64,000 nt of DNA from Siphonodentalium dalli (Eukaryota; Mollusca; Scaphopoda; Gadilida; Siphonodentaliidae). The DNA lies in the NCBI GenBank assembly GCA_032622095.1, contig CP136061.1, positions 81,690,324-81,754,323 of the forward strand. The letters run 5' to 3'. The notes beneath the pieces were generated by a model. That model did no database searches, was not told the DNA's origin, and saw nothing but the letters and a program-made list of their open reading frames with translations. Made by a program: the position numbers and the translations under genes. Below are positions 1 to 64,000 of the stretch, one piece after another (positions within the stretch are counted from its first letter, which is position 1; each line of letters begins with the position of its first letter).

Positions 1-42
1 TACAATTATACTCAATATCAACGTTTTAATTATTTCTTCCAG

Positions 43-181
43 CTGATGTTTTGGACTGGATGATCGACCGTACATTGTACAATGACACTCGATGCCCATG
101 TAGTACCCACCAATGTGAGAACAGAGTTGATGACGGTTACCATATAGCAGTAGCCATTGTTGGCAGCTTAAAAACTAAAAG
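43..181 (+). CDS. MOLO1-like gene, internal exon a
   Basis: The acceptor is a pyrimidine run ending in AG at 41-42 and the donor is AAAAG|GTCAGT at 181/182. The exon is 139 bp; its first two bases complete a codon begun upstream and the last two (AG) are completed by the next exon as Ser. It encodes DVLDWMIDRTLYNDTRCPC and then STHQCENRVDDGYHIAVAIV, with four closely spaced cysteines. The 3' edge of this exon and its donor recur at 538-588. Confidence 0.8.
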
Positions 182-3100
182 GTCAGTTGATTATTCTTAA
201 AGACAATGAGGTTCCTAGAGGGTGAATTAGTGACGCTATCTCATATTGCAGGCTAGCATCACCAAATTCACCCTCTGGGTACCTCATTATGCATGGCCTC
301 ATCTGCTATGGGAGACAGATTGAATTTCCCAAATGGTAAATATTGTGATGTACACCTATCGTGAACCTCGTTTATGCAATGTGTCGTCTGCGAATTTGAG
401 GATATAGAGAAACTAAACAAAAAATGATATAGAATGAGTTTCTATAGATATTTGATAAAGAAACTTTCCCGAGAAGATGAGGCCTATGCAGAATGAGGTC
501 CCCAGAGGGTTAGTATACTGATGCTAGCCCACTATGCCATTGTGGGCTGTGGCAGCTTAAACACTAAAAGGTCAGTTGATCATTCTTGACAGTTGGCAAA
601 CCTGGAAATAGTGTGTCTGAAATTTGCAGAATGAGGTCCCCAGAAGGTGAATTTAGTGATGCTACCCCACACAGGGAACTAACATCACCAAATTCACCCT
701 CTGGGGACCTCATTCTGCATGGCCTCATCTGCTATGGGCTAGCATCACCAAATTCACCCTCTGGGGACCTCATTCTGCTTACACCTCAGCAGAATGAGGT
801 TCCCAGAGGGTGAATTTGGTGATGCTAGCCCACTATGCGGGGTAGCATCACTAAATTCACCCTCTGGGGACCTCATTCTGCAAATGACAAACACCCTACT
901 TCAAGGCTTGTTGCTGAAATGCAAATGTCAGACTCACTATATCCAGATTTGGATAAGGTAATATGTAACAATGGCTGTGATTGCATTGAATCAGGTTTGT
1001 CAAAGTACAAAGTGGAGTATCGGAACCGAGAGAGTACTGGTGTCGTCATATTTGTGTAACCTCATAAAAATGAATGCGGTGCACTAATGATATGATAATT
1101 TAATGTATTGTTTACATGCATTTTCTGGGCATTGTGGGCTGTGGGTAAATAACAAAGAAGTTAAGAATAATAACTTGTGATTGTCATGATGAAACTGAAT
1201 AAATAGAGAATACCTACGAGTTTTGGTTGAATACCCGAATTATCTCATGAGTGGGTGCAAGGAAGTACAGAATTTCCACGCAGCCGCGAGTGGAAATTAT
1301 GTACTTCCTTGCACCCATGAATGAGATAATCCGGGTATTCAACCAAAACCCGTAGGTTTTCTTTTTATTATATGCGCTATAAACCGCACCAAAACTGCTA
1401 ATTTTGTCCTACAGTTCACTTCAAATTGTTAGAAAGCTTCGACATTTGCATTTTGTTTACATTCCATCAATTAATTTGCTCACCACCGAATGACAAATAT
1501 CGAGCATAGCCGCCATAAGAAATAGTCCCCATTGTTTTATTCTGAAATGATGCGAGAAAATTAATGTATACATAATTTAGTAATAAGAATATATTAAAAC
1601 AAATGAGTTAACATTATAACAATTAAATAACAGTTTATGAACCGTGAAAATCAATAATTAAAACAATAGTCCGGCTGTTATTGATACGCTTTGAAACTTA
1701 ATGTGATTCGTCGCTATAAACCGGAAGTAATCTCCGAAAAAGTAATACTATTGTGTTATCCATCGAGTCGGTCAATGTTATCCATCGAGTCGGTCCAGGC
1801 GATGGATATAACGCTCTACGCCACGGCAATTTCCCACTATTTAATGGGGAAGCATATAATAAAACATAATATCACACAAACAGTTCCAAATTTCTGGTAG
1901 GGCGAATCACTTGACCCCACATGACCCACACATGCAATGAGAACTGAGTTGACTCACATCATCACTTTGATAAATTGACACACGGTTATTCACTTGACTC
2001 AACTCCATTGATGTTTGTGAGCACGGTTTACTCTTTGATCTGTCACAGACAATGCAATGATGTCACAACATTGATGTGACTTGTTAAAAGTTCAAACATC
2101 ATATAAACTGGATGGGACTGCCGCCTGCCAATTCTGTGAATTTGCGTCGCAGACCTGAAATAAACTGACAGGTTTCAACTACGGAATGTACAATTTATAT
2201 CAGTTACATGTACCTAACCCATTCCCGGGACGAGGGATCCTGAACTGGCACCCACTAATTTCCGCGACGTGTTAGGGTTTTACAAACAGACAGTAAACAT
2301 AGATGTATATCCTGACTGTTCTTCGATTTATGTACAGTCCGTCGAGTACAGCCGGTACTTGACTACAAAACCGGCACCGCATAAACGGCCAAGTTTTGGC
2401 ATTACCGGTACTGGTACCAGTTGACAGCCTGCGTTGAATACATTGCTTCACGCTAACGGGTGTGGAACTATTTTTTTTTTCAGTGATGACAGATCTGATG
2501 TGGCTTTGTTGAAAGCAGCTCAAGGATTCGCTTACGATCTCGAGAGGAAAGCATGGAACTATGGTTACTGCGACGAGGATATCGTCATTGTCTACTCTCA
2601 CGAGGATCATATAGTTAGTGTTATATTAGTGTTATATTAGTGTTATATTAGTGTTATATTAGTGTTATATTAGTGTTATATTAGTGTTATATTAGTGTTA
2701 TATTAGTGTTATATCAGTGTTATATTAGTGTTATATTAGTGTTATATCAGTGTTATATTAGTGTTATATCAGTGTTATATCAGTGTTATATTAGTGTTAT
2801 ATTATTCTAAATATAATTTACGCCAGAAAAAGTAAATCATGCCATGAACCTCTACTCTGGCGACACCTATAGTAATGCCCAAAGTAATTGACCACTTAAC
2901 CACAGCAGAATTATGGGTAATTTTTCATGATTTAGTCGGAAATATGGCTTGTTGTCATTCATTGGAAAGCTCTCGCCGAGAGCTTTCCGATGAATGGCAA
3001 CAAGCCATATTTCCAACTAAATCCTGAAAAATTACCCATAATTCTGCTGTGGTTAAGTGGTCAATTAATTTGGGCATTACTGTCTTCCACAAATTCTAAA

Positions 3101-6100
3101 TATGGGATCTATTTGAAGTTCAGATAGGGAAGCATATAACATAAAAAAAATAACGAGGGTAATTAGTGATGTGCAGTTTTCAAATTTCATTTCGGTATTG
3201 TTTTTGCAGAAAAACTAGGTTTTGGTTATGGTTTTACTCACTACACTGATCAGCAACGATGATATGCATAGAGCAGATGGTATAATACATATATATGACA
3301 TAATATTTCCAGTGATTTCTATAGTCTATGTGGCAATATGTGTCATTATTACTCATATGACACCTAAATGTTCCAAATTGAAACTGTTAATGGTGGCAAA
3401 TAGCAGCTGACAAAAGCGAGTGCTAACGTCTTGTAAAAGCGACATTTAGAGACGGTTAATTGAAACCGGAAGAATAGGGTTTAATAGAATATATATCAGT
3501 TGCTGTTTGGTTTTCAAATAAAACCGAAAGAAAACCGTAAAACCAACATCACTACAGGTAAGGCCAAATGAAAAAATATGTTTGGTTCTCAAGCACATTT
3601 TTTTTCAAAGTGATGAGGGAGGGCGATATTTATTTTTAGTATTTATTACAAACTGTTTCATGCTCGAATATCCGAATATCCAACGAAACAGGCTGTATTT
3701 ATTTCTATTGTAATTCAATCCATGAACAAATTTAAAATAAACTGCACGAAAAGCACTTTTTATCAACATTACGTGCTTTAAGGCCAAAAAAAATAAATGT
3801 TTTGGTTCTCGGCAATATTTTTTCAAATCAATGAGGGAGGGAGGGTTTTATTTTTATTTTTTATTATACCCCCACTTTCGAAGAAAATGGGGGGTATACT
3901 GGATTGACTGCGTCCATCCGTCCGTCACACTTTCTCCGTCCGTTCGTTCGTCCGTCCGTCCGACCTCATAACTCGAACAACTATGAACCGATTTCATTAA
4001 TTTTTTGTATGTAATCTCCTTAGGACGGTCTCTCCGCATGACGATAATTGCGGTTCGGTCCGACTTTATTTTTTCAAGTTACGCCTCTTTTTCGACTTAT
4101 TTTGACTTAGAAAATTATTTCCGACTTAATAACTTTAACAAATATGAACCGATTTCAATAATTTTTGGTATACATGCTTCTCACAATACCCTCTCTACAT
4201 GATGCGGCTAGGGATTGGCTTAGACTGTTTTTCGTAATATTACACCTCATTTTCGACTTATTTTGACTTAGAAAATTCTGTCTGACTTAATAACTTTAAC
4301 AAATATGAACCGATTTGAATAATTTTTTCTGTACAAGCTTCTTGTGACACCATATCGATATTATTAGTCCAAATTTTTCTTTAAACTTAAAAATCTTTTT
4401 GGTTGAGTTTACGGATAATGCGGGTTGAATTTGCCACGGTGGGGGTATGCTAGCACTCGAGTGCACACCTCTTGTTTTTTTCTGCGCATAGTAAGCATGG
4501 ACAAAGATACCTTCCTCTGTCTAGTAATAATCAGAAAGGTAGAGGGAACTTTTATGCATATAAACTCATTTAGTCTTGTATAAAATGACATTGTACTACC
4601 AGTGTATGACTGGGATTACCTAACAATATATAATGCCCCTGACATTAACTACTGTTATTGTTGTCTAAAAACTGATACCTCCCCATTCTAATATGTGATC
4701 CTGAATTTAGTCCTGTGCTTTTCAATTGTATAAAGTTACAATTAGTGTAAGTTGTTCACAATGACTAATTGTGAGAAGAGCATGAGGATCAGCTAATCAT
4801 TTTCTTAATTGTAGTCATCTACTTCATGTTGTAAGCCTGCAAGTCACTTTTTAACACATTACATGTTAGAGCCTAATGCACACTTATATTCAACACATAT
4901 CTACTATGGACATGTTGATAAAATAAAATAAAAAAAGTTTTTTTGTCATAACATCAGGCATTGCAATAAAAAGGCCTAATGCGGCCCTTTTTATTCAATG
5001 CGGTGGGGCCTGAGAACCAAAACTTTTTTTTTTTGGCCTAAAGTTAGAGATCCTTTTTTCAGATAAAGTTATCAACTCTCGGCTAATCGGAATATGTGTT
5101 TCAGTGACAAATATTCAACATGAATAACAATTAATAATATTTTTAATATTTCAGCTACAGGCGATGATGGGTTCAACAACGAGACGGGTCATTAATGCTC
5201 GTGTTATGACTGAAATTCAGCATTACGTCGGGCACCATTTTGCTCCCGGTAATGAAGTTTCCGTCGGTCTGTATCATCTGATCGAGACCATTAGGTATGT
5301 CAAGGTCATTAGGTTGATTTATATGGAAATTAAATATATATTTTTCATTACACACTTGTTGCTATATTTTTAGCTGTCATTATTTTGACATGTGTGGTTA
5401 TTTCAATTCAATTTCAGTTCTGATAAAGACATGCAATGTAAATGACGTTATGCACAACAGGCCAAACGGTGGGCCTACTACTCTCCGGTGCCAAATATAA
5501 ATAGTGATGGCCAAATATAAATAGTGATGGCCAAATATAAATGGTGATGGTAAACATTTTCAGTTGAAATTAATAAAAGTGATGGTACCGAATAATATTT
5601 ATGGTGAAAATTTATGGAAATAAACCAAAGTAGACTATATTTTTGGATTTTAGCCAATAAATGCTGTTTTATAGTTTCTGCTGAATGACAACAGCCCAGT
5701 ATCTTTCAATAACACACATACATTGCAGTCAGTAATGAAATCCCATAAAAAATAGCAAATGTTTGTGTATTAGTGTGCCCAAGCCTTGAAATAGTGTGTC
5801 TGTCATTTACAGAATGAGGTCCCCAGAGGGTGAACTTTGTGACACTACCCCACACAACAGGCTAACATCACCAAATTCCCCCTCTGGTGGGGGGGGTGTG
5901 AGTTGGAAATTCCTGACACAACATCAGGGGGGGGGGGGGTATTGTTTTTGGACCAATATTTGCATATTTTTGTTACTTTTGGTGAAAATTGGGACTGAAA
6001 TGGAAATTTTCCAACCTTAGGAGATGTGGGGGTAGGTGTCAGGTTGGAAATTTCCAACACTTGGAAAGCTTGTGTCCTGGTCCCTCCCCCTTGGCTAGTC

Positions 6101-7690
6101 AAAAACTGCTAGTTAATTTAAGAAAACAATATTTGTCTACATTTGGTCAACATTGTTATTGGAATTGTCATCAGTTGGAAATTTTACAACCTAAGTGGTG
6201 TTTCAGGTTTGAAATTTCCAACTCTAGGCTTGAAGCCAGTCTAGATGCTAGGATTTTGCGATTTTCTTGTTCAGATTTCAAAATTTTCTCACACCAGGCC
6301 GAACCATGGTCCGCCCAGTGTGTCAGGGTCCCTCCCCCGTGGTAAATCAAACACTGCATTAAAACAATATTTTACTGCATTTGGTCACAATTGTGGATTG
6401 AAATGGTCATCAGTGGGAAATTTAAGGGCGAGTATGATGAAATTTCCAACACTAGAAAAGCTTGGGGCCAGTCTAGATGCTAGGATTTTGGGATTTTTGT
6501 GTTTAGATTTCCAAATTTTCTTGTACCAGGCCGAACCATGGTCTGCCCGGTGTGGTCCTGGTCTCTCGCCCGTAGCCATGTGCATTTGTTAATTAACGTG
6601 ATGTCACGTTCATTTGGCACCAGACAGTACACCATTATTTCAACCTCTTAGCTAGCATGGGGGCTGGACAAAACAATAAATTGTTAACAATGAATTTTTG
6701 TATTGCTGTGTAATAAATATGGCATCACACTAGGCCAGAAAATGTGGCTGTTAGAACATTACTATATTTGATATATGATACCTACTTCTTAACCCCTTCA
6801 ATGATAAATAGATTCTCCCACCCAGTAATAAATGTACATCTTGGAATGTTCCATTATTCGTTTGAAGGGTGTTCAAGTAATAAAAGCAAACAACAGTATG
6901 GCGATAATGTAAAACAGGTGTAGAAGATTTCATATTCATTGGGGGGAAATGTTCAGGTAATAAATCTAAAGTCGTTTGTTGAACTTATTAACTGAACATT
7001 TCTTAAGGAACTACTTTTCTCTTCAATGAGTATTTAGTATAGAGAGTGTTGGAACACTTTTGCAATGCAAAATGTTTTTCTTGTGTATCTGTGGTAAGGC
7101 CAAAAAAATATATATCTGTTTCTGGTGACATGCAAGAAAAAAATAGGGGGTGGTTGTTGTACTTGTTTTTAATGTACTATAAAATAATAAAACTAAGTAC
7201 ATAATATTAGAATATAGTGTAATTTATTGTTTTTTTTAATAAAACATGAAAAAATAAGTTTGATTCGGCTGTGACCTAATAGAAGTGTGGTATATTTTCC
7301 TGTTTAACAGTACACACAGTGTGTCCATTTTACACTGAAATGAATCTGTTCACACGGAAAATAAAATTGAATGCGTACAAATTTTGCAAAATCAATAAAT
7401 CAATAAAATGAAAACAGTCAGCGGCGCCAGAATAGGGGCAGGCGAGTCACCAGAAACACAGATCTTTATATTTTGGCCTAATAATAATAGAAATGTTGTT
7501 GTTGGACAGAACATCTTTAAATTAACTAAGATCTTTAATTTTCAGACATGCTCTTCGAAGAGAATACATATCGCCGGCTGCCTTATATGGAACATATCAA
7601 GCTCTTAGGAGTGGCGCCACCCAGGCAGCTTTATCGACCATCACTCTTGTTTCCATGGCGACCATCACATCTGTATATCGTGTGTTGTAA
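43..7690 (+). CDS. 3' part of a TPM/MOLO1-like membrane protein gene (4 exons)
   Basis: Four exons (43-181, 2484-2613, 5155-5294, 7546-7690) join with matching phases (2, 0, 2) and end at TAA 7688-7690, giving about 184 residues. The first exon is open at its 5' side, so earlier exons lie outside the window. Pieces such as CPCSTHQCENR, SDDRSDVALL, EDIVIVYSHEDHI and GLYHLIETIR follow the order seen in the TPM_phosphatase/MOLO1 fold: a short Cys motif, an Asp-rich turn, a hydrophobic strand, then an amphipathic helix ending in a leucine/isoleucine helix. A hydrophobic stretch at the C-terminus (STITLVSMATITSVYRVL) could be a membrane anchor. MOLO-1 in nematodes is a single-pass auxiliary protein of acetylcholine receptors. 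A receptor role here is inference only. The exon structure is well supported; the family name is tentative. Confidence 0.6.
200..895. repeat. cluster of AGAATGAGGTCCCC hairpin repeats
   Basis: At least four inverted pairs of the same block occur here. One arm reads AGAATGAGGTCCCC then AGAGGGTGAATTTAGTGATG, and the opposite arm is its reverse complement (CACCAAATTCACCCTCTGGG then GACCTCATTCTGC), around a loop of 15-40 bp. Members are near 208-295, 490-530, 631-717, 741-776 and 788-882. The segment 300-410, with a TGCAATGTGTCGTCTGC block, is a second module of this family also seen near 34290-34350 and 40760-40860. The structure is a non-autonomous foldback-type repeat; no transposase or target duplication could be defined. 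Confidence 0.8.
538..588 (+). repeat. duplicated 3' exon edge plus donor of MOLO1-like exon a
   Basis: The text from TGGCAGCTTAAACACTAAAA through GGTCAGTTGATCATTCTT repeats 151-196, which is the last ~30 coding bases of exon a, its GTCAGT donor and the first intron bases. The duplicate lies about 370 bp downstream, after a hairpin-repeat cluster, and keeps the donor motif. It is not part of the open frame and is probably a non-functional decoy donor. Confidence 0.8.
1209..1358. repeat. 150-bp near-perfect palindrome
   Basis: The left arm (TACCTACGAGTTTTGGTTGA and on through a block with GTGCAAGGAAGTAC) and the right arm (GTACTTCCTTGCACCCATGA to AACCAAAACCCGTAGG) pair over about 70 bp each around a GC-rich centre near 1290. 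It resembles the other long single-hairpin repeats in this window (17533-17688, 21415-21575, 62735-62930). No ORF. Confidence 0.85.
2484..2613 (+). CDS. MOLO1-like gene, internal exon b
   Basis: The acceptor is a T-run ending in CAG at 2481-2483; the donor is ATA|GTTAGT at 2613/2614. It is 130 bp: one base completes Ser, then 43 codons including DDRSDVALLKAAQGFAYDL and CDEDIVIVYSHEDHI. The Asp-Asp-Arg-Ser-Asp segment followed by a helix and a hydrophobic strand is the core of the TPM/MOLO1 resemblance. The donor sits at the first base of an 11-bp tandem array. Confidence 0.8.
2614..2812. repeat. 11-bp tandem array beginning at a splice donor
   Basis: About 18 copies of GTGTTATATTA, with occasional ATC variants, run without interruption. 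The array starts inside the donor of exon b, GTTAGTGTTATATTAG, so the repeat unit looks like an expansion of the donor-proximal intron sequence. Confidence 0.9.
2869..3083. mobile_element. mariner/pogo-like palindromic MITE (AGTAATGCCC family)
   Basis: Nearly the whole segment is one palindrome: AGTAATGCCCAAAGTAATTG at the left, GGTCAATTAATTTGGGCATT at the right, with the centre near the repeated GAGAGCTTTCC. Two related elements (32470-32587, 62975-63127) begin TACAGTAATGC and end GCATTACTGTA, which suggests a TA target duplication as in Tc1/mariner/pogo elements. Here the TA has decayed on the right side. Confidence 0.75.
3100..3781. other. intron b segment with a possible old hAT-like element
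   Basis: Blocks near 3168 (TAGTGATGTGC) and 3547 (CAACATCACTA) form a short inverted repeat about 390 bp apart. I could not find a convincing 8-bp target duplication. The rest of the stretch holds one diverged copy of the GGCCAAA...GGTTCTC terminus near 3563-3640 and otherwise nothing recognisable. Confidence 0.35.
3782..5038. mobile_element. PIF/Harbinger-like non-autonomous element A
   Basis: It is bounded on both sides by TAA (3779-3781 and 5039-5041). The termini are inverted: GGCCAAAAAAAATAAATGTT then TTGGTTCTCGG at the left, and GAGAACCAAAACTTTTTTT then TTGGCC at the right. A 3-bp TWA target duplication with GGCC termini is typical of PIF/Harbinger. A second copy, element B, is at 48730-51410. 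Alignment shows this copy carries an extra ~600-bp insertion at 3866-4474. No transposase frame is visible. Confidence 0.75.
3866..4474. mobile_element. ~600-bp insertion nested in PIF-like element A
   Basis: Element B reads straight from its T-rich GAGGGAGGG tract into TTTTTTTCTGCGCATAG, whereas this copy is interrupted. The insertion starts ATACCCCCACTTTCGAAG, with a local hairpin to GGGGGTAT, continues through a CCGTCCGTTCGTTCGTCCGT tract and three diverged ~120-bp units around AATATGAACCGATTTCA, and ends near GGGGGTATGC. Class unknown. Confidence 0.75.
5155..5294 (+). CDS. MOLO1-like gene, internal exon c
   Basis: The acceptor is TTAATATTTCAG; the donor is ATTAG|GTATGT at 5294/5295. It is 140 bp: 46 codons plus AG, encoding LQAMMGSTTRRVINARVMTE then IQHYVGHHFAPGNEVSVGLY and HLIETIR. 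This is the helical C-terminal half of the TPM-like domain, with a Gly-Asn loop before the last helix. Phase matches both neighbours. Confidence 0.85.
5785..5900. repeat. AGAATGAGGTCCCC hairpin repeat (partial)
   Basis: It begins AAGCCTTGAAATAGTGTGTC and continues into the family arm, loop and start of the opposite arm. The opposite arm is broken by a G-rich run near 5885-5900, with a second run near 5928. The full-length member is at 51761-52014. Confidence 0.8.
5985..6595. repeat. diverged tandem repeat, about 220-240 bp unit
   Basis: Roughly 2.5 units share AAATTTCCAACACT, GCCAGTCTAGATGCTAGGAT, CAGGCCGAACCATGGTC and a following CCCTCCCCC block. Open frames on both strands are repeat translations, not genes. 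Confidence 0.75.
6780..7060 (-). repeat. dispersed repeat shared with 58600-58795 and 60285-60530
   Basis: Shared blocks are AACTTATTATCTGAACATTT, the GAATAATAGACCATTCCA-like block and the AACTGAATGGG-like block. Part of this repeat resembles the unit of the 45-bp array at 36387-37522. Confidence 0.65.
7546..7690 (+). CDS. MOLO1-like gene, terminal exon
   Basis: The acceptor is TTTAATTTTCAG (ends 7545). The first base completes AGA, then come 48 codons ending in TAA at 7688-7690. The product starts HALRREYISPAALYGTYQAL and ends with a hydrophobic segment STITLVSMATITSVYRVL, a plausible membrane anchor at the extreme C-terminus. Confidence 0.8.
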
Positions 7691-8550
7691 GCATGAGTTA
7701 TGAGAATGCACCTGCAGCACCAGAGTATAAACATAGAAGCTGACACCACCCGAAGTTAGAGATCCTGAGTTACCTTAGCAACCAAGTTAATTATCAGTAG
7801 CCCGCAGTGCCTCTAATGAAAATTACTTGGCTATTCTGACACATAAAAAATGTCTGTGTTTATGCCCAGGTTTGCATTAATTCTAGAGTATATCGTGTAA
7901 AATTCCTGTTGATAGAACTCTAGATAGTCCATTTTTAGATTAGATTTCCTGTTCATGGGAAATAAAAATATTTAACATCCAACCTTTGTCAAATTGTTTT
8001 TTTGGCAAATTGCCTGACAACACCAGTTATTTTTAATGACCTTGACACTGGATATTTTCTTGACTAAATAGATGCTACTGATTGTGTACTGGGAGGAATT
8101 AAAAGTTTTGCCAGGAAATTTACATCTTTCAGAAGAGCTGAATCCTATTTCGCTAGGGCCAAATCATCTGCCGATTAATTTCATTGGCGTCTAAGGCCCC
8201 TGTAGAAATGTCTCAAAATTAATGACTTCAAATTAGAAATGAATCCCTTTTCATATCGTCCATGTTATAAAAAAACATCTACTTTATTAGACACTTTTGG
8301 CATAATGAATGTCGACAATAATTTTTATGAATATGGTACTACGTCACTAGAATTTTTGTTTGTTATATTCATTGTCGATTACAGGTTACGATTACAGGTT
8401 CGGATTGCCAACAAAACTCACAATTGCACGATATAGTAATAAGTTCGCGATCGTTTTTCATCTCCTCAATGTGTGAGATGACCCTTAGATTATTTCCTTA
8501 AATTGTTATCATCATGTGGCCTTAATTTTTACCTTTTAACAATTTTTTTT
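7691..8550 (+). other. 3' flank of the MOLO1-like gene
   Basis: This is presumably the 3' UTR followed by intergenic sequence. Apart from one AATAAA hexamer I see no repeat or gene. A short open frame at 8239-8436 has no codon features that suggest coding. Confidence 0.5.
7961..7966 (+). promoter_or_regulatory. candidate polyadenylation signal AATAAA
   Basis: It is a canonical hexamer 271 bp downstream of the stop codon, in the only stretch near the gene without transposon sequence. It fits the 3' end of the MOLO1-like transcript, but other AT-rich hexamers occur, so this is inference. Confidence 0.35.
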
Positions 8551-8920
8551 ACCCTGTGCCAATGCATTCTCTTATATATGCGAGTCGACCATAGGTCGCC
8601 TCGCATATATAAGAGAATGCATTGGCCTAACAATTTTTTACAATTTTAATAATTTTTTCTTGTATTCTTTAACAATTTTATAATTTCACCCATACAGAGC
8701 CCCAGACAAACATGAGTAGACAACACTCTTCTATATGCTTCTATATGTGTGTGGGGCTCCCTGCAGGGAAATGGATGTTTTTTATTTTAAGTCCTAAAAA
8801 TTGTAAGAAACATTTATTTTAAAAAAATGATAAAAAATTGTTAGGCCAATGCATTCTCTTATATATGCGAGGCGACCTATGGTCGACTCGCATATATAAG
8901 AGAATGCATTGGCACAGGGT
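8551..8920. mobile_element. foldback MITE with paired CCAAT/TATA hairpins (empty-site reference copy)
   Basis: The termini are ACCCTGTGCC and GGCACAGGGT. Each end carries an ~80-bp near-perfect hairpin: GCCAATGCATTCTC, then TTATATATGCGAG, a short GTCGACC centre, and the reverse complement back to GGAGAATGCATTGGC-type sequence. The two hairpins are inverted to each other across a ~190-bp AT-rich spacer. The copy at 21754-24119 has the same spacer interrupted by a 2-kb insertion, so this one shows the unoccupied site (8821-8827). Confidence 0.85.
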
Positions 8921-10305
8921 AAAAAAATTTGTTAATGGCAATCAAATCATTTGTCATGAAACACAAGACACTTGCGAAACACAAAGCGCTAAAGATATGA
9001 CTGGGTTACAGGATAATTAAGTACAAAATAATTACTGTAGTTCCCTTACTGCCAGTAGCAAGCACGATTGTCTCACAAAATCACTCGTCGTCAAATCTGC
9101 AAAAAGGTTTTTGGGCTGTCCGAAAAAAAAATTGGACAACAAATAGCTATTCGTAACAATTATCTGTCATCGCTCAAAATGTGAAAATTGTCTATTATCA
9201 CACAAGTTCACGGTTGTACCATAATTTTAAATCTATGCATGAGATAAATAACATTTATATATCTGTGGTTGTATCTTCTTCCATTCTCGGAATACTGGAG
9301 AGTATGTATTTTTAACTAAAATGTCTCTATATGCAAATACATGACAATTTGCCTAAATGCATTGATATTTTAAATATTCATATGTTAACTGTATAATAAT
9401 ATGAGATTCCGGAATCTGTTGTGATGATCTCGTTGAGAATAGTTTCATAGTATTATATTTACATAGCCTATGTGTTACAGGTACATAAAATCCTGTTTGT
9501 TGATTGGTCAACTGTCAATTGGGTCATGTGTGTTATTCTCCAATAAAACACACCATAACACCGGTAACTTGCGATCGGTAACTTGCGGGTAGAAAATTGG
9601 GCTAACCTGCAGTGTTCCATGGAGATGGGAGCCCTCCATACATTTAAATATAAACTGAAAATACATTTTGTTGCTAACAACGATGCACTATGATTTGGCT
9701 TATCAAGTTGCATATTCATGGCATACAAAACAAATAAAATATTGCCTAACCTCTAAAAGATTCTCACAACAGATGGTCATCTAGATATATAGAGGAATCT
9801 TGCATTAACTGTATAAATGATGATATATGAATATACACATGTTGTAATCGCTTACATTGAGTGGCTTCAGCATTATTTATTGTATTAATCCTATCCTCAA
9901 CATGCGTCATTTGTAACTTACATGATCTTTGATTTTGTTGTTTCGACTCATGAATTGTTAAAGCTTTATTGAATCAAACGTTTTTTCCACACACTACCTT
10001 ATCATCTGATTTATCAGTGTTCTTCATGCTGTCGGTATGATGCTGTCGGTGTCACAATGTCGGTATCATGCCGTTGGTGTCATGCTGTCGGTGGCGTGAA
10101 CCCTGTCCATACACTGCGTTATTATCTGATTTATTGCTGTTCATGCAATGTAAAATATCTGATATTAGCAATTATCAAAACCGATATCCTGCCTCATTTG
10201 TTTCTTAAAGTGGAATAAAAATAACGCATGATTGTACGTCGTACAAATTAGTATCATTATGGTACAGTCTTGAAAATTTTATCGGAAATGGGATTCAAAT
10301 TGTTT
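8921..10305. other. intergenic stretch without recognisable features
   Basis: It is AT-rich and single-copy in appearance. A short tandem of GCTGTCGGT-type units sits at 10030-10095. I see no exon with both splice sites and sustained coding character. Confidence 0.5.
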
Positions 10306-10309
10306 GTTG

Positions 10310-10565
10310 ACTCATTCATGACGGGAGCTGCGCTGGTGAAGCATTAATGACCTTGTAAGCCAGTGCATTCTCTTATATATGTGAGTCTCCCATAGGGAGC
10401 CTCCCATATATAAGAGAATGCACTGGCTTACAAGGTCAAAGTAAATTATGTAGGCCAATGTATTCTCTTATATATGCGAGGCTCCCTATGGGAGACTCAC
10501 ATATATAAAAGAATGCATTGGCACTTTTTTGCAAAATTTCAAGAAGCTCCAGTCATGGAAGGGGT
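10310..10565. mobile_element. TTAA-type MITE, type 2, decayed ends
   Basis: The left end TCATGACGGGAGCTGCGCTG and right end AAGCTCCAGTCATGGAAGG match the ends of 28156-28411 and 63328-63589. Two internal hairpins of the GCATTCTCTTATATATG family are present, in the variant with CTCCCATAGGGAG centres. The TTAA is not intact. Confidence 0.7.
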
Positions 10566-12067
10566 AATTATATATAATTGTGTTGGTAGGTTTCATTTGG
10601 ACCAAGAGAAACTTTCAGACTTTGAACACCACATTACAATACAATTTATATTAGGATTAGTTTGAGACTTCATGACTATGTCACTACGATTAACAAACAA
10701 AGTTTTTCAATATTTTCTGAACGGTAGCTTAAATATTGTAAATTGTAATATAGTGCTTTAAAAATAACACACTTTTGTCTTTTTTCCTTTAGAATCTATT
10801 TGACTTATCTCGGTTTCTCACACTCATTCCTCTGTTTGTCCTCATATTATATTGTTTTGTACATAACAAATTCTATCATATTATAGGCATAAAACTGTTA
10901 CTTGTAACCATAACTACAACATAATTCTAAGTGAATCTCGATGCTTGTGTATGTGGGCATCATAAGAAAAGATATTAAGTTTAATATAAGGTCAAATAAA
11001 TTAATAATTCCATGTTCTCAGGTGCCACAATCATCACTGAATGTTTTTTTAAAAGCCTCATCAAACATTTTTCTCAACATTTTCTGTTAGAAATCTTGGA
11101 CATGAATAACAAAAATAATGTTTTCTTTCTGGATTATGTTTTCCAGATTTTGAGAAAAAAAATAAAAATAAATACCCGGTAGCCTCCCTGCCTCTTCTCA
11201 AAATTGCAATCTAATTGCTGCTTCAGAACACAGATATTTTATTTTAATGGCCTAATATTGTTTTAATTTATTAATTTATAATTAGCTAATTGATCTCATT
11301 TAATCCTGGAAATTGTGTAAGTTCACAGTGTATATATTATATAACCTGTATATTCTTTAGTGATATGTAATATCTGGTACTCATTTACAAGGTATTTATA
11401 TCCGACGGCAGCTGATGTCAAAATAATTTCTAGGGTTCATATAATCGTATCTGAGGATTGAATTCCATGACTTTGCCAAGATTTAAAGAAATTTCCATGA
11501 CATCAAGGCCATCATAAAGAATATTTAATCCCACTTGAGTATCCCTAAATTAGTCTTATCTTCTCAAAGAATCCTGCGTTATTGTCGCCATGGATGCATT
11601 TCTCCCACACGCTTCAACTTTCCCATAATTACCGTGATAGTGAGGTAAAAATAAATGTTTTTTTCCAGAACTCTTCCCGGCCAAGAGGTGGTATTTTAAA
11701 ATTTCCAAAACTTTTTACGATTGCAGTCTACCATATGAACTCTAAATCCAATATCTCTAACTGAAAATATTAAAAAACAATGTCTTACAAGGCTTTTTAA
11801 AAGAATATTTCAGTTACGAGGGAGGTTCCCGAGAACATGGCATTTGTACTTATTTGGGCTAAAGTGCAATATAATAGATACAGAATCGTCTTGTCTCGAT
11901 TGGATTTAAGAATGATCTCATTCGTGGTGACAAAGTATTGTCACATGAATTGTGATTCCACTTGTTGAATTTTGTTTTATCACCACAACTGAATTAATTC
12001 TGGCATTGTGCCAATACACATGTCTATCTCATCTTTATACTATCTTTAATCTTTGTATCTTCTTTGT
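10566..12067. other. intergenic stretch without recognisable features
   Basis: AT-rich sequence with no repeat family that I can match elsewhere in the window and no credible exon. Confidence 0.5.
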
Positions 12068-12765
12068 TCAGACTAAGTCTTCTCGTTCCACAAAAGCTTG
12101 GTATATCGGCTGGGTTGATGCTGTTTTGGACCGAGTCCCGTCTCGTTATTCTTCTATAACAGACTGTCATTGAAAAGAAGTACTACATCCACACATGGAG
12201 CCCTGGCATTTGCGTGAACCCCTGAATGTGATTAATCATGTGACATGTCCATGATTAATCTGGCTTCAAAATGACATATCATTTACCGTGTTAGAAAAAG
12301 GGAAAGTAATGATACGATCATTTAATATAATGTTTACATACATTTCTGAATGTGCATAAATTGGAATTCTCTGGAAAACAAGGCTTTGTTTACTTATAAA
12401 GCTCGTTGCTTTGACATTCAACGGACCTCTGATATGCGCATGTTTTATATCATCATGCTTGGAGAAGGACTGTCCTCTATGATCATATAGGCAAAGCATC
12501 CATTTGACATAATCTGAATAGCAAGATAACTTCTACCCACGATTCTGGGCATAAATTCTGTTATAGAAGAGCAACGGGATGGGACTCAGTCCAAAACATC
12601 AACCCAAACAATATCCGAAGACACACAAGCGAGATAATTCCTACCCATGATTCTGGGCATAAAGCCTGTTATAGAAGAGTAATGGGATGGGACTCAATCC
12701 AAAACAGCATCAACACAACCGATATCCCAAGCTGTTGTGGAACGAGAAGACTTGGTCTATTCTTT
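12068..12765. repeat. inverted and tandem copies of a ~110-bp block
   Basis: The block AAGTCTTCTCGTTCCACAAA...GTTTTGGACCGAGTCCCGTC at 12068-12180 recurs in reverse at about 12640-12765. A second reversed partial copy (TTCTACCCACGATTCTGGGC to GATGGGACTCAGTCC) is at 12530-12610. This gives one inverted pair plus a tandem duplicate. Confidence 0.75.
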
Positions 12766-12862
12766 GTTAACTGTTTTATTCAACACATTGTTAACGAGCC
12801 TGAGAATTTTAACATTGTACATTTGTATATTAATCCTTAGTTATCTACATGTTGTGTTTTAT

Positions 12863-13400
12863 CAGGTCAGGCATATCCTGAATCCACTATTATAGTGGTG
12901 TATAACCATTACCACTTTTTGAATTTGATAAAAGAGTATTCCACTATTTTAGTGGTATATGACCATAACATATTCATTTTTCCTTTATTTGCGTCGGGAA
13001 TAGAAGACGGCACACACCAGAGCACAGCCAAATTTTACTCTGAACAGTCTCCGACAAAATTTGTTGTGTAAACCTTTGCGCCAGCTTTGTTATTCGATAA
13101 TATTAGTTATATATGCCTTTCTAAATGACAACAACAGGATGACTCAATTGCTCCTTCATAACAACATTTAAACTAATTGAATGGTAATTCAGTTGCTTAC
13201 CGTGTGCCTTCATGATTAATCGTTCTCCAGGACAAAATATATGTATGACCAGTGATGATAGCAAATTAGTGCGACACTGATTTGCAATAATTTGTGTGAA
13301 ATATGATTTTGGATTATCCCTCTTTTATCAAATTCCCAAAACGGAAATGGTCATACATGTATACCACTATAATAGTGGAATTCAGGATGTACCTGACCTG
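12863..13400. mobile_element. MITE with CAGGTCAGGCA termini, copy 1
   Basis: The termini are inverted: CAGGTCAGGCATATCCTGAA with a CCACTATTATAGTGG subterminal palindrome, and the reverse complement ending in ACCTGACCTG. Interior blocks GCCTTTCTAAATGACA and GCTCCTTCATAACAACATTT are shared with the copy at 19283-19794. No transposase frame. Class not assigned. Confidence 0.8.
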
Positions 13401-14144
13401 TTAATGAGCCTAATAATTTTAACATTAGTATATTAATCCTAAGTTATCTGCATGTTTTGTTTTATGTGTGTGGTGTATTTAACCTTTATACTATGCTCAT
13501 ATAGCATTTATTTTCTTCATATATCCTACTGCCAAAACTAAACACCATTTGAATACCTAATCAAGTCTAAATACAACGCTGTTTACTTCAACACCTAGAT
13601 GAAATCCACTTGAATATTCTTTAATTCAGGATTACGTAATTTTTTATTCAATTTCTGACTTATAAAATCGGTAACTTGAAACAAGCTTGAGATGGCAATT
13701 ATCTGTTTTGTCTGGAAATATACATTCCAGAGTCAGCGATTTCCAAGTGCTGGAATGATATATTGAAGTACCAGTATCATGGTTGTAATAATTATGGGAG
13801 TTTAGTGATTTTCAGCAGGGTTTATCACAGATTGTATGAAGAGTAAATCTCAGTTGGCCAGCTTTCACCAAAATCAAGGTCCACCTCGGTCAATGTTGTT
13901 TCATCCAAATTGTCATACTTAATATATGAGGATGTTTCCTGTACAAATCATGTTACATATATCTTGTATCATACATATAAGAAAGATTATATTTCATTTC
14001 TCATTTTATACAGTACTTTGCTATTGCTGTATAAATGGCAATTAGTGTTTAACCCTTTCAGTGCCAAGTCCGATTTTTGTATTGGATAAAGTTCATAATC
14101 GGAGATGCGCAGGTTCACATAGTGGTCAATATCTTTGGCAGGTT
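13401..14144. other. intergenic stretch without recognisable features
   Basis: Single-copy-like AT-rich DNA. A block AACCCTTTCAGTGCCAAGTC at 14050-14070 is a lone terminus of the TTAA MITE family seen at 57222. Confidence 0.5.
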
Positions 14145-14515
14145 TAAAGTGATGTAGTCACTGGTAGGTGATCAAATAGAAATGGAGAATATATTGCTCA
14201 AAGTAGTTGTTTTTACAAATATTAATCCAAATTGACAACACACACCATCATTCTTATATATAAATAAAATACAGTGACTCTTGATGACAAAATCGTTTTC
14301 GTTAGTTTATCACCAATAGTTGCGCCTGAATCGAGAAGTAAATATTTACAATTGAGCATAGTTCGGATGATGTTTTGTATGGAGTGGTGAGGTCGATTTG
14401 CTTGAAATTTTCGGCGATGTTAGTAGAATGCTACATTCCTCCAGTTGGCATAGCGCCTGAATACTAACTGATCAGTTACATGCACCCGAACAAGTCCATA
14501 ACAAACAATTTCCCA
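14145..14515 (+). repeat. ~370-bp dispersed repeat, copy 1 of 3
   Basis: Shared with 52206-52570 and 54705-55075. Diagnostic blocks are CAAATAGAAATGGAGAATA, AGTTTATCACCAATAGTTGC, TATGGAGTGGT and GCATAGCGCCTGAATACTAA. No coding frame is conserved among the three copies. Confidence 0.8.
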
Positions 14516-14661
14516 GAAAATGTAGGAATGCAAGCTCTGACAAAATTAAGCATGTTGCGAAAAATTTCTAAGTCGAAAGAGGGGGATAACTCCACTAAAA
14601 ACGTGAGACAGACATCTTAACCGCAGGTTCACATGGTATAAAATATCTGTGCCAAGTTTAA

Positions 14662-15009
14662 CCCTTTCATGATGGGAGCTTCCCGATTTTTTGCGAAAAC
14701 CCTGTGCCAATGCATTCTCTTATATATGCGAGTTGACCATAGGTCGCCTCGCATCTATAAGAGAATGCATTGGCCTAACAAATTTGATAAATTTTTTTAT
14801 AATTGTTAAAAAATGTAACAAAAATGATAAAAAATTGTTAAAGAATGTAAGAAAAAATGATAAAAATTGTTAAAGAATGTAAGAAAAATTGTAAGGCCAA
14901 TGCATTCTCTTATATATGAGAGGTGACCTATGGTCGACTTACACATATAAGAGAATGTATTGCCACAGGTATTTAATGTTGCACCAGCGCAGCTCCCATC
15001 ATGAAAGGG
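14662..15009. mobile_element. TTAA-type (piggyBac-like) MITE
   Basis: TTAA precedes CCCTTTCATGATGGGAGCT at the left; the right end is the exact inverted copy AGCTCCCATCATGAAAGGG followed by TGAA, a one-base-decayed TTAA. Inside are the two inverted GCCAATGCATTCTC hairpins, the same core as the foldback element at 8551-8920. Confidence 0.8.
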
Positions 15010-15577
15010 TGAAACAAAATTGACTGAAAAATGTAGGAATACAAGCACGGACAATGTTGACGTTGCATTAATCATAAGTGATGAGTATCAGTGGTTTTTT
15101 TTCATGAAATTACTTTATTCATGTTAGTTATGTACAGAAAACATTCTCTGAATTATGAAGACATTATTTATTATTTGACTAATTATGACATAATTTAATA
15201 GACTAGTTGTGTTCCGATTCTTATTTCTATCCTGTGAAGGATTGACTTGTTTTTGAATTGTTCATGATGTATGTTATGTATTTTTTAGTTGTTCATGATG
15301 TATGTTATGTATTTTCGCTTGGTGCTATTTATAACTCATTTTCCAATATTATGCTGTTTTATATATATTTACACCCTGACTTACACAGTCTACCCAGTAT
15401 GGGGATGAAGTCTCTGAAATTTATGTAATAACTCTTGTTTGGATTAAGTTTATGAGTTATAAGTTTCATAATAATTCTCTGTAAGTTATAGAATTTGTCT
15501 TCAAACTGTTCAGTTGTGACTGCATAAACATAGGAGTGCCTTCGGTGTTTGTGTTGCCTTCAACTGATCTTGTTTAA
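15010..15577. other. intergenic stretch without recognisable features
   Basis: It contains a short tandem of TTGTTCATGATGTATGTTAT (two copies near 15260-15315). Nothing else recognised. Confidence 0.5.
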
Positions 15578-15969
15578 CCCTTTACGGTCTGTAAAATCGG
15601 CCATAAAAAAATATATATTGGGTTGAATTTTTTTGGGGTATGCTTAAGCATGCTATAGCGAATTTAAAAACAAACTGGATAAAACCTTAGGGGCATGTTA
15701 TAACTCAAAACTATCACCAAGTATTCATAGTAATAATTTTGATGCCCATGTAAGATTCCCTGGCACTAAACCTACAAAATAAGTCTGTTAAAGAATATAA
15801 GAAAAAATTATTAGAATTTTAAAAAATAATAACAAATGATGAAAAATTGTTAGGCCAATGCATTCTCTTATATATGTGAGGCGACCTATGGTTGACTCGC
15901 ATATATAAGAGAATGCATTGGCACAGGGTATATGGGTTGATACAAAAATCGGACCTGGTACTGAAAGGG
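15578..15969. mobile_element. TTAA-flanked MITE (CCCTTT...AAAGGG), copy 1
   Basis: It is flanked by TTAA on both sides (15574-15577, 15970-15973). It matches 57222-57663 in inverse orientation over its whole length, including CTATAGCGAATTTAAAAAC, TTGATGCCCATGTAAGATTC and one GCCAATGCATTCTC hairpin. A TTAA duplication with CCC/GGG ends is the piggyBac signature. Confidence 0.85.
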
Positions 15970-16339
15970 TTAAAGATGGATTATCTCGTCATATATTAAA
16001 CAATCTTGAAATAATTTCGTGGGTATTTTAATAATAAATATGAACAGAAGACCCATGTCCAGAAATGCTTCTATCAATTGATTTTATTCCGAATATTTTA
16101 TTAGAAAATGAGATGATTAAGTGGGAAATGTCCTAGATTGATTGTTTGTATTGTTTTATTACATAATATAAGCATTAATGAGTCTAATTAACATTTATTT
16201 GTGACAAAATTACACAATAAAAATTCTGGTCTGTTAACAGTAACCACTATTGTTTGTTTCGATAGAAGCATTTCCGGACAGGGGTCTTCGATTCATATCT
16301 AATATTTTATACCCTGGTAACTATATAACACGTGTTTAC
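15970..16339. other. intergenic stretch without recognisable features
   Basis: AT-rich sequence; I see no gene or repeat. Confidence 0.5.
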
Positions 16340-16745
16340 AAGGACATAGACCATCTTTAAATGAGTTATCTGAGCTGTATATTGCTGGACTCCTCTGATC
16401 TTGCTTAAATGAGTGCTCTGAGCTGGATATTGTTGGACTCCTTTGATCCCATGCTGGGTAGACTGAATCTCTTGCTTTGTCATAATTACCATAATGATAT
16501 TGGATTATATGCAAATTTATCTCTCAATTAGCTGCTTTTCCCTCAAACACATGCAGAAACGACTAGGAAGTTTAACACATGCAGATACGACTAGGCAGTT
16601 TAACACATGCAGAAACGACTAGGCAGTTTCCAATTCTGTAGGTTCCCGAGATTGGTATTAAAGTCTTGCTACCTTCTCTGGGCTGTCTATCGACTTGTCA
16701 ATAGACTGCCCAGAGTTAGCTAGACTTGAGTACCGATCTCGGAAA
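16340..16745. repeat. short tandem repeats and an imperfect palindrome
   Basis: There is a ~46-bp unit (TGAGCTGTATATTGCTGGAC and on) twice at about 16361-16445. A 28-bp unit, AACACATGCAGAAACGACTA plus GGCAGTTT, occurs three times at 16547-16630. An imperfect hairpin around CTCTGGGCTGTC / GACTGCCCAGAG spans 16640-16745. Confidence 0.75.
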
Positions 16746-17532
16746 CCCACATGGGGATTGTCTTATTTCTTCACACATTTTTATGCGATTTGCACAGAAA
16801 CTTACAAATTTTATTATATTCAATCTCAGTTTTTGAAAAGCTTTGACATTGATGACACACTATCTTCAATCTTTTGATGTTTGACTAATCATATTTATTG
16901 ATGCTTCTTGCAAAATTTAACAAAATCCATAATTTATTTGTTTGCCAAAAAAAAAACACTTCCATGATTAAAAAGTTTGTGCCAGCTCCTAAAATAATGC
17001 AAGTTTTTTTTACATCTTTACCAATTAGTCGTTAGGCTAATCACCGTGCAGCCCTACTTACATAGCATACCACTTGGAAGATCGGTTTATGATTTATATA
17101 ATGTTCTGCATATAAGAATAATTTTGTTTATTATATTATAAAATGCATGACTTGCAGCAATAAAGTTCTACTACAGCAAAATTCTTGTTAATGTTAAATA
17201 TTTACATACTAAGTGTTGTCATCACTAAATCCAGCATTCTGATTGGTCAGCGCCCACGTGGCTAGTTGCAGTTATTTCTCGGTGAATGCGCAACAGCTAA
17301 TAACTGCAAGCTCATAACAACATCGATACGTCATTTGGGTTTGGAAAGACGAACGCGTAATGTTTTGGGCGCATTTCGATTCGCGCAGGATTGACTTAAT
17401 AAATCATCGGGTTTCAATTGTTCCTGTTAACTTTTGCCAAGGGTGCTATGGGATATTTTGGGCACGATACACTTGTCGATTTAAATACATTTACAAAAGT
17501 GGCTTTTTCGCTAAATGTATATAAATATAAGT
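16746..17532. other. intergenic stretch without recognisable features
   Basis: AT-rich sequence with no exon or repeat that I can support. Confidence 0.5.
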
Positions 17533-17688
17533 ATTAACTGTCATGTGGACTGTTTTTATGGAGATGTAACCGTGAGGTAAGTGGTCCTAACTTGTATGTA
17601 AAACCCTTCGGGTTTTACACAAGTTATGACCACTTACCTCACGGTTACATCTCCATAAAAACAGTCCACATGACAGTTAATCCTTATA
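17533..17688. repeat. ~156-bp near-perfect palindrome
   Basis: The left arm from TATTAACTGTCATGTGGACT to ACTTGTATGTAAAACCC pairs with the right arm GGGTTTTACACAAGTTATGA to AGTCCACATGACAGTTAAT, with the centre at CTTCGG. Same class of single-hairpin repeat as 1209-1358. Confidence 0.85.
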
Positions 17689-17884
17689 TATATGGTCCTC
17701 CTTCACTGTGGATACTGCTGTTAAAATAGTCACATCTGCTAATACCACCATAAACAGAAAGAATATTTTATAATAGACAGATTTTGTTATACCAATCATA
17801 AATATGGCGTACATTGCATATTGTCACATTTGCATTTTTAACTCAACATAAAGTTTGAGCTATTGCCATGGCTTTGTAGTCCCT

Positions 17885-18565
17885 GTGTGCGTGATCCGTC
17901 AACAATTTCCTTCAGCACGGGCTACAGGTCGTACCTTTGGTCGGATCATTATGAAATTTGTCATGGCTGTTGACATTGACATGTAGATGGGAACGAGTCA
18001 TTTTGGGGTCATTCGGAAAAAAAAAACATGGCTGCAGGTGGCCATCTTGGATTTCAAAATTCAATCCATTAGCACAGGCTACAGGTCGTAATGTTCGTCT
18101 GATCATCATGAAATTTGTCATGGATGTTAATATTGACATGTAGATGGGAACGAGTAATTTTGGAGTCGTTCGGCCAAAAAACATGTCCGCCAGCAGCCAT
18201 CTTGGATTGTACTCTTTGCATAATCTTCTCCTTTGGCACGGGCTACAGGTCGTAGCTTTGGTCGGATCATCATGAAATTTGTAATGGATGTTAACAATGA
18301 CATGTAGATGGGAACGAGTCATTTTGGGGTCATTCGGCCAATAAACATGGCCGCCAGCAGCCATCTTGGATTCTACTCTTTACATGACTAAAGCCTTTGA
18401 CACAGGCTGCAGGTCGTATCTTTTGTTGGATCATCATGAAATTTGTGATAGATGTTAACAATGACATGTAAACCAGTATTTTTGGGGTCATTCGGCAAAA
18501 AAACTATGGCTACCAGTGGCCATCTTGGATTTGATTTACTCTTTGCATAACTAGGCCTTTCCACA
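17885..18565. repeat. tandem repeat, four diverged units of about 160-180 bp
   Basis: Each unit carries GGCTACAGGTCGTA, GGATCATCATGAAATTTGT, GACATGTAGATGGGAACGAG, TTTTGGGGTCATTCGG and AGCAGCCATCTTGGATT. The 150- and 74-codon minus-strand frames here simply translate the repeat. Confidence 0.85.
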
Positions 18566-18639
18566 TTCCTAATCACTCCATTGACTAACACATGAAAATA
18601 TTCCCTTTCCAAGTTGAGCTACAGTGTCATTGACACTTT

Positions 18640-19105
18640 CATTTGTTATGTAAACAAACATCAAAAACATTACAGAACCATTTGTTTATAGACAAACACT
18701 CAGAACTACCGGGATTTACCAATGAAAATGTTCCGTTGCGCAAATATCAAATTATTGGCACCATGAACAATCGCATTCAAATCTCACCAAATTTTATTTT
18801 AATCGACCCATTGTACCCGATGTCAGTCAAAATCCAGCTAATCCACGTTACTTCATGATTGGGAAATTATCAAACGAGTACATAATATAATTGTTCTCGC
18901 AAAAAGAAGAATATTTTTCAATCCAGTTAGTATCTGCTCCTAACCTATATATGGTATTACATACCAAATAAGGAATTTAATATCATATTATTGTTAGTTG
19001 TAGAAGCACCATATTAGAGGTCTAACAACCAACGCATAATGCACGCGAATCTAAATAAGGAAATGGCGCAATATCATCAATCTGCTTATAAACAATTCAC
19101 TGTGC
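18640..19105 (+). repeat. ~450-bp dispersed repeat, copy 1 (inverse copy at 37640-38080)
   Basis: Shared blocks include CAAACATCAAAAACATTACA, GACAAACACTCAGAACTACC, ATAATATAATTGTTCTCGCA and GCGAATCTAAATAAGGAAAT. Both copies show a similar peptide in one frame ([11 protein letters not shown] and FILIDP), but each has frame breaks, so it is at most a relic of a coding element. Confidence 0.75.
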
Positions 19106-19282
19106 TTTTTGCGAGAAACTAAACCACACTCGACCTGCATTCCCTTCTGTTCAGTTTCTATAATCCCCTAATTTGCAGTTTACAAGACACAAAAGATATT
19201 TCTTTGTAAGTCTCGTCATTTCCAATGGTTGCCTATAATTGAAATGAAGCATGTACTGCTATACTAATGTGTTTTAAATAAC

Positions 19283-19794
19283 CAAGTCAGGCACAACCTG
19301 AATTCAACTATTATAGTTGAATTTGACAATTTTGAATCCACCATTTCCCTGTTTTTGTGGAAACAATAGGTTCGCGCATCCCAGCGTGCAGCCAAATTTC
19401 ACTCGAAGCAACATTACAGCAAATGTTCAGTCTCCTGATTAAATTCATTTTGTAACCTTTTGGTCGGTACTTATTTTAGTTAATAACGACAAAACGATGC
19501 CTTTCTAAATGACATTAAAGATGAGCACTCAATAGCTTCTTCATAACAACATTTGGTCAAATTTAATTTAAGTTGAGTTCCTTATCATGTGCTGTCATAA
19601 TTAATCATTTCATCACATAAACAAATATGTTGCCGATGTTATCATTTAGTATGGCGCTGTTTTTGATATTTTTGTGTGAAATATGATGTTGGGTTATGCC
19701 TCTTGTATCGAATTCACAAAACGACGATATCCATATTTAACTATTATAGTCGAATGTAACTATCATAGTTGAATTCAGGATGTGCCTGATCTGG
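19283..19794. mobile_element. MITE with CAGGTCAGGCA-type termini, copy 2
   Basis: The left terminus CAAGTCAGGCACAACCTGAA is followed by an ACTATTATAGTTGAAT palindrome; the right terminus is GAATTCAGGATGTGCCTGAT. Interior blocks match copy 1 at 12863-13400. Confidence 0.8.
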
Positions 19795-20869
19795 TAACCA
19801 GCGATCAACAACAGTGGTCAATCTATAAACACTAGGGCCCTGCGAATCGGGATGGGGGTTTCATTTTGAATCTCAAATCTTGAATCAAATCGGGTTAAGA
19901 GATTCAAAATCGCATCAAATCTTGAATAGAATCGTTATGCATCCAATTTTCCTCATAAATACTGATGGGTGCCAATTGTTGAACGTGATGAGTGGTGGAT
20001 GGGGAGTAACTCTTTATAATGTGCTTTCAAACTTTCGTAGTCTGCAATCTTCAACGATCTCCATGTTGTACTGAAATCCACCATTTAAATTGTATATTCT
20101 GAACTCCTTGAGTTTGGTTGTAATTTCATTGTGATATTCAACTCCTGGACTCCCGTCATGTTGGGTTTGCATCATTTTTACTGAGATTATAATGAATTAA
20201 ATAATATGGTGGTCCATTAAAATAGATCATTTGCGACAGTGTTGTCTGTATGTGGATGTGTTCACTAGTATCGCAAACTTTCTTAGGACAAGAATAATGT
20301 GTAAGTACTCTGTAGTCTAGGCTACGTTACTCATATTTAAATTCAAGCAGTACTATTTTTCAACTGAGCGAAAGATAGTACGACTCATAAGTATATATCA
20401 CAATAGGGAAAATAAGTGGGGGTATTTTAGATAGATATAATACACACTTATAACATATTTACATATGGGCAACCAATCAATCTCAACGCCATTAATCATA
20501 CGTACATGCAAAGCAAACAATCATGGTTAGATCTTTGATGTTGAAATGCTTCTAAGAAATGCATATATTCCAGAATGAATGTGCACGAAATCACGTCCCC
20601 GTATTCACAACCCTGCTTGGTTAGATAACATGGTCAAATAGTATGTGTTAGTTATATATTTACAATACACGCAACCATTCAAGAGTTGACGTGTTTTCAA
20701 CAACCTATATAGACACGTGGTTGTGGTTTAACTTATTTCGAGTTCATTTCCATGAATAATATATATATTTATTAAATATAAGAATGCTTATTCGGACCAT
20801 ATTCATACGCACATACCCGTTTTCACAACAAACTATTACGCAGTTAAATGGTCTATTCGATGAGCATTT

Positions 20870-21260
20870 TCTTCGAGACGGTCTTTGATATACACGTTTA
20901 TTTACCATTTCCTACGAAATTCCCTGATACAATTGGCGATAAATACATCTGTATCATTACTGCAGTTGCGATACAAGGTGCTCGTGACGTCGTTGACTGG
21001 TTCAAAATCATGAATGAACTGACGTCACATCAATCGCGTGAAAAATCAAAACGACATTCCAACGTATATTCTTGCGTACTATAAACAAATAGTTCCAAGG
21101 TTTTAACATTATTTGATTGCCTACCATCATGGGTATTATGGTATAACATATCACAAAGTAACTAATATGTATTTGTTCAGTATTTATTATAAGTGTAAGA
21201 GATTGTGTCCATTGAATACAATTTCCGTTAACTTGCAGGTTGTGAGAATTTAGCAAAGCG
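20870..21260. repeat. ~350-bp dispersed repeat, copy 1 (second copy 61985-62290)
   Basis: Shared blocks are CCATTTCCTACGAAATTCCC, TGTATCATTACTGCAGTTG, ACTATAAACAAATAGTTCCA and TTGATTGCCTACCATCATGG. Open frames occur on both strands in both copies, but I could not tie any to a known protein. Confidence 0.75.
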
Positions 21261-21414
21261 AGCTAATCGCGTCACACAGATACCTTTGCAGGTTGGGAGA
21301 ATTTACTCAAGAAAGCTAATCGTCGGACACAAATTCAACAGTTTTGGCATTTAAGAAACCCCTAAAATGTAATTTGTGCGGTGGATTCTGTCACACCAAT
21401 GGTAGATAAATGTG

Positions 21415-21575
21415 TTATATACACACTGTGTTTGTAACGATTCATGTATCGCGACTCGGCTAGTTTTCGTGGCCATATAGTGACTCGGCGACCAAGGTCG
21501 CCTCGTCGCTATATGGTCACGAAAACTAGCCTCGTCGCGATACATGAATCGATACAAATACATTGTGTATATAAC
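21415..21575. repeat. ~160-bp palindrome
   Basis: The left arm from TGTTATATACACACTGTGTT to GGCTAGTTTTCGTGGCCATA pairs with the right arm CTATATGGTCACGAAAACTA to TTGTGTATATAACACATA. A half-copy remains at about 62325-62385. The 161-codon minus-strand frame crossing it is a repeat translation. Confidence 0.85.
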
Positions 21576-21753
21576 ACATATATATCTTGAGGGATAAATA
21601 ATAACTGAACAAAGACTTTTACAAAATCTATTTTTGTAAGTTTTGAATTCGCGCAGCTGGGTGCGCGAATTCAAAACTGAGCGAAAATAATACTGCGCAA
21701 ATTTAAATATGTGACCCGCCATATCAAATCCAGTCGTAAGTCGGGATTTTTTT

Positions 21754-24119
21754 ACCCTGTGCCAATGCATTCTCTTATATATGCGAGTCGACCATATGTC
21801 GCCTCGCATATATAAGATAATGCATTGGCCTAACAATTTTAATAATTTTTCTTGTATTCTTTAACAATTTTATAATTTCACCCATACAGAACCCCAGACA
21901 AACATGAGCAGACGACACTCTTCTATATGCTTCTATATATGTGTGGGGCTCCCTGCAGGGTAATGGATGTTTGTTATTTTATGTCCTAAAAATTGTCAGA
22001 AACATTTATTTAAAAACGAGAGGCCGATCACGATCGGCAGATGTTTAACCCATACCTTGGCGATAGCGATTAGCTATAACTGATAATTGGTCAAAGATAT
22101 GATCAGAGTAATATATATATCAGTACCTAACTTAAAATCAAAAGGTCAAATAATTTGTCTTAAGAAGGGGTTAAAGTAATTGGGGTGGGGGAGGAGTCGT
22201 TTTAAATCTCATAACTCTGTCCCTATTCACACACTGTGAGATCCAATTGTTTAGCCATTAATAAATTTGACAGATAGGATAAACAATTATCCAGCCAGCA
22301 GGTTGTTCATCTTTACCTTCATACAACCACCCCCTAGAGCTATGTAACATATGTCATCACTCAATTAATAACAGATTTTGCTTGGAATGACATCTATTAA
22401 AGGTATTCTCATACTCTGGATATTGGATGTTCACATGGCAATTTATTGATATCATTATATTACATGCAACTATTGCAATAAAATCTTCACATTTTCAATA
22501 CAGGCCATCACACCTTATTAATGGAATACAACTAAAACAAATTAGTGTCAATGCCAATTTTTTGTTTTGAATTAAATAATTTTTTTATTATTATAAAAGT
22601 TTTTTAATATTTGTTTATTGAGCGAGGAAATTTGTTTATTGAGCGAGGAAATTCAATCTAAAAAAATATGAAAAATCCAAATTTCAAATTTATAAAAAAA
22701 AGAAGGGTCATAACTCCTTTAAAATAAATCGGATCAAACCCATATTCAAACTCGAACTGTATTTTGGGATGAGAAACCTATATACAAAATTTGGTTCCGA
22801 TCAAATAGAAAATGTTAGAGTTATCGCATTATACCTAAAGTGTCTGACAGACAGACAGATATAGATGGACGGACAGACGAGTGGTCAATCCGGACATTGA
22901 TGCTATGTGTACCATACTATGGTATAGGTACACATAAAAAGTTTTATCTCATGCAGAGTACAGGAAAAATACATCAAACCTGGTGTGCCCCTTTAATTTT
23001 TCAATTCACATATGTAATCAATTGAAATCAATGTCGAAAAAGCTTTCCATTAATATATAGTTAAAACAAACTAGACCTACAGTACTAAAAGTGTTATGAA
23101 CAATTATTTTGTTCCCATAGACTGATACAGAGCTCTCAAGTTTTTAAAACTTTGAAAACCAAAGTGGTCTTCCCATGCAACCAACAAAATTCCAATGGTA
23201 ATGCTATTAAACAATGAAACCAGATTATGCCTTTAAGATGAAATTTAAATAACCATGCATATAAAATATAATAGTATAAACATTCCACCTATGATATGGC
23301 CAGAGATACTTATAGAGTATAAAGTATATCTGATACAGCCAACACATCTCCTAGCAACTCAATACAAGAGAGAACCAACTTCATGGTATTGTAACAGGAT
23401 ACTATCTCTGTGTGAGAAGACAACTTCATAGCATCCTGAACCTGATTTATTAGATACTATCTAGACAGTGCCACCTGTGTATCTTTGATATATTTTAGCG
23501 ATGAATAAAATAATCAAAGGGCCATAACTCCAGTAAAAAGTACCGGATCAAACCCATTATCAAACTCGATCTGTATTTTGAGTTGAGAAACTCACATACA
23601 AAATTTGGTTCCTATCAGTTGAAAAATTGTTGATTTATCGAAGCATTCATGAATTCTATGTCAAAGGGCCATAACTCCATTAAAAAATATCGAATCAAAC
23701 CCATATTCGAACTCGATATGTATTTTGGGTTGAGCAACTCACATACCAAATTTGGTTATGGTCAGATAATTTCTTTTTGAGTTATGGCAGCATGCATAAA
23801 TTCTAAGTTGAAAAAGGGCCATAACTCCGTAAAAAAAACTCGGATCAAACCCATATTCGAACTCGATCTGTATTTGGTGCTGAGAAATTCATATACAAAA
23901 TTTGGTTCCGATCAGATAGAAAAAATTTCAGTTATCGCACGGACGGACGGACAGACTAACGACGAGTGGTCAATCCGGGCAACGACACTATGTTTACCAT
24001 ACTATGGTATGGGTAAACATAAAAATGATAAAAAATTGTTAGGCCAATGCATTCTCTTATATATGCGAGGCGACCTATGGTCGACTCGCATATATAAGAG
24101 AGAATGAATTGGCACAGGG
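21754..24119. mobile_element. foldback MITE of the 8551-8920 family, interrupted by a 2-kb insertion
   Basis: The ends ACCCTGTGCC and GGCACAGGG carry the same two inverted hairpins as 8551-8920. The spacer is identical in layout (CACCCATACAGAACCCCAGA, GTGTGGGGCTCCCTGCAGGG), except that 22016-24020 is inserted in the A-run. The flanks 21705-21753 and 24120-24167 are also inverted copies of each other (CGACTTACGACTGGATTTGA), so the family unit may be longer than the hairpin ends. Confidence 0.85.
22016..24020 (+). mobile_element. Helentron/HINE-like element, copy 1
   Basis: It starts ACGAGAGGCCGATCACGATC and ends in the hairpin GTTTACCATACTATGGTATG then GGTAAACAT. A subterminal inverted repeat (ATGTTTAACCCATACC near the 5' end, GGTATGGGTAAACAT at the 3' end) and a core of ~146-bp tandem units (AGGGCCATAACTCC, GGATCAAACCCATATTCGAA, CAAAATTTGGTTCC) fit Helentron-associated elements. 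Copy 2 is 48921-50912; the two agree in the first ~60 bp and at the 3' end but differ inside. A second terminus-like hairpin lies at 22908-22938. Insertion is into an A-rich target without a clear duplication. Confidence 0.65.
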
Positions 24120-24274
24120 AAAAAATCCCGACTTACGACTGGATTTGATATGGCGGGTCACATATGAGTACGGTATATAAACCATGTCAATGCACCGGAG
24201 AGAACAGATTGGAGAATCAGGGCAGCCGATTCGAATCGCATCAAATCGATTTGCAGGGCCCTAATAATAACCAT

Positions 24275-24383
24275 CAAATCCTCTTAATTGGATAATCCTA
24301 CACCGCGGCGATGTCCAATGATAACCATCAAATCCTCTTAATTGGATAATCCTACACCGCGGCGATGTCCAATGATCGAAGAT
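24275..24383. repeat. 57-bp tandem duplication
   Basis: AACCATCAAATCCTCTTAAT then TGGATAATCCTACACCGCGG and CGATGTCCAATGAT occurs twice head to tail. Confidence 0.9.
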
Positions 24384-24394
24384 ACATTCCATAT

Positions 24395-25064
24395 GAGCAG
24401 CTCCATGTATTAACCACCTGGACTATATACACATAACCCAGCTGGTGAATATGAGCAGCTCTGTGTATTAACCACCTGGACTATATACACACTAGCAGGT
24501 TAGCCCGCCACTGGCGGCATTCGTCCCATGGCTTTGGTCGATCCATTAATTTTAGTTTTTCAATGTAACCCCGTACAGGACCGGGCTACTCAAAAACCAA
24601 ATTTCAAGTCGATAGCTCCACCCGTTTCCGAGATCTGGTCTGCGCATGCGCGAATCTGGCGTCGCACGGGCTCGGCGACCCGATAAAATTCGTATCCGGG
24701 GCAAGATACATTCACATACCAAATTTCAAGTCGATAGCTCCACCCGTTTCCGATATCTCGTCTGCGCATGCGCTGCACGGGCGTCGCACGAGCTCGCCAA
24801 TACGACAGCGACGACCACCTGGTCAAACTACACTCACGTACCAAGTTTCGTCCCGATCGGTCGAGGTGTTGGTATCTGATGCAAAAGACGAAATTGTGAG
24901 TGTTGGTCAATAGTCCCCGCCGTGAACCTCATCGTCGCAAAGAGCGGACAGTCAATTAACCCCGTTGTGAACCTCAATCACCAACGCGACGTAAACAGGT
25001 GTTGCGTTCTAAAAATAGGAAAGTACTTTCTCTCTGCATAATTCTGCAGATGCTAATAACGTTG
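24395..25064. repeat. low-copy repeats with GCGCATGCGC motifs
   Basis: TGAGCAGCTC...ACCACCTGGACTATATACAC occurs twice at 24395-24490 and again at 26995-27060. Two diverged units containing AAATTTCAAGTCGATAGCTC and TCTGCGCATGCGC are at 24595-24790. This stretch is more GC-rich than its surroundings. No gene is recognised. Confidence 0.65.
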
Positions 25065-27000
25065 CTCCCCGTAGGTAGCAATATCGTTGTTGTTGATATT
25101 TACGGCTTGGGCAAGTTTGAGCTCAATCGGTTAGAGTCTATAAAGGACACACTCATATATATGACACTTCCCGTAGGTAGCAAGTTTGAGCTCAATCGGC
25201 ATTCCCTGGAATTTCCCGTAGATTGGCAGATTCCAGTAGCTTTATAACGGTATATCTGGGGAGAAATCTGATGCTATATTCGTGATTATGTGGGATGATT
25301 TCGGTATATACTGTAAAAACAAAGCGCGCCATCCGTGCTCGCAGGGAATAAATTTCGAGCGATAACGGTTGCGTTCCCGTATAACTCTGCAGATGCGAAT
25401 AACGTTGAATGGGAAACAGACGCTCTTTATAGAGATGCGTCAAAAACAAACGCTCATTAAATAATCACTTGATTAACCCCCGACATGCCTTTGCGGTGAT
25501 TTGAGATTGGAGAACGGGTGCTCTGAGCTTCTCTAAACCGCGACCACGGTCGTGTCGGTGGGATTTGACACTTACATAGGAAGTTTGAGCTCAATCTGTA
25601 CACGCGTTTTGGATTCTATGAAGTACACACACATATATACGAAGTCTCAAAATATATAGTACTAGCAGGTTAGCCCGCCACTGGCGGCATTCGTCCCATG
25701 GGCTTTGTTTCAGAAACATGACATTTTTGTAATTATTTTGTTTTTATTTATTTTTGTTTTTTATTTTTGAATATGAATTTAATGTTTTTTAAATTTAATA
25801 TATTTTGTTTCTGAATTGTTTTTTTATTGTTAATTTTTTTAAATTTTAAATTGTTTTAATTAAATTGTAAATTGTTTTAGGTTAGCCCGCCACTGGCGGC
25901 ATTCGTCCCATGGCTTTGTTTCAGAAACATGACATTTTGTAATTATTTTGTTTTTATTTATTTTTGTTTTTTATTTTTTAATTTGAATTTAATGTTTTTT
26001 AAATTTAATTTTTTGTTTCTGGCGGAAAAATTTACCCGTAGAAATCGCCCCTTCCTAGGAACGACAGACAACGCATTCTTTGTTTCGTGAAATCTCTCTA
26101 CGATAACATTGCATTGAATTGAAATTAAATTTTAAATTGTTTTAATTAAATTTTTTGTTTCTGGCGGAAAAATTTACCCGTAGAAATCCCCCCTTCCTAG
26201 GAACGACAGACAACTCATTCTTTGTTTCGTGAAATCTCTCTACGATAACATTGCATTGAATTTAAAACAAACGCTTCCCGTCGGGAAATCTGTCTTCGGG
26301 TCGTTGTTGGCATCACGGCTCCCCGAAAACTCTCACATTGCCGAAAACGTGTATTTAGTAATATCGTTGTTGTTGATATTTACGGCTTGGGGGCTATTTT
26401 CTTATTTAGCAAGTTTGAGCTCAATCGGTTAGAGTTTATAAAGGACACACTCATATATATGACACTTCTCGTAGGTAGCAAGTTTGAGCTCAATCGGCAT
26501 TCCCTGGAATTTCCCGTAGATTGGCAGATTCCAGTAGCTTTATAACGGTATATCTGGGGAGAAATCTGATGCTATATTCGTGATTATCTGGGATGATTTC
26601 GGTATATACCAAAGGTATATACTGTAAAATCAAAGCGCGCCATCCGTGCTCGCAGGGAATAAATTTCGAGCGATAACGTTTGCGTTCCCGTATAACTCTG
26701 CAGATGCGAATAACGTTGAATTGGAAACAGACGCTCTTTATAGAGATGCGTCAAAAACAAACGCTCATTAAATAATCACTTGATTAACCCCCGCCGTGCC
26801 TTTGCGGTGATTTGAGATTGGAGAACGGGTGCTCTGAGCTTCTCTAAACCGCTACCACGGTCGTGTCGGTGGGATTTGACACTTACATAGGAAGTTTGAT
26901 CTCAATCTGTACACGCGTTTTGGATTCTATGAAGTACACACACACACATATACGAAGTCTCAAAATATATAGTATAGATAGATAACCCAGCTGGTGAGTA
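25065..27000. repeat. direct duplication of a ~620-bp segment
   Basis: 25070-25660 and 26360-26980 are near-identical from AATATCGTTGTTGTTGATAT through GCAAGTTTGAGCTCAATCGG, GGTATATCTGGGGAGAAATC and GAACGGGTGCTCTGAGCTTC to ACGAAGTCTCAAAATATATA. Between them the blocks GGTTAGCCCGCCACTGGCGG (also at 24500) and TTTACCCGTAGAAATC each occur twice. The pattern points to two or three rounds of local segment duplication. Confidence 0.85.
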
Positions 27001-27380
27001 TGAGCAGCTCCTTGTATTAACCACCTGGACTATATACACATAAACCCAGCTGGTGAGTATGAGCTTTAAATGAGCAGATATCAATTTGTTGCAATTGTCT
27101 GATGAATTTGTTACTAATATTCACCATCGCGAGGCCTTCTAAAGTCAGATGGTGATGCTTGAATTTTCGTTTAAGAGTTATACTTCATTCGGAGATGTTG
27201 ATGTTGATTGGGTGTCATACATGAGACTGATTACATAATATAAACTTCGGATGTACAATTTATTGTACAATCATATACAAAAAACATATGTTCAATATAA
27301 TATTGATACATTGCAGTAGATAGAGTATCATCAGTACAAAAATATGTTCACGATGGATAAATAACCATGATCTGAATTAA
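27001..27380. other. intergenic stretch without recognisable features
   Basis: AT-rich sequence; apart from the repeat block ending at 27060 nothing is recognised. Confidence 0.5.
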
Positions 27381-27560
27381 CCCTTCCATGACTGAAGCTT
27401 CCTGAATGTTTACGAAAACCCTGTGCTAATGCATTTTCTTATATATGTGATTCTCCCATAGAAAGCCTCGTATATATAAGAGGATACATTGGCCAAACAA
27501 TACTTACCTTGACCTTGTAAGCCAGTGCATTCTCTTATATATGCAAGGCTCCCAACCCTA
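27381..27560. mobile_element. TTAA-type MITE, type 2, right-truncated
   Basis: TTAA at 27377-27380 precedes CCCTTCCATGACTGAAGCTT. Two hairpin modules follow (GTGCTAATGCATTTTC and GCCAGTGCATTCTC), but the second breaks off after one arm at about 27550. Confidence 0.7.
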
Positions 27561-28155
27561 CCAGACATAACGTGCCTATTCGGAGAGACAATAGAACACA
27601 TCCAACATCTCGTTAGCAAGACTTACGAATGAGACCTGCCAATAATACTTCCTTGTTACTGGCGATAATATTTAAAAAATAAAATGTCTTTATTACCTGC
27701 ATTTCCCCAAACCGTGAGATTATATTGAGGTTGTTGGAGTGCAGAGTTTAAGGCATAAAATTGGTAGACTCACGGACAAAACGGGAGATTATACAGGTCT
27801 CGTGTTTTCCGTTTGAACGTTCTGAAACAAAAAGTTGGATACTCAAAACTGCCAATTTTATGTACAAATTGTTTTTGGAACATGAGCGTATTTGGACTGC
27901 CTCCCACAAAAATCTCCCGGATTGTCATTTTGAAAACTTAACAGGTCTGGTTACAAGTCATAAACTTAACTCCTAGCATTGGTGAAATACTTCTAGCTTT
28001 GCCAATATATTTTCATAAAATAAGATAACATTTTGCGAGCAACTATTATTTCTTGGAATCGAATGTCGATTAATCAATCACAACTACAGTTTCAGAGAAA
28101 CATCATTTTCTTCATGGTTGCTTGGGTCGTGTGAGGCTCCATATGGGAGTGTTAA
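27561..28155. other. intergenic stretch without recognisable features
   Basis: No repeat family match. The 71-codon plus-strand frame at 27761-27976 lacks recognisable domains and I do not call it a gene. Confidence 0.5.
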
Positions 28156-28411
28156 CCATTTTATTACGGGAGCTGCACTGGTGCAGCATTAAAGATTTGG
28201 TGCCATTGCATTCTCTTATATATGAGAGTCTCCCAAAAGGGGAGCCTTGCATATATAAGACACTGCTCTGGCTTACAAGGTCAAGCTAAATATTGTTAGA
28301 CAATGCATTCTCTTATATATGTGAGGCTCCCTATGGAAGACTGGCATATATATCAGAACACATTGGCACAGGGTTTTCGCAAACTTTCAGTAAGCTCCTG
28401 TTATGGAAGAG
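28156..28411. mobile_element. TTAA-flanked MITE, type 2
   Basis: Flanked by TTAA (28152-28155, 28412-28415). The left end CCATTTTATTACGGGAGCTG and the right end AAGCTCCTGTTATGGAAGAG are inverted. Two inner hairpins of the GCATTCTCTTATATATG family with CTCCC centres are present. Confidence 0.8.
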
Positions 28412-28576
28412 TTAAGGATGGCATCTTCCCAAACACATGTGGGGCTGTCCAAAAAAATTCAATAAGTTAACAATATGTGAAAACAATTGCATGAAGTACT
28501 GCTGCCATGAGGTCCAAACCAACATCCAAGAAAAATCAATAAGTTGACGATATGAATCCAAGATATTCAATAAGTT

Positions 28577-29333
28577 GTTGAGATGTGAACACAATCACAC
28601 AGGTGATTCCAGCATCATAATGAGCCAGCATTGTCATGACGTCTCTAACAGCTGGGAATATTGTTGCGATGTGAACACAATCACACAGGTGATTCCAGCA
28701 TCATAATGAGCCAGCATTGTCATGACGTCTCTAACAGCTGGGAATATTGTTGCGATGTGAACACAATCACACAGGTGATTCCAGCATCATAATGAGCCAG
28801 CATTGTCATGACGTCTCTAACAGCTGGGAATATTGTTGCGATGTGAACACAATCACACAGGTGATTCCAGCATCATAATGAGCCAGCATTGTCATGACGT
28901 CTCTAACAGCTGGGAATATTGTTGCGATGTGAACACAATCACACAGGTGATTCCAGCATCATAATGAGCCAGCATTGTCATGACGTCTCTAAGAGTTGGG
29001 AATATTGTTGCGATGTTAACACAATCACACAGGTGATTCCAGCATCATAATGAGCCAGCATTGTCATGACGTCTCTAACAGCTGGGAATATTGTTGCGAT
29101 GTGAACACAATCACACAGGTAGTACTAACGTCGCCATGAATCAACATCCAAGAAACTTCAATAAATTGACGATAAGAATCCAAGAAATTCAGTAAGTTGT
29201 TGAGATTTGAAAACTAACACACAGCTATTACTGTGTTGTCATGAGGTCTTTAACAGCTGGGAATATTGTTGCGATGAAAACACGATCACAGACATCTCTA
29301 ACAGCTGGGAATATTGTTGCGATGTGAACACGA
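28577..29333 (-). repeat. 86-bp tandem array derived from the last codons of MED14
   Basis: Six full units plus partial ones read GCGATGTGAACACAATCACA, CAGGTGATTCCAGCATCAT, AATGAGCCAGCATTGTCATG, ACGTCTCTAACAGCTGGGAA and TATTGTT. The block from GTCATGA to GGGAATATTG is the plus-strand copy of the terminal coding sequence of MED14 (29336-29390, which encodes the end [15 protein letters not shown]). The array therefore begins in the coding end of the terminal exon and runs about 750 bp into the 3' UTR or flank. I find no AATAAA on the minus strand within it. Confidence 0.85.
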
Positions 29334-29585
29334 TCACACAGGTAGTACTAGTGTTGTCATGAGGTCTCTAACGGCTGGGAATATTGCACATTCGTTGGGG
29401 TTTTGGTACTCTGAGAATCGCCGGAGCATGGCTGATAACGCTGCTTGACTTGCAGTCTGTTGGGTGTTCGGCTGCTGGTTCTCCATCAGGGAGATATTGT
29501 TCGTGCTCGGCTCGTACAGAAGTGGAACGAATACAGTCTGTGGTTCAGCCTGCCCCAACGGTGGCTTCGTACTCGTTAGCTGGAG
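29334..29585 (-). CDS. MED14: MED14 exon 17 (terminal)
   Basis: The acceptor is TTTAACAG|CTCCAG. It has 83 codons in phase 0, then TGA at 29336-29334. It encodes [20 protein letters not shown] at its start and [30 protein letters not shown] at its end, matching the order LQLT, then I/L-KRFAE, then C-IF-AVRDLM known at the MED14 C-terminus. The final ~50 coding bases are the source of the tandem array immediately downstream. Confidence 0.92.
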   Translation of the reverse strand, partial: LQLTSTKPPLGQAEPQTVFVPLLYEPSTNNISLMENQQPNTQQTASQAALSAMLRRFSEYQNPNECAIFPAVRDLMTTLVLPV

Positions 29586-32500
29586 CTGTTAAATAAGAAA
29601 GAAATAAATCAGTCAATGAACCATGTAGTACTCAAAGTCGTCTGCTGCTGATGTGCTCAACATTAGTCCTCACTGACGATTGACCAGCAACTTTGGATTA
29701 TGAACCAGACTTCTGCTTGTATGTGAATAGAACACTCAATTCTGATTGGCTGAGCAGCTTAGGGTATTACAATCTAACACAAGATATCGACTAGATATAT
29801 CAAGCAAGAATTAAAAGAAATACATAATTCAAGTGACAGTATACTAACAAAACAACCTGTGAAGAAATATTTAAAATATGTAAAAAAAATTAATCAGAAC
29901 ACAGAAGAGCTATGTCTTATTGGATACTTGAAGGGACTAAAATATTCTGATAATGATATTGAGACTAAAATATTTTAACTTACTACTACAGTTGATGACC
30001 TTTGTTGACAAATCACTGTAACAATTTTGTTTACATAACAATGGTTTCAACACGCAAAATGTTTATATTGATTAATTTCTCCATGTTCTTCTTAGTGGTG
30101 ATGTTTTTACAGACTATTTCATTTGTTGCACATTTACCCACTATGAGTGCCTTGGGTCCCTTTAGTGGTGATGTTTTAACAAACTTTTATATTTTTCAAA
30201 TATTTACCCAGTGAGTGCCTTGGGTCCCTTTAAATGTGATGTTTTTACAGACTTTAACATTTTTCACATATTTACCCACAGTGAGTGCCTTGGGTCCCCT
30301 TTAATTGTGGTGATGTTTTTTAGACTTTTATATTCTTCGCACAATTACCCACCGTGAGTGCCTTGGGTCCATTTAATGCTGTTGGCTCTTCATCATTATA
30401 TTTAAAAAATTTCAGATCGATGTCATGAATAACGTCTTTTCCTTCAGAATAAAAAAATAGTCCATATTGGTCTGATAGTTATGGTCTGATAGTTATGGGC
30501 AAATTTCAGAGTGTTGGTGTTGTTTCTGTGGTGCCTCACCAATCAACCAGAGACACGTATAGCACAGACATACCATAATGACGACTTTTTTCCGGACTAT
30601 GACAGCTGGAGTACCACGTACATACCATAATGACTTTCTTCCGGATTATGACAGCTGGAGTACCACATACATAGCATAATGACGACCTTTTTTCGGACTA
30701 TGACAGCTGAAGTACCACATACATACCATAATGACGACTTTTTTCCGGACTATGACAGCTGGAGTACCACGTACATACCATAATGACTTTCTTCCGGATT
30801 ATGACAGCTGGAGTACCACATACATAGCATAATGACGACCTTTTTTCGGACTATGACAGCTGGAGTACCACATACATACCATAATGACGACTTTATTCCG
30901 GACTATGACAGCTGGAGTACCACATACATACCATAATGACTTTCTTCCGGATTATGACAGCTGGAGTACCACATACTTACCATAATGACCACTTTCTTCC
31001 GGACTATGACAGCTGGAGTACCACATACATACCATTTTCTTCCGGACTATGACAGCTGGAGTACCACATACTTACCATAATGACATTTTTTTGGACTATG
31101 ACAGCTGGAGTACTGCATACTTACCATAATGACCACTTTCTTCCTGACGACAACAGCTGGAGTACCGGCCGGTACATTGGCTGGCTGAGCTCCTGGTGGG
31201 AATGTTAGGCACCACTGTACACTCCATGGCAGGTTACGATCGGGCATCTGAGGCTGAAAGAATAACGATTGGGGAAGTTAGGCACCAATGTACACTCCAC
31301 GGAAGGTTACGATCAGGCATCTGATACTGAAAGAATAATGATAAACACCATTATTATATCGTGCACATTTAGATTTTAGACATTGCAGTGGCATTTTGAT
31401 CATTTAAACATTTTTATTTAAAAAAACAAACAAACAAACTACTACACAAATGTAGGCTGGTGAATTTTGATGTCACCGCAAATAAAAACCTGTGTCCAGT
31501 GCCCACAAATTATTTTTGTTTTATTTTACAATCAATATCTGGGTGAAGTAATAAAGCTGATCAATCACATTACAAGTGTCATCATTATGAATTCCAAAAA
31601 GACATTTTCTGTTAAAAGACGTCGTTGACGTAATTGGTTTGTATTGTCAAAGAACAAGACAAAAAATTTTATGTAACATTTTGAAATATTCTGTATTGTG
31701 CTATATTTCTTAAATAAAAATCAATATGTGTGTAATAAATACACAGAACGACCCGAGTGCTAGTGTGGAAAGATAGAACGAGAGGCACAGCCTCGAATTC
31801 TAACCTGTCATGATGGCACAAGTGCTGTACCAACAAACCCATTAACACACATGCTGTTCTCTGTTTATTACACACTATTCATCCTGCAAACTGTGATTAA
31901 AAAAATAGACTCTCAAGGTTTATTCAGGCACATACAGGGCTTGTTTTGTCATGTACATGTATGATGATGCTTCTATTTTATAGTTCCAGTTTCATGATTG
32001 AGGGGAACGTATGGAATATATATATGTTCCATACAGATTTGTAAATATAGAACAACAGGAACACTGTAATTTTAGGAACAAGCATGTAATAAATTTGGTT
32101 ACAGTTCTAGTACAGTCATACCAGTTCTAATCTCATTATCTGGATACAATCTTTGAGAATTCTAACCGGAGCAGCGAGAATTCTGCAGAAAGCCGTCATC
32201 GCATTCACTTTGTATGGGGGGAACGCAACCTAGAACAAAAATAGTAATAATTATAATTTGCTCCCAATAAATTATAATAAAACTAAAATATGTGATTCCG
32301 ATTGGCTTAAGCCTTAATAAAGGTATGTCATTGAGAATTATGACTGGGCGGTGAGAATTATGCAGAAAAACATCATCGCATTCACTTTGTATGGGAGGAA
32401 CGCAACCTAGAACAGAAATAGTAATAATTATAATTCACTCCCTATAAATTATAATAAAACTAAAATATACAGTAATGCTCTAATTAATCGACCGATGAAT

Positions 32501-35500
32501 GGCAACAAGCCATATTTCCGACTAAATTTTGAAAAGTTACCCATAATTCTGCTGTGGTTAAGAGGTCGATTAATTAGAGCATTACTGTATGTGATTGAGA
32601 ATTATAGTTGGAGCGGTGAGAATTCTGCAGAAAGCCGGCAGCACATTGCCTTTGTATGGCAACCTAGAACAGAAACATTAATACAATAATTATAATTCAC
32701 TCTCCAGTAGATTCTATTAAAGGTGAATGATAGCTGTTCGTAAGAGTTGGTCAGAAATATAAATATCATATTAGGGTATGGCAATACCGACACATATAAA
32801 CATTGTTTTAGGGTATGGCAACCCAACACATATAAACATCGTTTTAGGGTATGGTAATACTTACACATATAAACATCGTTTTAGGGTATGGTAATACAGA
32901 CACATATAAACATCGTTTTAGGGTATGGTAATACCGACACATATAAACATCATTTTAGGGTATGATAATACCGACACATATAAACATCGTTTTAGGGTAT
33001 GGCAATACCGACACATATAAACATCGTTTTAGGGTATGGTAATACCGACACATATAAACATCGTTTTAGGGTATGGTAATACCGACACATATAAACATCG
33101 TTTTAGGGTATGGTAATACCGACACATATAAACATCGTTTAAACATCGTTTTAGGGTATGGCAATACCGACACATATAAACATCGTTTTAGGGTATGGTA
33201 ATACCGACACATATAAACATCGTTTAAACATCGTTTTAGGGTATGGTAATACCGACACATATAAACATCGTTTTAGGCTATGATGATACTGACACGTATA
33301 AACTTTTACCCGGCAAAATTTCAACACCGTGTTGAAATATCTGCGCAAACAGACAAAAAAAAAACCCCAAGATTTCCAGATAAAGAAGGATAACTCTAAA
33401 ATCGAAAATGCAAATAACTTCATTTGCACCTCTTTTGAAAGCAGTCAGGATGGTGAACCTCCACACCAAATATAATTCAGATCGGATAACCCATATGCCC
33501 ATATGGTAGAATGGACATACTGCCAAAGACTTTTCTTTTATGTGGATAAATTATATTTGTACCTTGAAATCAAAAAATCTTTCAAGAATCTGTATTTCTT
33601 CCACCCCGATCTGGTCCTTGAGTTCTGTGAAAATAAACCATATTAGAATCCAAGCCTGCAAATAGCGTGTCTGTCATTTGAAGCATGAGGTCCCCAGAGG
33701 GTGAATTTAGTGATGTTATCCCGCATAGCGGGCTAGCATCACCAAATTCACCCTCTGGAGACCTCATTCTGCTTAGGCCTCATATTATGGGAAGTATCTA
33801 TAGTCTCAAATGAACATTATTTTTAGTTACGTTTTCCCTCTTGGGAAGTTTCTATATCCCCTAATTTGCAGAAGATAAAATGCATAATCGAGGTGCCCAA
33901 TGGGTGAATATCACCATCTTCAACTGGGGAACTTCAATCTGATCCTAGGTTTCCCATAGCAGTTGAGGGCCTAAGCAGAATGAGGTCCCCAGAGGGTTAA
34001 TTTGGTGATGCTAGCCCACTGTGCGGGATAGCATCACTAAATTCACCCTCTGGGGACCTCATTCTGCAAATGTCACCCACGCTATTTGCAGGCTTGTTAG
34101 AATTAGGCCTGAGAATATGGTGTTGGACATTTGCAGAATGAGGTCCCCAGAGGGTGGATTTAGTGATGCTACCCTGTACAGCAAACTACATGTAGCATCA
34201 CCAAATTCATCCTCTGGGGACCTCATTCTGTATAGCCTCATCTGCTATGGGAGACATTGACTCAGATTTAATTTACCAGATGGTGAAGATGGTGATGTGC
34301 ACCCATTGGGTACCTCAATCATGCAAGGTGTCGTCTGCTAATTTGGGAATATAGATAAACTAAACTATATTATAACTTGTCTAGTTTCATGAATAAAACA
34401 TGATTACTGAATTGAGAATAAGTATACTAAGTATCCACCAATCAGGGTTCGCGCTGCCACTCGCCAAATTTGCCAATGGCAAAAATAATTCACATTTGGC
34501 AACTCTTCTACCATTGTATTGATCGGTGATTGGTTTATTGTTGTAGGATAAACCACAATAGATATGCGAAGTATAATTATTAACTAACTGCTTTCCTATC
34601 GATATCAAACGTCGTTCAAACCGCGAATGTCGAAATATAAAACTCAATCAAGGTTGCAGAAAATGATACTATCAGGGATAACATTTGGCAAATTCTAATT
34701 GAATTTGACAAAAAATATTTTCATTTGGCAAATTATTTGGCAAAAGTAAATTTCGGTCCAGCACGGACCCTGCCACCAATATAACAAGACACTGTCAATT
34801 TAGTTTCTGGCGACAATTTTCGTCGTCTATTATACCGAAAATCATATCATAACCATGACCTTGCTTCACCTAACAAACTCTCTTTTTGCTGGTCTGACAA
34901 TTCCAGGTGTAGAAAATAACCTAGATTTAAATAAACAGCTGAGCTTTGGAGGGTGGGTTCATCAAACCTGCAGATTTATAAATTATTATTAACTTATTAT
35001 TCGTTCCCCTGGTTTGTGCTTAGGTAACCCATACCACAGCTTAGCAGAATAGTTACACAAACAGTTATAATCACTGCAACTGTTATTAATAACTACAGAT
35101 GGGCAACTTATTGAAATAGCGTAATAAATTTGAATGTCTCATTTTGGGACTTGATTGAGCAAAAATTAAGGTGAGAATCAGTTATCGCGAGATATACATA
35201 AAACTTTGGCGCAACATGTTTTTCGTTCTTGGAATTTATTTTCATATTAGATAACCTCCAGGGAACTGAATGGTCGTTCACCTCCAATTTGCAGACCTGG
35301 TTCCTTGAGTGTTTTCAAATATTTTTCACCCCGAAGCTAAAGAAATATTAATTTAGGCACGTTAAACAGACATGGCTCATTCGAGCTTCCAAATTTTGTC
35401 TACATAATTTGGAAGGAAGTATAAAATAGGTTGATAGATATTGATATACCGGCTTCATAATCTCTGAAAAATACTTGCCAAGGTCACAGCCATTTTCCAG

Positions 35501-38500
35501 CTATTTTTAATGTTTCGCACAGAAGTGAAATAAACGCTTTATTCCTACCATATCAGGAATAGACAAACACAGAACGCTCTTTTATGTTCCATGCCGTGCA
35601 CATGTCTGTTGTTTGTTTGGAAACCAAACACTTGTGTTCAAAGTTGTATTTTTCATGTGTCTGGGACATAATGCATGTAGAAAGGTAATTATCAACCTAT
35701 TTTGATACTGGGAAAAATTCAAAAGTGAATATTATTAGGTGTAATTTGGAGTGCAAACTGCCAAGCGGCTTTAAATCAAACATGCTATATTTAATTATAC
35801 CTGGAAGAGCAGTAACTTTGAGGTGTAGAGACTGCAGGTGACTAGGATTTAGCTGAACTCTGAACTGTAGAACATCCGTTTTGAACAAAAACACCCCTGG
35901 TTCATTGCACTGTACGTTCTTCAGCTGTAAAAATAAAATAAACATGTACAATGTATTCATGTTACAATGTATTCATGTTACAATATATTCATGTTACAAT
36001 GTATTCTAATTACAATGTATTCATGTTACAATGTATTCTAATTACAATGTATTCATGTTACAATGTATTATAATTACAATGTATTCATGTTACAATGTAT
36101 TCATGTTACAATGTATTCATGTTACAGTGTATTCTAATTACAATGTATTCATGTTACATGTATTCATGTTACAATGTATTCATGTTACAATGTATTATAA
36201 TTACAATGTATTCATGTTACAATGTGTTCTAATTACAATGTATTCATGTTGCAATGTTTAATTACAATGTATTCATGTTACAATGTATTTATGTTACAAT
36301 CTACTCTAATTACAATGTATTCTAGTTGCATGTATTCATGTTACAATGTATTCTAGTTACAATGTATTCATGTTACATTATATGTTTTCATAAAATCTAA
36401 TCCTTTCCATAGTAAATGAGTCTCCCATTCAGTTATAAAATCTACTCCTTTCCATAGTAAATGAGTCTCCCATTCAGTTATAAAATCTAATCCTTTCCAT
36501 AGTAAATGAGTCTCCCATTCAGTTATAAAATCTAATCCTTTCCATAGTAAATGAGTCTCCCATTCAGTTATAAAATCTAATCCTTTCCATAGTAAATAAG
36601 TCTCCCATTCAGTTATAAAATCTAATCCTTTCCATAGTAAATGAGTCTCCCATTCAGTTATAAAATCTAATCCTTTCCATAGTAAATGAGTCTCCCATTC
36701 AGTTATAAAATCTAATCCTTTCCATAGTAAATGAGTCTCCCATTCAGTTATAAAATCTAATCCTTTCCATAGTAAATGAGTCTCCCATTCAGTTATAAAA
36801 TCTAATCCTTTCCATAGTAAATAAGTCTCCCATTCAGTTATAAAATCTAATCCTTTCCATAGTAAATGAGTCTCCCATTCAGTTATAAAATCTAATCCTT
36901 TCCATAGTAAATGAGTCTCCCATTCAGTTATAAAATCTAATCCTTTCCATAGTAAATGAGTCTCCCATTCAGTTATAAAATCTGATCCTTTCCATAGTAA
37001 ATGAGTCTCCCATTCAGTTATAAAATCTAATCCTTTCCATAGTAAATGAGTCTCCCATTCAGTTATAAAATCTAATCCTTTCCATAGTAAATAAGTCTCC
37101 CATTCAGTTATAAAATCTAATCCTTTCCATAGTAAATAAGTCTCCCATTCAGTTATAAAATCTAATCTTTTCCATACTAAATAAGTCTCCCATTCAGTTA
37201 TAAAATCTAATCCTTTCCATAGTAAATAAGTCTCACATTCAGTTATAAAATCTAATCCTTTCCATAATAAATAAGTCTCCCATTCAGTTATAAAATCTAA
37301 TCCTTTCCATAGTAAATAAGTCTCCCATTCAGTTATAAAATCTAATCCTTTCCATAATAAATAAGTCTCCCATTCAGTTATAAAATCTAATCCTTTCCAT
37401 AATAAATAAGTCTCCCATTCAGTTATAAAATCTAATCCTTTCCATAGTAAATAAGTCTCCCATTCAGTTATAAAATCTAATCCTTTCCATAGTAAATAAG
37501 TCTCCCATTCAGTTATAAAATCATAGATGGTCTATTATCAATTTGGAGGGTTCTTGAGGTAATAAGAGCAGACGACAGACAGAAAACCAGATAATACAAG
37601 AGCAGAATGATTCATAAGCAGATTCACAATATTGAGTCATTTCCTTATTTAGATTCGCACAAATTCTATGTTAGTCGTAAAACCCCTAATTTGGTGCGTC
37701 TACAACTTACAACTCGCAATACTATCATAGTAAATTCCCTATTTGGTGTGTGAAATTTGGTGCTAGGAGAAAATACTAACTGAATTGAAAAATATTCATC
37801 TCTTGCAAGAACAATTATATCATGTACACGTTTTCTGTTCCCATTATTTCCCAATCATGAAGTAACGTGGAATAGCTAGATTTTGAACTGACAGCGGGTA
37901 GTATGGGTCAATTAAAATAAAATTTGGTGCCATTTGAATGTGATTGTTGTTGGCGCGAATAATTTTATCTTTGCCCTCAACAGAGCAGCAGAACATTTTC
38001 ATTGGACGATCCGGTAGTTCCGAGTGTTTGTCTGTAAACAAATGGTTCTGTAATGTTTTTGATGTTTGTTTACATATCAAAGAGTAAAACTTGACAATAA
38101 CATGCAATGTACGTGATATTTATGATTAGTATAAGAACAAATTCTGTCTATTATATAATATTCATTCTGCTTATGGCGGTTTTAGATGTGACTATTTTAA
38201 CAACAATACCTATCGCAAAGGCCGCCCCAATCTTTAATGGGTTAGTACTCACTGATTCATCTTGATGTATGGCCCGAGGGAGGTGTTTCCGTAGATAGAC
38301 ACAGCCGAGGAACCGCTCGAGTGGTGAGGCATGTGGGAACGGGAATCCCGGCAGTAAACACGGGGTTAGAATAAGGTTGAACGCTTCCTGTGATAGGATT
38401 GTGGGTATAGATCCGGCCCACGACCGCTGAGGTAACATTCTCGATGGAGGGTTTATAACTGAAAGTTGAAATATAAAAATACGAAGATAAAGTACATATA

Positions 38501-41500
38501 GAAGGTCTATAGGTGAATTAGGCGTCGGTTCGACGACCCAGTACTGGTCAGCCCGAGTATTAACTTCAACAAAAAATATTCATGAGCAAGTGGATTACTT
38601 GTGAAAAGGAGGTAAAGAGAGTCAAGAATATAAAAACAAAATCACTGTAGTCAGGAATAAAAAAATAAGAATGAAAGCATTTCTTTCCGCACTTGGACAT
38701 TGTAAAAATTATTGCATGTGAGAAACAAAATAATAACTGAGGTAATATTCTCGAGGTATATAACTGAAAGTTGAAAATGTAAAAAATACAGGATAAAGTA
38801 CATATTGAAGAAATTATACAGTAAATTCAGCAGGCCCTGTCAATGAAATGAAATTCAGGAATATTTGTCAAAATAAAGTAAAAAATGTTAAACAGAATCA
38901 AGAAAAGAAAACTTAGTCAAGAAAATAAGAATGAACTTAAAGGCCCACTTAATTTCAGAACCCCCAGATCACATTATATAAAATATATGCCATATTGTAT
39001 ACCATTTTAAAGAGGAAGCTCCAAAACAGTGTATTATCAACTTATCCGGTTGAATAAACTGTTAACATGTTGTTTTTGTTGAGTTACTAACATATTTGTA
39101 TTTCAAATAAAATAAATCCTTAAGGCCCACTTAATTTCAGAACCCCCAGATCACATTATATAAAATAGATGCCATATTGTATACCATTTGAAAGAGGAAG
39201 CTCCAAAACATTGTATTATAAACTTATCTGGTATAATAAACAGTGAACATGTTGTTTTTGTTGAGGTACCAACATGTTGTCTGTGCTTAAGTTTCATCTG
39301 GAATGTTCTGCAAAGTCTATTATTTTCAATGTAAGGGGAATAACTCTATATCTTAGTTTGAATTCCGTTGCATTCTGAGAGCGAAATGGGGGAAATGTTT
39401 CTATAATTTCAGCTATGTTCTATTACCCTATGGGCCCCTTCTGAGACACAGATATTCCAAATTGTGATGAATTATAGTATTTTATGTCGTAGATTGTAAT
39501 TGGAACCATTTTCAAGGCACTATAAAAAAATAATTGGTGACTCAAAAATTAAATGGGCCCTTAAATCCGAGTCCTGGTCTCCATAGCAGATGAGGCCTAA
39601 GCAGAATGAGGTCCCAGAGGATGAATTTGGTAATTCTAGCCCGCTGTGTGGGGTAGCGTCACAAAATTCACCCTCTGGGGACCTCATTCTGCAAATGTCC
39701 AGCACCATATTTTGAAGCTTGAGAGTAAACCTTACCTGATGTTTTACTGTAATCTGAGTCCTTGTAATGCATTTGAGGAGACATGGCGATTCTCGATGCT
39801 GGAGAGGGTCCCGGTACGGAGGGGGAGGGTGGCCAATTCCTCGTACCGGGTGATGGCATTGTGAGCGATGGGTTTGGAAATGGTGAACCACCTTCTATGC
39901 CTGCAATAGGAAGAGGTAGTATTATTTATCAGTGGAAAAAGCATACAAAATCAATCACAATATATGGTTCATTTATCTCAGAAAAAACGAAACATGAGAC
40001 ATAGATAAAATTACCCCCTCATATGTGACGCCGGTTGAATTGGCAGTTTGCACTCCAAAATACACCCAATAATATTCACTTCTGTTTTATTCTGGTATTG
40101 AAACAGGTCGATGAATACATGGAACTACCTTTCTATGAGCATTATATGTCCCAGAAAGATGGATTGAAGTTAAAAAAAAAAAAAACTTTGAACACACAAT
40201 GTTTGGTTCCCAAACCAAAGACAACAATTTGCATGGCATGGAACAAAAAAGTACGAAAAAAATAAAACAGCTGGAAAATGGCTGTGACCATGGAAATGAT
40301 TTTTCAGAGCATATTTTGTGTCATTGTCAACCTATCTTATACCTCCTTCCAAATTACGAAGACATAATTTGTAAGCTCGAATGTGCCATGTCCGTAGGAT
40401 TATGCTCATTAACATTCGCTTTTTTCTCATTCCGGGCCAGATAAAAATATTGTTCATAAACAAAGAACTTATGAATGATCATGGGTGACTGGAAGAACTA
40501 TTATATGTCACGGGTGATTATGGCTATCAGACAGAATATTGACATACTTGGAGGACTAATGAATGACGTCACAGGTGACTGCATCGGCATTCCGAGGGAG
40601 CCGGGAGACGGTGCCGGGACGAAAGATCCAGGAGATGGAACGTGTAACTGTGGATTCCCAGGAGAGCCTCCAGCGAGCAGGTTGGCTGGTGAGGGCGTGC
40701 CAATGTAGGTCGCTGACGGAGATGGAGTTATCTGAAAAGTCAAGACATAAAGTATAAATTGGCAGACGACACAGCGCATAATCGAGGTGACCAATGGGTG
40801 CACATCACCATCTTCCCCATCTGGGAATTTCAATTTGAGTCTACGTCTCCCATAACAGATGAGGCCATGCAGAATGAGGTTTCTAGAGGGTACATTTAGT
40901 GATGCTAGGCCGCTGTGCGGAGTAGCGTCACTGAATTCACCCTCTGGGGACCTCATTCTGAAAATGTCCAGCACCATATTTTAAGGCTTGGATATAATAA
41001 TTCAATGGGTGCTACAACTTGTGGAATGGGCTATGCGGGGTAGCATCACTAAATTCACCCTCTGGGGACCTCATTCTGCAAATGACAGACACACTATTTC
41101 AAGGCTTGACCACTTTAACTTGAAAGTGCAGAAAATTATTAAGCATTCACACCAATCTCACTCATGATTTAACTGTTAAAACTAACTCTTTGCATCAAAT
41201 TAACTACTCCCACATGGAAGAGATTACCGGATACCCAAAAATATTAATCAAATGATCTAACTAAATAAACCAGTGAAATTGTTATTCCATACTTTCATAA
41301 GTCATGTATGTTCTGTTCTCATGTTGATCAGAACAAAAAAAAATTAAACCAAAAAAAAAAACTTGTGGAAAGGGTTTACTTGTGTAAACATAACCATCAA
41401 ACACATTGCCTTGCCTGATATGAAAAAAGATTAAAGGTACTCAATCCGATTTCATAGTCCCCATATCATCAGATTCCAACAACAACATTTTTTTTTAAAT

Positions 41501-44500
41501 GCCGCTGTCTGCATAAAAAATTTGGTCCGAGACCGTCAGCTTGAAGAATACTTGCCAGGCTGCCAAAAATTACATATCTTGGGAAACAACAAATTACAAA
41601 AATTTATATCTGATCACTCTGAGCTTTGATGGGTGGGTTCCTCTACTCCAATCAAATATTTTTGACTCCCACTGCCAAAGAAATTGTAATTCGAATTATA
41701 CATCTTTAACCCTTTACCCAACAGAACGGCCCTGTGCCAATGCATTCTCTTATATATGTCGCCTCGCATATATAAGAGAATGCATTGGCTTAACACATTA
41801 AAAATTATAAAATTGTTAAAGAATGTAAGAAAAAATGGTAAAAAGTTTTTAAAAAAAGATTGTTTTTAGGCCAATGCATTCTCTTATATATGCGAGGCGA
41901 CCTATGGTCGACTCGCATATATAAGAGAATGCATTGGCACAGGGCATAACTGTAACTATCACAATGTGGTCAAGGAGCCGGTTCCAATGATATCCATATT
42001 TGTATGGTTCTATTGAGACAGACCGAAGATATTTTAGGCTGTTGAAGCTTTATTTGGCCGGTTTTGACCGGTTTGTTGGGTAAAGGGTTAACCATGTGCT
42101 GATAGGTGTTAATTTTCCATAATTTGCATAAGCTGCTAAATAGTAAGAGCGAAAAATCACTTAAAAGGCGGAGTATGCAGGTTGGAGTCAGTGATATGTA
42201 CTTACGACTGATGACATCCTGGAGGCCCCGGGGGAGGCTGGCGTATGTGGGTTGGAGGGAGGAGTCATGGGACCATGGAATCGCAGGTTTCGAGATCCGG
42301 GTGAGTTGGATACCGGCTGCTGAGACGTGAACAGAGATTCCATGGAGTCTACTCCAATCGGTGAAGGAGGGTTGTCGTCCTCCGTTGTCGATCTCCGTCG
42401 CAGAGCACTACCTGTTACCGTTTCATCCACAAACAAATTAAGGAATGCCTGTAAAAAGAAATTCAGAGTGGCCTGTCAGAATAAAGAGCAGTGGTGTCAT
42501 CATGAATAAAATATAATAACAATGATAACAAAGTCTTTTTTTCCATGATCTGTGGTGATTAGAACAAATATGTTTGCTTGTGAAATGTTATGGTTCTCAG
42601 ACAATTGCCCCCTTATGAAAATATGGCCTTCTGAGTGCTTTTTATGACCCTCCGAAAATAAAAAAAACAAAAATCATCCTGCCGTTCGATGACAATGGAC
42701 AAACCACTGATCATAAATTTAGCTAGACACATTTTAAATGGCCACTTAATTTTCTAACCCCCAGACCATATATAAAATATATGCCATATGTGAAGGAATG
42801 AAGTCAGTTCTTTGTATAACTTTTATTCACGTCTAATATCAATGTATAGTCAACAGCAATGTGATGAGTCAAATCTTGGATGGATGAAAAGACAGGAGCG
42901 CAGATTATTAATTAGCGATCCCATGTTGGCATCTGCCAATTATGTCTGAAGAGCCAAAACTAATTGAAGAGTAGATTAATGTAGGGTTTACATATACGCT
43001 AATGACCTCGTGGGTCGTCAGCGATATCTCTTGTATATGTGACCAACGTTTGACTGAGGCCTGACCTGATGTCTGTTGCATCAGACTTTCTCTTTGTGTT
43101 AATGTTCGCATTCCTCACAGGTCGTGGCCTCTCCAAGTCATGACCTTTGGAATTTGGTTGGGGTCACTATACTTCAATTATATTCCCTGTCTTCCCATCA
43201 ATAAGTTTAGATAGCTATATTTGATATGTACTATCACGTCCCTGTCTTCCCATCAATAAGTTTAGATAGCTATATTTGATATGTACTATCACGTCCCTGT
43301 CTTCCCATCAATAAGTTTAGATAGCTATATTTGATATGTACTATCACGTCCCTTGAATAAGATAAGGGATAGGGGTGCGTTACTCTACACATATTATATA
43401 CCATTTGAAAGACCCTGTGCCAATGCATTATATGTGAGGTTACATAGGTCGCCTCACATATATAAGAGAATGCATTGGCCTGACAATTTTTGGTCATTTT
43501 TTATAAATTTTTCTTACATTCTTTAACAATTTTTATCATTTTTTTTCTAACATTCTTTAACAATTTTTGATAATTTTTTCTTATATTCTTTTTTTTTTTT
43601 TTTTTATTATCAATTTTTCTGATATTCTTTAACAATTTTATCATTTCTTTAATTTTGTTCTTACATTCTTTATCAAATTTTTTTTTTTTTTCTTACATTC
43701 TTTACCATTTTTTACATTTTTTAACAATTGTTATATTATTTTTTTCAGTTTTCTTACATTTTTAACAATTATAAAAAAATAATATAAAATTTGTTAGGCC
43801 AATGCATTCTCTTATATATGCGAGGTGACCTATGGTCGACTCGCATGTATAAGAGAATGCATTGGCAAAGGGTTTTCAAAAAAATTCAGGAAGCTCCAGT
43901 CATGGAAGGGTTAATCACGTAAAGCCAGTTTTAACATCCAACAATGTTCGGGAGTAGACATAAAAACCCTGATTGCTGGGAAATTTTGATCATAAAAAGT
44001 GGGAATAAAAACCAACCCTTTGAGTACACAAATCTCCCATGGGAGCCTCACATATATAAGAGAATGCACTGGCTTACAAGGCTGAGGTAAATATTGTTAG
44101 GCCAATGCATTCTCTTATATATGGGAGGCTCCTTATGGAAGACTCGCATATATAGCGGAATGTATTGGCACAAGGTATTCGCAAAATTTCAGGAATCTCC
44201 AGTCATGGATGGGTTAATTACTCAATCAGGCACAATCATTCAGTTTGCTAATTTCCAAACATTTGTAGTTAAAGTCATGAACAAACCTTGAGTCCTGACG
44301 TTGGAGTGAAGCCATCGATGACTTTGGTGTTGTCAAACAGGCTGTAAGCTCCGTCTCTTATCGCAACGAGATTACCAGAACGGAAATATACATCAATACA
44401 ATTTCCGCCAGATCGGAAATACACGTCTGTACAATTTCTATAAAATCAGTCAAGGAAAGTAATAAAAACATTGCAATGTCACGCGTGTTCAGTTGAGAAA

Positions 44501-47500
44501 ATAGGTTTGGAAGAAAATATTTACACACACACGCATTTGAGTTATGGAACACGAATGCAGCATGGGTTGGTTGAAATTAAGTCATGTGATGTCACACGCA
44601 GACCCCTGCTTGCTCATATTGTGTTGACGCAACTTGCAATGAGAGAAACGTTGGAAATGGGTGATAAATGATCTGCCAGTTAATTTGGTTGACTTTAAAT
44701 ATAAGTAATGCATCTCTTGGACAATCAGAAGGCGTGTTTCAGCGACAAATATTCAATTTGAATTACAATAGCATATAAAATATAGCTGAAATGACTGCAC
44801 TAATTAACAAAATGGTAACAATTTCAAATTAAAAATTCACACTTTACATGAGGGTATAAAACACATGTGCATGATGCATGTGTGCTAAAGGATACACATT
44901 CCTGAACGCTATTCTGATATGAGTGATGGATTGAGGTATTATCGTGAATCCAAGCATCTGGGTTCTTGGAGACTGGAAGATATAAACAAAATATTGAAAA
45001 AACATAAATTCATCGAACATCAAAAAACATTTATATTATGGAAACAACGAAGTTGTATTCTTCAATGAGCATCCTATATACAATTTTTCATCGTTATTTA
45101 TGTACTGGTCAACCAGGTTGTGAAATTAAAGGTTAAATGTGCATCTCGAACATATTTATGACTTTCCATAAATAAATCAATTTATAAATACCGCACAACT
45201 GCAAAAGTTGTCTCATGCAAGGTGCAAATCTAGTTGGATAGCCGGCTATTACATTCACAGGGTCGAAGGGAGATAAATCTAGCTCGATAGACCGGCTATT
45301 ACATTCACAGGGTCGAAGGGAGATAAATCTAGCTCGATAGACCGGCTATTAGATTCACAGGGCCAAAGGGAGATAAATCTAGCTGGATAGACCGGCTATT
45401 ACATTCACAGGGACGAAGGGAGATAAATCTAGCTCGATAGACCGGCTATTAGATTCACAGGGCCGAAGGGAGATAAATCTAGCTGAATAGACCGGCTATT
45501 ACATTCACAGGGACGAATGGAGATAAATCTAGCTCGATAGACCGGCTATTAGATTCACAGGGCCGAAGGGAGATAAATCTAGCTCGATAGACCGGCTATT
45601 AGATTCACAGGGCCGAAGGGAGATAAATCTAACTCGATAGACCGGCTATTACATTCAGAGCCAAAGGGAGATCATTTGGCAATGTTATGGTTGTAAAATG
45701 GTCATGATGGCTGGCATTTTGAGTCTTATTATGTAAAGCTTTGATAATAAGGACCACAATATCGGTGGACGAAGTAAATCAGTCCAGCAAAATGGCGAAT
45801 TACTTCATTTCAGAGGTACCAGATCCTGAAGATGCAGAATCACAGATACTTTTAACGTAGCGTCATATAATATTTCATTGCACCAGTAAAACTCTGTTAA
45901 TACTCTAGGGAACACCCTGAAACAGAGACAAATCCAGGGCTGTTTTGATACCTGTTACAGGTTTGGGCACCCAAACTCTGGAGGCCCAAATTTCCCCCAA
46001 TTCCAAGTGGATAGTTGGATTTTCCATATTTTCAAGGAATTTTTCTATAATTCAACAGCATGTAATGCAAATCATCAATCTGGAGATATAGTTTATTATA
46101 TAGAGCCTTTATTTGCACAATCAAGTGTCCAGTACGAAATATTTTAACATCCCAATTTATATAGGGACATCCTCAAATACATAACAAGTGTCCCCAAAAA
46201 ATCTCTGGATTCTTCCCTGCCCTGAAAAGTGGAAATAATACTCTAGGGAACGCCCTGTAATGTGGTAATAATACACAATAATTTAATTTAACAAAATAGA
46301 ACAGAAGCGAATAATAATACTCACTGTTCCTGTTCCCCGAAGTGGAGCTTGAGCAAGCTTACTGATTGACATCATAGGTGCCCATGTCTCGTGAAGCAAC
46401 TACAAATAATGGATATCAGGTTAACATGATACCAGCCAGCTTACTGATTGACATCATAGGTGCCCATGTCTCGTGAAGCAACTACAAATAATGGATATCA
46501 GGTTAACATGATACCAGCCAGCTTACTGATTGACATCATAGGTGCCCATGTCTCGTGAAGCAACTACAAATAATGGATATCAGGTTAACATGATACCAGC
46601 CAGCTTACTGATTGACATCATAGGTGCCCATGTCTCGTGAAGCAACTACAAATAATGGATATCAGGTTAACATGATACCAGCCAGCTTACTGATTGACAT
46701 CATAGGTGCCCATGTCTCGTGGAGCAACTACAAATAATGGATATCAGGTTAACATGATACCAGCCAGCTTACTGATTGACATCATAGGTGCCCATGTCTC
46801 GTGAAGCAACTACAAATAATGGATATCAGGTTAACATGATACCAGCCAGCTTACTGATTGACATCATAGGTGCCCATGTCTCGTGAAGCAACTACAAATA
46901 ATGGATATCAGGTTAACATGATACCAGCCAGCTTACTGATTGACATCATAGGTGCCCATGTCTCGTGGAGCAACTACAAATAATGGATATCAGGTTAACA
47001 TGATACCAGCCAGCTTACTGATTGACATCATAGGTGCCCATGTCTCGTGGAGCAACTACAAATAATGGATATCAGGTTAACATGATACCAGCCAGCTTAC
47101 TGATTGACATCATAGGTGCCCATGTCTCGTGAAGCAACTACAAATAATGGATATCAGGTTAACATGATATCAGCTAGCTTACTGATTGACATCATAGGTG
47201 CCCATGTCTCGTGAAGCAACTACAAACTTGGAGAGGATGTAATGTCATACATTTTATACAGTCAATGGTGCGATAAGTAATGCAGAAAGTTGAAACTGAT
47301 TAAGTAATACTAGAGGTCAACCCGGAGAGCCATATGAAGTTTGATATCAATCGGATGTAAAATGTTGGGTGTCCGAAGGAATTAGTCGTGCAAAGAATAA
47401 ATTACAAGATGACTGCCAGCAGCCATGTTTTTAATAAAACAAAAGTCAATTGTTGTAACAATATAGAGATCCGAAACCTAAAAATGAACGTATTGTATGT

Positions 47501-50500
47501 GAAGTTCGTTAATACACCAGAGACGCTCTCCTGAGGACTCCATTTGCTGGCTATTATTTTATGATTCCCAACATTTTAAATACCTATTTTCGGCTTGGTC
47601 TTAGTAAACATTTTCCAAATTATATAATTTACGCTTCCTAATGTTATCCAGCTATGCTGACAATCAAACATAAAAATTATTATTTTGTAGACTGTACTGT
47701 AGCAGTATAATGTTCGCAAACTATGCTAAAAACCACTTGTAAAGAGCGTTCCATTTGCAAATGCATTTTATATACACTTATCTCTATACAATTCATATTA
47801 TATTTGGGTCATTTTTCCAGTTTAATCTCTTCATACACTGATAATGAAATTCGGGGTCCAGCCCTATATATGTAACAGTCCTCAATTCATAATGTTGTTA
47901 TCCCTTATTAATTGTAAGTGCATTACAATTCGTGCAATTATGTACGATATGAACATAGCTGTGATACACCACTAAATTTATCATCTGGCAGTACAGCCAA
48001 TGCAAATTATTAAGCATACACTTCTATTTACAAATAAGAAATTTTCCCAGTAGTACAATCAGGAAAGTCTATGTGTACATTTTTTACAATAATTCGTGTA
48101 TAGTATCATTTTTGTGTGTATCGCTTGGTGTGTGGCCCTCGTGGTATTTCTATCCCTAAGATTTAAACTTGCTGAACGGTTTGACTGGTACGCTGCCGTT
48201 CTATACTTATTCTATATTTATGTTGACATTCAAAATTGTCCGTGTGGCGCTTCGGAATGTGTACCTAGGGTTATTACACACCTCTGTCCCCCTGGATCTC
48301 TATATTGTTACAACAAATTAGTCGTGCAAAGAATAAATTACAAGATGACTGCCAGCAGCCATGTTTTTAATAAAAAAAAAATTAAATTTTGATAGCTCCC
48401 ATCAAGAGGTGATCCTAAACATATCTGTAATTATTTTTCTAAAACATTTCTTTGATAAATGTGGGCTGCTGGGTGTGCCAATGAAATTAAATGTAAATTT
48501 CAACATGGCTGCTGGCGGCCATGTTTTAAGTTCCAAAAATAAAATACCTCCCATCTAGGTTACCCCAAAAATCCATTTGAAGTTTGGTGATGATCGGATG
48601 AGGAATATGGCCTGTTGGATGTGCCAAAGGAAACTGTTGATGGACAGACACATGGACGGATGGCCAATGGATACCAACCCATGGCAACAGCTCAAACTTG
48701 AGAAGTCAAGTTGAACTAAAAATGTCTAAGGCCAAAAAAAAAAAGTGTTTTGGTTCTCGGGCAATTTTTTTTTCAAATCAATGAGGGAGGGAGGGAGGGT
48801 TTTATTTTTTTATTTTTTTCTGCGCATAGTAAGCATGGACAAAGATACCTTCCTCTGTCTAGTAATAACCAGAAAGGTAGAGGGAACTGTTATGCATATA
48901 AACTCATTTAGTCTTATATAACGAGAGGCCGATCACGATCGGCAGATGTTTAACCCATACCTTGGCGATAGCGATTAGCTATTTTTATAAATTTTATAAA
49001 TCCTTACATCAACCTTTTCATGAGTGCTAAAGTTTCAACAATTCACACTTAATATAGTGATCATGTGAAAAATATTTAGTTATCACATTGTGTCAACAGG
49101 ATTGGCGGAGGATGTTAATATTTTTAAGCAAATAAACCAAATGACCCTCACTATGCAGGTTAGGGGTGTGTTCTTGTCAACTATGCCAAGAACTACATGT
49201 ATAAACATAGTCAATGGAAATATTTGAGTTATCAAATCGGATAGAATAGGGTTAATCTTACCCAAACTAATGAACTGATAAACACAAAATAGTCTATACA
49301 AAGCATGTCATTGGATTTAGAAACCCATACAATAAGTCAGTCTCAAGAATACCAGCACCATTAATATTACCCTGGAGCCCAAATGCAACTGAGGGAATTT
49401 CAAAATAAGACATTTCCTCTAATGATGAATATATAATTGGTGATTTATTGAAACCCTTACTGAACCTGGATCAAAGTGAAAGGGATAATATTATATCTGT
49501 CAATCGCATAATATGTGTCTATGGAATGGTTTAATTTTAATCCCAAATCCATGCAAATCAAAAGTGGATCACCATCAACCTGGACATAATATAGGAGAAT
49601 GATCAAACGAAAAGCTTCAAAACCATATGATGTGTGGAGAGGGTTAATCATTTGCAATGACATCACATCATGGAACTGAGGAATGTGTGGATTAATTTTT
49701 GTCTAAGATAAGACAACAGTGTATGTAGACAACAATGTCTGTAAAACATCCCTACAAATTAAGTAACAATGGACTATTCCAATTTAATATTTTAGAATAG
49801 GTGTCCTATAGTGTTTACATAAACTTTAGTAATGAACCTGTTTCAGCAAAGGGGTTAACTTAATATTGCACAGAAAACAGCACTCCACCAGATAGCCTTC
49901 AATCAATTTGACATTAATATGATAACAAATCCTGCCAGCCAGGAGTACCACTATCAGGCTTTATAGCATGTCCATAGACATAGTGATACTTAACTCATTT
50001 CAATAACACATGGTCTGCCAGATATGTTCTCTTAAAATTCCCAGCAGTAATTATTTGAATTATAAAGGGTCATAACTCTGTTAAAATATATCGGATCAAA
50101 CCCATATTCGAACTCGATCTGTATTTAGGGGTGATAAATTCATATACCAAATTTGGTGCTGATCAGATGAAAAATGTTTTGAGTCATAGCAGCTTGGGTG
50201 AATTCTAAGTAAACATAAGAGTGAAAAGGGTTAATTAAACAATACCAAAAACCATACAGACTAAGAACGTGCTAAGAAAAACCTAGGTAAGAAATATGAG
50301 GCAGATCAGAAGAAATATGTTCAACTTATTGCATTGGATAGCATGTGTGTAAAGGGTTAATTATTTTCTAAACCGATCAACCAATCAATACCAAAAACTA
50401 TACAGATGAGGGGCATGTCATCATAAACCTACATATCAAATATGAACACAATCGGACAAAATATACTTTGGTTATAGCATCGGATTTTTGTTTTTTTAAT

Positions 50501-53500
50501 TTTATTTTCGAAAAAGGGTCATAACTCCTTTAAAATAAATCGGATCAAACCCATATTCGAACTCGATCTGTATTTTGGGCTCTGAAACTCGCATACCAAA
50601 TTTGGTTCCAATCAGATACAAAATGTTTGAGTTATGGCAGAATGCGTTAATTCTAAGTTGAAAAAGGGCCATAACTCTGTAACAAAATCTCGGATCAAAC
50701 CCAAATTCGAACTCGATCTGTATTTTAGGCTGAGAAACCCATATACAAAATTTGGTTTCGATCGGATAGAAAATGTTTGAGTTATCGCATTACTCGTAAA
50801 GTGTCTACGGACAGACAGACGGACGGACAGACAGACGGACAGACGGACCAACGACGAGTGGTCAATCCGGGCAACGACACTATGTTTACCATACTATGGT
50901 ATGGGTAAACATAAAAATGATATTGTACTACCAGTGTATGGCTGGGATCACCTAACAATATATAATGCCCCTGACATTAACTACTGTTATTGTTGTCTAA
51001 AAACTGATACCTCCCCATTCTAATAAGTGATCCTGAATTTAGTCCTGTGCCTTTCAATTGTATAAAGTTACAATTAGTGTAAGTTGTTCACAATGACTAA
51101 TTGTAAGAAGAGCATGAGGATCAGCTAATCATTTTCTTAATTGTAGTCATCTACTTCATGTTGTAAGCCTGCAAGTCACTTTTTAACACATTACATGTTA
51201 GAGCTCAATGCACACTAATATTCAACACATATCTGCTATGGACATGTTGATAAAATAAAAAAATAAATAAAAAAAAATAAAATTCTTTCAAATTTTTGTT
51301 TTCGTAAGTTTTTTTGTCATAACATCAGGCATTGCAATAAAAAGGCCTAATGCGGCCCTTTTTATTCAATGCGGCAGGGCCTGAGAACCAAAATCTTTTT
51401 TTTTTGGGCCTAATAGAATGAAAATTTATATTCTTTGAGATCTATTTCCACCAATTCTCTTATGAACACATCAATGTATGTTTTTAATTGTGTTTACAGT
51501 TTAGACTGCATGGGGCAAATACTGCATAACAAGTTGAATGTTTTTTATGCTCCACCCACCTCACCTATGAAACGGTTGAATGTTTTTTATGCTCCACCCC
51601 ACCATATCTATAAAACAGTTGAGTGTTTTTTATGCTCCCCCATCTCACCTATAAAATGGTTGAATCTCTGTAGATTTTGTTTGTTGGTCTTTTCACAATT
51701 TTTTTTTGAAAACCATGATAAATACTTTATGGTAGGGGTTTAAAACATGGTTAGTCACTCCAAGCCTTGAAATAGTGTGCCTGTCATATGCAGAATGAGG
51801 TCCCCAGAGGGTGAATTTAGTGATGCTACCCCATATAGCGGGTTAGCATCACCAAATTCACCCTCTGGAGACCTCATTCTGCTTACAACTCAGCAGAATG
51901 AGGTCTCCAGAGGGTGAATTTGGTGATGCTAACCCGCTATATGGGGTAGCATCACTAAATTCACCCTCTGGGGACCTCATTCTGCAAATGACAGGCACAC
52001 TATTTCAAGGCTTGGGTGAGTCATTATTGACAATTACCTGAACTGAGTGCGATAATGATTTACTGGTGTTTATATGGTGTTCTAATTCCACTAATAGCGG
52101 GACTTGTGGATTCACAGATGAAGATGCTTCGATTGTTCCTAAGTTCATGCAAAACCTCTTCTTATCCGGCTTCCACTGATAATCAACCTGCAAAATAACA
52201 ACATTAAAGTGATATGAAACACTCCAGTTGGGTGACCAAATAGAAATGAAGCATAATTTTGCTCAAGGTAGTTATTTCTACGAATATTAATTCAAATTTA
52301 AAGCTCACAACGTCATTCTTATATATAATTAAATGCAATTTACTTGACTGGCGAAATCGTTTGCCATAGTTGATCGCCGATTGTTGCATCCCGAATAGAG
52401 ATTTAAATATTTACAATTAAGCGTATTCAGACGATGATTTCTATGGAGTGGTATGGTCGATTGTTTTGAGATTATCGTCGATGTTAGCATAATGCAACAT
52501 TCCCACAGTTGGCATAGGTCCTGGGTACTAACTTGTCAGTTCCACGCACCCGTACAAGTCCATAATATGTCTTTAAATGTGAAGACTTATTGTGCAATTA
52601 TTTCAGAGAATCAAACTAATAGAGCTGAAACGGTTGACCCATTCTTCTAACCGGTTAACCATCGGGGTTAGCCGGATTTCAACCGGTTAACCGCTAATTT
52701 CTAGCGGACTTCTCTCACACTAATTATGTTGACATTATGCCATGCTCCAGGGACAAACCTAAGTGAGAAATAGTAGCTGAAATAAAGACCTTATTCACGG
52801 CATTTAACGATATTCAAAAACACGCATTCACTGTTCTTTTGCTGGCTCTCGTGATGGGGAATGAGCAAGTGAAATTTGTGAATGGCAGGGGGGATCGCTT
52901 ATTTGCCGTGATCAGCATATGTTTGGGCATTATTAAAACGAGTAACAATAGTATGGGTATTGGTAAAACGAGTAACAAAACTATATATTAAAGATCTGTA
53001 ATATATCATTATCATTGGTATATCCTCCAATGAATTATATATATAAAGACAAGAAAGTAATAACTATAGAACAAAAAGGAAGGTCAGTTAGGTCAGACTC
53101 GCAGTCCTATTCAGTATTCGAGCTATTCGTCGGTATCATGATCGCGGACACTAGTGTTGGAAGGTTATAGAATTTACGTTTCAGTTTCGTTTATTTTGGT
53201 AAAAAACCCCCGTTTCGGTTTTAGTATGCAATCACTTAACATATAGAAATTACTGCCAAATTGAGTGTCAATTAGTCCCACAGGCACAACCAGTTACAGA
53301 GTAGAATGGAGCATCAATTTCCTTGATAAAAGGGAAGATCATTGAAGAAATTAAAGACGTTTTGGGTTGCTTCAACTACGATGTCTGTTTGGTCACTCAA
53401 TTGAATTGATCATATTAGATCACAACAGGGAGGAAGAACGGGTAGAGTGAAGACATTGTGCAGGTGATCTCAATCATCAAACTTTGTCGACTTACATAGT

Positions 53501-56500
53501 TTTTATAAACCCCACTGTAAAACAGTTTTAGCATGTCGTGGTGTGATTCCAATTTGAGTCCATGTTGCTTCGTGCAGTATTATCTATTAAGTTACGAAAG
53601 CACGCATTGCCACACAACGCCACTTTTACGTTGTCACTTCCTTGTGTGCATTCAGACTTGATACACAGTGACTGCACACATGCTTTTGTCGGAAGATCAG
53701 AGAAAACTTCAAAGGGTCGGAATTGATTGAAGGTCGCCGACACTTCCAGACAGTTCGAGAATTGCTACTAGGTATCTGATACTACCGCTTGTACCAATTA
53801 ATGCTAGCATTGCACTCTACTATCGGTGACACAGGATTTAGTATTAGTTTTGCATCATTTAACCTAATATTTTGAGGATTATTCACGTTCACATTCAATT
53901 GACAACGGGATGCGGTTACGTCCGGTTCATTTTTTCCTAACCGGTTACATCGCTAACCGGATGCTAACCGGTTATCCGTCTAACCATTTCAGCTCTACAA
54001 ACTAATAAGGCAAATAATCAGGGTTGGTGATTTATTTGATTTAAATCGATTTTTTTGATTTTTTTTCTAATTGTTATGAAAATAATCAATTGTGTAATGT
54101 CTTTGATAAATGAAGGTTCTAACAGGTGTTGCTTATTATATCCAAGGCTGGATTAATCAAAATTCTATTATTATTTATTATTTTTTGTATAACTACATGT
54201 ATGAAGCACAAATATCATGGCAGTACAGATATAGCAACCATGTACTTTAATTGTGCATACACTAGGTCCATGTGAGTTCCAATGTTGTGATATCTCGATA
54301 GGTAGACCTGTGCTTAAAGATTTACTACTAAATTTAGTAAATTTTAGCTGAGAACTGAATATATTTTCAATCACCTTTGCTCCTCAGACTGTGTGACTTG
54401 AGGACATACATGTAATCACACCATATACATGTATCAAGTATGGACATTAGACAACTAGAGTAGTTTAAATGGCAGAGTATATGGTAGAATAACTCGGTTG
54501 GCATTTACATGTATGGCAATCAGAAAAGGAAAGGAAATTTAATAGTGTAATGAGGAGTGCTGAATCTGATTGTAGTTACAAATAAGCGGAACAGGCCGTT
54601 GCTGGAGCAGTAATCATGGTACCATGCAGTATGTCTGTTTCTATAGGGTTGACAATTACTGCACATTTTCATATCTATTATCCAATTTTGTATATTGTTT
54701 AAAGTAAAGTGAAACACTCCGGTAGGGTGATCAAATAGAAATGGAGAATACCTTGCTCAAAGTTGTTATTTTTACAACCATATTATATCCAAATTTACAA
54801 CACAGACCGTCATTCTTATATATTAATTAAATACAGTGACTCTTGATGTCGAAATCATTTTCGTTAGTTTATCACCAATAGTTGCGTCCCGAATTGAGAA
54901 GTAAATATTTACAATTGTGCGTACTTTGGACGATGTTTTCTATGGAGTGGTTTGGTCTATTTGCTTGAGATTTTTGGCGATGTTAGCAGAATGCTACATT
55001 CCTCCAGTTGGCATAGCGCCTGAATACTAACTGATCAGTTTCACCCACACGAACAAGTCCATAATATGTCTTTAATCATAATCATGTTATAGTTAACAAA
55101 AAACCTTGTTAGATATTGCAAGTTCTTGACATTATGCAATCATTTAAAAAAAATTGATTTAAATCAATGATTTTTTTGAAAAAAATCATTGATTTAAATC
55201 TTGATTTAAATCAATGATTTAAATCGCTTGATTTAAATCAGCCAACCCTGCAAATAATGTTCTGTTTCTTAGACCCTTGCCCTTCATGAAAATATGGCCT
55301 GCTGTGTACTGTTTATGCCACACTGACCATAGATTTAGAAAGCCACAATTCAACTTGTGTTTGTAATTTCCCTTCGTTCTATACGATATTATTAAATTAT
55401 TAATTTTGTTTTGCTTAAAGGTACTCAATCCGATCAGACGCTCCTAAATTACTATTTCTTTGGCTTCGGGGGTAAAAAAATATATGATTCGATTCGAGGA
55501 ACCCACCCATCAAAGCTCAGAGTGATCAGATATTGATTTTTGAAGTTGGTTATTTCTCGAGATGTGTAGTAATAATTGGCACAGAAACACGAGGTCAAAC
55601 GGACAAATTGCGGATGAAGATGGATAACTCTAAAATCAAGTGGTAATCCATAATTTTGACCAAGACCACCCTTTTGACGGCGTGTTATTGGGCCACAAAC
55701 AATAGAAATAATAAACTTCAAAAATCAATATCTGATCACTCGGGAGCGTCGACTCGAATCAAATATTTTTTACCCCCAAAGCCAAAGAAATAGTAATTTA
55801 GCAGCGTTTGATCGGATTGAGTACCTTTAAACTGTATGTCTTTGTATTGTAAAGCATCCTTAAAATTGCATTAGCACTTAATCATGAAAAGTAATTTTTC
55901 ACATCCAAAATTGGGATATGTTGGTCACTAAAAGGGGAATGAAAAACTTAATTCATTTTTCACATCCAGAAATGTTTTTTGATAAATAGGGAGTAAACAC
56001 TGCCTGCTGGGAAATGTTGGTCATTAGAAGGGGAATAAAAACAAGCATGCTCAGGCATGCTGGGTAATTTATGGGTAAAAAATAAAAATAAAAATCTGCC
56101 AGCTTGCTCATTTAAAAATTGTGTCTGAGAAAGAGACCTTGTCAGGAATTATGGATAGTTAAAAATAATGTTATTGTTACATAACCAAAAATTTCAACCA
56201 CAGGGATTGTACAATTTCAGAAAACCCAACAACGGAACGACACACAATTATAAATGTTCACTGCGAGTAAGATAAGGTCACTATTCAGCAATAAGACAAA
56301 AATCATTGGATTTAACTGTCCGGAAAAACTTCCATCAATAACATTGATTTCATTTCGATTTTGATTTATTATAATACATTCAATCTTTTGGGAGTTTTAC
56401 AGGCTATTTTTAGAACAGAAACTTCAGGTGTATTCAGAGTGTGGCTCAAGGCAAAATGTCAATTTGATTCAGGTATGGTGCAGGAATAAACCACTTTATC

Positions 56501-59500
56501 CACCGCTCACTACCTCTATTGCCAACATAAAGCCTGCCTAATCAATGTTATGTATATTACGTCAAAGTAGCTTTATTAGTTAGGACTACTTTCATGAAAT
56601 AATTGTATATGCAAATTGCGAAGGGAACTAGTGACGTTAACCGACCTTAATGACATCATTGTGATTTTGTGACATTGTAATTCACCGCAATTGATACCAA
56701 ATTTGTAATCGGATATGTGTTTTCGCTCGAAAACATCTATAAACCATTATCTAAAGGCCAGCTTAGAATAACTATTAAAAAAAACCCAACGAACAATTAA
56801 GTTCCACTCTGGTTTTTCCACGAAATGAATGCTAATTAGTTGCTTGACCTAAAAAATGTAAAGGTGTCATCGAAGTAACGAATGTAAAACTGATGAAAAT
56901 GACAGATTTACATCACAAAATGCATGTTTTGTGCGATGGATAAAAAAAATATGTAGCTAATGTTGTCGCTAAAATGTCCACTCGGGGGATTTGGCATCTA
57001 TTGCTCAAATCCCCTTCACGGACATAAACAGTTTAAGCGATGACACTAGCTATATATTCCATATTTATTATGCCTTTATTATATAGATAATATAGATAAT
57101 GTATCTTCAGTTTTGCCTGTGTTTTATTCACAGAAAAAGCTATTTGTAGACTTAAAATTAGGTCTTATAAAAATGATGTTGTTGTTGTAATTGTGGCCCG
57201 CAAGTGACAGACCATCTTTAACCCTTTCAGTGCCAGGTCCGATTTTTTTATCGACCCATATACCCTGTGCCAATGCATTCTCTTATATATGTGAGTCGAC
57301 CATAGGTCGCCTCGCATATATAAGAGAATGCATTGGCCTAACAATTTTTCATCATTTGTTATTATTTTTTACAATTTTTTACAATTTTAATAATTTTTTC
57401 TTATATTCTTAAACTCTTTCAGTATTTTGTAGGTTTAGTGCCAGGGAATCTTACGTTTTTCATGGGTATCAAAATTATTACAATGAATAATTGGTGATAG
57501 TTTTGAGTTATTTAAATTGTTTTTTAAATTCGCTATAGCATGCTTAAGCATACCCAAAAAAAATTCAACCAAAACAAATCTAAATTTTTTTTATTTTTTT
57601 TTAGGGCCGATTTTACAGACCGTAAATTAGGGCCGATAAGATCGGCCCCTGGCACTGAAAGGGTTAAACACACATTTTGTAACAGCAATATAATGTTGTT
57701 GAAATAAATTAAATATTTTAAAGGTTGACTTACAAGACTCACAATGGAGTTTTTCCCCTGACCGTAAGCAATGGAGAGCTTTTGATAGTTATACGAGGTA
57801 ACTTCCACGGCATCGTGAAGAGGATACCTCACATCTGGAAGAAAGGAAAGGTCAATGACACTTTAGATCAACTTGTAGAGGGGATAATGTCATACATTAC
57901 AGCAAATGGAGTGATATGGAATGTGAATAGTTTAAATATTTAAGTAATACCAGAGGTCAACCCATTTCATGACAACCATGTTTTTCATCCAAAATTGTTC
58001 AAATTTAATAACTCCCATCTAGAGGTGATCTCAAACATGCCTGTAAATTTTAAAAATATTTTGCCAATAATTGTGGACTGCAGGTATGCTAATGGATTAA
58101 AATGTGAAATTCAGAAAAACAATTCTAAGCTCCCATCTAGAGGTCACCCCAATGATCCATGTGGAGTTTGGTGATGATCGGATGAGGGATGTGGCCTATA
58201 AGGTGTGCCAAAGGGAAATTGTTCATGGACTTTCTAGCATTTCATTAAACTATTTTATTTGTTTGGTCGGGGCTAATTAGTGTTCTCACAAGTGATCAAT
58301 ATCTCCGGTATTGAGTGGCAGATTCAATGGAGTGGGGTTGTCATGGGACAAGTGAGAAAAATTCAGCAAACTGTATACAAATCTAATACATTATGCGGCA
58401 TCAAACCGCATATTATTTAACCACATTGAAAAATATTATTAATTATATATGGATACTCAAATTTTGATTTCAAAGTTTTAGAATTATTTTATTAATGATT
58501 AATATTTCGTTATTTAACTTGTGCAAAAGCTGCAGGAACGCAATGGTGGAAGAAACTGTCAAATGTTCTGGTAGATGCATCCAATAAAATAATATTAATT
58601 ACTAGGTTATGAACTTCAATATCTGAACATTTCCCACCAGTGAATATGAATCCTTCCGCACTTATTATTTTTTTCTTATGTCTGTCCTCTGCTCATTTTT
58701 ATGAACACCCCTTCCAAATGAATGATAGACTATTCCACTGTACACTTTTATAACTGAATGGGCGAATCCATTTAGTATAGTAGGGTTAATTAGGTTCAAT
58801 TTCAGGAAGAAGAGAATAGACAAGTCGAAGTAGAATCCGTTAGAAATGGAAGTCGCTTACCATTGTAGACATCAGCAAATTCATTGACCAAACTAAATAG
58901 ATTTCCGACGGCATTCCACTCATCAATGAATCCAGCCATAGTTTTCTTCACATACTCAGCACCAAGTTCAAACATGTATGTAACTCTCTGTGTCGGTCCT
59001 AAATGTAAATGGTCAAATGAATTAAAAGAACTACAGGCACTGAAAACTTCACATCATTAATCCAGCCCAGTCCTAAATCCAGGACTTATGTGCGGTATTT
59101 GGTAGATAGGCTTCAATAGACATTGTATTCAAATGGAGATAACCGTTTGTGTGAGAATGTTTGATTGCCGATATACCGTTCAGTACTGCGGTGTTGACGA
59201 TTATTCAAAATACTGTACAGAAATACCAGAAAGAGAATGTTTCTAACCTGTTTATTTCGTAAATGATCCAATGAATTATAGGGACATAAGTGGGTTCATG
59301 AGAAATAACATACAAGTCTTTAAAGCAACTACCATCCAAGTCTAGATATTGTGTGTCACAACGCTTGTGGAAGTGGTAGCCTAGTGGTCAGAGTGTCGGA
59401 CTTGTAATGGTGTTAACACAGCGGCGTGAGTTTGCGCCTGTCTGTGGACTATCATCTCTGCAACAGTGGCTTGGCAGGATTAAGCGGTGTGTGTCCTATA

Positions 59501-62500
59501 TAGAGCCACATGCTGTTTCAAATCTCATGCCAAATTGCGACCCTTTGGCAAGCATCACTTGCACTATGCTCGCTTCATCGTACCTAGACAAGAAATAGGG
59601 ACCTGGTTGTTGGGTAAGTGAAGCGCCTGTAAAATGGCAGCATGCATAAGACTCAGCATTACTCAATGGCTGGGGTAATAATGTGAAGCGCTTTGGGCCC
59701 ATCTGGCATTGGGGATACGCACTATATAAGCACAATTATTATTATTATTTGCAAAATGAGGTCCCCACCCAGAGGGTGAATTTAGTGTCAGAGGGCTAGC
59801 ATCACCAAATTCAATCTCTGGGGACCTCAATCTGCTTAGGCCGCATCATCGGCAGTATCTGTAGTCTCAAATTAACTTTGTCCCAAGTAGAAGTGACTTC
59901 TCTCCCATATTCCAGTATACATATGTCCCAAACAGCATATTTAAAGTATATTTACTGATTATGATGGTGTTGTTACTCATTATAATGGTTTTATAAATGG
60001 GGTCTTGTGTTACATAATACTTATTGGATCACAGAAGGGTGATGCTGGGGTGTAAATTTAACTTCAGCCATTGTTACTTCTCCCTAATAACAGTCCACTT
60101 CTCTCTAATAACCAAACAGGGAGAAGTTACTTCTCCCAATTAGAAACCACTAGGCAGGTCCCTGTCGCAGGGCACTTTTAAAAGTCCCAAAGCAATGCAT
60201 ATGAATCAATATGATCAGTGCCATTGAAATTCGTTTGAAGTTTGAAATTTCAGCAAGAAAGTTTAAACCTTTTTAACTAAATACTCATTGATGAGTAGTT
60301 CCCATAGGAAATGTTCAGATAATAAGTTCAACAAAGGACCGTCATTTGTGGACTACAGTCGTTTGTTTAACTTATTATCTGAACATTTCCCTCCAATAAA
60401 TAGAACTACTTCTGCAATTTTATTATCTGGCGTCTGCTTATTTTCCTGAACACCCCTCCCAATGAATAATAGACCATTCCAATGTATACTTTTATAACTT
60501 ATGGGAGAATCCATTTAGTAAAGAAAGGGATCAAGGAACCACAAGAAAGTCTAAGTTACTAACCTGTTTCTTTGAAACTTGATGAAGCCAGGGGAGAGTG
60601 TGTAAAAATGAACTGAAACAGAAAAAATAAATTATGTTAATGTGGAGCTAAAGAAAATAAATTATGTTCCTACATTCTTGAATTATTCTAAAACTGTACT
60701 CAGGTGTCCTTTTAGGTGTCCTCAGGGTCCGGTATTCGGCCCCATTCCCAATGGGAAAAAGGCACCTTTATTCCCAATTTTCAACAACCAAATTCCCAAT
60801 TGCAGGCAGGTATATAATACCATCGGGTTTATTGAATAATTATCAATTTTCCGACGTTTTGTACACTCAGTCGATCGGGAGCCTTTATCGTATAATGTAC
60901 ACGCGGTGACCTAACTATTAGCTTAACATGCGAATTACCTCCCCTCTACCAGTCAGCGCATTTATGAAAGAGGGAGGATAACATGCTGATTTATATAAAA
61001 CACGTTTTTCCGTCGAAGTTTGGTGGATGGCTTGAATCCTTCCGTTGTTATCTGTGAATTTTCAACTTACCTGAGGCTGAATAATGGACCTCAATGGGCT
61101 GGGATTTAACTCCATCTTTGAGTTACCTGTGTTTAATTTGCGTTATACACCGAAAATTACAGTATTAGTACTATTTACATGTGTAACAGTGATTAATTGA
61201 ATTTTTCTAAAACATGGAAAATTCCCAATTTTGGTCTATAAAGACGCATTTTTCCCAATTCGAAGGGACCCGAACCCATTCCAAAAATAGGCAGAAAAAT
61301 CCCTGGATAAGTAATATGTGAGTCCATGCAAAGTCAATTTCCCATTTCTCAGGCCAAAACAATTTTAAAAGTATGCGAGCGAGCAGTTTTTAATATTTTT
61401 TTTTTATTCTGGGGTACACGAGAACGAAGCATTCCACCCCTGGAGTGGCCAGCTCTGGGTTTAATATTAGTTGTCTGTGGCCATTTACCCAAACAAATGT
61501 TCATAAAAGTTTGTAGATATTATTTATTTCACCCAATTATCATTGACACATTTTTTATTGAGTTTGTAAATGCAATTAATCTCGATGGTCATGTATTTAT
61601 AAAAAAATTGAACTCATAAATGTACTGCAATTTTTGTAGCGATTATATTTCACACCCCCCCCCCCCCCCCCAGATTAAAAGATGTATTGCCATGAGCTTA
61701 TTCCAACATTTTGATATATTTTTCAACAACATGTAGTTTCTTAGTGGCTGTGAGTGGTAAATCAAGCATCAACACAAAGTGTCCAACTAAAGCTAAAGGT
61801 TAAATTCTATTGTTTTAGTGCGACTATATTCACGGTAAGCTTAGGTATGGAATGGTATGCTCTCAAAGATGAGATATGGAAGTATCATTATATCAGGTCA
61901 CCAATCGTCACTGAGTTAAAATTTCAATATTTTTTAAATTCTAAACTGAATCGCGATACACATATCGTATCATGAGCAAAATTCTTGATATTTATCAGCC
62001 ATTTCCTATGAAATTCCCTGATAAAATTGGCCGATAACTAATTAGAAATAAAAACATCTGTATCATTACTGCAGTTGTGGTACAAGGCATGCATGAAGTC
62101 ATTGACTGGTTGAAAATCATGAATGATCTGACGTCTATCGTGTGAACAATCAAAACAACATTCCAACGTATATTCTTGGGCACTATAAACAAATAGTTCC
62201 AAGGGTTTAACATTATTTGATTGCCTCCCATCATGGGTATTATGGGAAAACATATCACAAAGTAACAAATACATATTTGTTGAGTATTTATTACATAATT
62301 ATATAAAAACGCAGGTGTAAGAGAAAACTAGCCTCATTGAGATACATGAATCGATACAAACACATTGTTTATATAACACATTTGTCAACGTAATTCGCAT
62401 GATCGCACGAGTTTCCAGGCATGAGATAATTCTCAGAATCGCACTAGTGCAATCTGTCGACGGAACTATTTCATTCAGTGTTGTTAGACTGGTTCTCGCC

Positions 62501-63298
62501 GTTACTATTTTTACTTTTTCAATCACGACAATAAAGAAACAATAAGCGATCAATCGATGAGATGATTCATTCAAGTAGTTTCATTTCAAGAATATCTTTG
62601 TTGAGGCACACGGTTATTCGCGGATAGATGGGCTCCCTGTCTGATTGTTGCGTTAACCTTAAAATGCCGTTAAAACTCAATTAAATTCACATTTTCTCTA
62701 CCGGGGATGTACGATTGTGAGTCAACTTACTGTGATACGGAGATATGTAATAAAAATAGAACTGCATGAGTGTCTGGATTTTGACGAATTATCGCACTCG
62801 ATTTGTTGGCGGAACGCGATACCTCTCGTGCGGGACTGCGTCCCACACTCGAGGTATCTCTCCGCCAACAAATCTCGTGCGATAATTTCATCAAAATCCA
62901 GACACTCATGCGGTTCTATCTATATATAACACATATGTATCGTATTGTAGCAGGGGTGTATCATTTCAGACCTACAGTAATGCCCAAAGTAATTGACCAC
63001 TTAACCCCTGACCACTCTCGGCGAGAGCTTTCCGATGAATGGCAACGAGCCATAATTCCGACTAAATCCTGAAAAATTACCCATAATTCTGCTGTGGTTA
63101 AGTGGTCAATTACTTTGTGTATTACTGTAGATGGATGAACAGACAAAATCAATCCAGTACACTGAAAATTTGATTCATACCTCAACAATCCACGACTTCA
63201 TCTGCTTGCCGAGCGTACAAACACGGAATTTGCAGGAGAGGAGATTTTTCTTTAGTTCTTTGGTTACAGCTTCACTGCAGCCTGCACAAGCTGGAAAA
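29334..63298 (-). CDS. MED14: MED14, Mediator complex scaffold subunit; C-terminal half in 17 exons
   Basis: Seventeen minus-strand exons (63181-63298 through 29334-29585) join in consistent phase into 776 residues ending in TGA. Identification rests on stretches I recognise from animal MED14: a DDNPPSPIG serine/proline linker start, [39 protein letters not shown]-like and the C-terminal [11 protein letters not shown]14 links the head, middle and tail modules of Mediator and so couples activators to RNA polymerase II in the nucleus. Human MED14 is about 1450 residues, so roughly half is seen; earlier exons lie beyond 64000. Exons 9-12 form the proline/serine-rich linker and exons 13-17 the conserved C-terminal domain. 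Introns reach 5.6 kb and are full of repeats, several being copies of this gene's own exon edges. Confidence 0.93.
29586..30080 (-). other. MED14: MED14 intron 16, start-distal part
   Basis: AT-rich intron sequence; nothing recognised between the acceptor of exon 17 and the array at 30080. Confidence 0.6.
30080..30400. repeat. ~79-bp tandem repeat, four units
   Basis: Each unit carries GTGAGTGCCTTGGGTCCCTT, then a GTGATGTTTTTACAGACTTT block and a CATATTTACCCA block. No match to the flanking exons, unlike the next array. Confidence 0.8.
30551..31124 (-). repeat. ~52-bp tandem array derived from the 3' edge and donor of MED14 exon 16
   Basis: Eleven units (GTACCACATACATACCATAA, TGACGACTTTCTTCCGGACT, ATGACAGCTGGA) run directly into the real exon end. 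On the minus strand each reads CCAGCTGTCATAGTCCGGAA, GAAAGTCGTCATTATG and then GTATGTATG or GTAAGTATG, a diverged copy of the last ~37 coding bases of exon 16 with its donor. The unit length varies between about 49 and 52 bp, so frame is not kept. Confidence 0.9.
31125..31253 (-). CDS. MED14: MED14 exon 16
   Basis: The acceptor is TTCTTTCAG|CCTCAG; the donor is ATTATG|GTAAGT. It has 43 codons, phase 0 on both sides: [20 protein letters not shown], then [20 protein letters not shown] and VIM. This matches the MED14 segment WNVQFCLTIPP followed by PGTPAVV. Both edges are duplicated nearby: the 5' edge at 31254-31335 and the 3' edge in the array at 30551-31124. Confidence 0.93.
31254..31335 (-). 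pseudogene. partial copy of the 5' edge of MED14 exon 16
   Basis: The minus strand reads TTTCAG|TATCAGATGCCTGATCG and on through GTGTACATTGGTGCCTAAC, about 60 bp almost identical to the start of exon 16, then meets the real acceptor. The copy keeps its own AG acceptor but lacks the rest of the exon. Use of this upstream acceptor would insert [14 protein letters not shown] sequence before the real exon. Confidence 0.85.
31336..32121 (-). other. MED14: MED14 intron 15
   Basis: AT-rich; the ORF at 31669-31875 has no recognisable similarity. No repeat identified. Confidence 0.55.
32122..32229 (-). CDS. MED14: MED14 exon 15
   Basis: The acceptor is TTGTTCTAG|GTTGCG; the donor is GAACTG|GTATGA. 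It has 36 codons, phase 0/0: [20 protein letters not shown] then [16 protein letters not shown], matching the MED14 segment PPFKANTLIAF then HILRDCVHIMKLEL. Two decayed copies sit just upstream in the transcript (32331-32407 and 32596-32682). Confidence 0.93.
32331..32407 (-). pseudogene. decayed copy of MED14 exon 15 (copy 2)
   Basis: On the minus strand GTTCTAG|GTTGCGTTCCTCCCAT and on through AAAGTGAATGCGATGATG matches exon 15. A base loss after ATTCTCACCGCCCAG shifts the frame into a stop, and the region of the real donor is altered. Adjacent intron sequence (AATAATTATAATTCACTCCC) is duplicated too, so the unit was exon plus flanking intron. Confidence 0.85.
32470..32587. mobile_element. 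mariner/pogo-like MITE (TA-flanked), 118 bp
   Basis: TA precedes CAGTAATGCTCTAATTAATC; the right end GATTAATTAGAGCATTACTG is followed by TA. The interior shares GATGAATGGCAACAAGCCAT and CCATAATTCTGCTGTGGTTA with 2869-3083 and 62975-63127. It is inserted in the ACTAAAATA|TGTGATT sequence between duplicated exon 15 copies; the equivalent site near 32285-32297 is empty. Confidence 0.85.
32596..32682 (-). pseudogene. decayed copy of MED14 exon 15 (copy 3)
   Basis: On the minus strand GTTCTAG|GTTGCCATACAAAGGC and then CTTTCTGCAGAATTCTCACC match exon 15 with a small deletion near the start that breaks the frame. The acceptor is retained. Confidence 0.8.
32765..33300. repeat. 37-bp tandem array, about 14 units
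   Basis: The unit is ACACATATAAACATCGTTTT plus AGGGTATGGTAATACCG. Two units contain a partial TTTAAACATCG duplication. It lies in MED14 intron 14. Long frames on the minus strand ([11 protein letters not shown] repeats) are translations of the array. Confidence 0.92.
33563..33624 (-). CDS. MED14: MED14 exon 14
   Basis: The acceptor is TTTTCACAG|AACTCA; the donor is TTCAAG|GTACAA. It is 62 bp: two bases complete Glu, then [20 protein letters not shown]. It matches the MED14 segment with DELQVLEKFFE. Phase fits exons 13 and 15. Confidence 0.9.
33655..34335. repeat. cluster of AGAATGAGGTCCCC hairpin repeats with second module
   Basis: Inverted pairs are at 33687-33772, 33978-34073 and 34137-34232. 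The second module (AATCGAGGTGCCCAATGGGT at 33880-33910 and the inverted CACCCATTGGGTACCTCAAT at 34299-34322) brackets part of the cluster, giving a larger nested palindrome. Confidence 0.8.
34443..34772. mobile_element. hAT-type non-autonomous element with perfect 8-bp TSD
   Basis: It is flanked by CCACCAAT on both sides (34435-34442, 34773-34780). The inverted termini are CAGGGTTCGCGCTG and CAGCACGGACCCTG. It is 330 bp long with internal CATTTGGCAAATT repeats and no ORF of note. The 8-bp duplication and CAGGG ends are typical of hAT elements. Confidence 0.88.
34781..35334 (-). other. MED14: MED14 intron 13 stretch without recognisable features
   Basis: AT-rich; nothing recognised. Confidence 0.5.
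35335..35763 (+). repeat. ~430-bp dispersed repeat (inverse copy at 40042-40440)
   Basis: Shared blocks are CATTCGAGCTTCCAAATT, GGTCACAGCCATTTTCCAGC, AACCAAACACTTGTGTTCAA and AATTTGGAGTGCAAACTGCC. Both copies are intronic in MED14, in opposite orientation, about 4.7 kb apart. Confidence 0.8.
35801..35924 (-). CDS. MED14: MED14 exon 13
   Basis: The acceptor is TATTTTTACAG|CTGAAG; the donor is CTTCCAG|GTATAA. It is 124 bp, phase 0 to 1: [20 protein letters not shown] then [20 protein letters not shown] and P. It matches NEPGVIMFKTDALKCRV and LQLKVT of animal MED14. A 16-bp tandem array starts 20 bp upstream of its acceptor. Confidence 0.93.
35944..36380. repeat. 16-bp tandem array next to the exon 13 acceptor
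   Basis: About 26 units of GTTACAATGTATTCAT with TTCTAATTA variants. It lies where the branch point and pyrimidine tract of MED14 intron 12 should be, so length variation could affect splicing. Confidence 0.9.
36387..37522. repeat. 45-bp tandem array, about 25 units
   Basis: The unit is ATAAAATCTAATCCTTTCCA, TAGTAAATGAGTCTCCCATT and CAGTT, with very few variants (GAG/AAG, C/T). Homogeneity suggests recent expansion. The unit resembles the dispersed repeat at 58740-58790 read in reverse (TTTATAACTGAATGGGCGAA, ATTTAGTATAG). Confidence 0.95.
37640..38080 (-). repeat. ~450-bp dispersed repeat, copy 2 (inverse of 18640-19105)
   Basis: See the shared blocks with 18640-19105. Here it lies in MED14 intron 12. 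Its longest open frame (87 codons, minus) contains [11 protein letters not shown] and [13 protein letters not shown], but the other copy breaks the frame. Confidence 0.75.
38253..38458 (-). CDS. MED14: MED14 exon 12
   Basis: The acceptor is CAACTTTCAG|TTATAA; the donor is GAATCA|GTGAGT. It is 206 bp: two bases complete Val, then [40 protein letters not shown] and [20 protein letters not shown] with AIHQDES. This is one of the most conserved MED14 blocks ([23 protein letters not shown]). The 5' edge and its acceptor are duplicated at 38735-38812. Confidence 0.95.
38735..38812 (-). pseudogene. copy of the 5' edge and acceptor of MED14 exon 12
   Basis: Plus-strand text CTGAGGTAATATTCTCGAGG, TATATAACTGAAAGTTGAAA and GATAAAGTACATATTGAAG repeats 38427-38500. 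On the minus strand it has TTTCAG|TTATATACCTCGAG, the first ~27 exon bases, and then diverges. It lies about 310 bp upstream of the real acceptor in the transcript. Confidence 0.8.
38940..39290. repeat. ~180-bp tandem duplication
   Basis: AAGGCCCACTTAATTTCAGA, ACCCCCAGATCACATTATAT and GAGGAAGCTCCAAAACA occur twice; a diverged fragment remains at 42740-42795 and 43390-43412. Confidence 0.9.
39595..39715. repeat. AGAATGAGGTCCCC hairpin repeat
   Basis: One inverted pair (GCAGAATGAGGTCCCAGAGG to CCTCTGGGGACCTCATTCTG) lies 20 bp downstream, in the transcript sense, of the donor of exon 11. Confidence 0.85.
39736..39900 (-). CDS. MED14: MED14 exon 11
   Basis: The acceptor is CCTATTGCAG|GCATAG; the donor is ACATCAG|GTAAGG. 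It is 165 bp, phase 1 to 1: [40 protein letters not shown] and [30 protein letters not shown] is the counterpart in animal MED14. A weaker donor (TACA|GTAAAA) 11 bp earlier in the exon would keep phase less well with the conserved neighbour. Confidence 0.92.
40042..40440 (-). repeat. ~400-bp dispersed repeat (inverse of 35335-35763)
   Basis: See 35335-35763. The plus-strand frames at 40035-40265 and 40199-40444 are translations of this repeat. Confidence 0.8.
40548..40731 (-). CDS. MED14: MED14 exon 10
   Basis: The acceptor is GACTTTTCAG|ATAACT; the donor is CCTCCAA|GTATGT. It is 184 bp, phase 0 to 1: [40 protein letters not shown] and [20 protein letters not shown] with P; A plus GC of exon 11 gives Ser. 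It is Ser-Pro rich like the SPGNLHA, APSPASFVPTP part of the MED14 linker. This region is probably disordered. Confidence 0.9.
40755..41110. repeat. AGAATGAGGTCCCC hairpin repeats
   Basis: One inverted pair lies at 40870-40965 with the second module (GACGACACAGCGCATAATCG) at 40760-40830. A half copy ends TGACAGACACACTATTTCAA then GGCTTG at 41030-41108. Confidence 0.8.
41434..41705. repeat. half copy of the 55419-55826 inverted-repeat element
   Basis: It starts TTAAAGGTACTCAATCCGAT and later has TGATCACTCTGAGCTTTGAT, GGTGGGTTCC and GCCAAAGAAATTGTAATTCG, matching one arm of 55419-55826. Confidence 0.7.
41710..42087. mobile_element. TTAA-flanked MITE with CCCTTTACCCAACA ends
   Basis: TTAA at 41706-41709 and 42088-42091. 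The inverted termini are CCCTTTACCCAACAGAAC and GTTTGTTGGGTAAAGGG. Two inner GCCAATGCATTCTC hairpins (41737-41792, the first shortened, and 41870-41944) are inverted as in the other families, while the terminal sequences are different. Confidence 0.88.
42206..42448 (-). CDS. MED14: MED14 exon 9
   Basis: The acceptor is TTTTTACAG|GCATTC; the donor is TCAGTC|GTAAGT. It has 81 codons, phase 0/0: [40 protein letters not shown] and a Ser/Pro/Asn-rich tail ([20 protein letters not shown]). [22 protein letters not shown] is a signature of animal MED14, which makes the identification firm. Confidence 0.96.
42449..43189 (-). other. MED14: MED14 intron 8, no recognisable features
   Basis: AT-rich; only a fragment of the 38940-39290 repeat near 42740-42795. 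Confidence 0.5.
43190..43352. repeat. 57-bp tandem repeat, three units
   Basis: CCTGTCTTCCCATCAATAAG, TTTAGATAGCTATATTTGAT and ATGTACTATCACGTC occurs three times head to tail with almost no variation. Confidence 0.92.
43410..43910. mobile_element. chimeric hairpin MITE with T-rich spacer
   Basis: The left hairpin (ACCCTGTGCCAATGCATT, shortened) is at 43412-43485 and the right hairpin at 43795-43870. Between them are about 300 bp of TTCTTACATTCTTTAACAAT-like T-rich repeats. The right end CAGGAAGCTCCAGTCATGGA AGGG is followed by TTAA (43911-43914); no matching left TTAA end is visible. Confidence 0.7.
44030..44213. mobile_element. TTAA-type MITE, type 2, left-truncated
   Basis: The right terminus AATCTCCAGTCATGGATGGG plus TTAA (44214-44217) and two CTCCC-type hairpins match 28156-28411. 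The left end begins in mid-hairpin. It stops 74 bp from exon 8. Confidence 0.75.
44287..44437 (-). CDS. MED14: MED14 exon 8, with an in-frame 11-codon duplication
   Basis: The acceptor is GATTTTATAG|AAATTG; the donor is CTCAAG|GTTTGT. It is 151 bp: one base completes Val, then 50 codons. [11 protein letters not shown] is followed directly by [11 protein letters not shown], then [20 protein letters not shown] and FTPTSGLK. Animal MED14 has a single CIDIYCRS before [14 protein letters not shown], so the first 33 coding bases are duplicated in frame. The phase-2 donor of exon 7 (GT|GTATCC) fits only this exon start. Confidence 0.92.
44896..44972 (-). CDS. MED14: MED14 exon 7
   Basis: The acceptor is ATCTTCCAG|TCTCCA; the donor is AATGT|GTATCC. 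It is 77 bp: [20 protein letters not shown] then IAFRN and two bases of Val. It matches the MED14 segment SILPQS-THIRLAFRNMYC. An alternative donor two bases earlier (AAT|GTGTAT) would not join exon 8 in frame. Confidence 0.92.
45225..45665. repeat. 50-bp tandem array, about 9 units
   Basis: The unit is GGCTATTACATTCACAGGGT, CGAAGGGAGATAAATCTAGC and TCGATAGACC with alternating ACATT/AGATT and TCGAAG/CCGAAG variants, suggesting a higher-order two-unit period. MED14 intron 6. No exon similarity. Confidence 0.92.
45666..46324 (-). other. MED14: MED14 intron 6, no recognisable features
   Basis: AT-rich intron sequence with two copies of AATACTCTAGGGAACGCCCT (45900, 46230); otherwise nothing recognised. 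Confidence 0.5.
46325..46399 (-). CDS. MED14: MED14 exon 6
   Basis: The acceptor is TTATTTGTAG|TTGCTT; the donor is GGAACA|GTGAGT. It has 25 codons, phase 0/0: [20 protein letters not shown] then RGTGT, matching the MED14 segment [20 protein letters not shown]. Only this copy has the full exon with a donor; ten further copies of its 5' part plus acceptor follow at 46400-47225. Confidence 0.9.
46400..47225 (-). repeat. 82-bp tandem array of the acceptor and 5' part of MED14 exon 6
   Basis: Together with the real exon the motif GCCCATGTCTCGTG occurs 11 times at 82-bp spacing. On the minus strand each unit reads CATTATTTGTAG|TTGCTTCA, then CGAGACATGGGCACCTATGA, TGTCAATCAGTAAGCT and then intron GGCTGGTATCATGTTAACCT. 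Each unit therefore contains a full acceptor and about 46 exon bases, then a GGTATCA that could act as a weak donor. Variation is very low (GAAG/GGAG). Confidence 0.92.
47235..48725. repeat. dispersed repeat fragments (CAGCAGCCATG family) in MED14 intron 5
   Basis: AATTAGTCGTGCAAAGAATA then AATTACAAGATGACTGCCAG occurs at 47380-47445 and 48316-48370. Related blocks (AAGTAATACTAGAGGTCAAC, GTTTGGTGATGATCGGATGA, GGTGTGCCAAAGG) recur at 57860-58235 and 63720-64000. The stretch 47450-48315 between the two copies looks single-copy; its 98-codon plus frame has no recognisable domain. Confidence 0.7.
48730..51410. mobile_element. PIF/Harbinger-like element B with nested Helentron-like insertion
   Basis: TAA flanks both sides (48727-48729, 51411-51413). 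The inverted GGCCAAAAAAAAAA / TTTTTTTTTGGGCC termini with GGTTCTC next to them match element A (3782-5038). Internal sequence (GCATGGACAAAGATACCTTC, TAGAGCTCAATGCACACTAA) is collinear with A but is interrupted by 48921-50912. Confidence 0.78.
48921..50912 (+). mobile_element. Helentron/HINE-like element, copy 2
   Basis: It has the same start (ACGAGAGGCCGATCACGATC, first ~60 bp identical) and end (GTTTACCATACTATGGTATG then GGTAAACAT) as 22016-24020, an unrelated middle, and a 3' part of ~146-bp units with AGGGCCATAACTC and TCGAACTCGATCTGTATTT. It is inserted at GTCTTATATA / AAAATGATATTG. The empty site is in element A near 4580 (GTCTTGTATAAAATGACATT). Confidence 0.65.
51761..52014. mobile_element. 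full-length AGAATGAGGTCCCC double-hairpin element
   Basis: This is a 254-bp almost perfect palindrome from CAAGCCTTGAAATAGTGTGC to GCACACTATTTCAAGGCTTG. Each half is itself a hairpin (GCAGAATGAGGTCCCCAGAG ... CCTCTGGAGACCTCATTCTG). It appears to be the intact form of the family scattered through the window. It ends 23 bp from the donor of MED14 exon 5. Confidence 0.88.
52038..52187 (-). CDS. MED14: MED14 exon 5
   Basis: The acceptor is TTATTTTGCAG|GTTGAT; the donor is GTTCAG|GTAATT. It has 50 codons, phase 0/0: [40 protein letters not shown] and [10 protein letters not shown]. It corresponds to the MED14 region with IQWN---KFHISLGTVGP and HQLQEMFN. Conservation is moderate; placement between exons 4 and 6 is supported by phase and order. 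Confidence 0.9.
52206..52570 (+). repeat. ~370-bp dispersed repeat, copy 2 of 3
   Basis: Same blocks as 14145-14515, starting within 20 bp of the exon 5 acceptor side of intron 4. The hAT element at 52620 lies just beyond its end. Confidence 0.8.
52620..53997. mobile_element. hAT-type element, 1378 bp, perfect 8-bp TSD
   Basis: Flanked by CAAACTAA on both sides (52612-52619, 53998-54005). The inverted termini are TAGAGCTGAAACGGTTGACC and CTAACCATTTCAGCTCTA; subterminal AACCGGTTAACC-type repeats occur at both ends, resembling transposase-binding clusters. No intact transposase frame; the largest frame, at 53528-53743, is not recognised. Confidence 0.9.
54019..55250. mobile_element. hAT-type element, 1232 bp, perfect 8-bp TSD
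   Basis: Flanked by CAAATAAT on both sides (54011-54018, 55251-55258). The inverted termini are CAGGGTTGGTGATTTATTTG and AAATCAGCCAACCCTG, with many GATTTAAATC subterminal repeats. It contains a copy (54705-55075) of the ~370-bp dispersed repeat. It lies only 21 bp from the previous hAT element. Confidence 0.9.
54705..55075 (+). repeat. ~370-bp dispersed repeat, copy 3 of 3, inside a hAT element
   Basis: Closest to 14145-14515 (ACAGTGACTCTTGATG, GTTTATCACCAATAGTTGCG, TTGGCATAGCGCCTGAATAC). Its presence inside the hAT element suggests either insertion into it or carriage by it. Confidence 0.8.
55419..55826. mobile_element. inverted-repeat element with long arms, TTAA-flanked
   Basis: TTAA abuts AGGTACTCAATCCGATCAGA at the left and the inverted TTTGATCGGATTGAGTACCT at the right. 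Arms of about 150 bp each (TATTTCTTTGGCTTCGGGGG / CCCCCAAAGCCAAAGAAATA; TGATCAGATATTGATTTTTG) surround a short middle. The GG start is not the usual piggyBac CCC, so the class is open. Confidence 0.75.
55830..57221 (-). other. MED14: MED14 intron 4, no recognisable features
   Basis: AT-rich; AAAAGGGGAATGAAAA-type blocks occur three times near 55930-56040; otherwise nothing recognised. Confidence 0.5.
57222..57663. mobile_element. TTAA-flanked MITE (CCCTTT...AAAGGG), copy 2
   Basis: TTAA at 57218-57221 and 57664-57667. The inverted ends are CCCTTTCAGTGCCAGGTCCG and GCCCCTGGCACTGAAAGGG. It is collinear with 15578-15969 in reverse orientation and contains one GCCAATGCATTCTC hairpin. Confidence 0.9.
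57734..57834 (-). CDS. MED14: MED14 exon 4
   Basis: The acceptor is TTTCTTCCAG|ATGTGA; the donor is AGTCTT|GTAAGT. It is 101 bp, phase 1 to 0: two bases complete Asp, then [20 protein letters not shown] and [13 protein letters not shown]. It corresponds to the YKTIFVSYGTTKGSSISI part of animal MED14. Confidence 0.9.
57850..58235. repeat. dispersed repeat, CAGCAGCCATG family member
   Basis: ACTTGTAGAGGGGATAATGT, AGTAATACCAGAGGTCAACC and GTTTGGTGATGATCGGATGA match 47235-47440, 48540-48650 and 63720-64000. Confidence 0.7.
58600..58795 (+). repeat. dispersed repeat related to 60285-60530 and 6780-7060
   Basis: ATCTGAACATTTCCCACCAG, AATGAATGATAGACTATTCC and TTATAACTGAATGGGCGAAT are shared. The last block is the likely source of the 45-bp array at 36387-37522. 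Confidence 0.7.
58861..58998 (-). CDS. MED14: MED14 exon 3
   Basis: The acceptor is TACATTTAG|GACCGA; the donor is TACAATG|GTAAGC. It is 138 bp, phase 1 to 1: [40 protein letters not shown] and ADVYN. I cannot match it residue by residue to MED14 from memory, but phase, strand and order place it in the gene. Confidence 0.85.
59365..59750 (+). mobile_element. tRNA-derived SINE with (ATT)n tail
   Basis: The 5' head GTGGTAGCCTAGTGGTCAGA resembles a tRNA A box, and GAGTTTGCGCC 40 bp later a degenerate B box. The 3' tail has GTGAAGCGCTTTGGGCCCAT, then GCACTATATAAGCACAATTA and an ATT run, a tail type common in animal SINEs. It is about 385 bp long, in MED14 intron 2, opposite in orientation to the gene. 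A hairpin-repeat fragment follows immediately. Confidence 0.85.
59751..59840. repeat. AGAATGAGGTCCCC hairpin repeat (fragment)
   Basis: GCAAAATGAGGTCCCCACCC, AGAGGGTGAATTTAGTG and the opposite arm ATCTCTGGGGACCTCAATCT form a shortened hairpin directly behind the SINE tail. Confidence 0.8.
60285..60530 (+). repeat. dispersed repeat with internal inverted repeat
   Basis: GTTCAGATAATAAGTTCAAC and its inverse AACTTATTATCTGAACATTT bracket a short loop; then comes AATGAATAATAGACCATTCC and TATGGGAGAATCCATTTAGT. Related to 6780-7060 and 58600-58795. Confidence 0.75.
60564..60612 (-). CDS. MED14: MED14 exon 2
   Basis: The acceptor is TCTGTTTCAG|TTCATT; the donor is GAAACAG|GTTAGT. It is 49 bp, phase 0 to 1: [16 protein letters not shown] then G shared with exon 3. 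It is short and only supported by good splice sites and matching phase with exons 1 and 3. Confidence 0.75.
60723..61305. mobile_element. possible hAT-like element without TSD
   Basis: CAGGGTCCGG near 60723 and AAAAATCCCTG ending at 61305, with repeated ATTCCCAATT motifs near both ends (60745-60800, 61210-61260), look like degraded termini with subterminal repeats. The flanking octamers do not match, so the boundaries are uncertain. Confidence 0.4.
61306..61984 (-). other. MED14: MED14 intron 1 stretch with a poly-C run
   Basis: A run of about 20 C is at 61650-61671. The 97-codon plus frame at 61326-61619 has no recognised domain. Nothing else seen. Confidence 0.5.
61985..62290. repeat. ~300-bp dispersed repeat, copy 2 (see 20870-21260)
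   Basis: CAGCCATTTCCTATGAAATT, TCTGTATCATTACTGCAGTT, GCACTATAAACAAATAGTTC and GATTGCCTCCCATCATGGGT match copy 1. It is followed at 62325-62385 by a half of the 21415-21575 palindrome, the same neighbour order as in copy 1, so the two form one larger repeat. Confidence 0.75.
62735..62930. repeat. ~190-bp near-perfect palindrome
   Basis: The left arm (TAGAACTGCATGAGTGTCTG, GATTTTGACGAATTATCGCA, CTCGATTTGTTGGCGGAACG) pairs with the right arm ending GACACTCATGCGGTTCTATC; the centre is at GCGGGACTGCGTCCCAC. Same class as 1209-1358 and 17533-17688. Confidence 0.85.
62975..63127. mobile_element. mariner/pogo-like MITE (TA-flanked), 153 bp
   Basis: TA precedes CAGTAATGCCCAAAGTAATT; the right end ACTTTGTGTATTACTG is followed by TA. 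One arm is partly deleted relative to 2869-3083. It lies about 50 bp from the donor of MED14 exon 1. Confidence 0.8.
63181..63298 (-). CDS. MED14: MED14 exon 1 of the window (gene continues beyond 64000)
   Basis: The acceptor is TCTTTTAACAG|TTTTCC; the donor is GTTGAG|GTATGA. It is 118 bp, phase 2 to 0: [40 protein letters not shown] second AG eight bases further in (TTTTCCAG|CTTGTG) would start the exon at 63290; its two leading bases then need a phase-1 donor upstream, so it cannot be excluded from this window alone. Not matched to MED14 from memory; linked by phase and strand. Confidence 0.75.
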
Positions 63299-63327
63299 CT
63301 GTTAAAAGAGAAAGAAAAACTTGTTAA

Positions 63328-63589
63328 CCCTTATATGACAGGAGCTGCGCTAGTGCAGCATTAAAGATCCTGTGCCAATGCATTCTCTTATATATGTGAG
63401 TCTCCCATAGGGATTCTCAATTATATATAAGAGAAACAAACCCCTGGCTTACAAGGCCAAGGTAAATATCGTTAGGCCAATGTATTCTCTTATATATGCA
63501 AGGCTCCCTATGGGAGACTCGCATATATATAATAGAATGCATTGGCACAGGGTTTTCCAAAATTTCAGAAAGCTCCAGTCTTGGAAAGG
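63328..63589. mobile_element. TTAA-flanked MITE, type 2
   Basis: TTAA at 63324-63327 and 63590-63593. Ends are CCCTTATATGACAGGAGCTG and AAGCTCCAGTCTTGGAAAGG. Two inner CTCCC-type hairpins. It lies 30 bp before the acceptor of MED14 exon 1, in the region of branch point and pyrimidine tract. Confidence 0.85.
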
Positions 63590-63593
63590 TTAA

Positions 63594-64000
63594 ACATGAC
63601 TTAAACCTCATTGTCTAATTAGGTATAGTTAATTATGAAGCTGTTTTTGTCCAAGTCACGGTCTCAACAAATAGTCCCCTTGTGTCAGAAAAATATTTAA
63701 TAACAGTATCAATAACATTGTAGCTCAACTTGGAGAGGGGATAATTTCATGTTAATGTCAATGGAGGAATGTGGAAAGTTGAAATGTCTAAGTAATACTA
63801 GATGTCAACATGAAGAGATAAATGTTGAATATAAAGTTAACTCCAAGATGGCCACTGGCAACCATGTTTCCCAATGAAATTCAAAAATAGTTGACACCTC
63901 CTGTCTAGTGGTCACCCCTTAGATTAATAGAAGTTTGGTGACGATCAGATGAAGGGTGTGGTTTGTAGTGTATGCCAAAGGATTTAGTCATGCAAAGAGT
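63594..64000. repeat. dispersed repeat, CAGCAGCCATG family member, at the window edge
   Basis: CAACTTGGAGAGGGGATAAT, AAGTAATACTAGATGTCAAC, GTTTGGTGACGATCAGATGA and TTAGTCATGCAAAGAGT match 47235-47440. It continues past the edge. No coding exon is seen here. Confidence 0.65.

Follow-up and report, generated by a model that had tools for sequence, protein, structure and literature searches.

Why should a conserved gene carry, in its introns and 3' flank, copies of the edges of its own exons, and are exon borders favoured as seeds of such copies? These questions are raised by the MED14 locus of Siphonodentalium dalli in the window analysed here (i.e. the whole stretch of 64,000 nucleotides). MED14 is represented in this window by 16 exons running from 63298 to 29334 on the minus strand (A to P in our labelling, corresponding to exons 2 to 17), which is also the strand of all the exon and edge-copy features described below. 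The exons were found with a human MED14 probe and then delimited by splice signals, and the borders so chosen show AG at 16 of 16 acceptors and GT at 15 of 15 donors. Once joined, they provide an open frame of 734 residues from the second window exon to the stop, with consistent phases at each junction. Residues 13-733 of this protein were aligned with human MED14 from solved structures (E 9.4e-146), and at least 85 protein matches were obtained with 7989 candidates scored, the best among the matches listed being an Elysia chlorotica protein. Alignment with five relatives gave identities of 50% (Elysia), 62% (a fragment), 55% (Lamellibrachia), 54% (Mya) and 44% (Acipenser), and a Pfam scan of five single-exon frames identified Med14_C in two of them (exons 16 and 17), with no match in the other three. 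The first two window exons (63181-63298 and 58861-59039) have AG/GT borders with mismatched phases; the sequence may be wrong by one base, a microexon may have been missed, or the true border may lie elsewhere. The annotated MED14-like protein of Mya arenaria (P0018) is without the stretches corresponding to exons 6, 16, 13-14 and part of exon 4; exons 6 and 16 have arrays in the present locus, exons 13-14 and 4 being free of border copies. These absences would be annotation gaps or skipped exons; that Mya carries similar repeats is only a guess. In the region 1-28500 a second gene was sought among 36 stop-to-stop frames of at least 75 amino acids, none of which was recognisable by eye.

First-pass annotation of this DNA had located copies of coding edges at exons 6, 12, 15, 16 and 17 and an internal copy in exon 8, and blastn, Tandem Repeats Finder and exon-blind scans place real copies at these sites. 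Six of the 32 exon borders of MED14 in the window lie inside local direct duplications: four are acceptors, duplicated together with the start of the coding part (exons 6, 12, 15 and 16), the fifth is the donor side of exon 16, and the sixth is the region around the stop in exon 17. Every edge copy is in direct orientation and lies no more than about 0.9 kb away, and most of them retain the splice signal. The best blastn match for the six border cases ranges from E 9.7e-75 to 5.7e-16, values that rule out chance similarity as the source of the copies. Two exon-blind scans for local direct duplications (blastn and ungapped; offset up to 1500, low complexity removed) recovered, when pooled, the identical 6 of 32 borders, i.e. 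five splice borders plus the stop; taken singly each scan is incomplete, blastn missing the acceptor duplication of exon 16 and the ungapped scan that of exon 12.

At exon 6 (46325-46399) a tandem array of 11 copies of an 82-bp unit, including the real one, extends over 46352-47226, so that the first 48 nt of the exon are the last array unit. Each unit consists of 34 bp of intron tail ending in the TTATTTGTAG acceptor followed by 48 bp of the coding edge, and the units are 98-99% alike. AG is kept in all 10 distal copies, nine of them with the full TTATTTGTAG; in the outermost copy TTTGTAG is all that remains of the tail, and this copy adjoins an interspersed repeat. The same interspersed repeat recurs near 57.9, 18.6 and 63.7 kb.

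Exon 16 (31125-31253) is duplicated at both edges. Its acceptor, together with 57 bp of coding edge, belongs to a 73-bp tandem duplication (31197-31342; 88% identity), and its 3' coding edge and donor recur as an array at 30560-31166, whose 12 units (the real one among them) measure 43-52 bp. GT is intact in 10 of the 12 units (9 of the 11 distal ones); the real donor reads GTAAGT, and the distal ones comprise two GTAAGT, seven GTATGT and two CTATGT. Exon 12 (38253-38458) has a single degenerate copy of its acceptor (CAACTTTCAG) and coding edge about 305 bp upstream (38737-38810), 84% identical over 80 columns, with 33 bp of the real exon aligned and a 5-bp deletion. Exon 15 (32122-32229) has two, both upstream of the real exon: one with the acceptor and about 80 bp of coding edge (32328-32468; 89%) and another with the acceptor and coding edge (32595-32721; 75%, with an 8-bp gap). 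At exon 17 (29334-29585), the last exon, which holds the stop, the coding end and stop region are present nine times, including the real one, across 28517-29386, with the copies in the 3' flank; they also carry post-stop sequence and are spaced at 48-175 bp, mostly 86.

In exon 8 (44287-44437) 33 bp at the 5' edge are duplicated in tandem and in frame (44375-44438), the duplication starting at the first exon base or within 2 nt of it. It was seen by Tandem Repeats Finder (score 93) and is absent from the blastn comparison and from both exon-blind scans. The duplication adds 11 residues that are absent in human MED14 and in all four relatives covering the site, the fifth (P0002) beginning later. 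No in-phase AG lies ahead of the second copy, and translation of these additional residues is therefore expected. One reading of this arrangement is that exon 8 represents an edge duplication which may have turned coding after loss of its inner splice site.

None of the other copies offers a usable coding alternative among the sites examined. An early stop follows from each of 25 alternative sites (10 exon 6 acceptors, 11 exon 16 donors of which two lack GT, two exon 15 acceptors, and one acceptor each of exons 12 and 16), each distal site being used by itself and joined to the remainder of the real exon. Any of the 10 distal acceptors of exon 6 leads to a stop 21 residues past the junction, the 11 distal donors of exon 16 (nine GT, two CT) reach a stop 25-29 residues past the real exon end, and the acceptors of the other copies (two at exon 15, one at exon 12 and the upstream one at exon 16) likewise give early stops. 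Neither the unit lengths (82 and 52/49/43) nor the indels in the copies preserve the frame. Therefore, the copies look like passengers rather than alternative exons.

The edge copies were also claimed to be independent of each other rather than dispersed by one transposon, and this holds: they differ in sequence and unit length, and within the window each matched only its own exon, so that a single transposon is rejected. An introner would place the same element at several loci; here the copies of the five border-duplicated exons matched their own exon only, within the window, and the sole other match touching an exon is an interspersed repeat alignment that reaches 9 bp into exon 11. The window does contain dispersed sequences of other kinds. 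A short interspersed element occurs in both orientations, often as facing pairs, with about two dozen matches (sites at 51755-52015, 33650-34230, 39601-39721, 40868-41109 and 205-910), and several of its copies are found 15-30 bp from MED14 exons (5, 11 and 14). A motif of 23-30 bp, again in both orientations, has more than 25 occurrences across the window (e.g. 63369-63398) and is probably part of a small transposon family. Ordinary intronic arrays served as a comparison class. One with a 16-bp unit (35943-36383) ends 18 bp from the exon 13 acceptor and excludes the border; another, with 25 copies of a 45-bp unit that are 98% alike (36390-37522), lies away from borders. The latter array leaves a minus-strand frame open over 387 codons, probably just because its unit length is a multiple of three.

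Whether exon borders are preferred seeds was approached with a hand-made list of 29 seeds from Tandem Repeats Finder, blastn and ungapped scans, in which entries were classed as 'interspersed' or 'small' by eye, the unit retained for each array being chosen by hand. The exon 8 coding duplication was excluded from every seed count; the 15-seed counts also exclude seven interspersed and six small or low-complexity entries, which the 28-seed count keeps, and a 22-seed list, likewise hand-made, consists of the 15 plus the seven interspersed entries. In the event test each duplication counts as one unit placed at random on the collapsed sequence, places wholly within an exon being excluded. Uniform placement of 15 seeds yielded 0.85 expected border-spanning duplications versus six observed, and 0 of 5000 runs reached six; restricting placement to within 2 kb or 1 kb raised this expectation to 1.54 or 1.58 (P 0.0008 and 0.0010), and it was 1.32 (P 0.0008) for the 3' half alone (13 seeds) and 1.53 (P 0.0032) for all 28 seeds, always against six. 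For splice borders only, five were observed versus 0.86 expected (P 0.0010), or versus 1.33 in the 3' half (P 0.0056). Shifting the border set along the collapsed sequence gave 1.44 expected with 22 seeds, interspersed ones kept (P 0.0010), and 0.83 with 15 seeds, where no shift reached the observed six. The per-event excess is thus nominally about 4- to 7-fold, with P from 0/5000 to 0.0056 across the variants run.

A position-level test, whose mask was derived from the two exon-blind scans with no hand-picked entries, points the other way. Duplicates cover 24.2% of the non-exonic MED14 positions (18.6% when positions with additional distant matches are removed) and 11.5% of the exonic ones, and borders show no excess over this background (6/32 versus 24%; shift mean 7.48, P 0.78), nor do they in the 3' half (28.5-47.3 kb), where 6 of 24 borders compare with 41% of non-exonic positions. 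Of the two, we consider the event test to describe seeding better, since in any array a real border can fall within one unit at most. The earlier suggestion of a mechanism that starts at splice junctions gains nominal support per event and none per position, and we regard the border excess per event as suggestive, not established. Duplicates cover 21% of positions 1-28516, interspersed ones included, versus 24% of the non-exonic MED14 stretch; with such similar densities in and outside the gene, MED14 as a whole is unremarkable. Within the gene, duplicates occupy 5% of intronic positions in 47300-63350 versus 41% in 28517-47300.

We favour, with a probability of roughly 0.78, the explanation that the edge copies are mirage-type minisatellites, i.e. 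independent local duplications in an event-rich stretch, several of which happened to span borders and whose products are passengers. These tandem duplications would be short and local (33 to about 140 bp) and would have arisen independently, several of them across an exon border. When a single border is duplicated, an intact edge would stay beside the exon and the extra copy would be pushed into the intron or the 3' flank, where, so displaced, it should be near-neutral and therefore free to expand or to decay. Expansion could have produced the 82-bp array of 11 units, the approximately 50-bp array of 12 and the 86-bp repeats, and decay the copies at exons 12 and 15. Splicing would stay on the exon-proximal site, most likely via exon definition, as only that site is one exon length away from its partner. 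The passengers would then provide spare splice sites and, at exon 8, added coding sequence. Chance alone predicts poorly the six border-spanning duplications, as compared with the 0.83-1.58 expected, and the same excess (6 of 15 seeds) speaks for borders being preferred seeds, with some junction feature such as transcription-linked breaks, R-loops, composition steps or proto-splice motifs promoting duplication; several amphioxus reports of border repeats agree with it (PMC3087553, PMC3902484). On the other hand, the position test is flat, the border hypothesis is post hoc, having been drawn from the same data on one gene with a hand-made seed list, and inspection by eye revealed no microhomology or motif common to the duplication ends. 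Moreover, a duplication with one constrained copy stays recognisable longer, which could explain part of the excess: if longer visibility doubles the expectation (to 1.7-3.1), the Poisson P of at least six falls at 0.008-0.09 by hand calculation. We thus consider preferred seeding unlikely. The broader speculation that splice junctions are true duplication hot spots in lophotrochozoans and cephalochordates, with genes gaining recruitable spare edges and exon 8 being a mirage copy that is already coding, appears to us more doubtful still.

That the copies are under selection, either as spare splice sites or as decoys whose early-stop transcripts tune the MED14 level, would fit the AG kept in 10/10 distal exon 6 copies, the GT kept in 9/11 distal exon 16 copies and the early stop that follows from every alternative, but homogenised arrays retain such signals anyway, GT is gone from two donor copies, indels have degraded the copies of exons 12 and 15, and those of exon 17 span no splice border, all of which makes selection very unlikely. 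An assembly artefact is best imagined at exon 6, since an array 98-99% homogeneous is one whose copy number is hard to assemble; misjoined reads would nonetheless hardly yield copies that are 75-92% identical and carry changes and indels of their own, or the three unit lengths of the exon 16 array, and we judge an artefactual origin of the arrays highly improbable. The exon 15 copies, with their acceptor and most of the coding part, might recall duplicated, mutually exclusive exons; yet every distal site examined leads to an early stop, and neither the blastn comparison nor the alignments of the copies showed one with both edges of its exon, so that we give this possibility almost no credence.

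The pattern had been taken as undescribed at first pass, a claim contradicted by the amphioxus literature. Minisatellites spanning exon-intron borders have been named 'mirages' in amphioxus, where they occur in Adh3 and in the globin genes BflGb6 and BflGb9 and are reported to leave splicing undisturbed, as judged from Adh3 data and globin RT-PCR (PMC3087553); two such repeats are described in lancelet PGBD5, with troponin C cited as a further case (PMC3902484). A molluscan mirage report was not recognised among titles and abstract starts in a coverage that leaves out most subscription journals, which is weak evidence of novelty. Other duplications resemble the MED14 copies only in part. Intron gain by tandem genomic duplication likewise involves an intragenic tandem duplication with splice signals (PMC4974935), and an AG/GT proto-splice model of intron gain is described in the report on mirages (PMC3087553); unlike in those systems, no new intron is seen in MED14 and the copies lie within existing introns or the 3' flank. 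The ordinary intronic minisatellites of the window (16-182 bp units) overlap the MED14 edge arrays in unit length, copy number and homogeneity but do not include an exon border.

The closest likeness is to the amphioxus mirages themselves, which are border-spanning tandem repeats of 5' and 3' edges, with units from tens to about 160 bp and many copies bearing AG/GT, as in MED14 (PMC3087553). Cluster-end units are said there to escape homogenisation, and the odd unit of the exon 6 array is its outermost one. In PGBD5, too, a single gene holds separate tandem repeats, of 60 and 108 bp, that overlap exons, adjoin or include splice sites and are made of imperfect copies as in MED14, but it offers two instances (PMC3902484), whereas MED14 has six borders involved, with copies in introns or the 3' flank. 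The duplicated unit spans the exon-intron border at the acceptors of exons 6, 12, 15 and 16 and at the exon 16 donor, and we place these splice-border cases in the mirage class; exon 17, where the unit spans the stop instead, and exon 8 are tandem duplications at other edges and stand apart from them. Tandem, multicopy organisation is found at exon 6 (11 copies), the exon 16 donor (12) and exon 17 (9), the exon 16 acceptor being a single tandem duplication and exons 12 and 15, with spaced copies, displaying this feature weakly. What distinguishes MED14 from the amphioxus mirages is the different phylum and the presence of five splice borders and a stop-codon border in one gene; mirages in a lophotrochozoan gene, and their number within a single gene, may be new. 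A pattern reported from amphioxus is now found in another animal group, with six border-spanning duplications in one conserved gene, and any molluscan genome could answer whether borders are favoured seeds of tandem duplication. The edge copies hold spare splice sites; they may mislead gene prediction, and the growth of exons or the gain of introns could draw on them.
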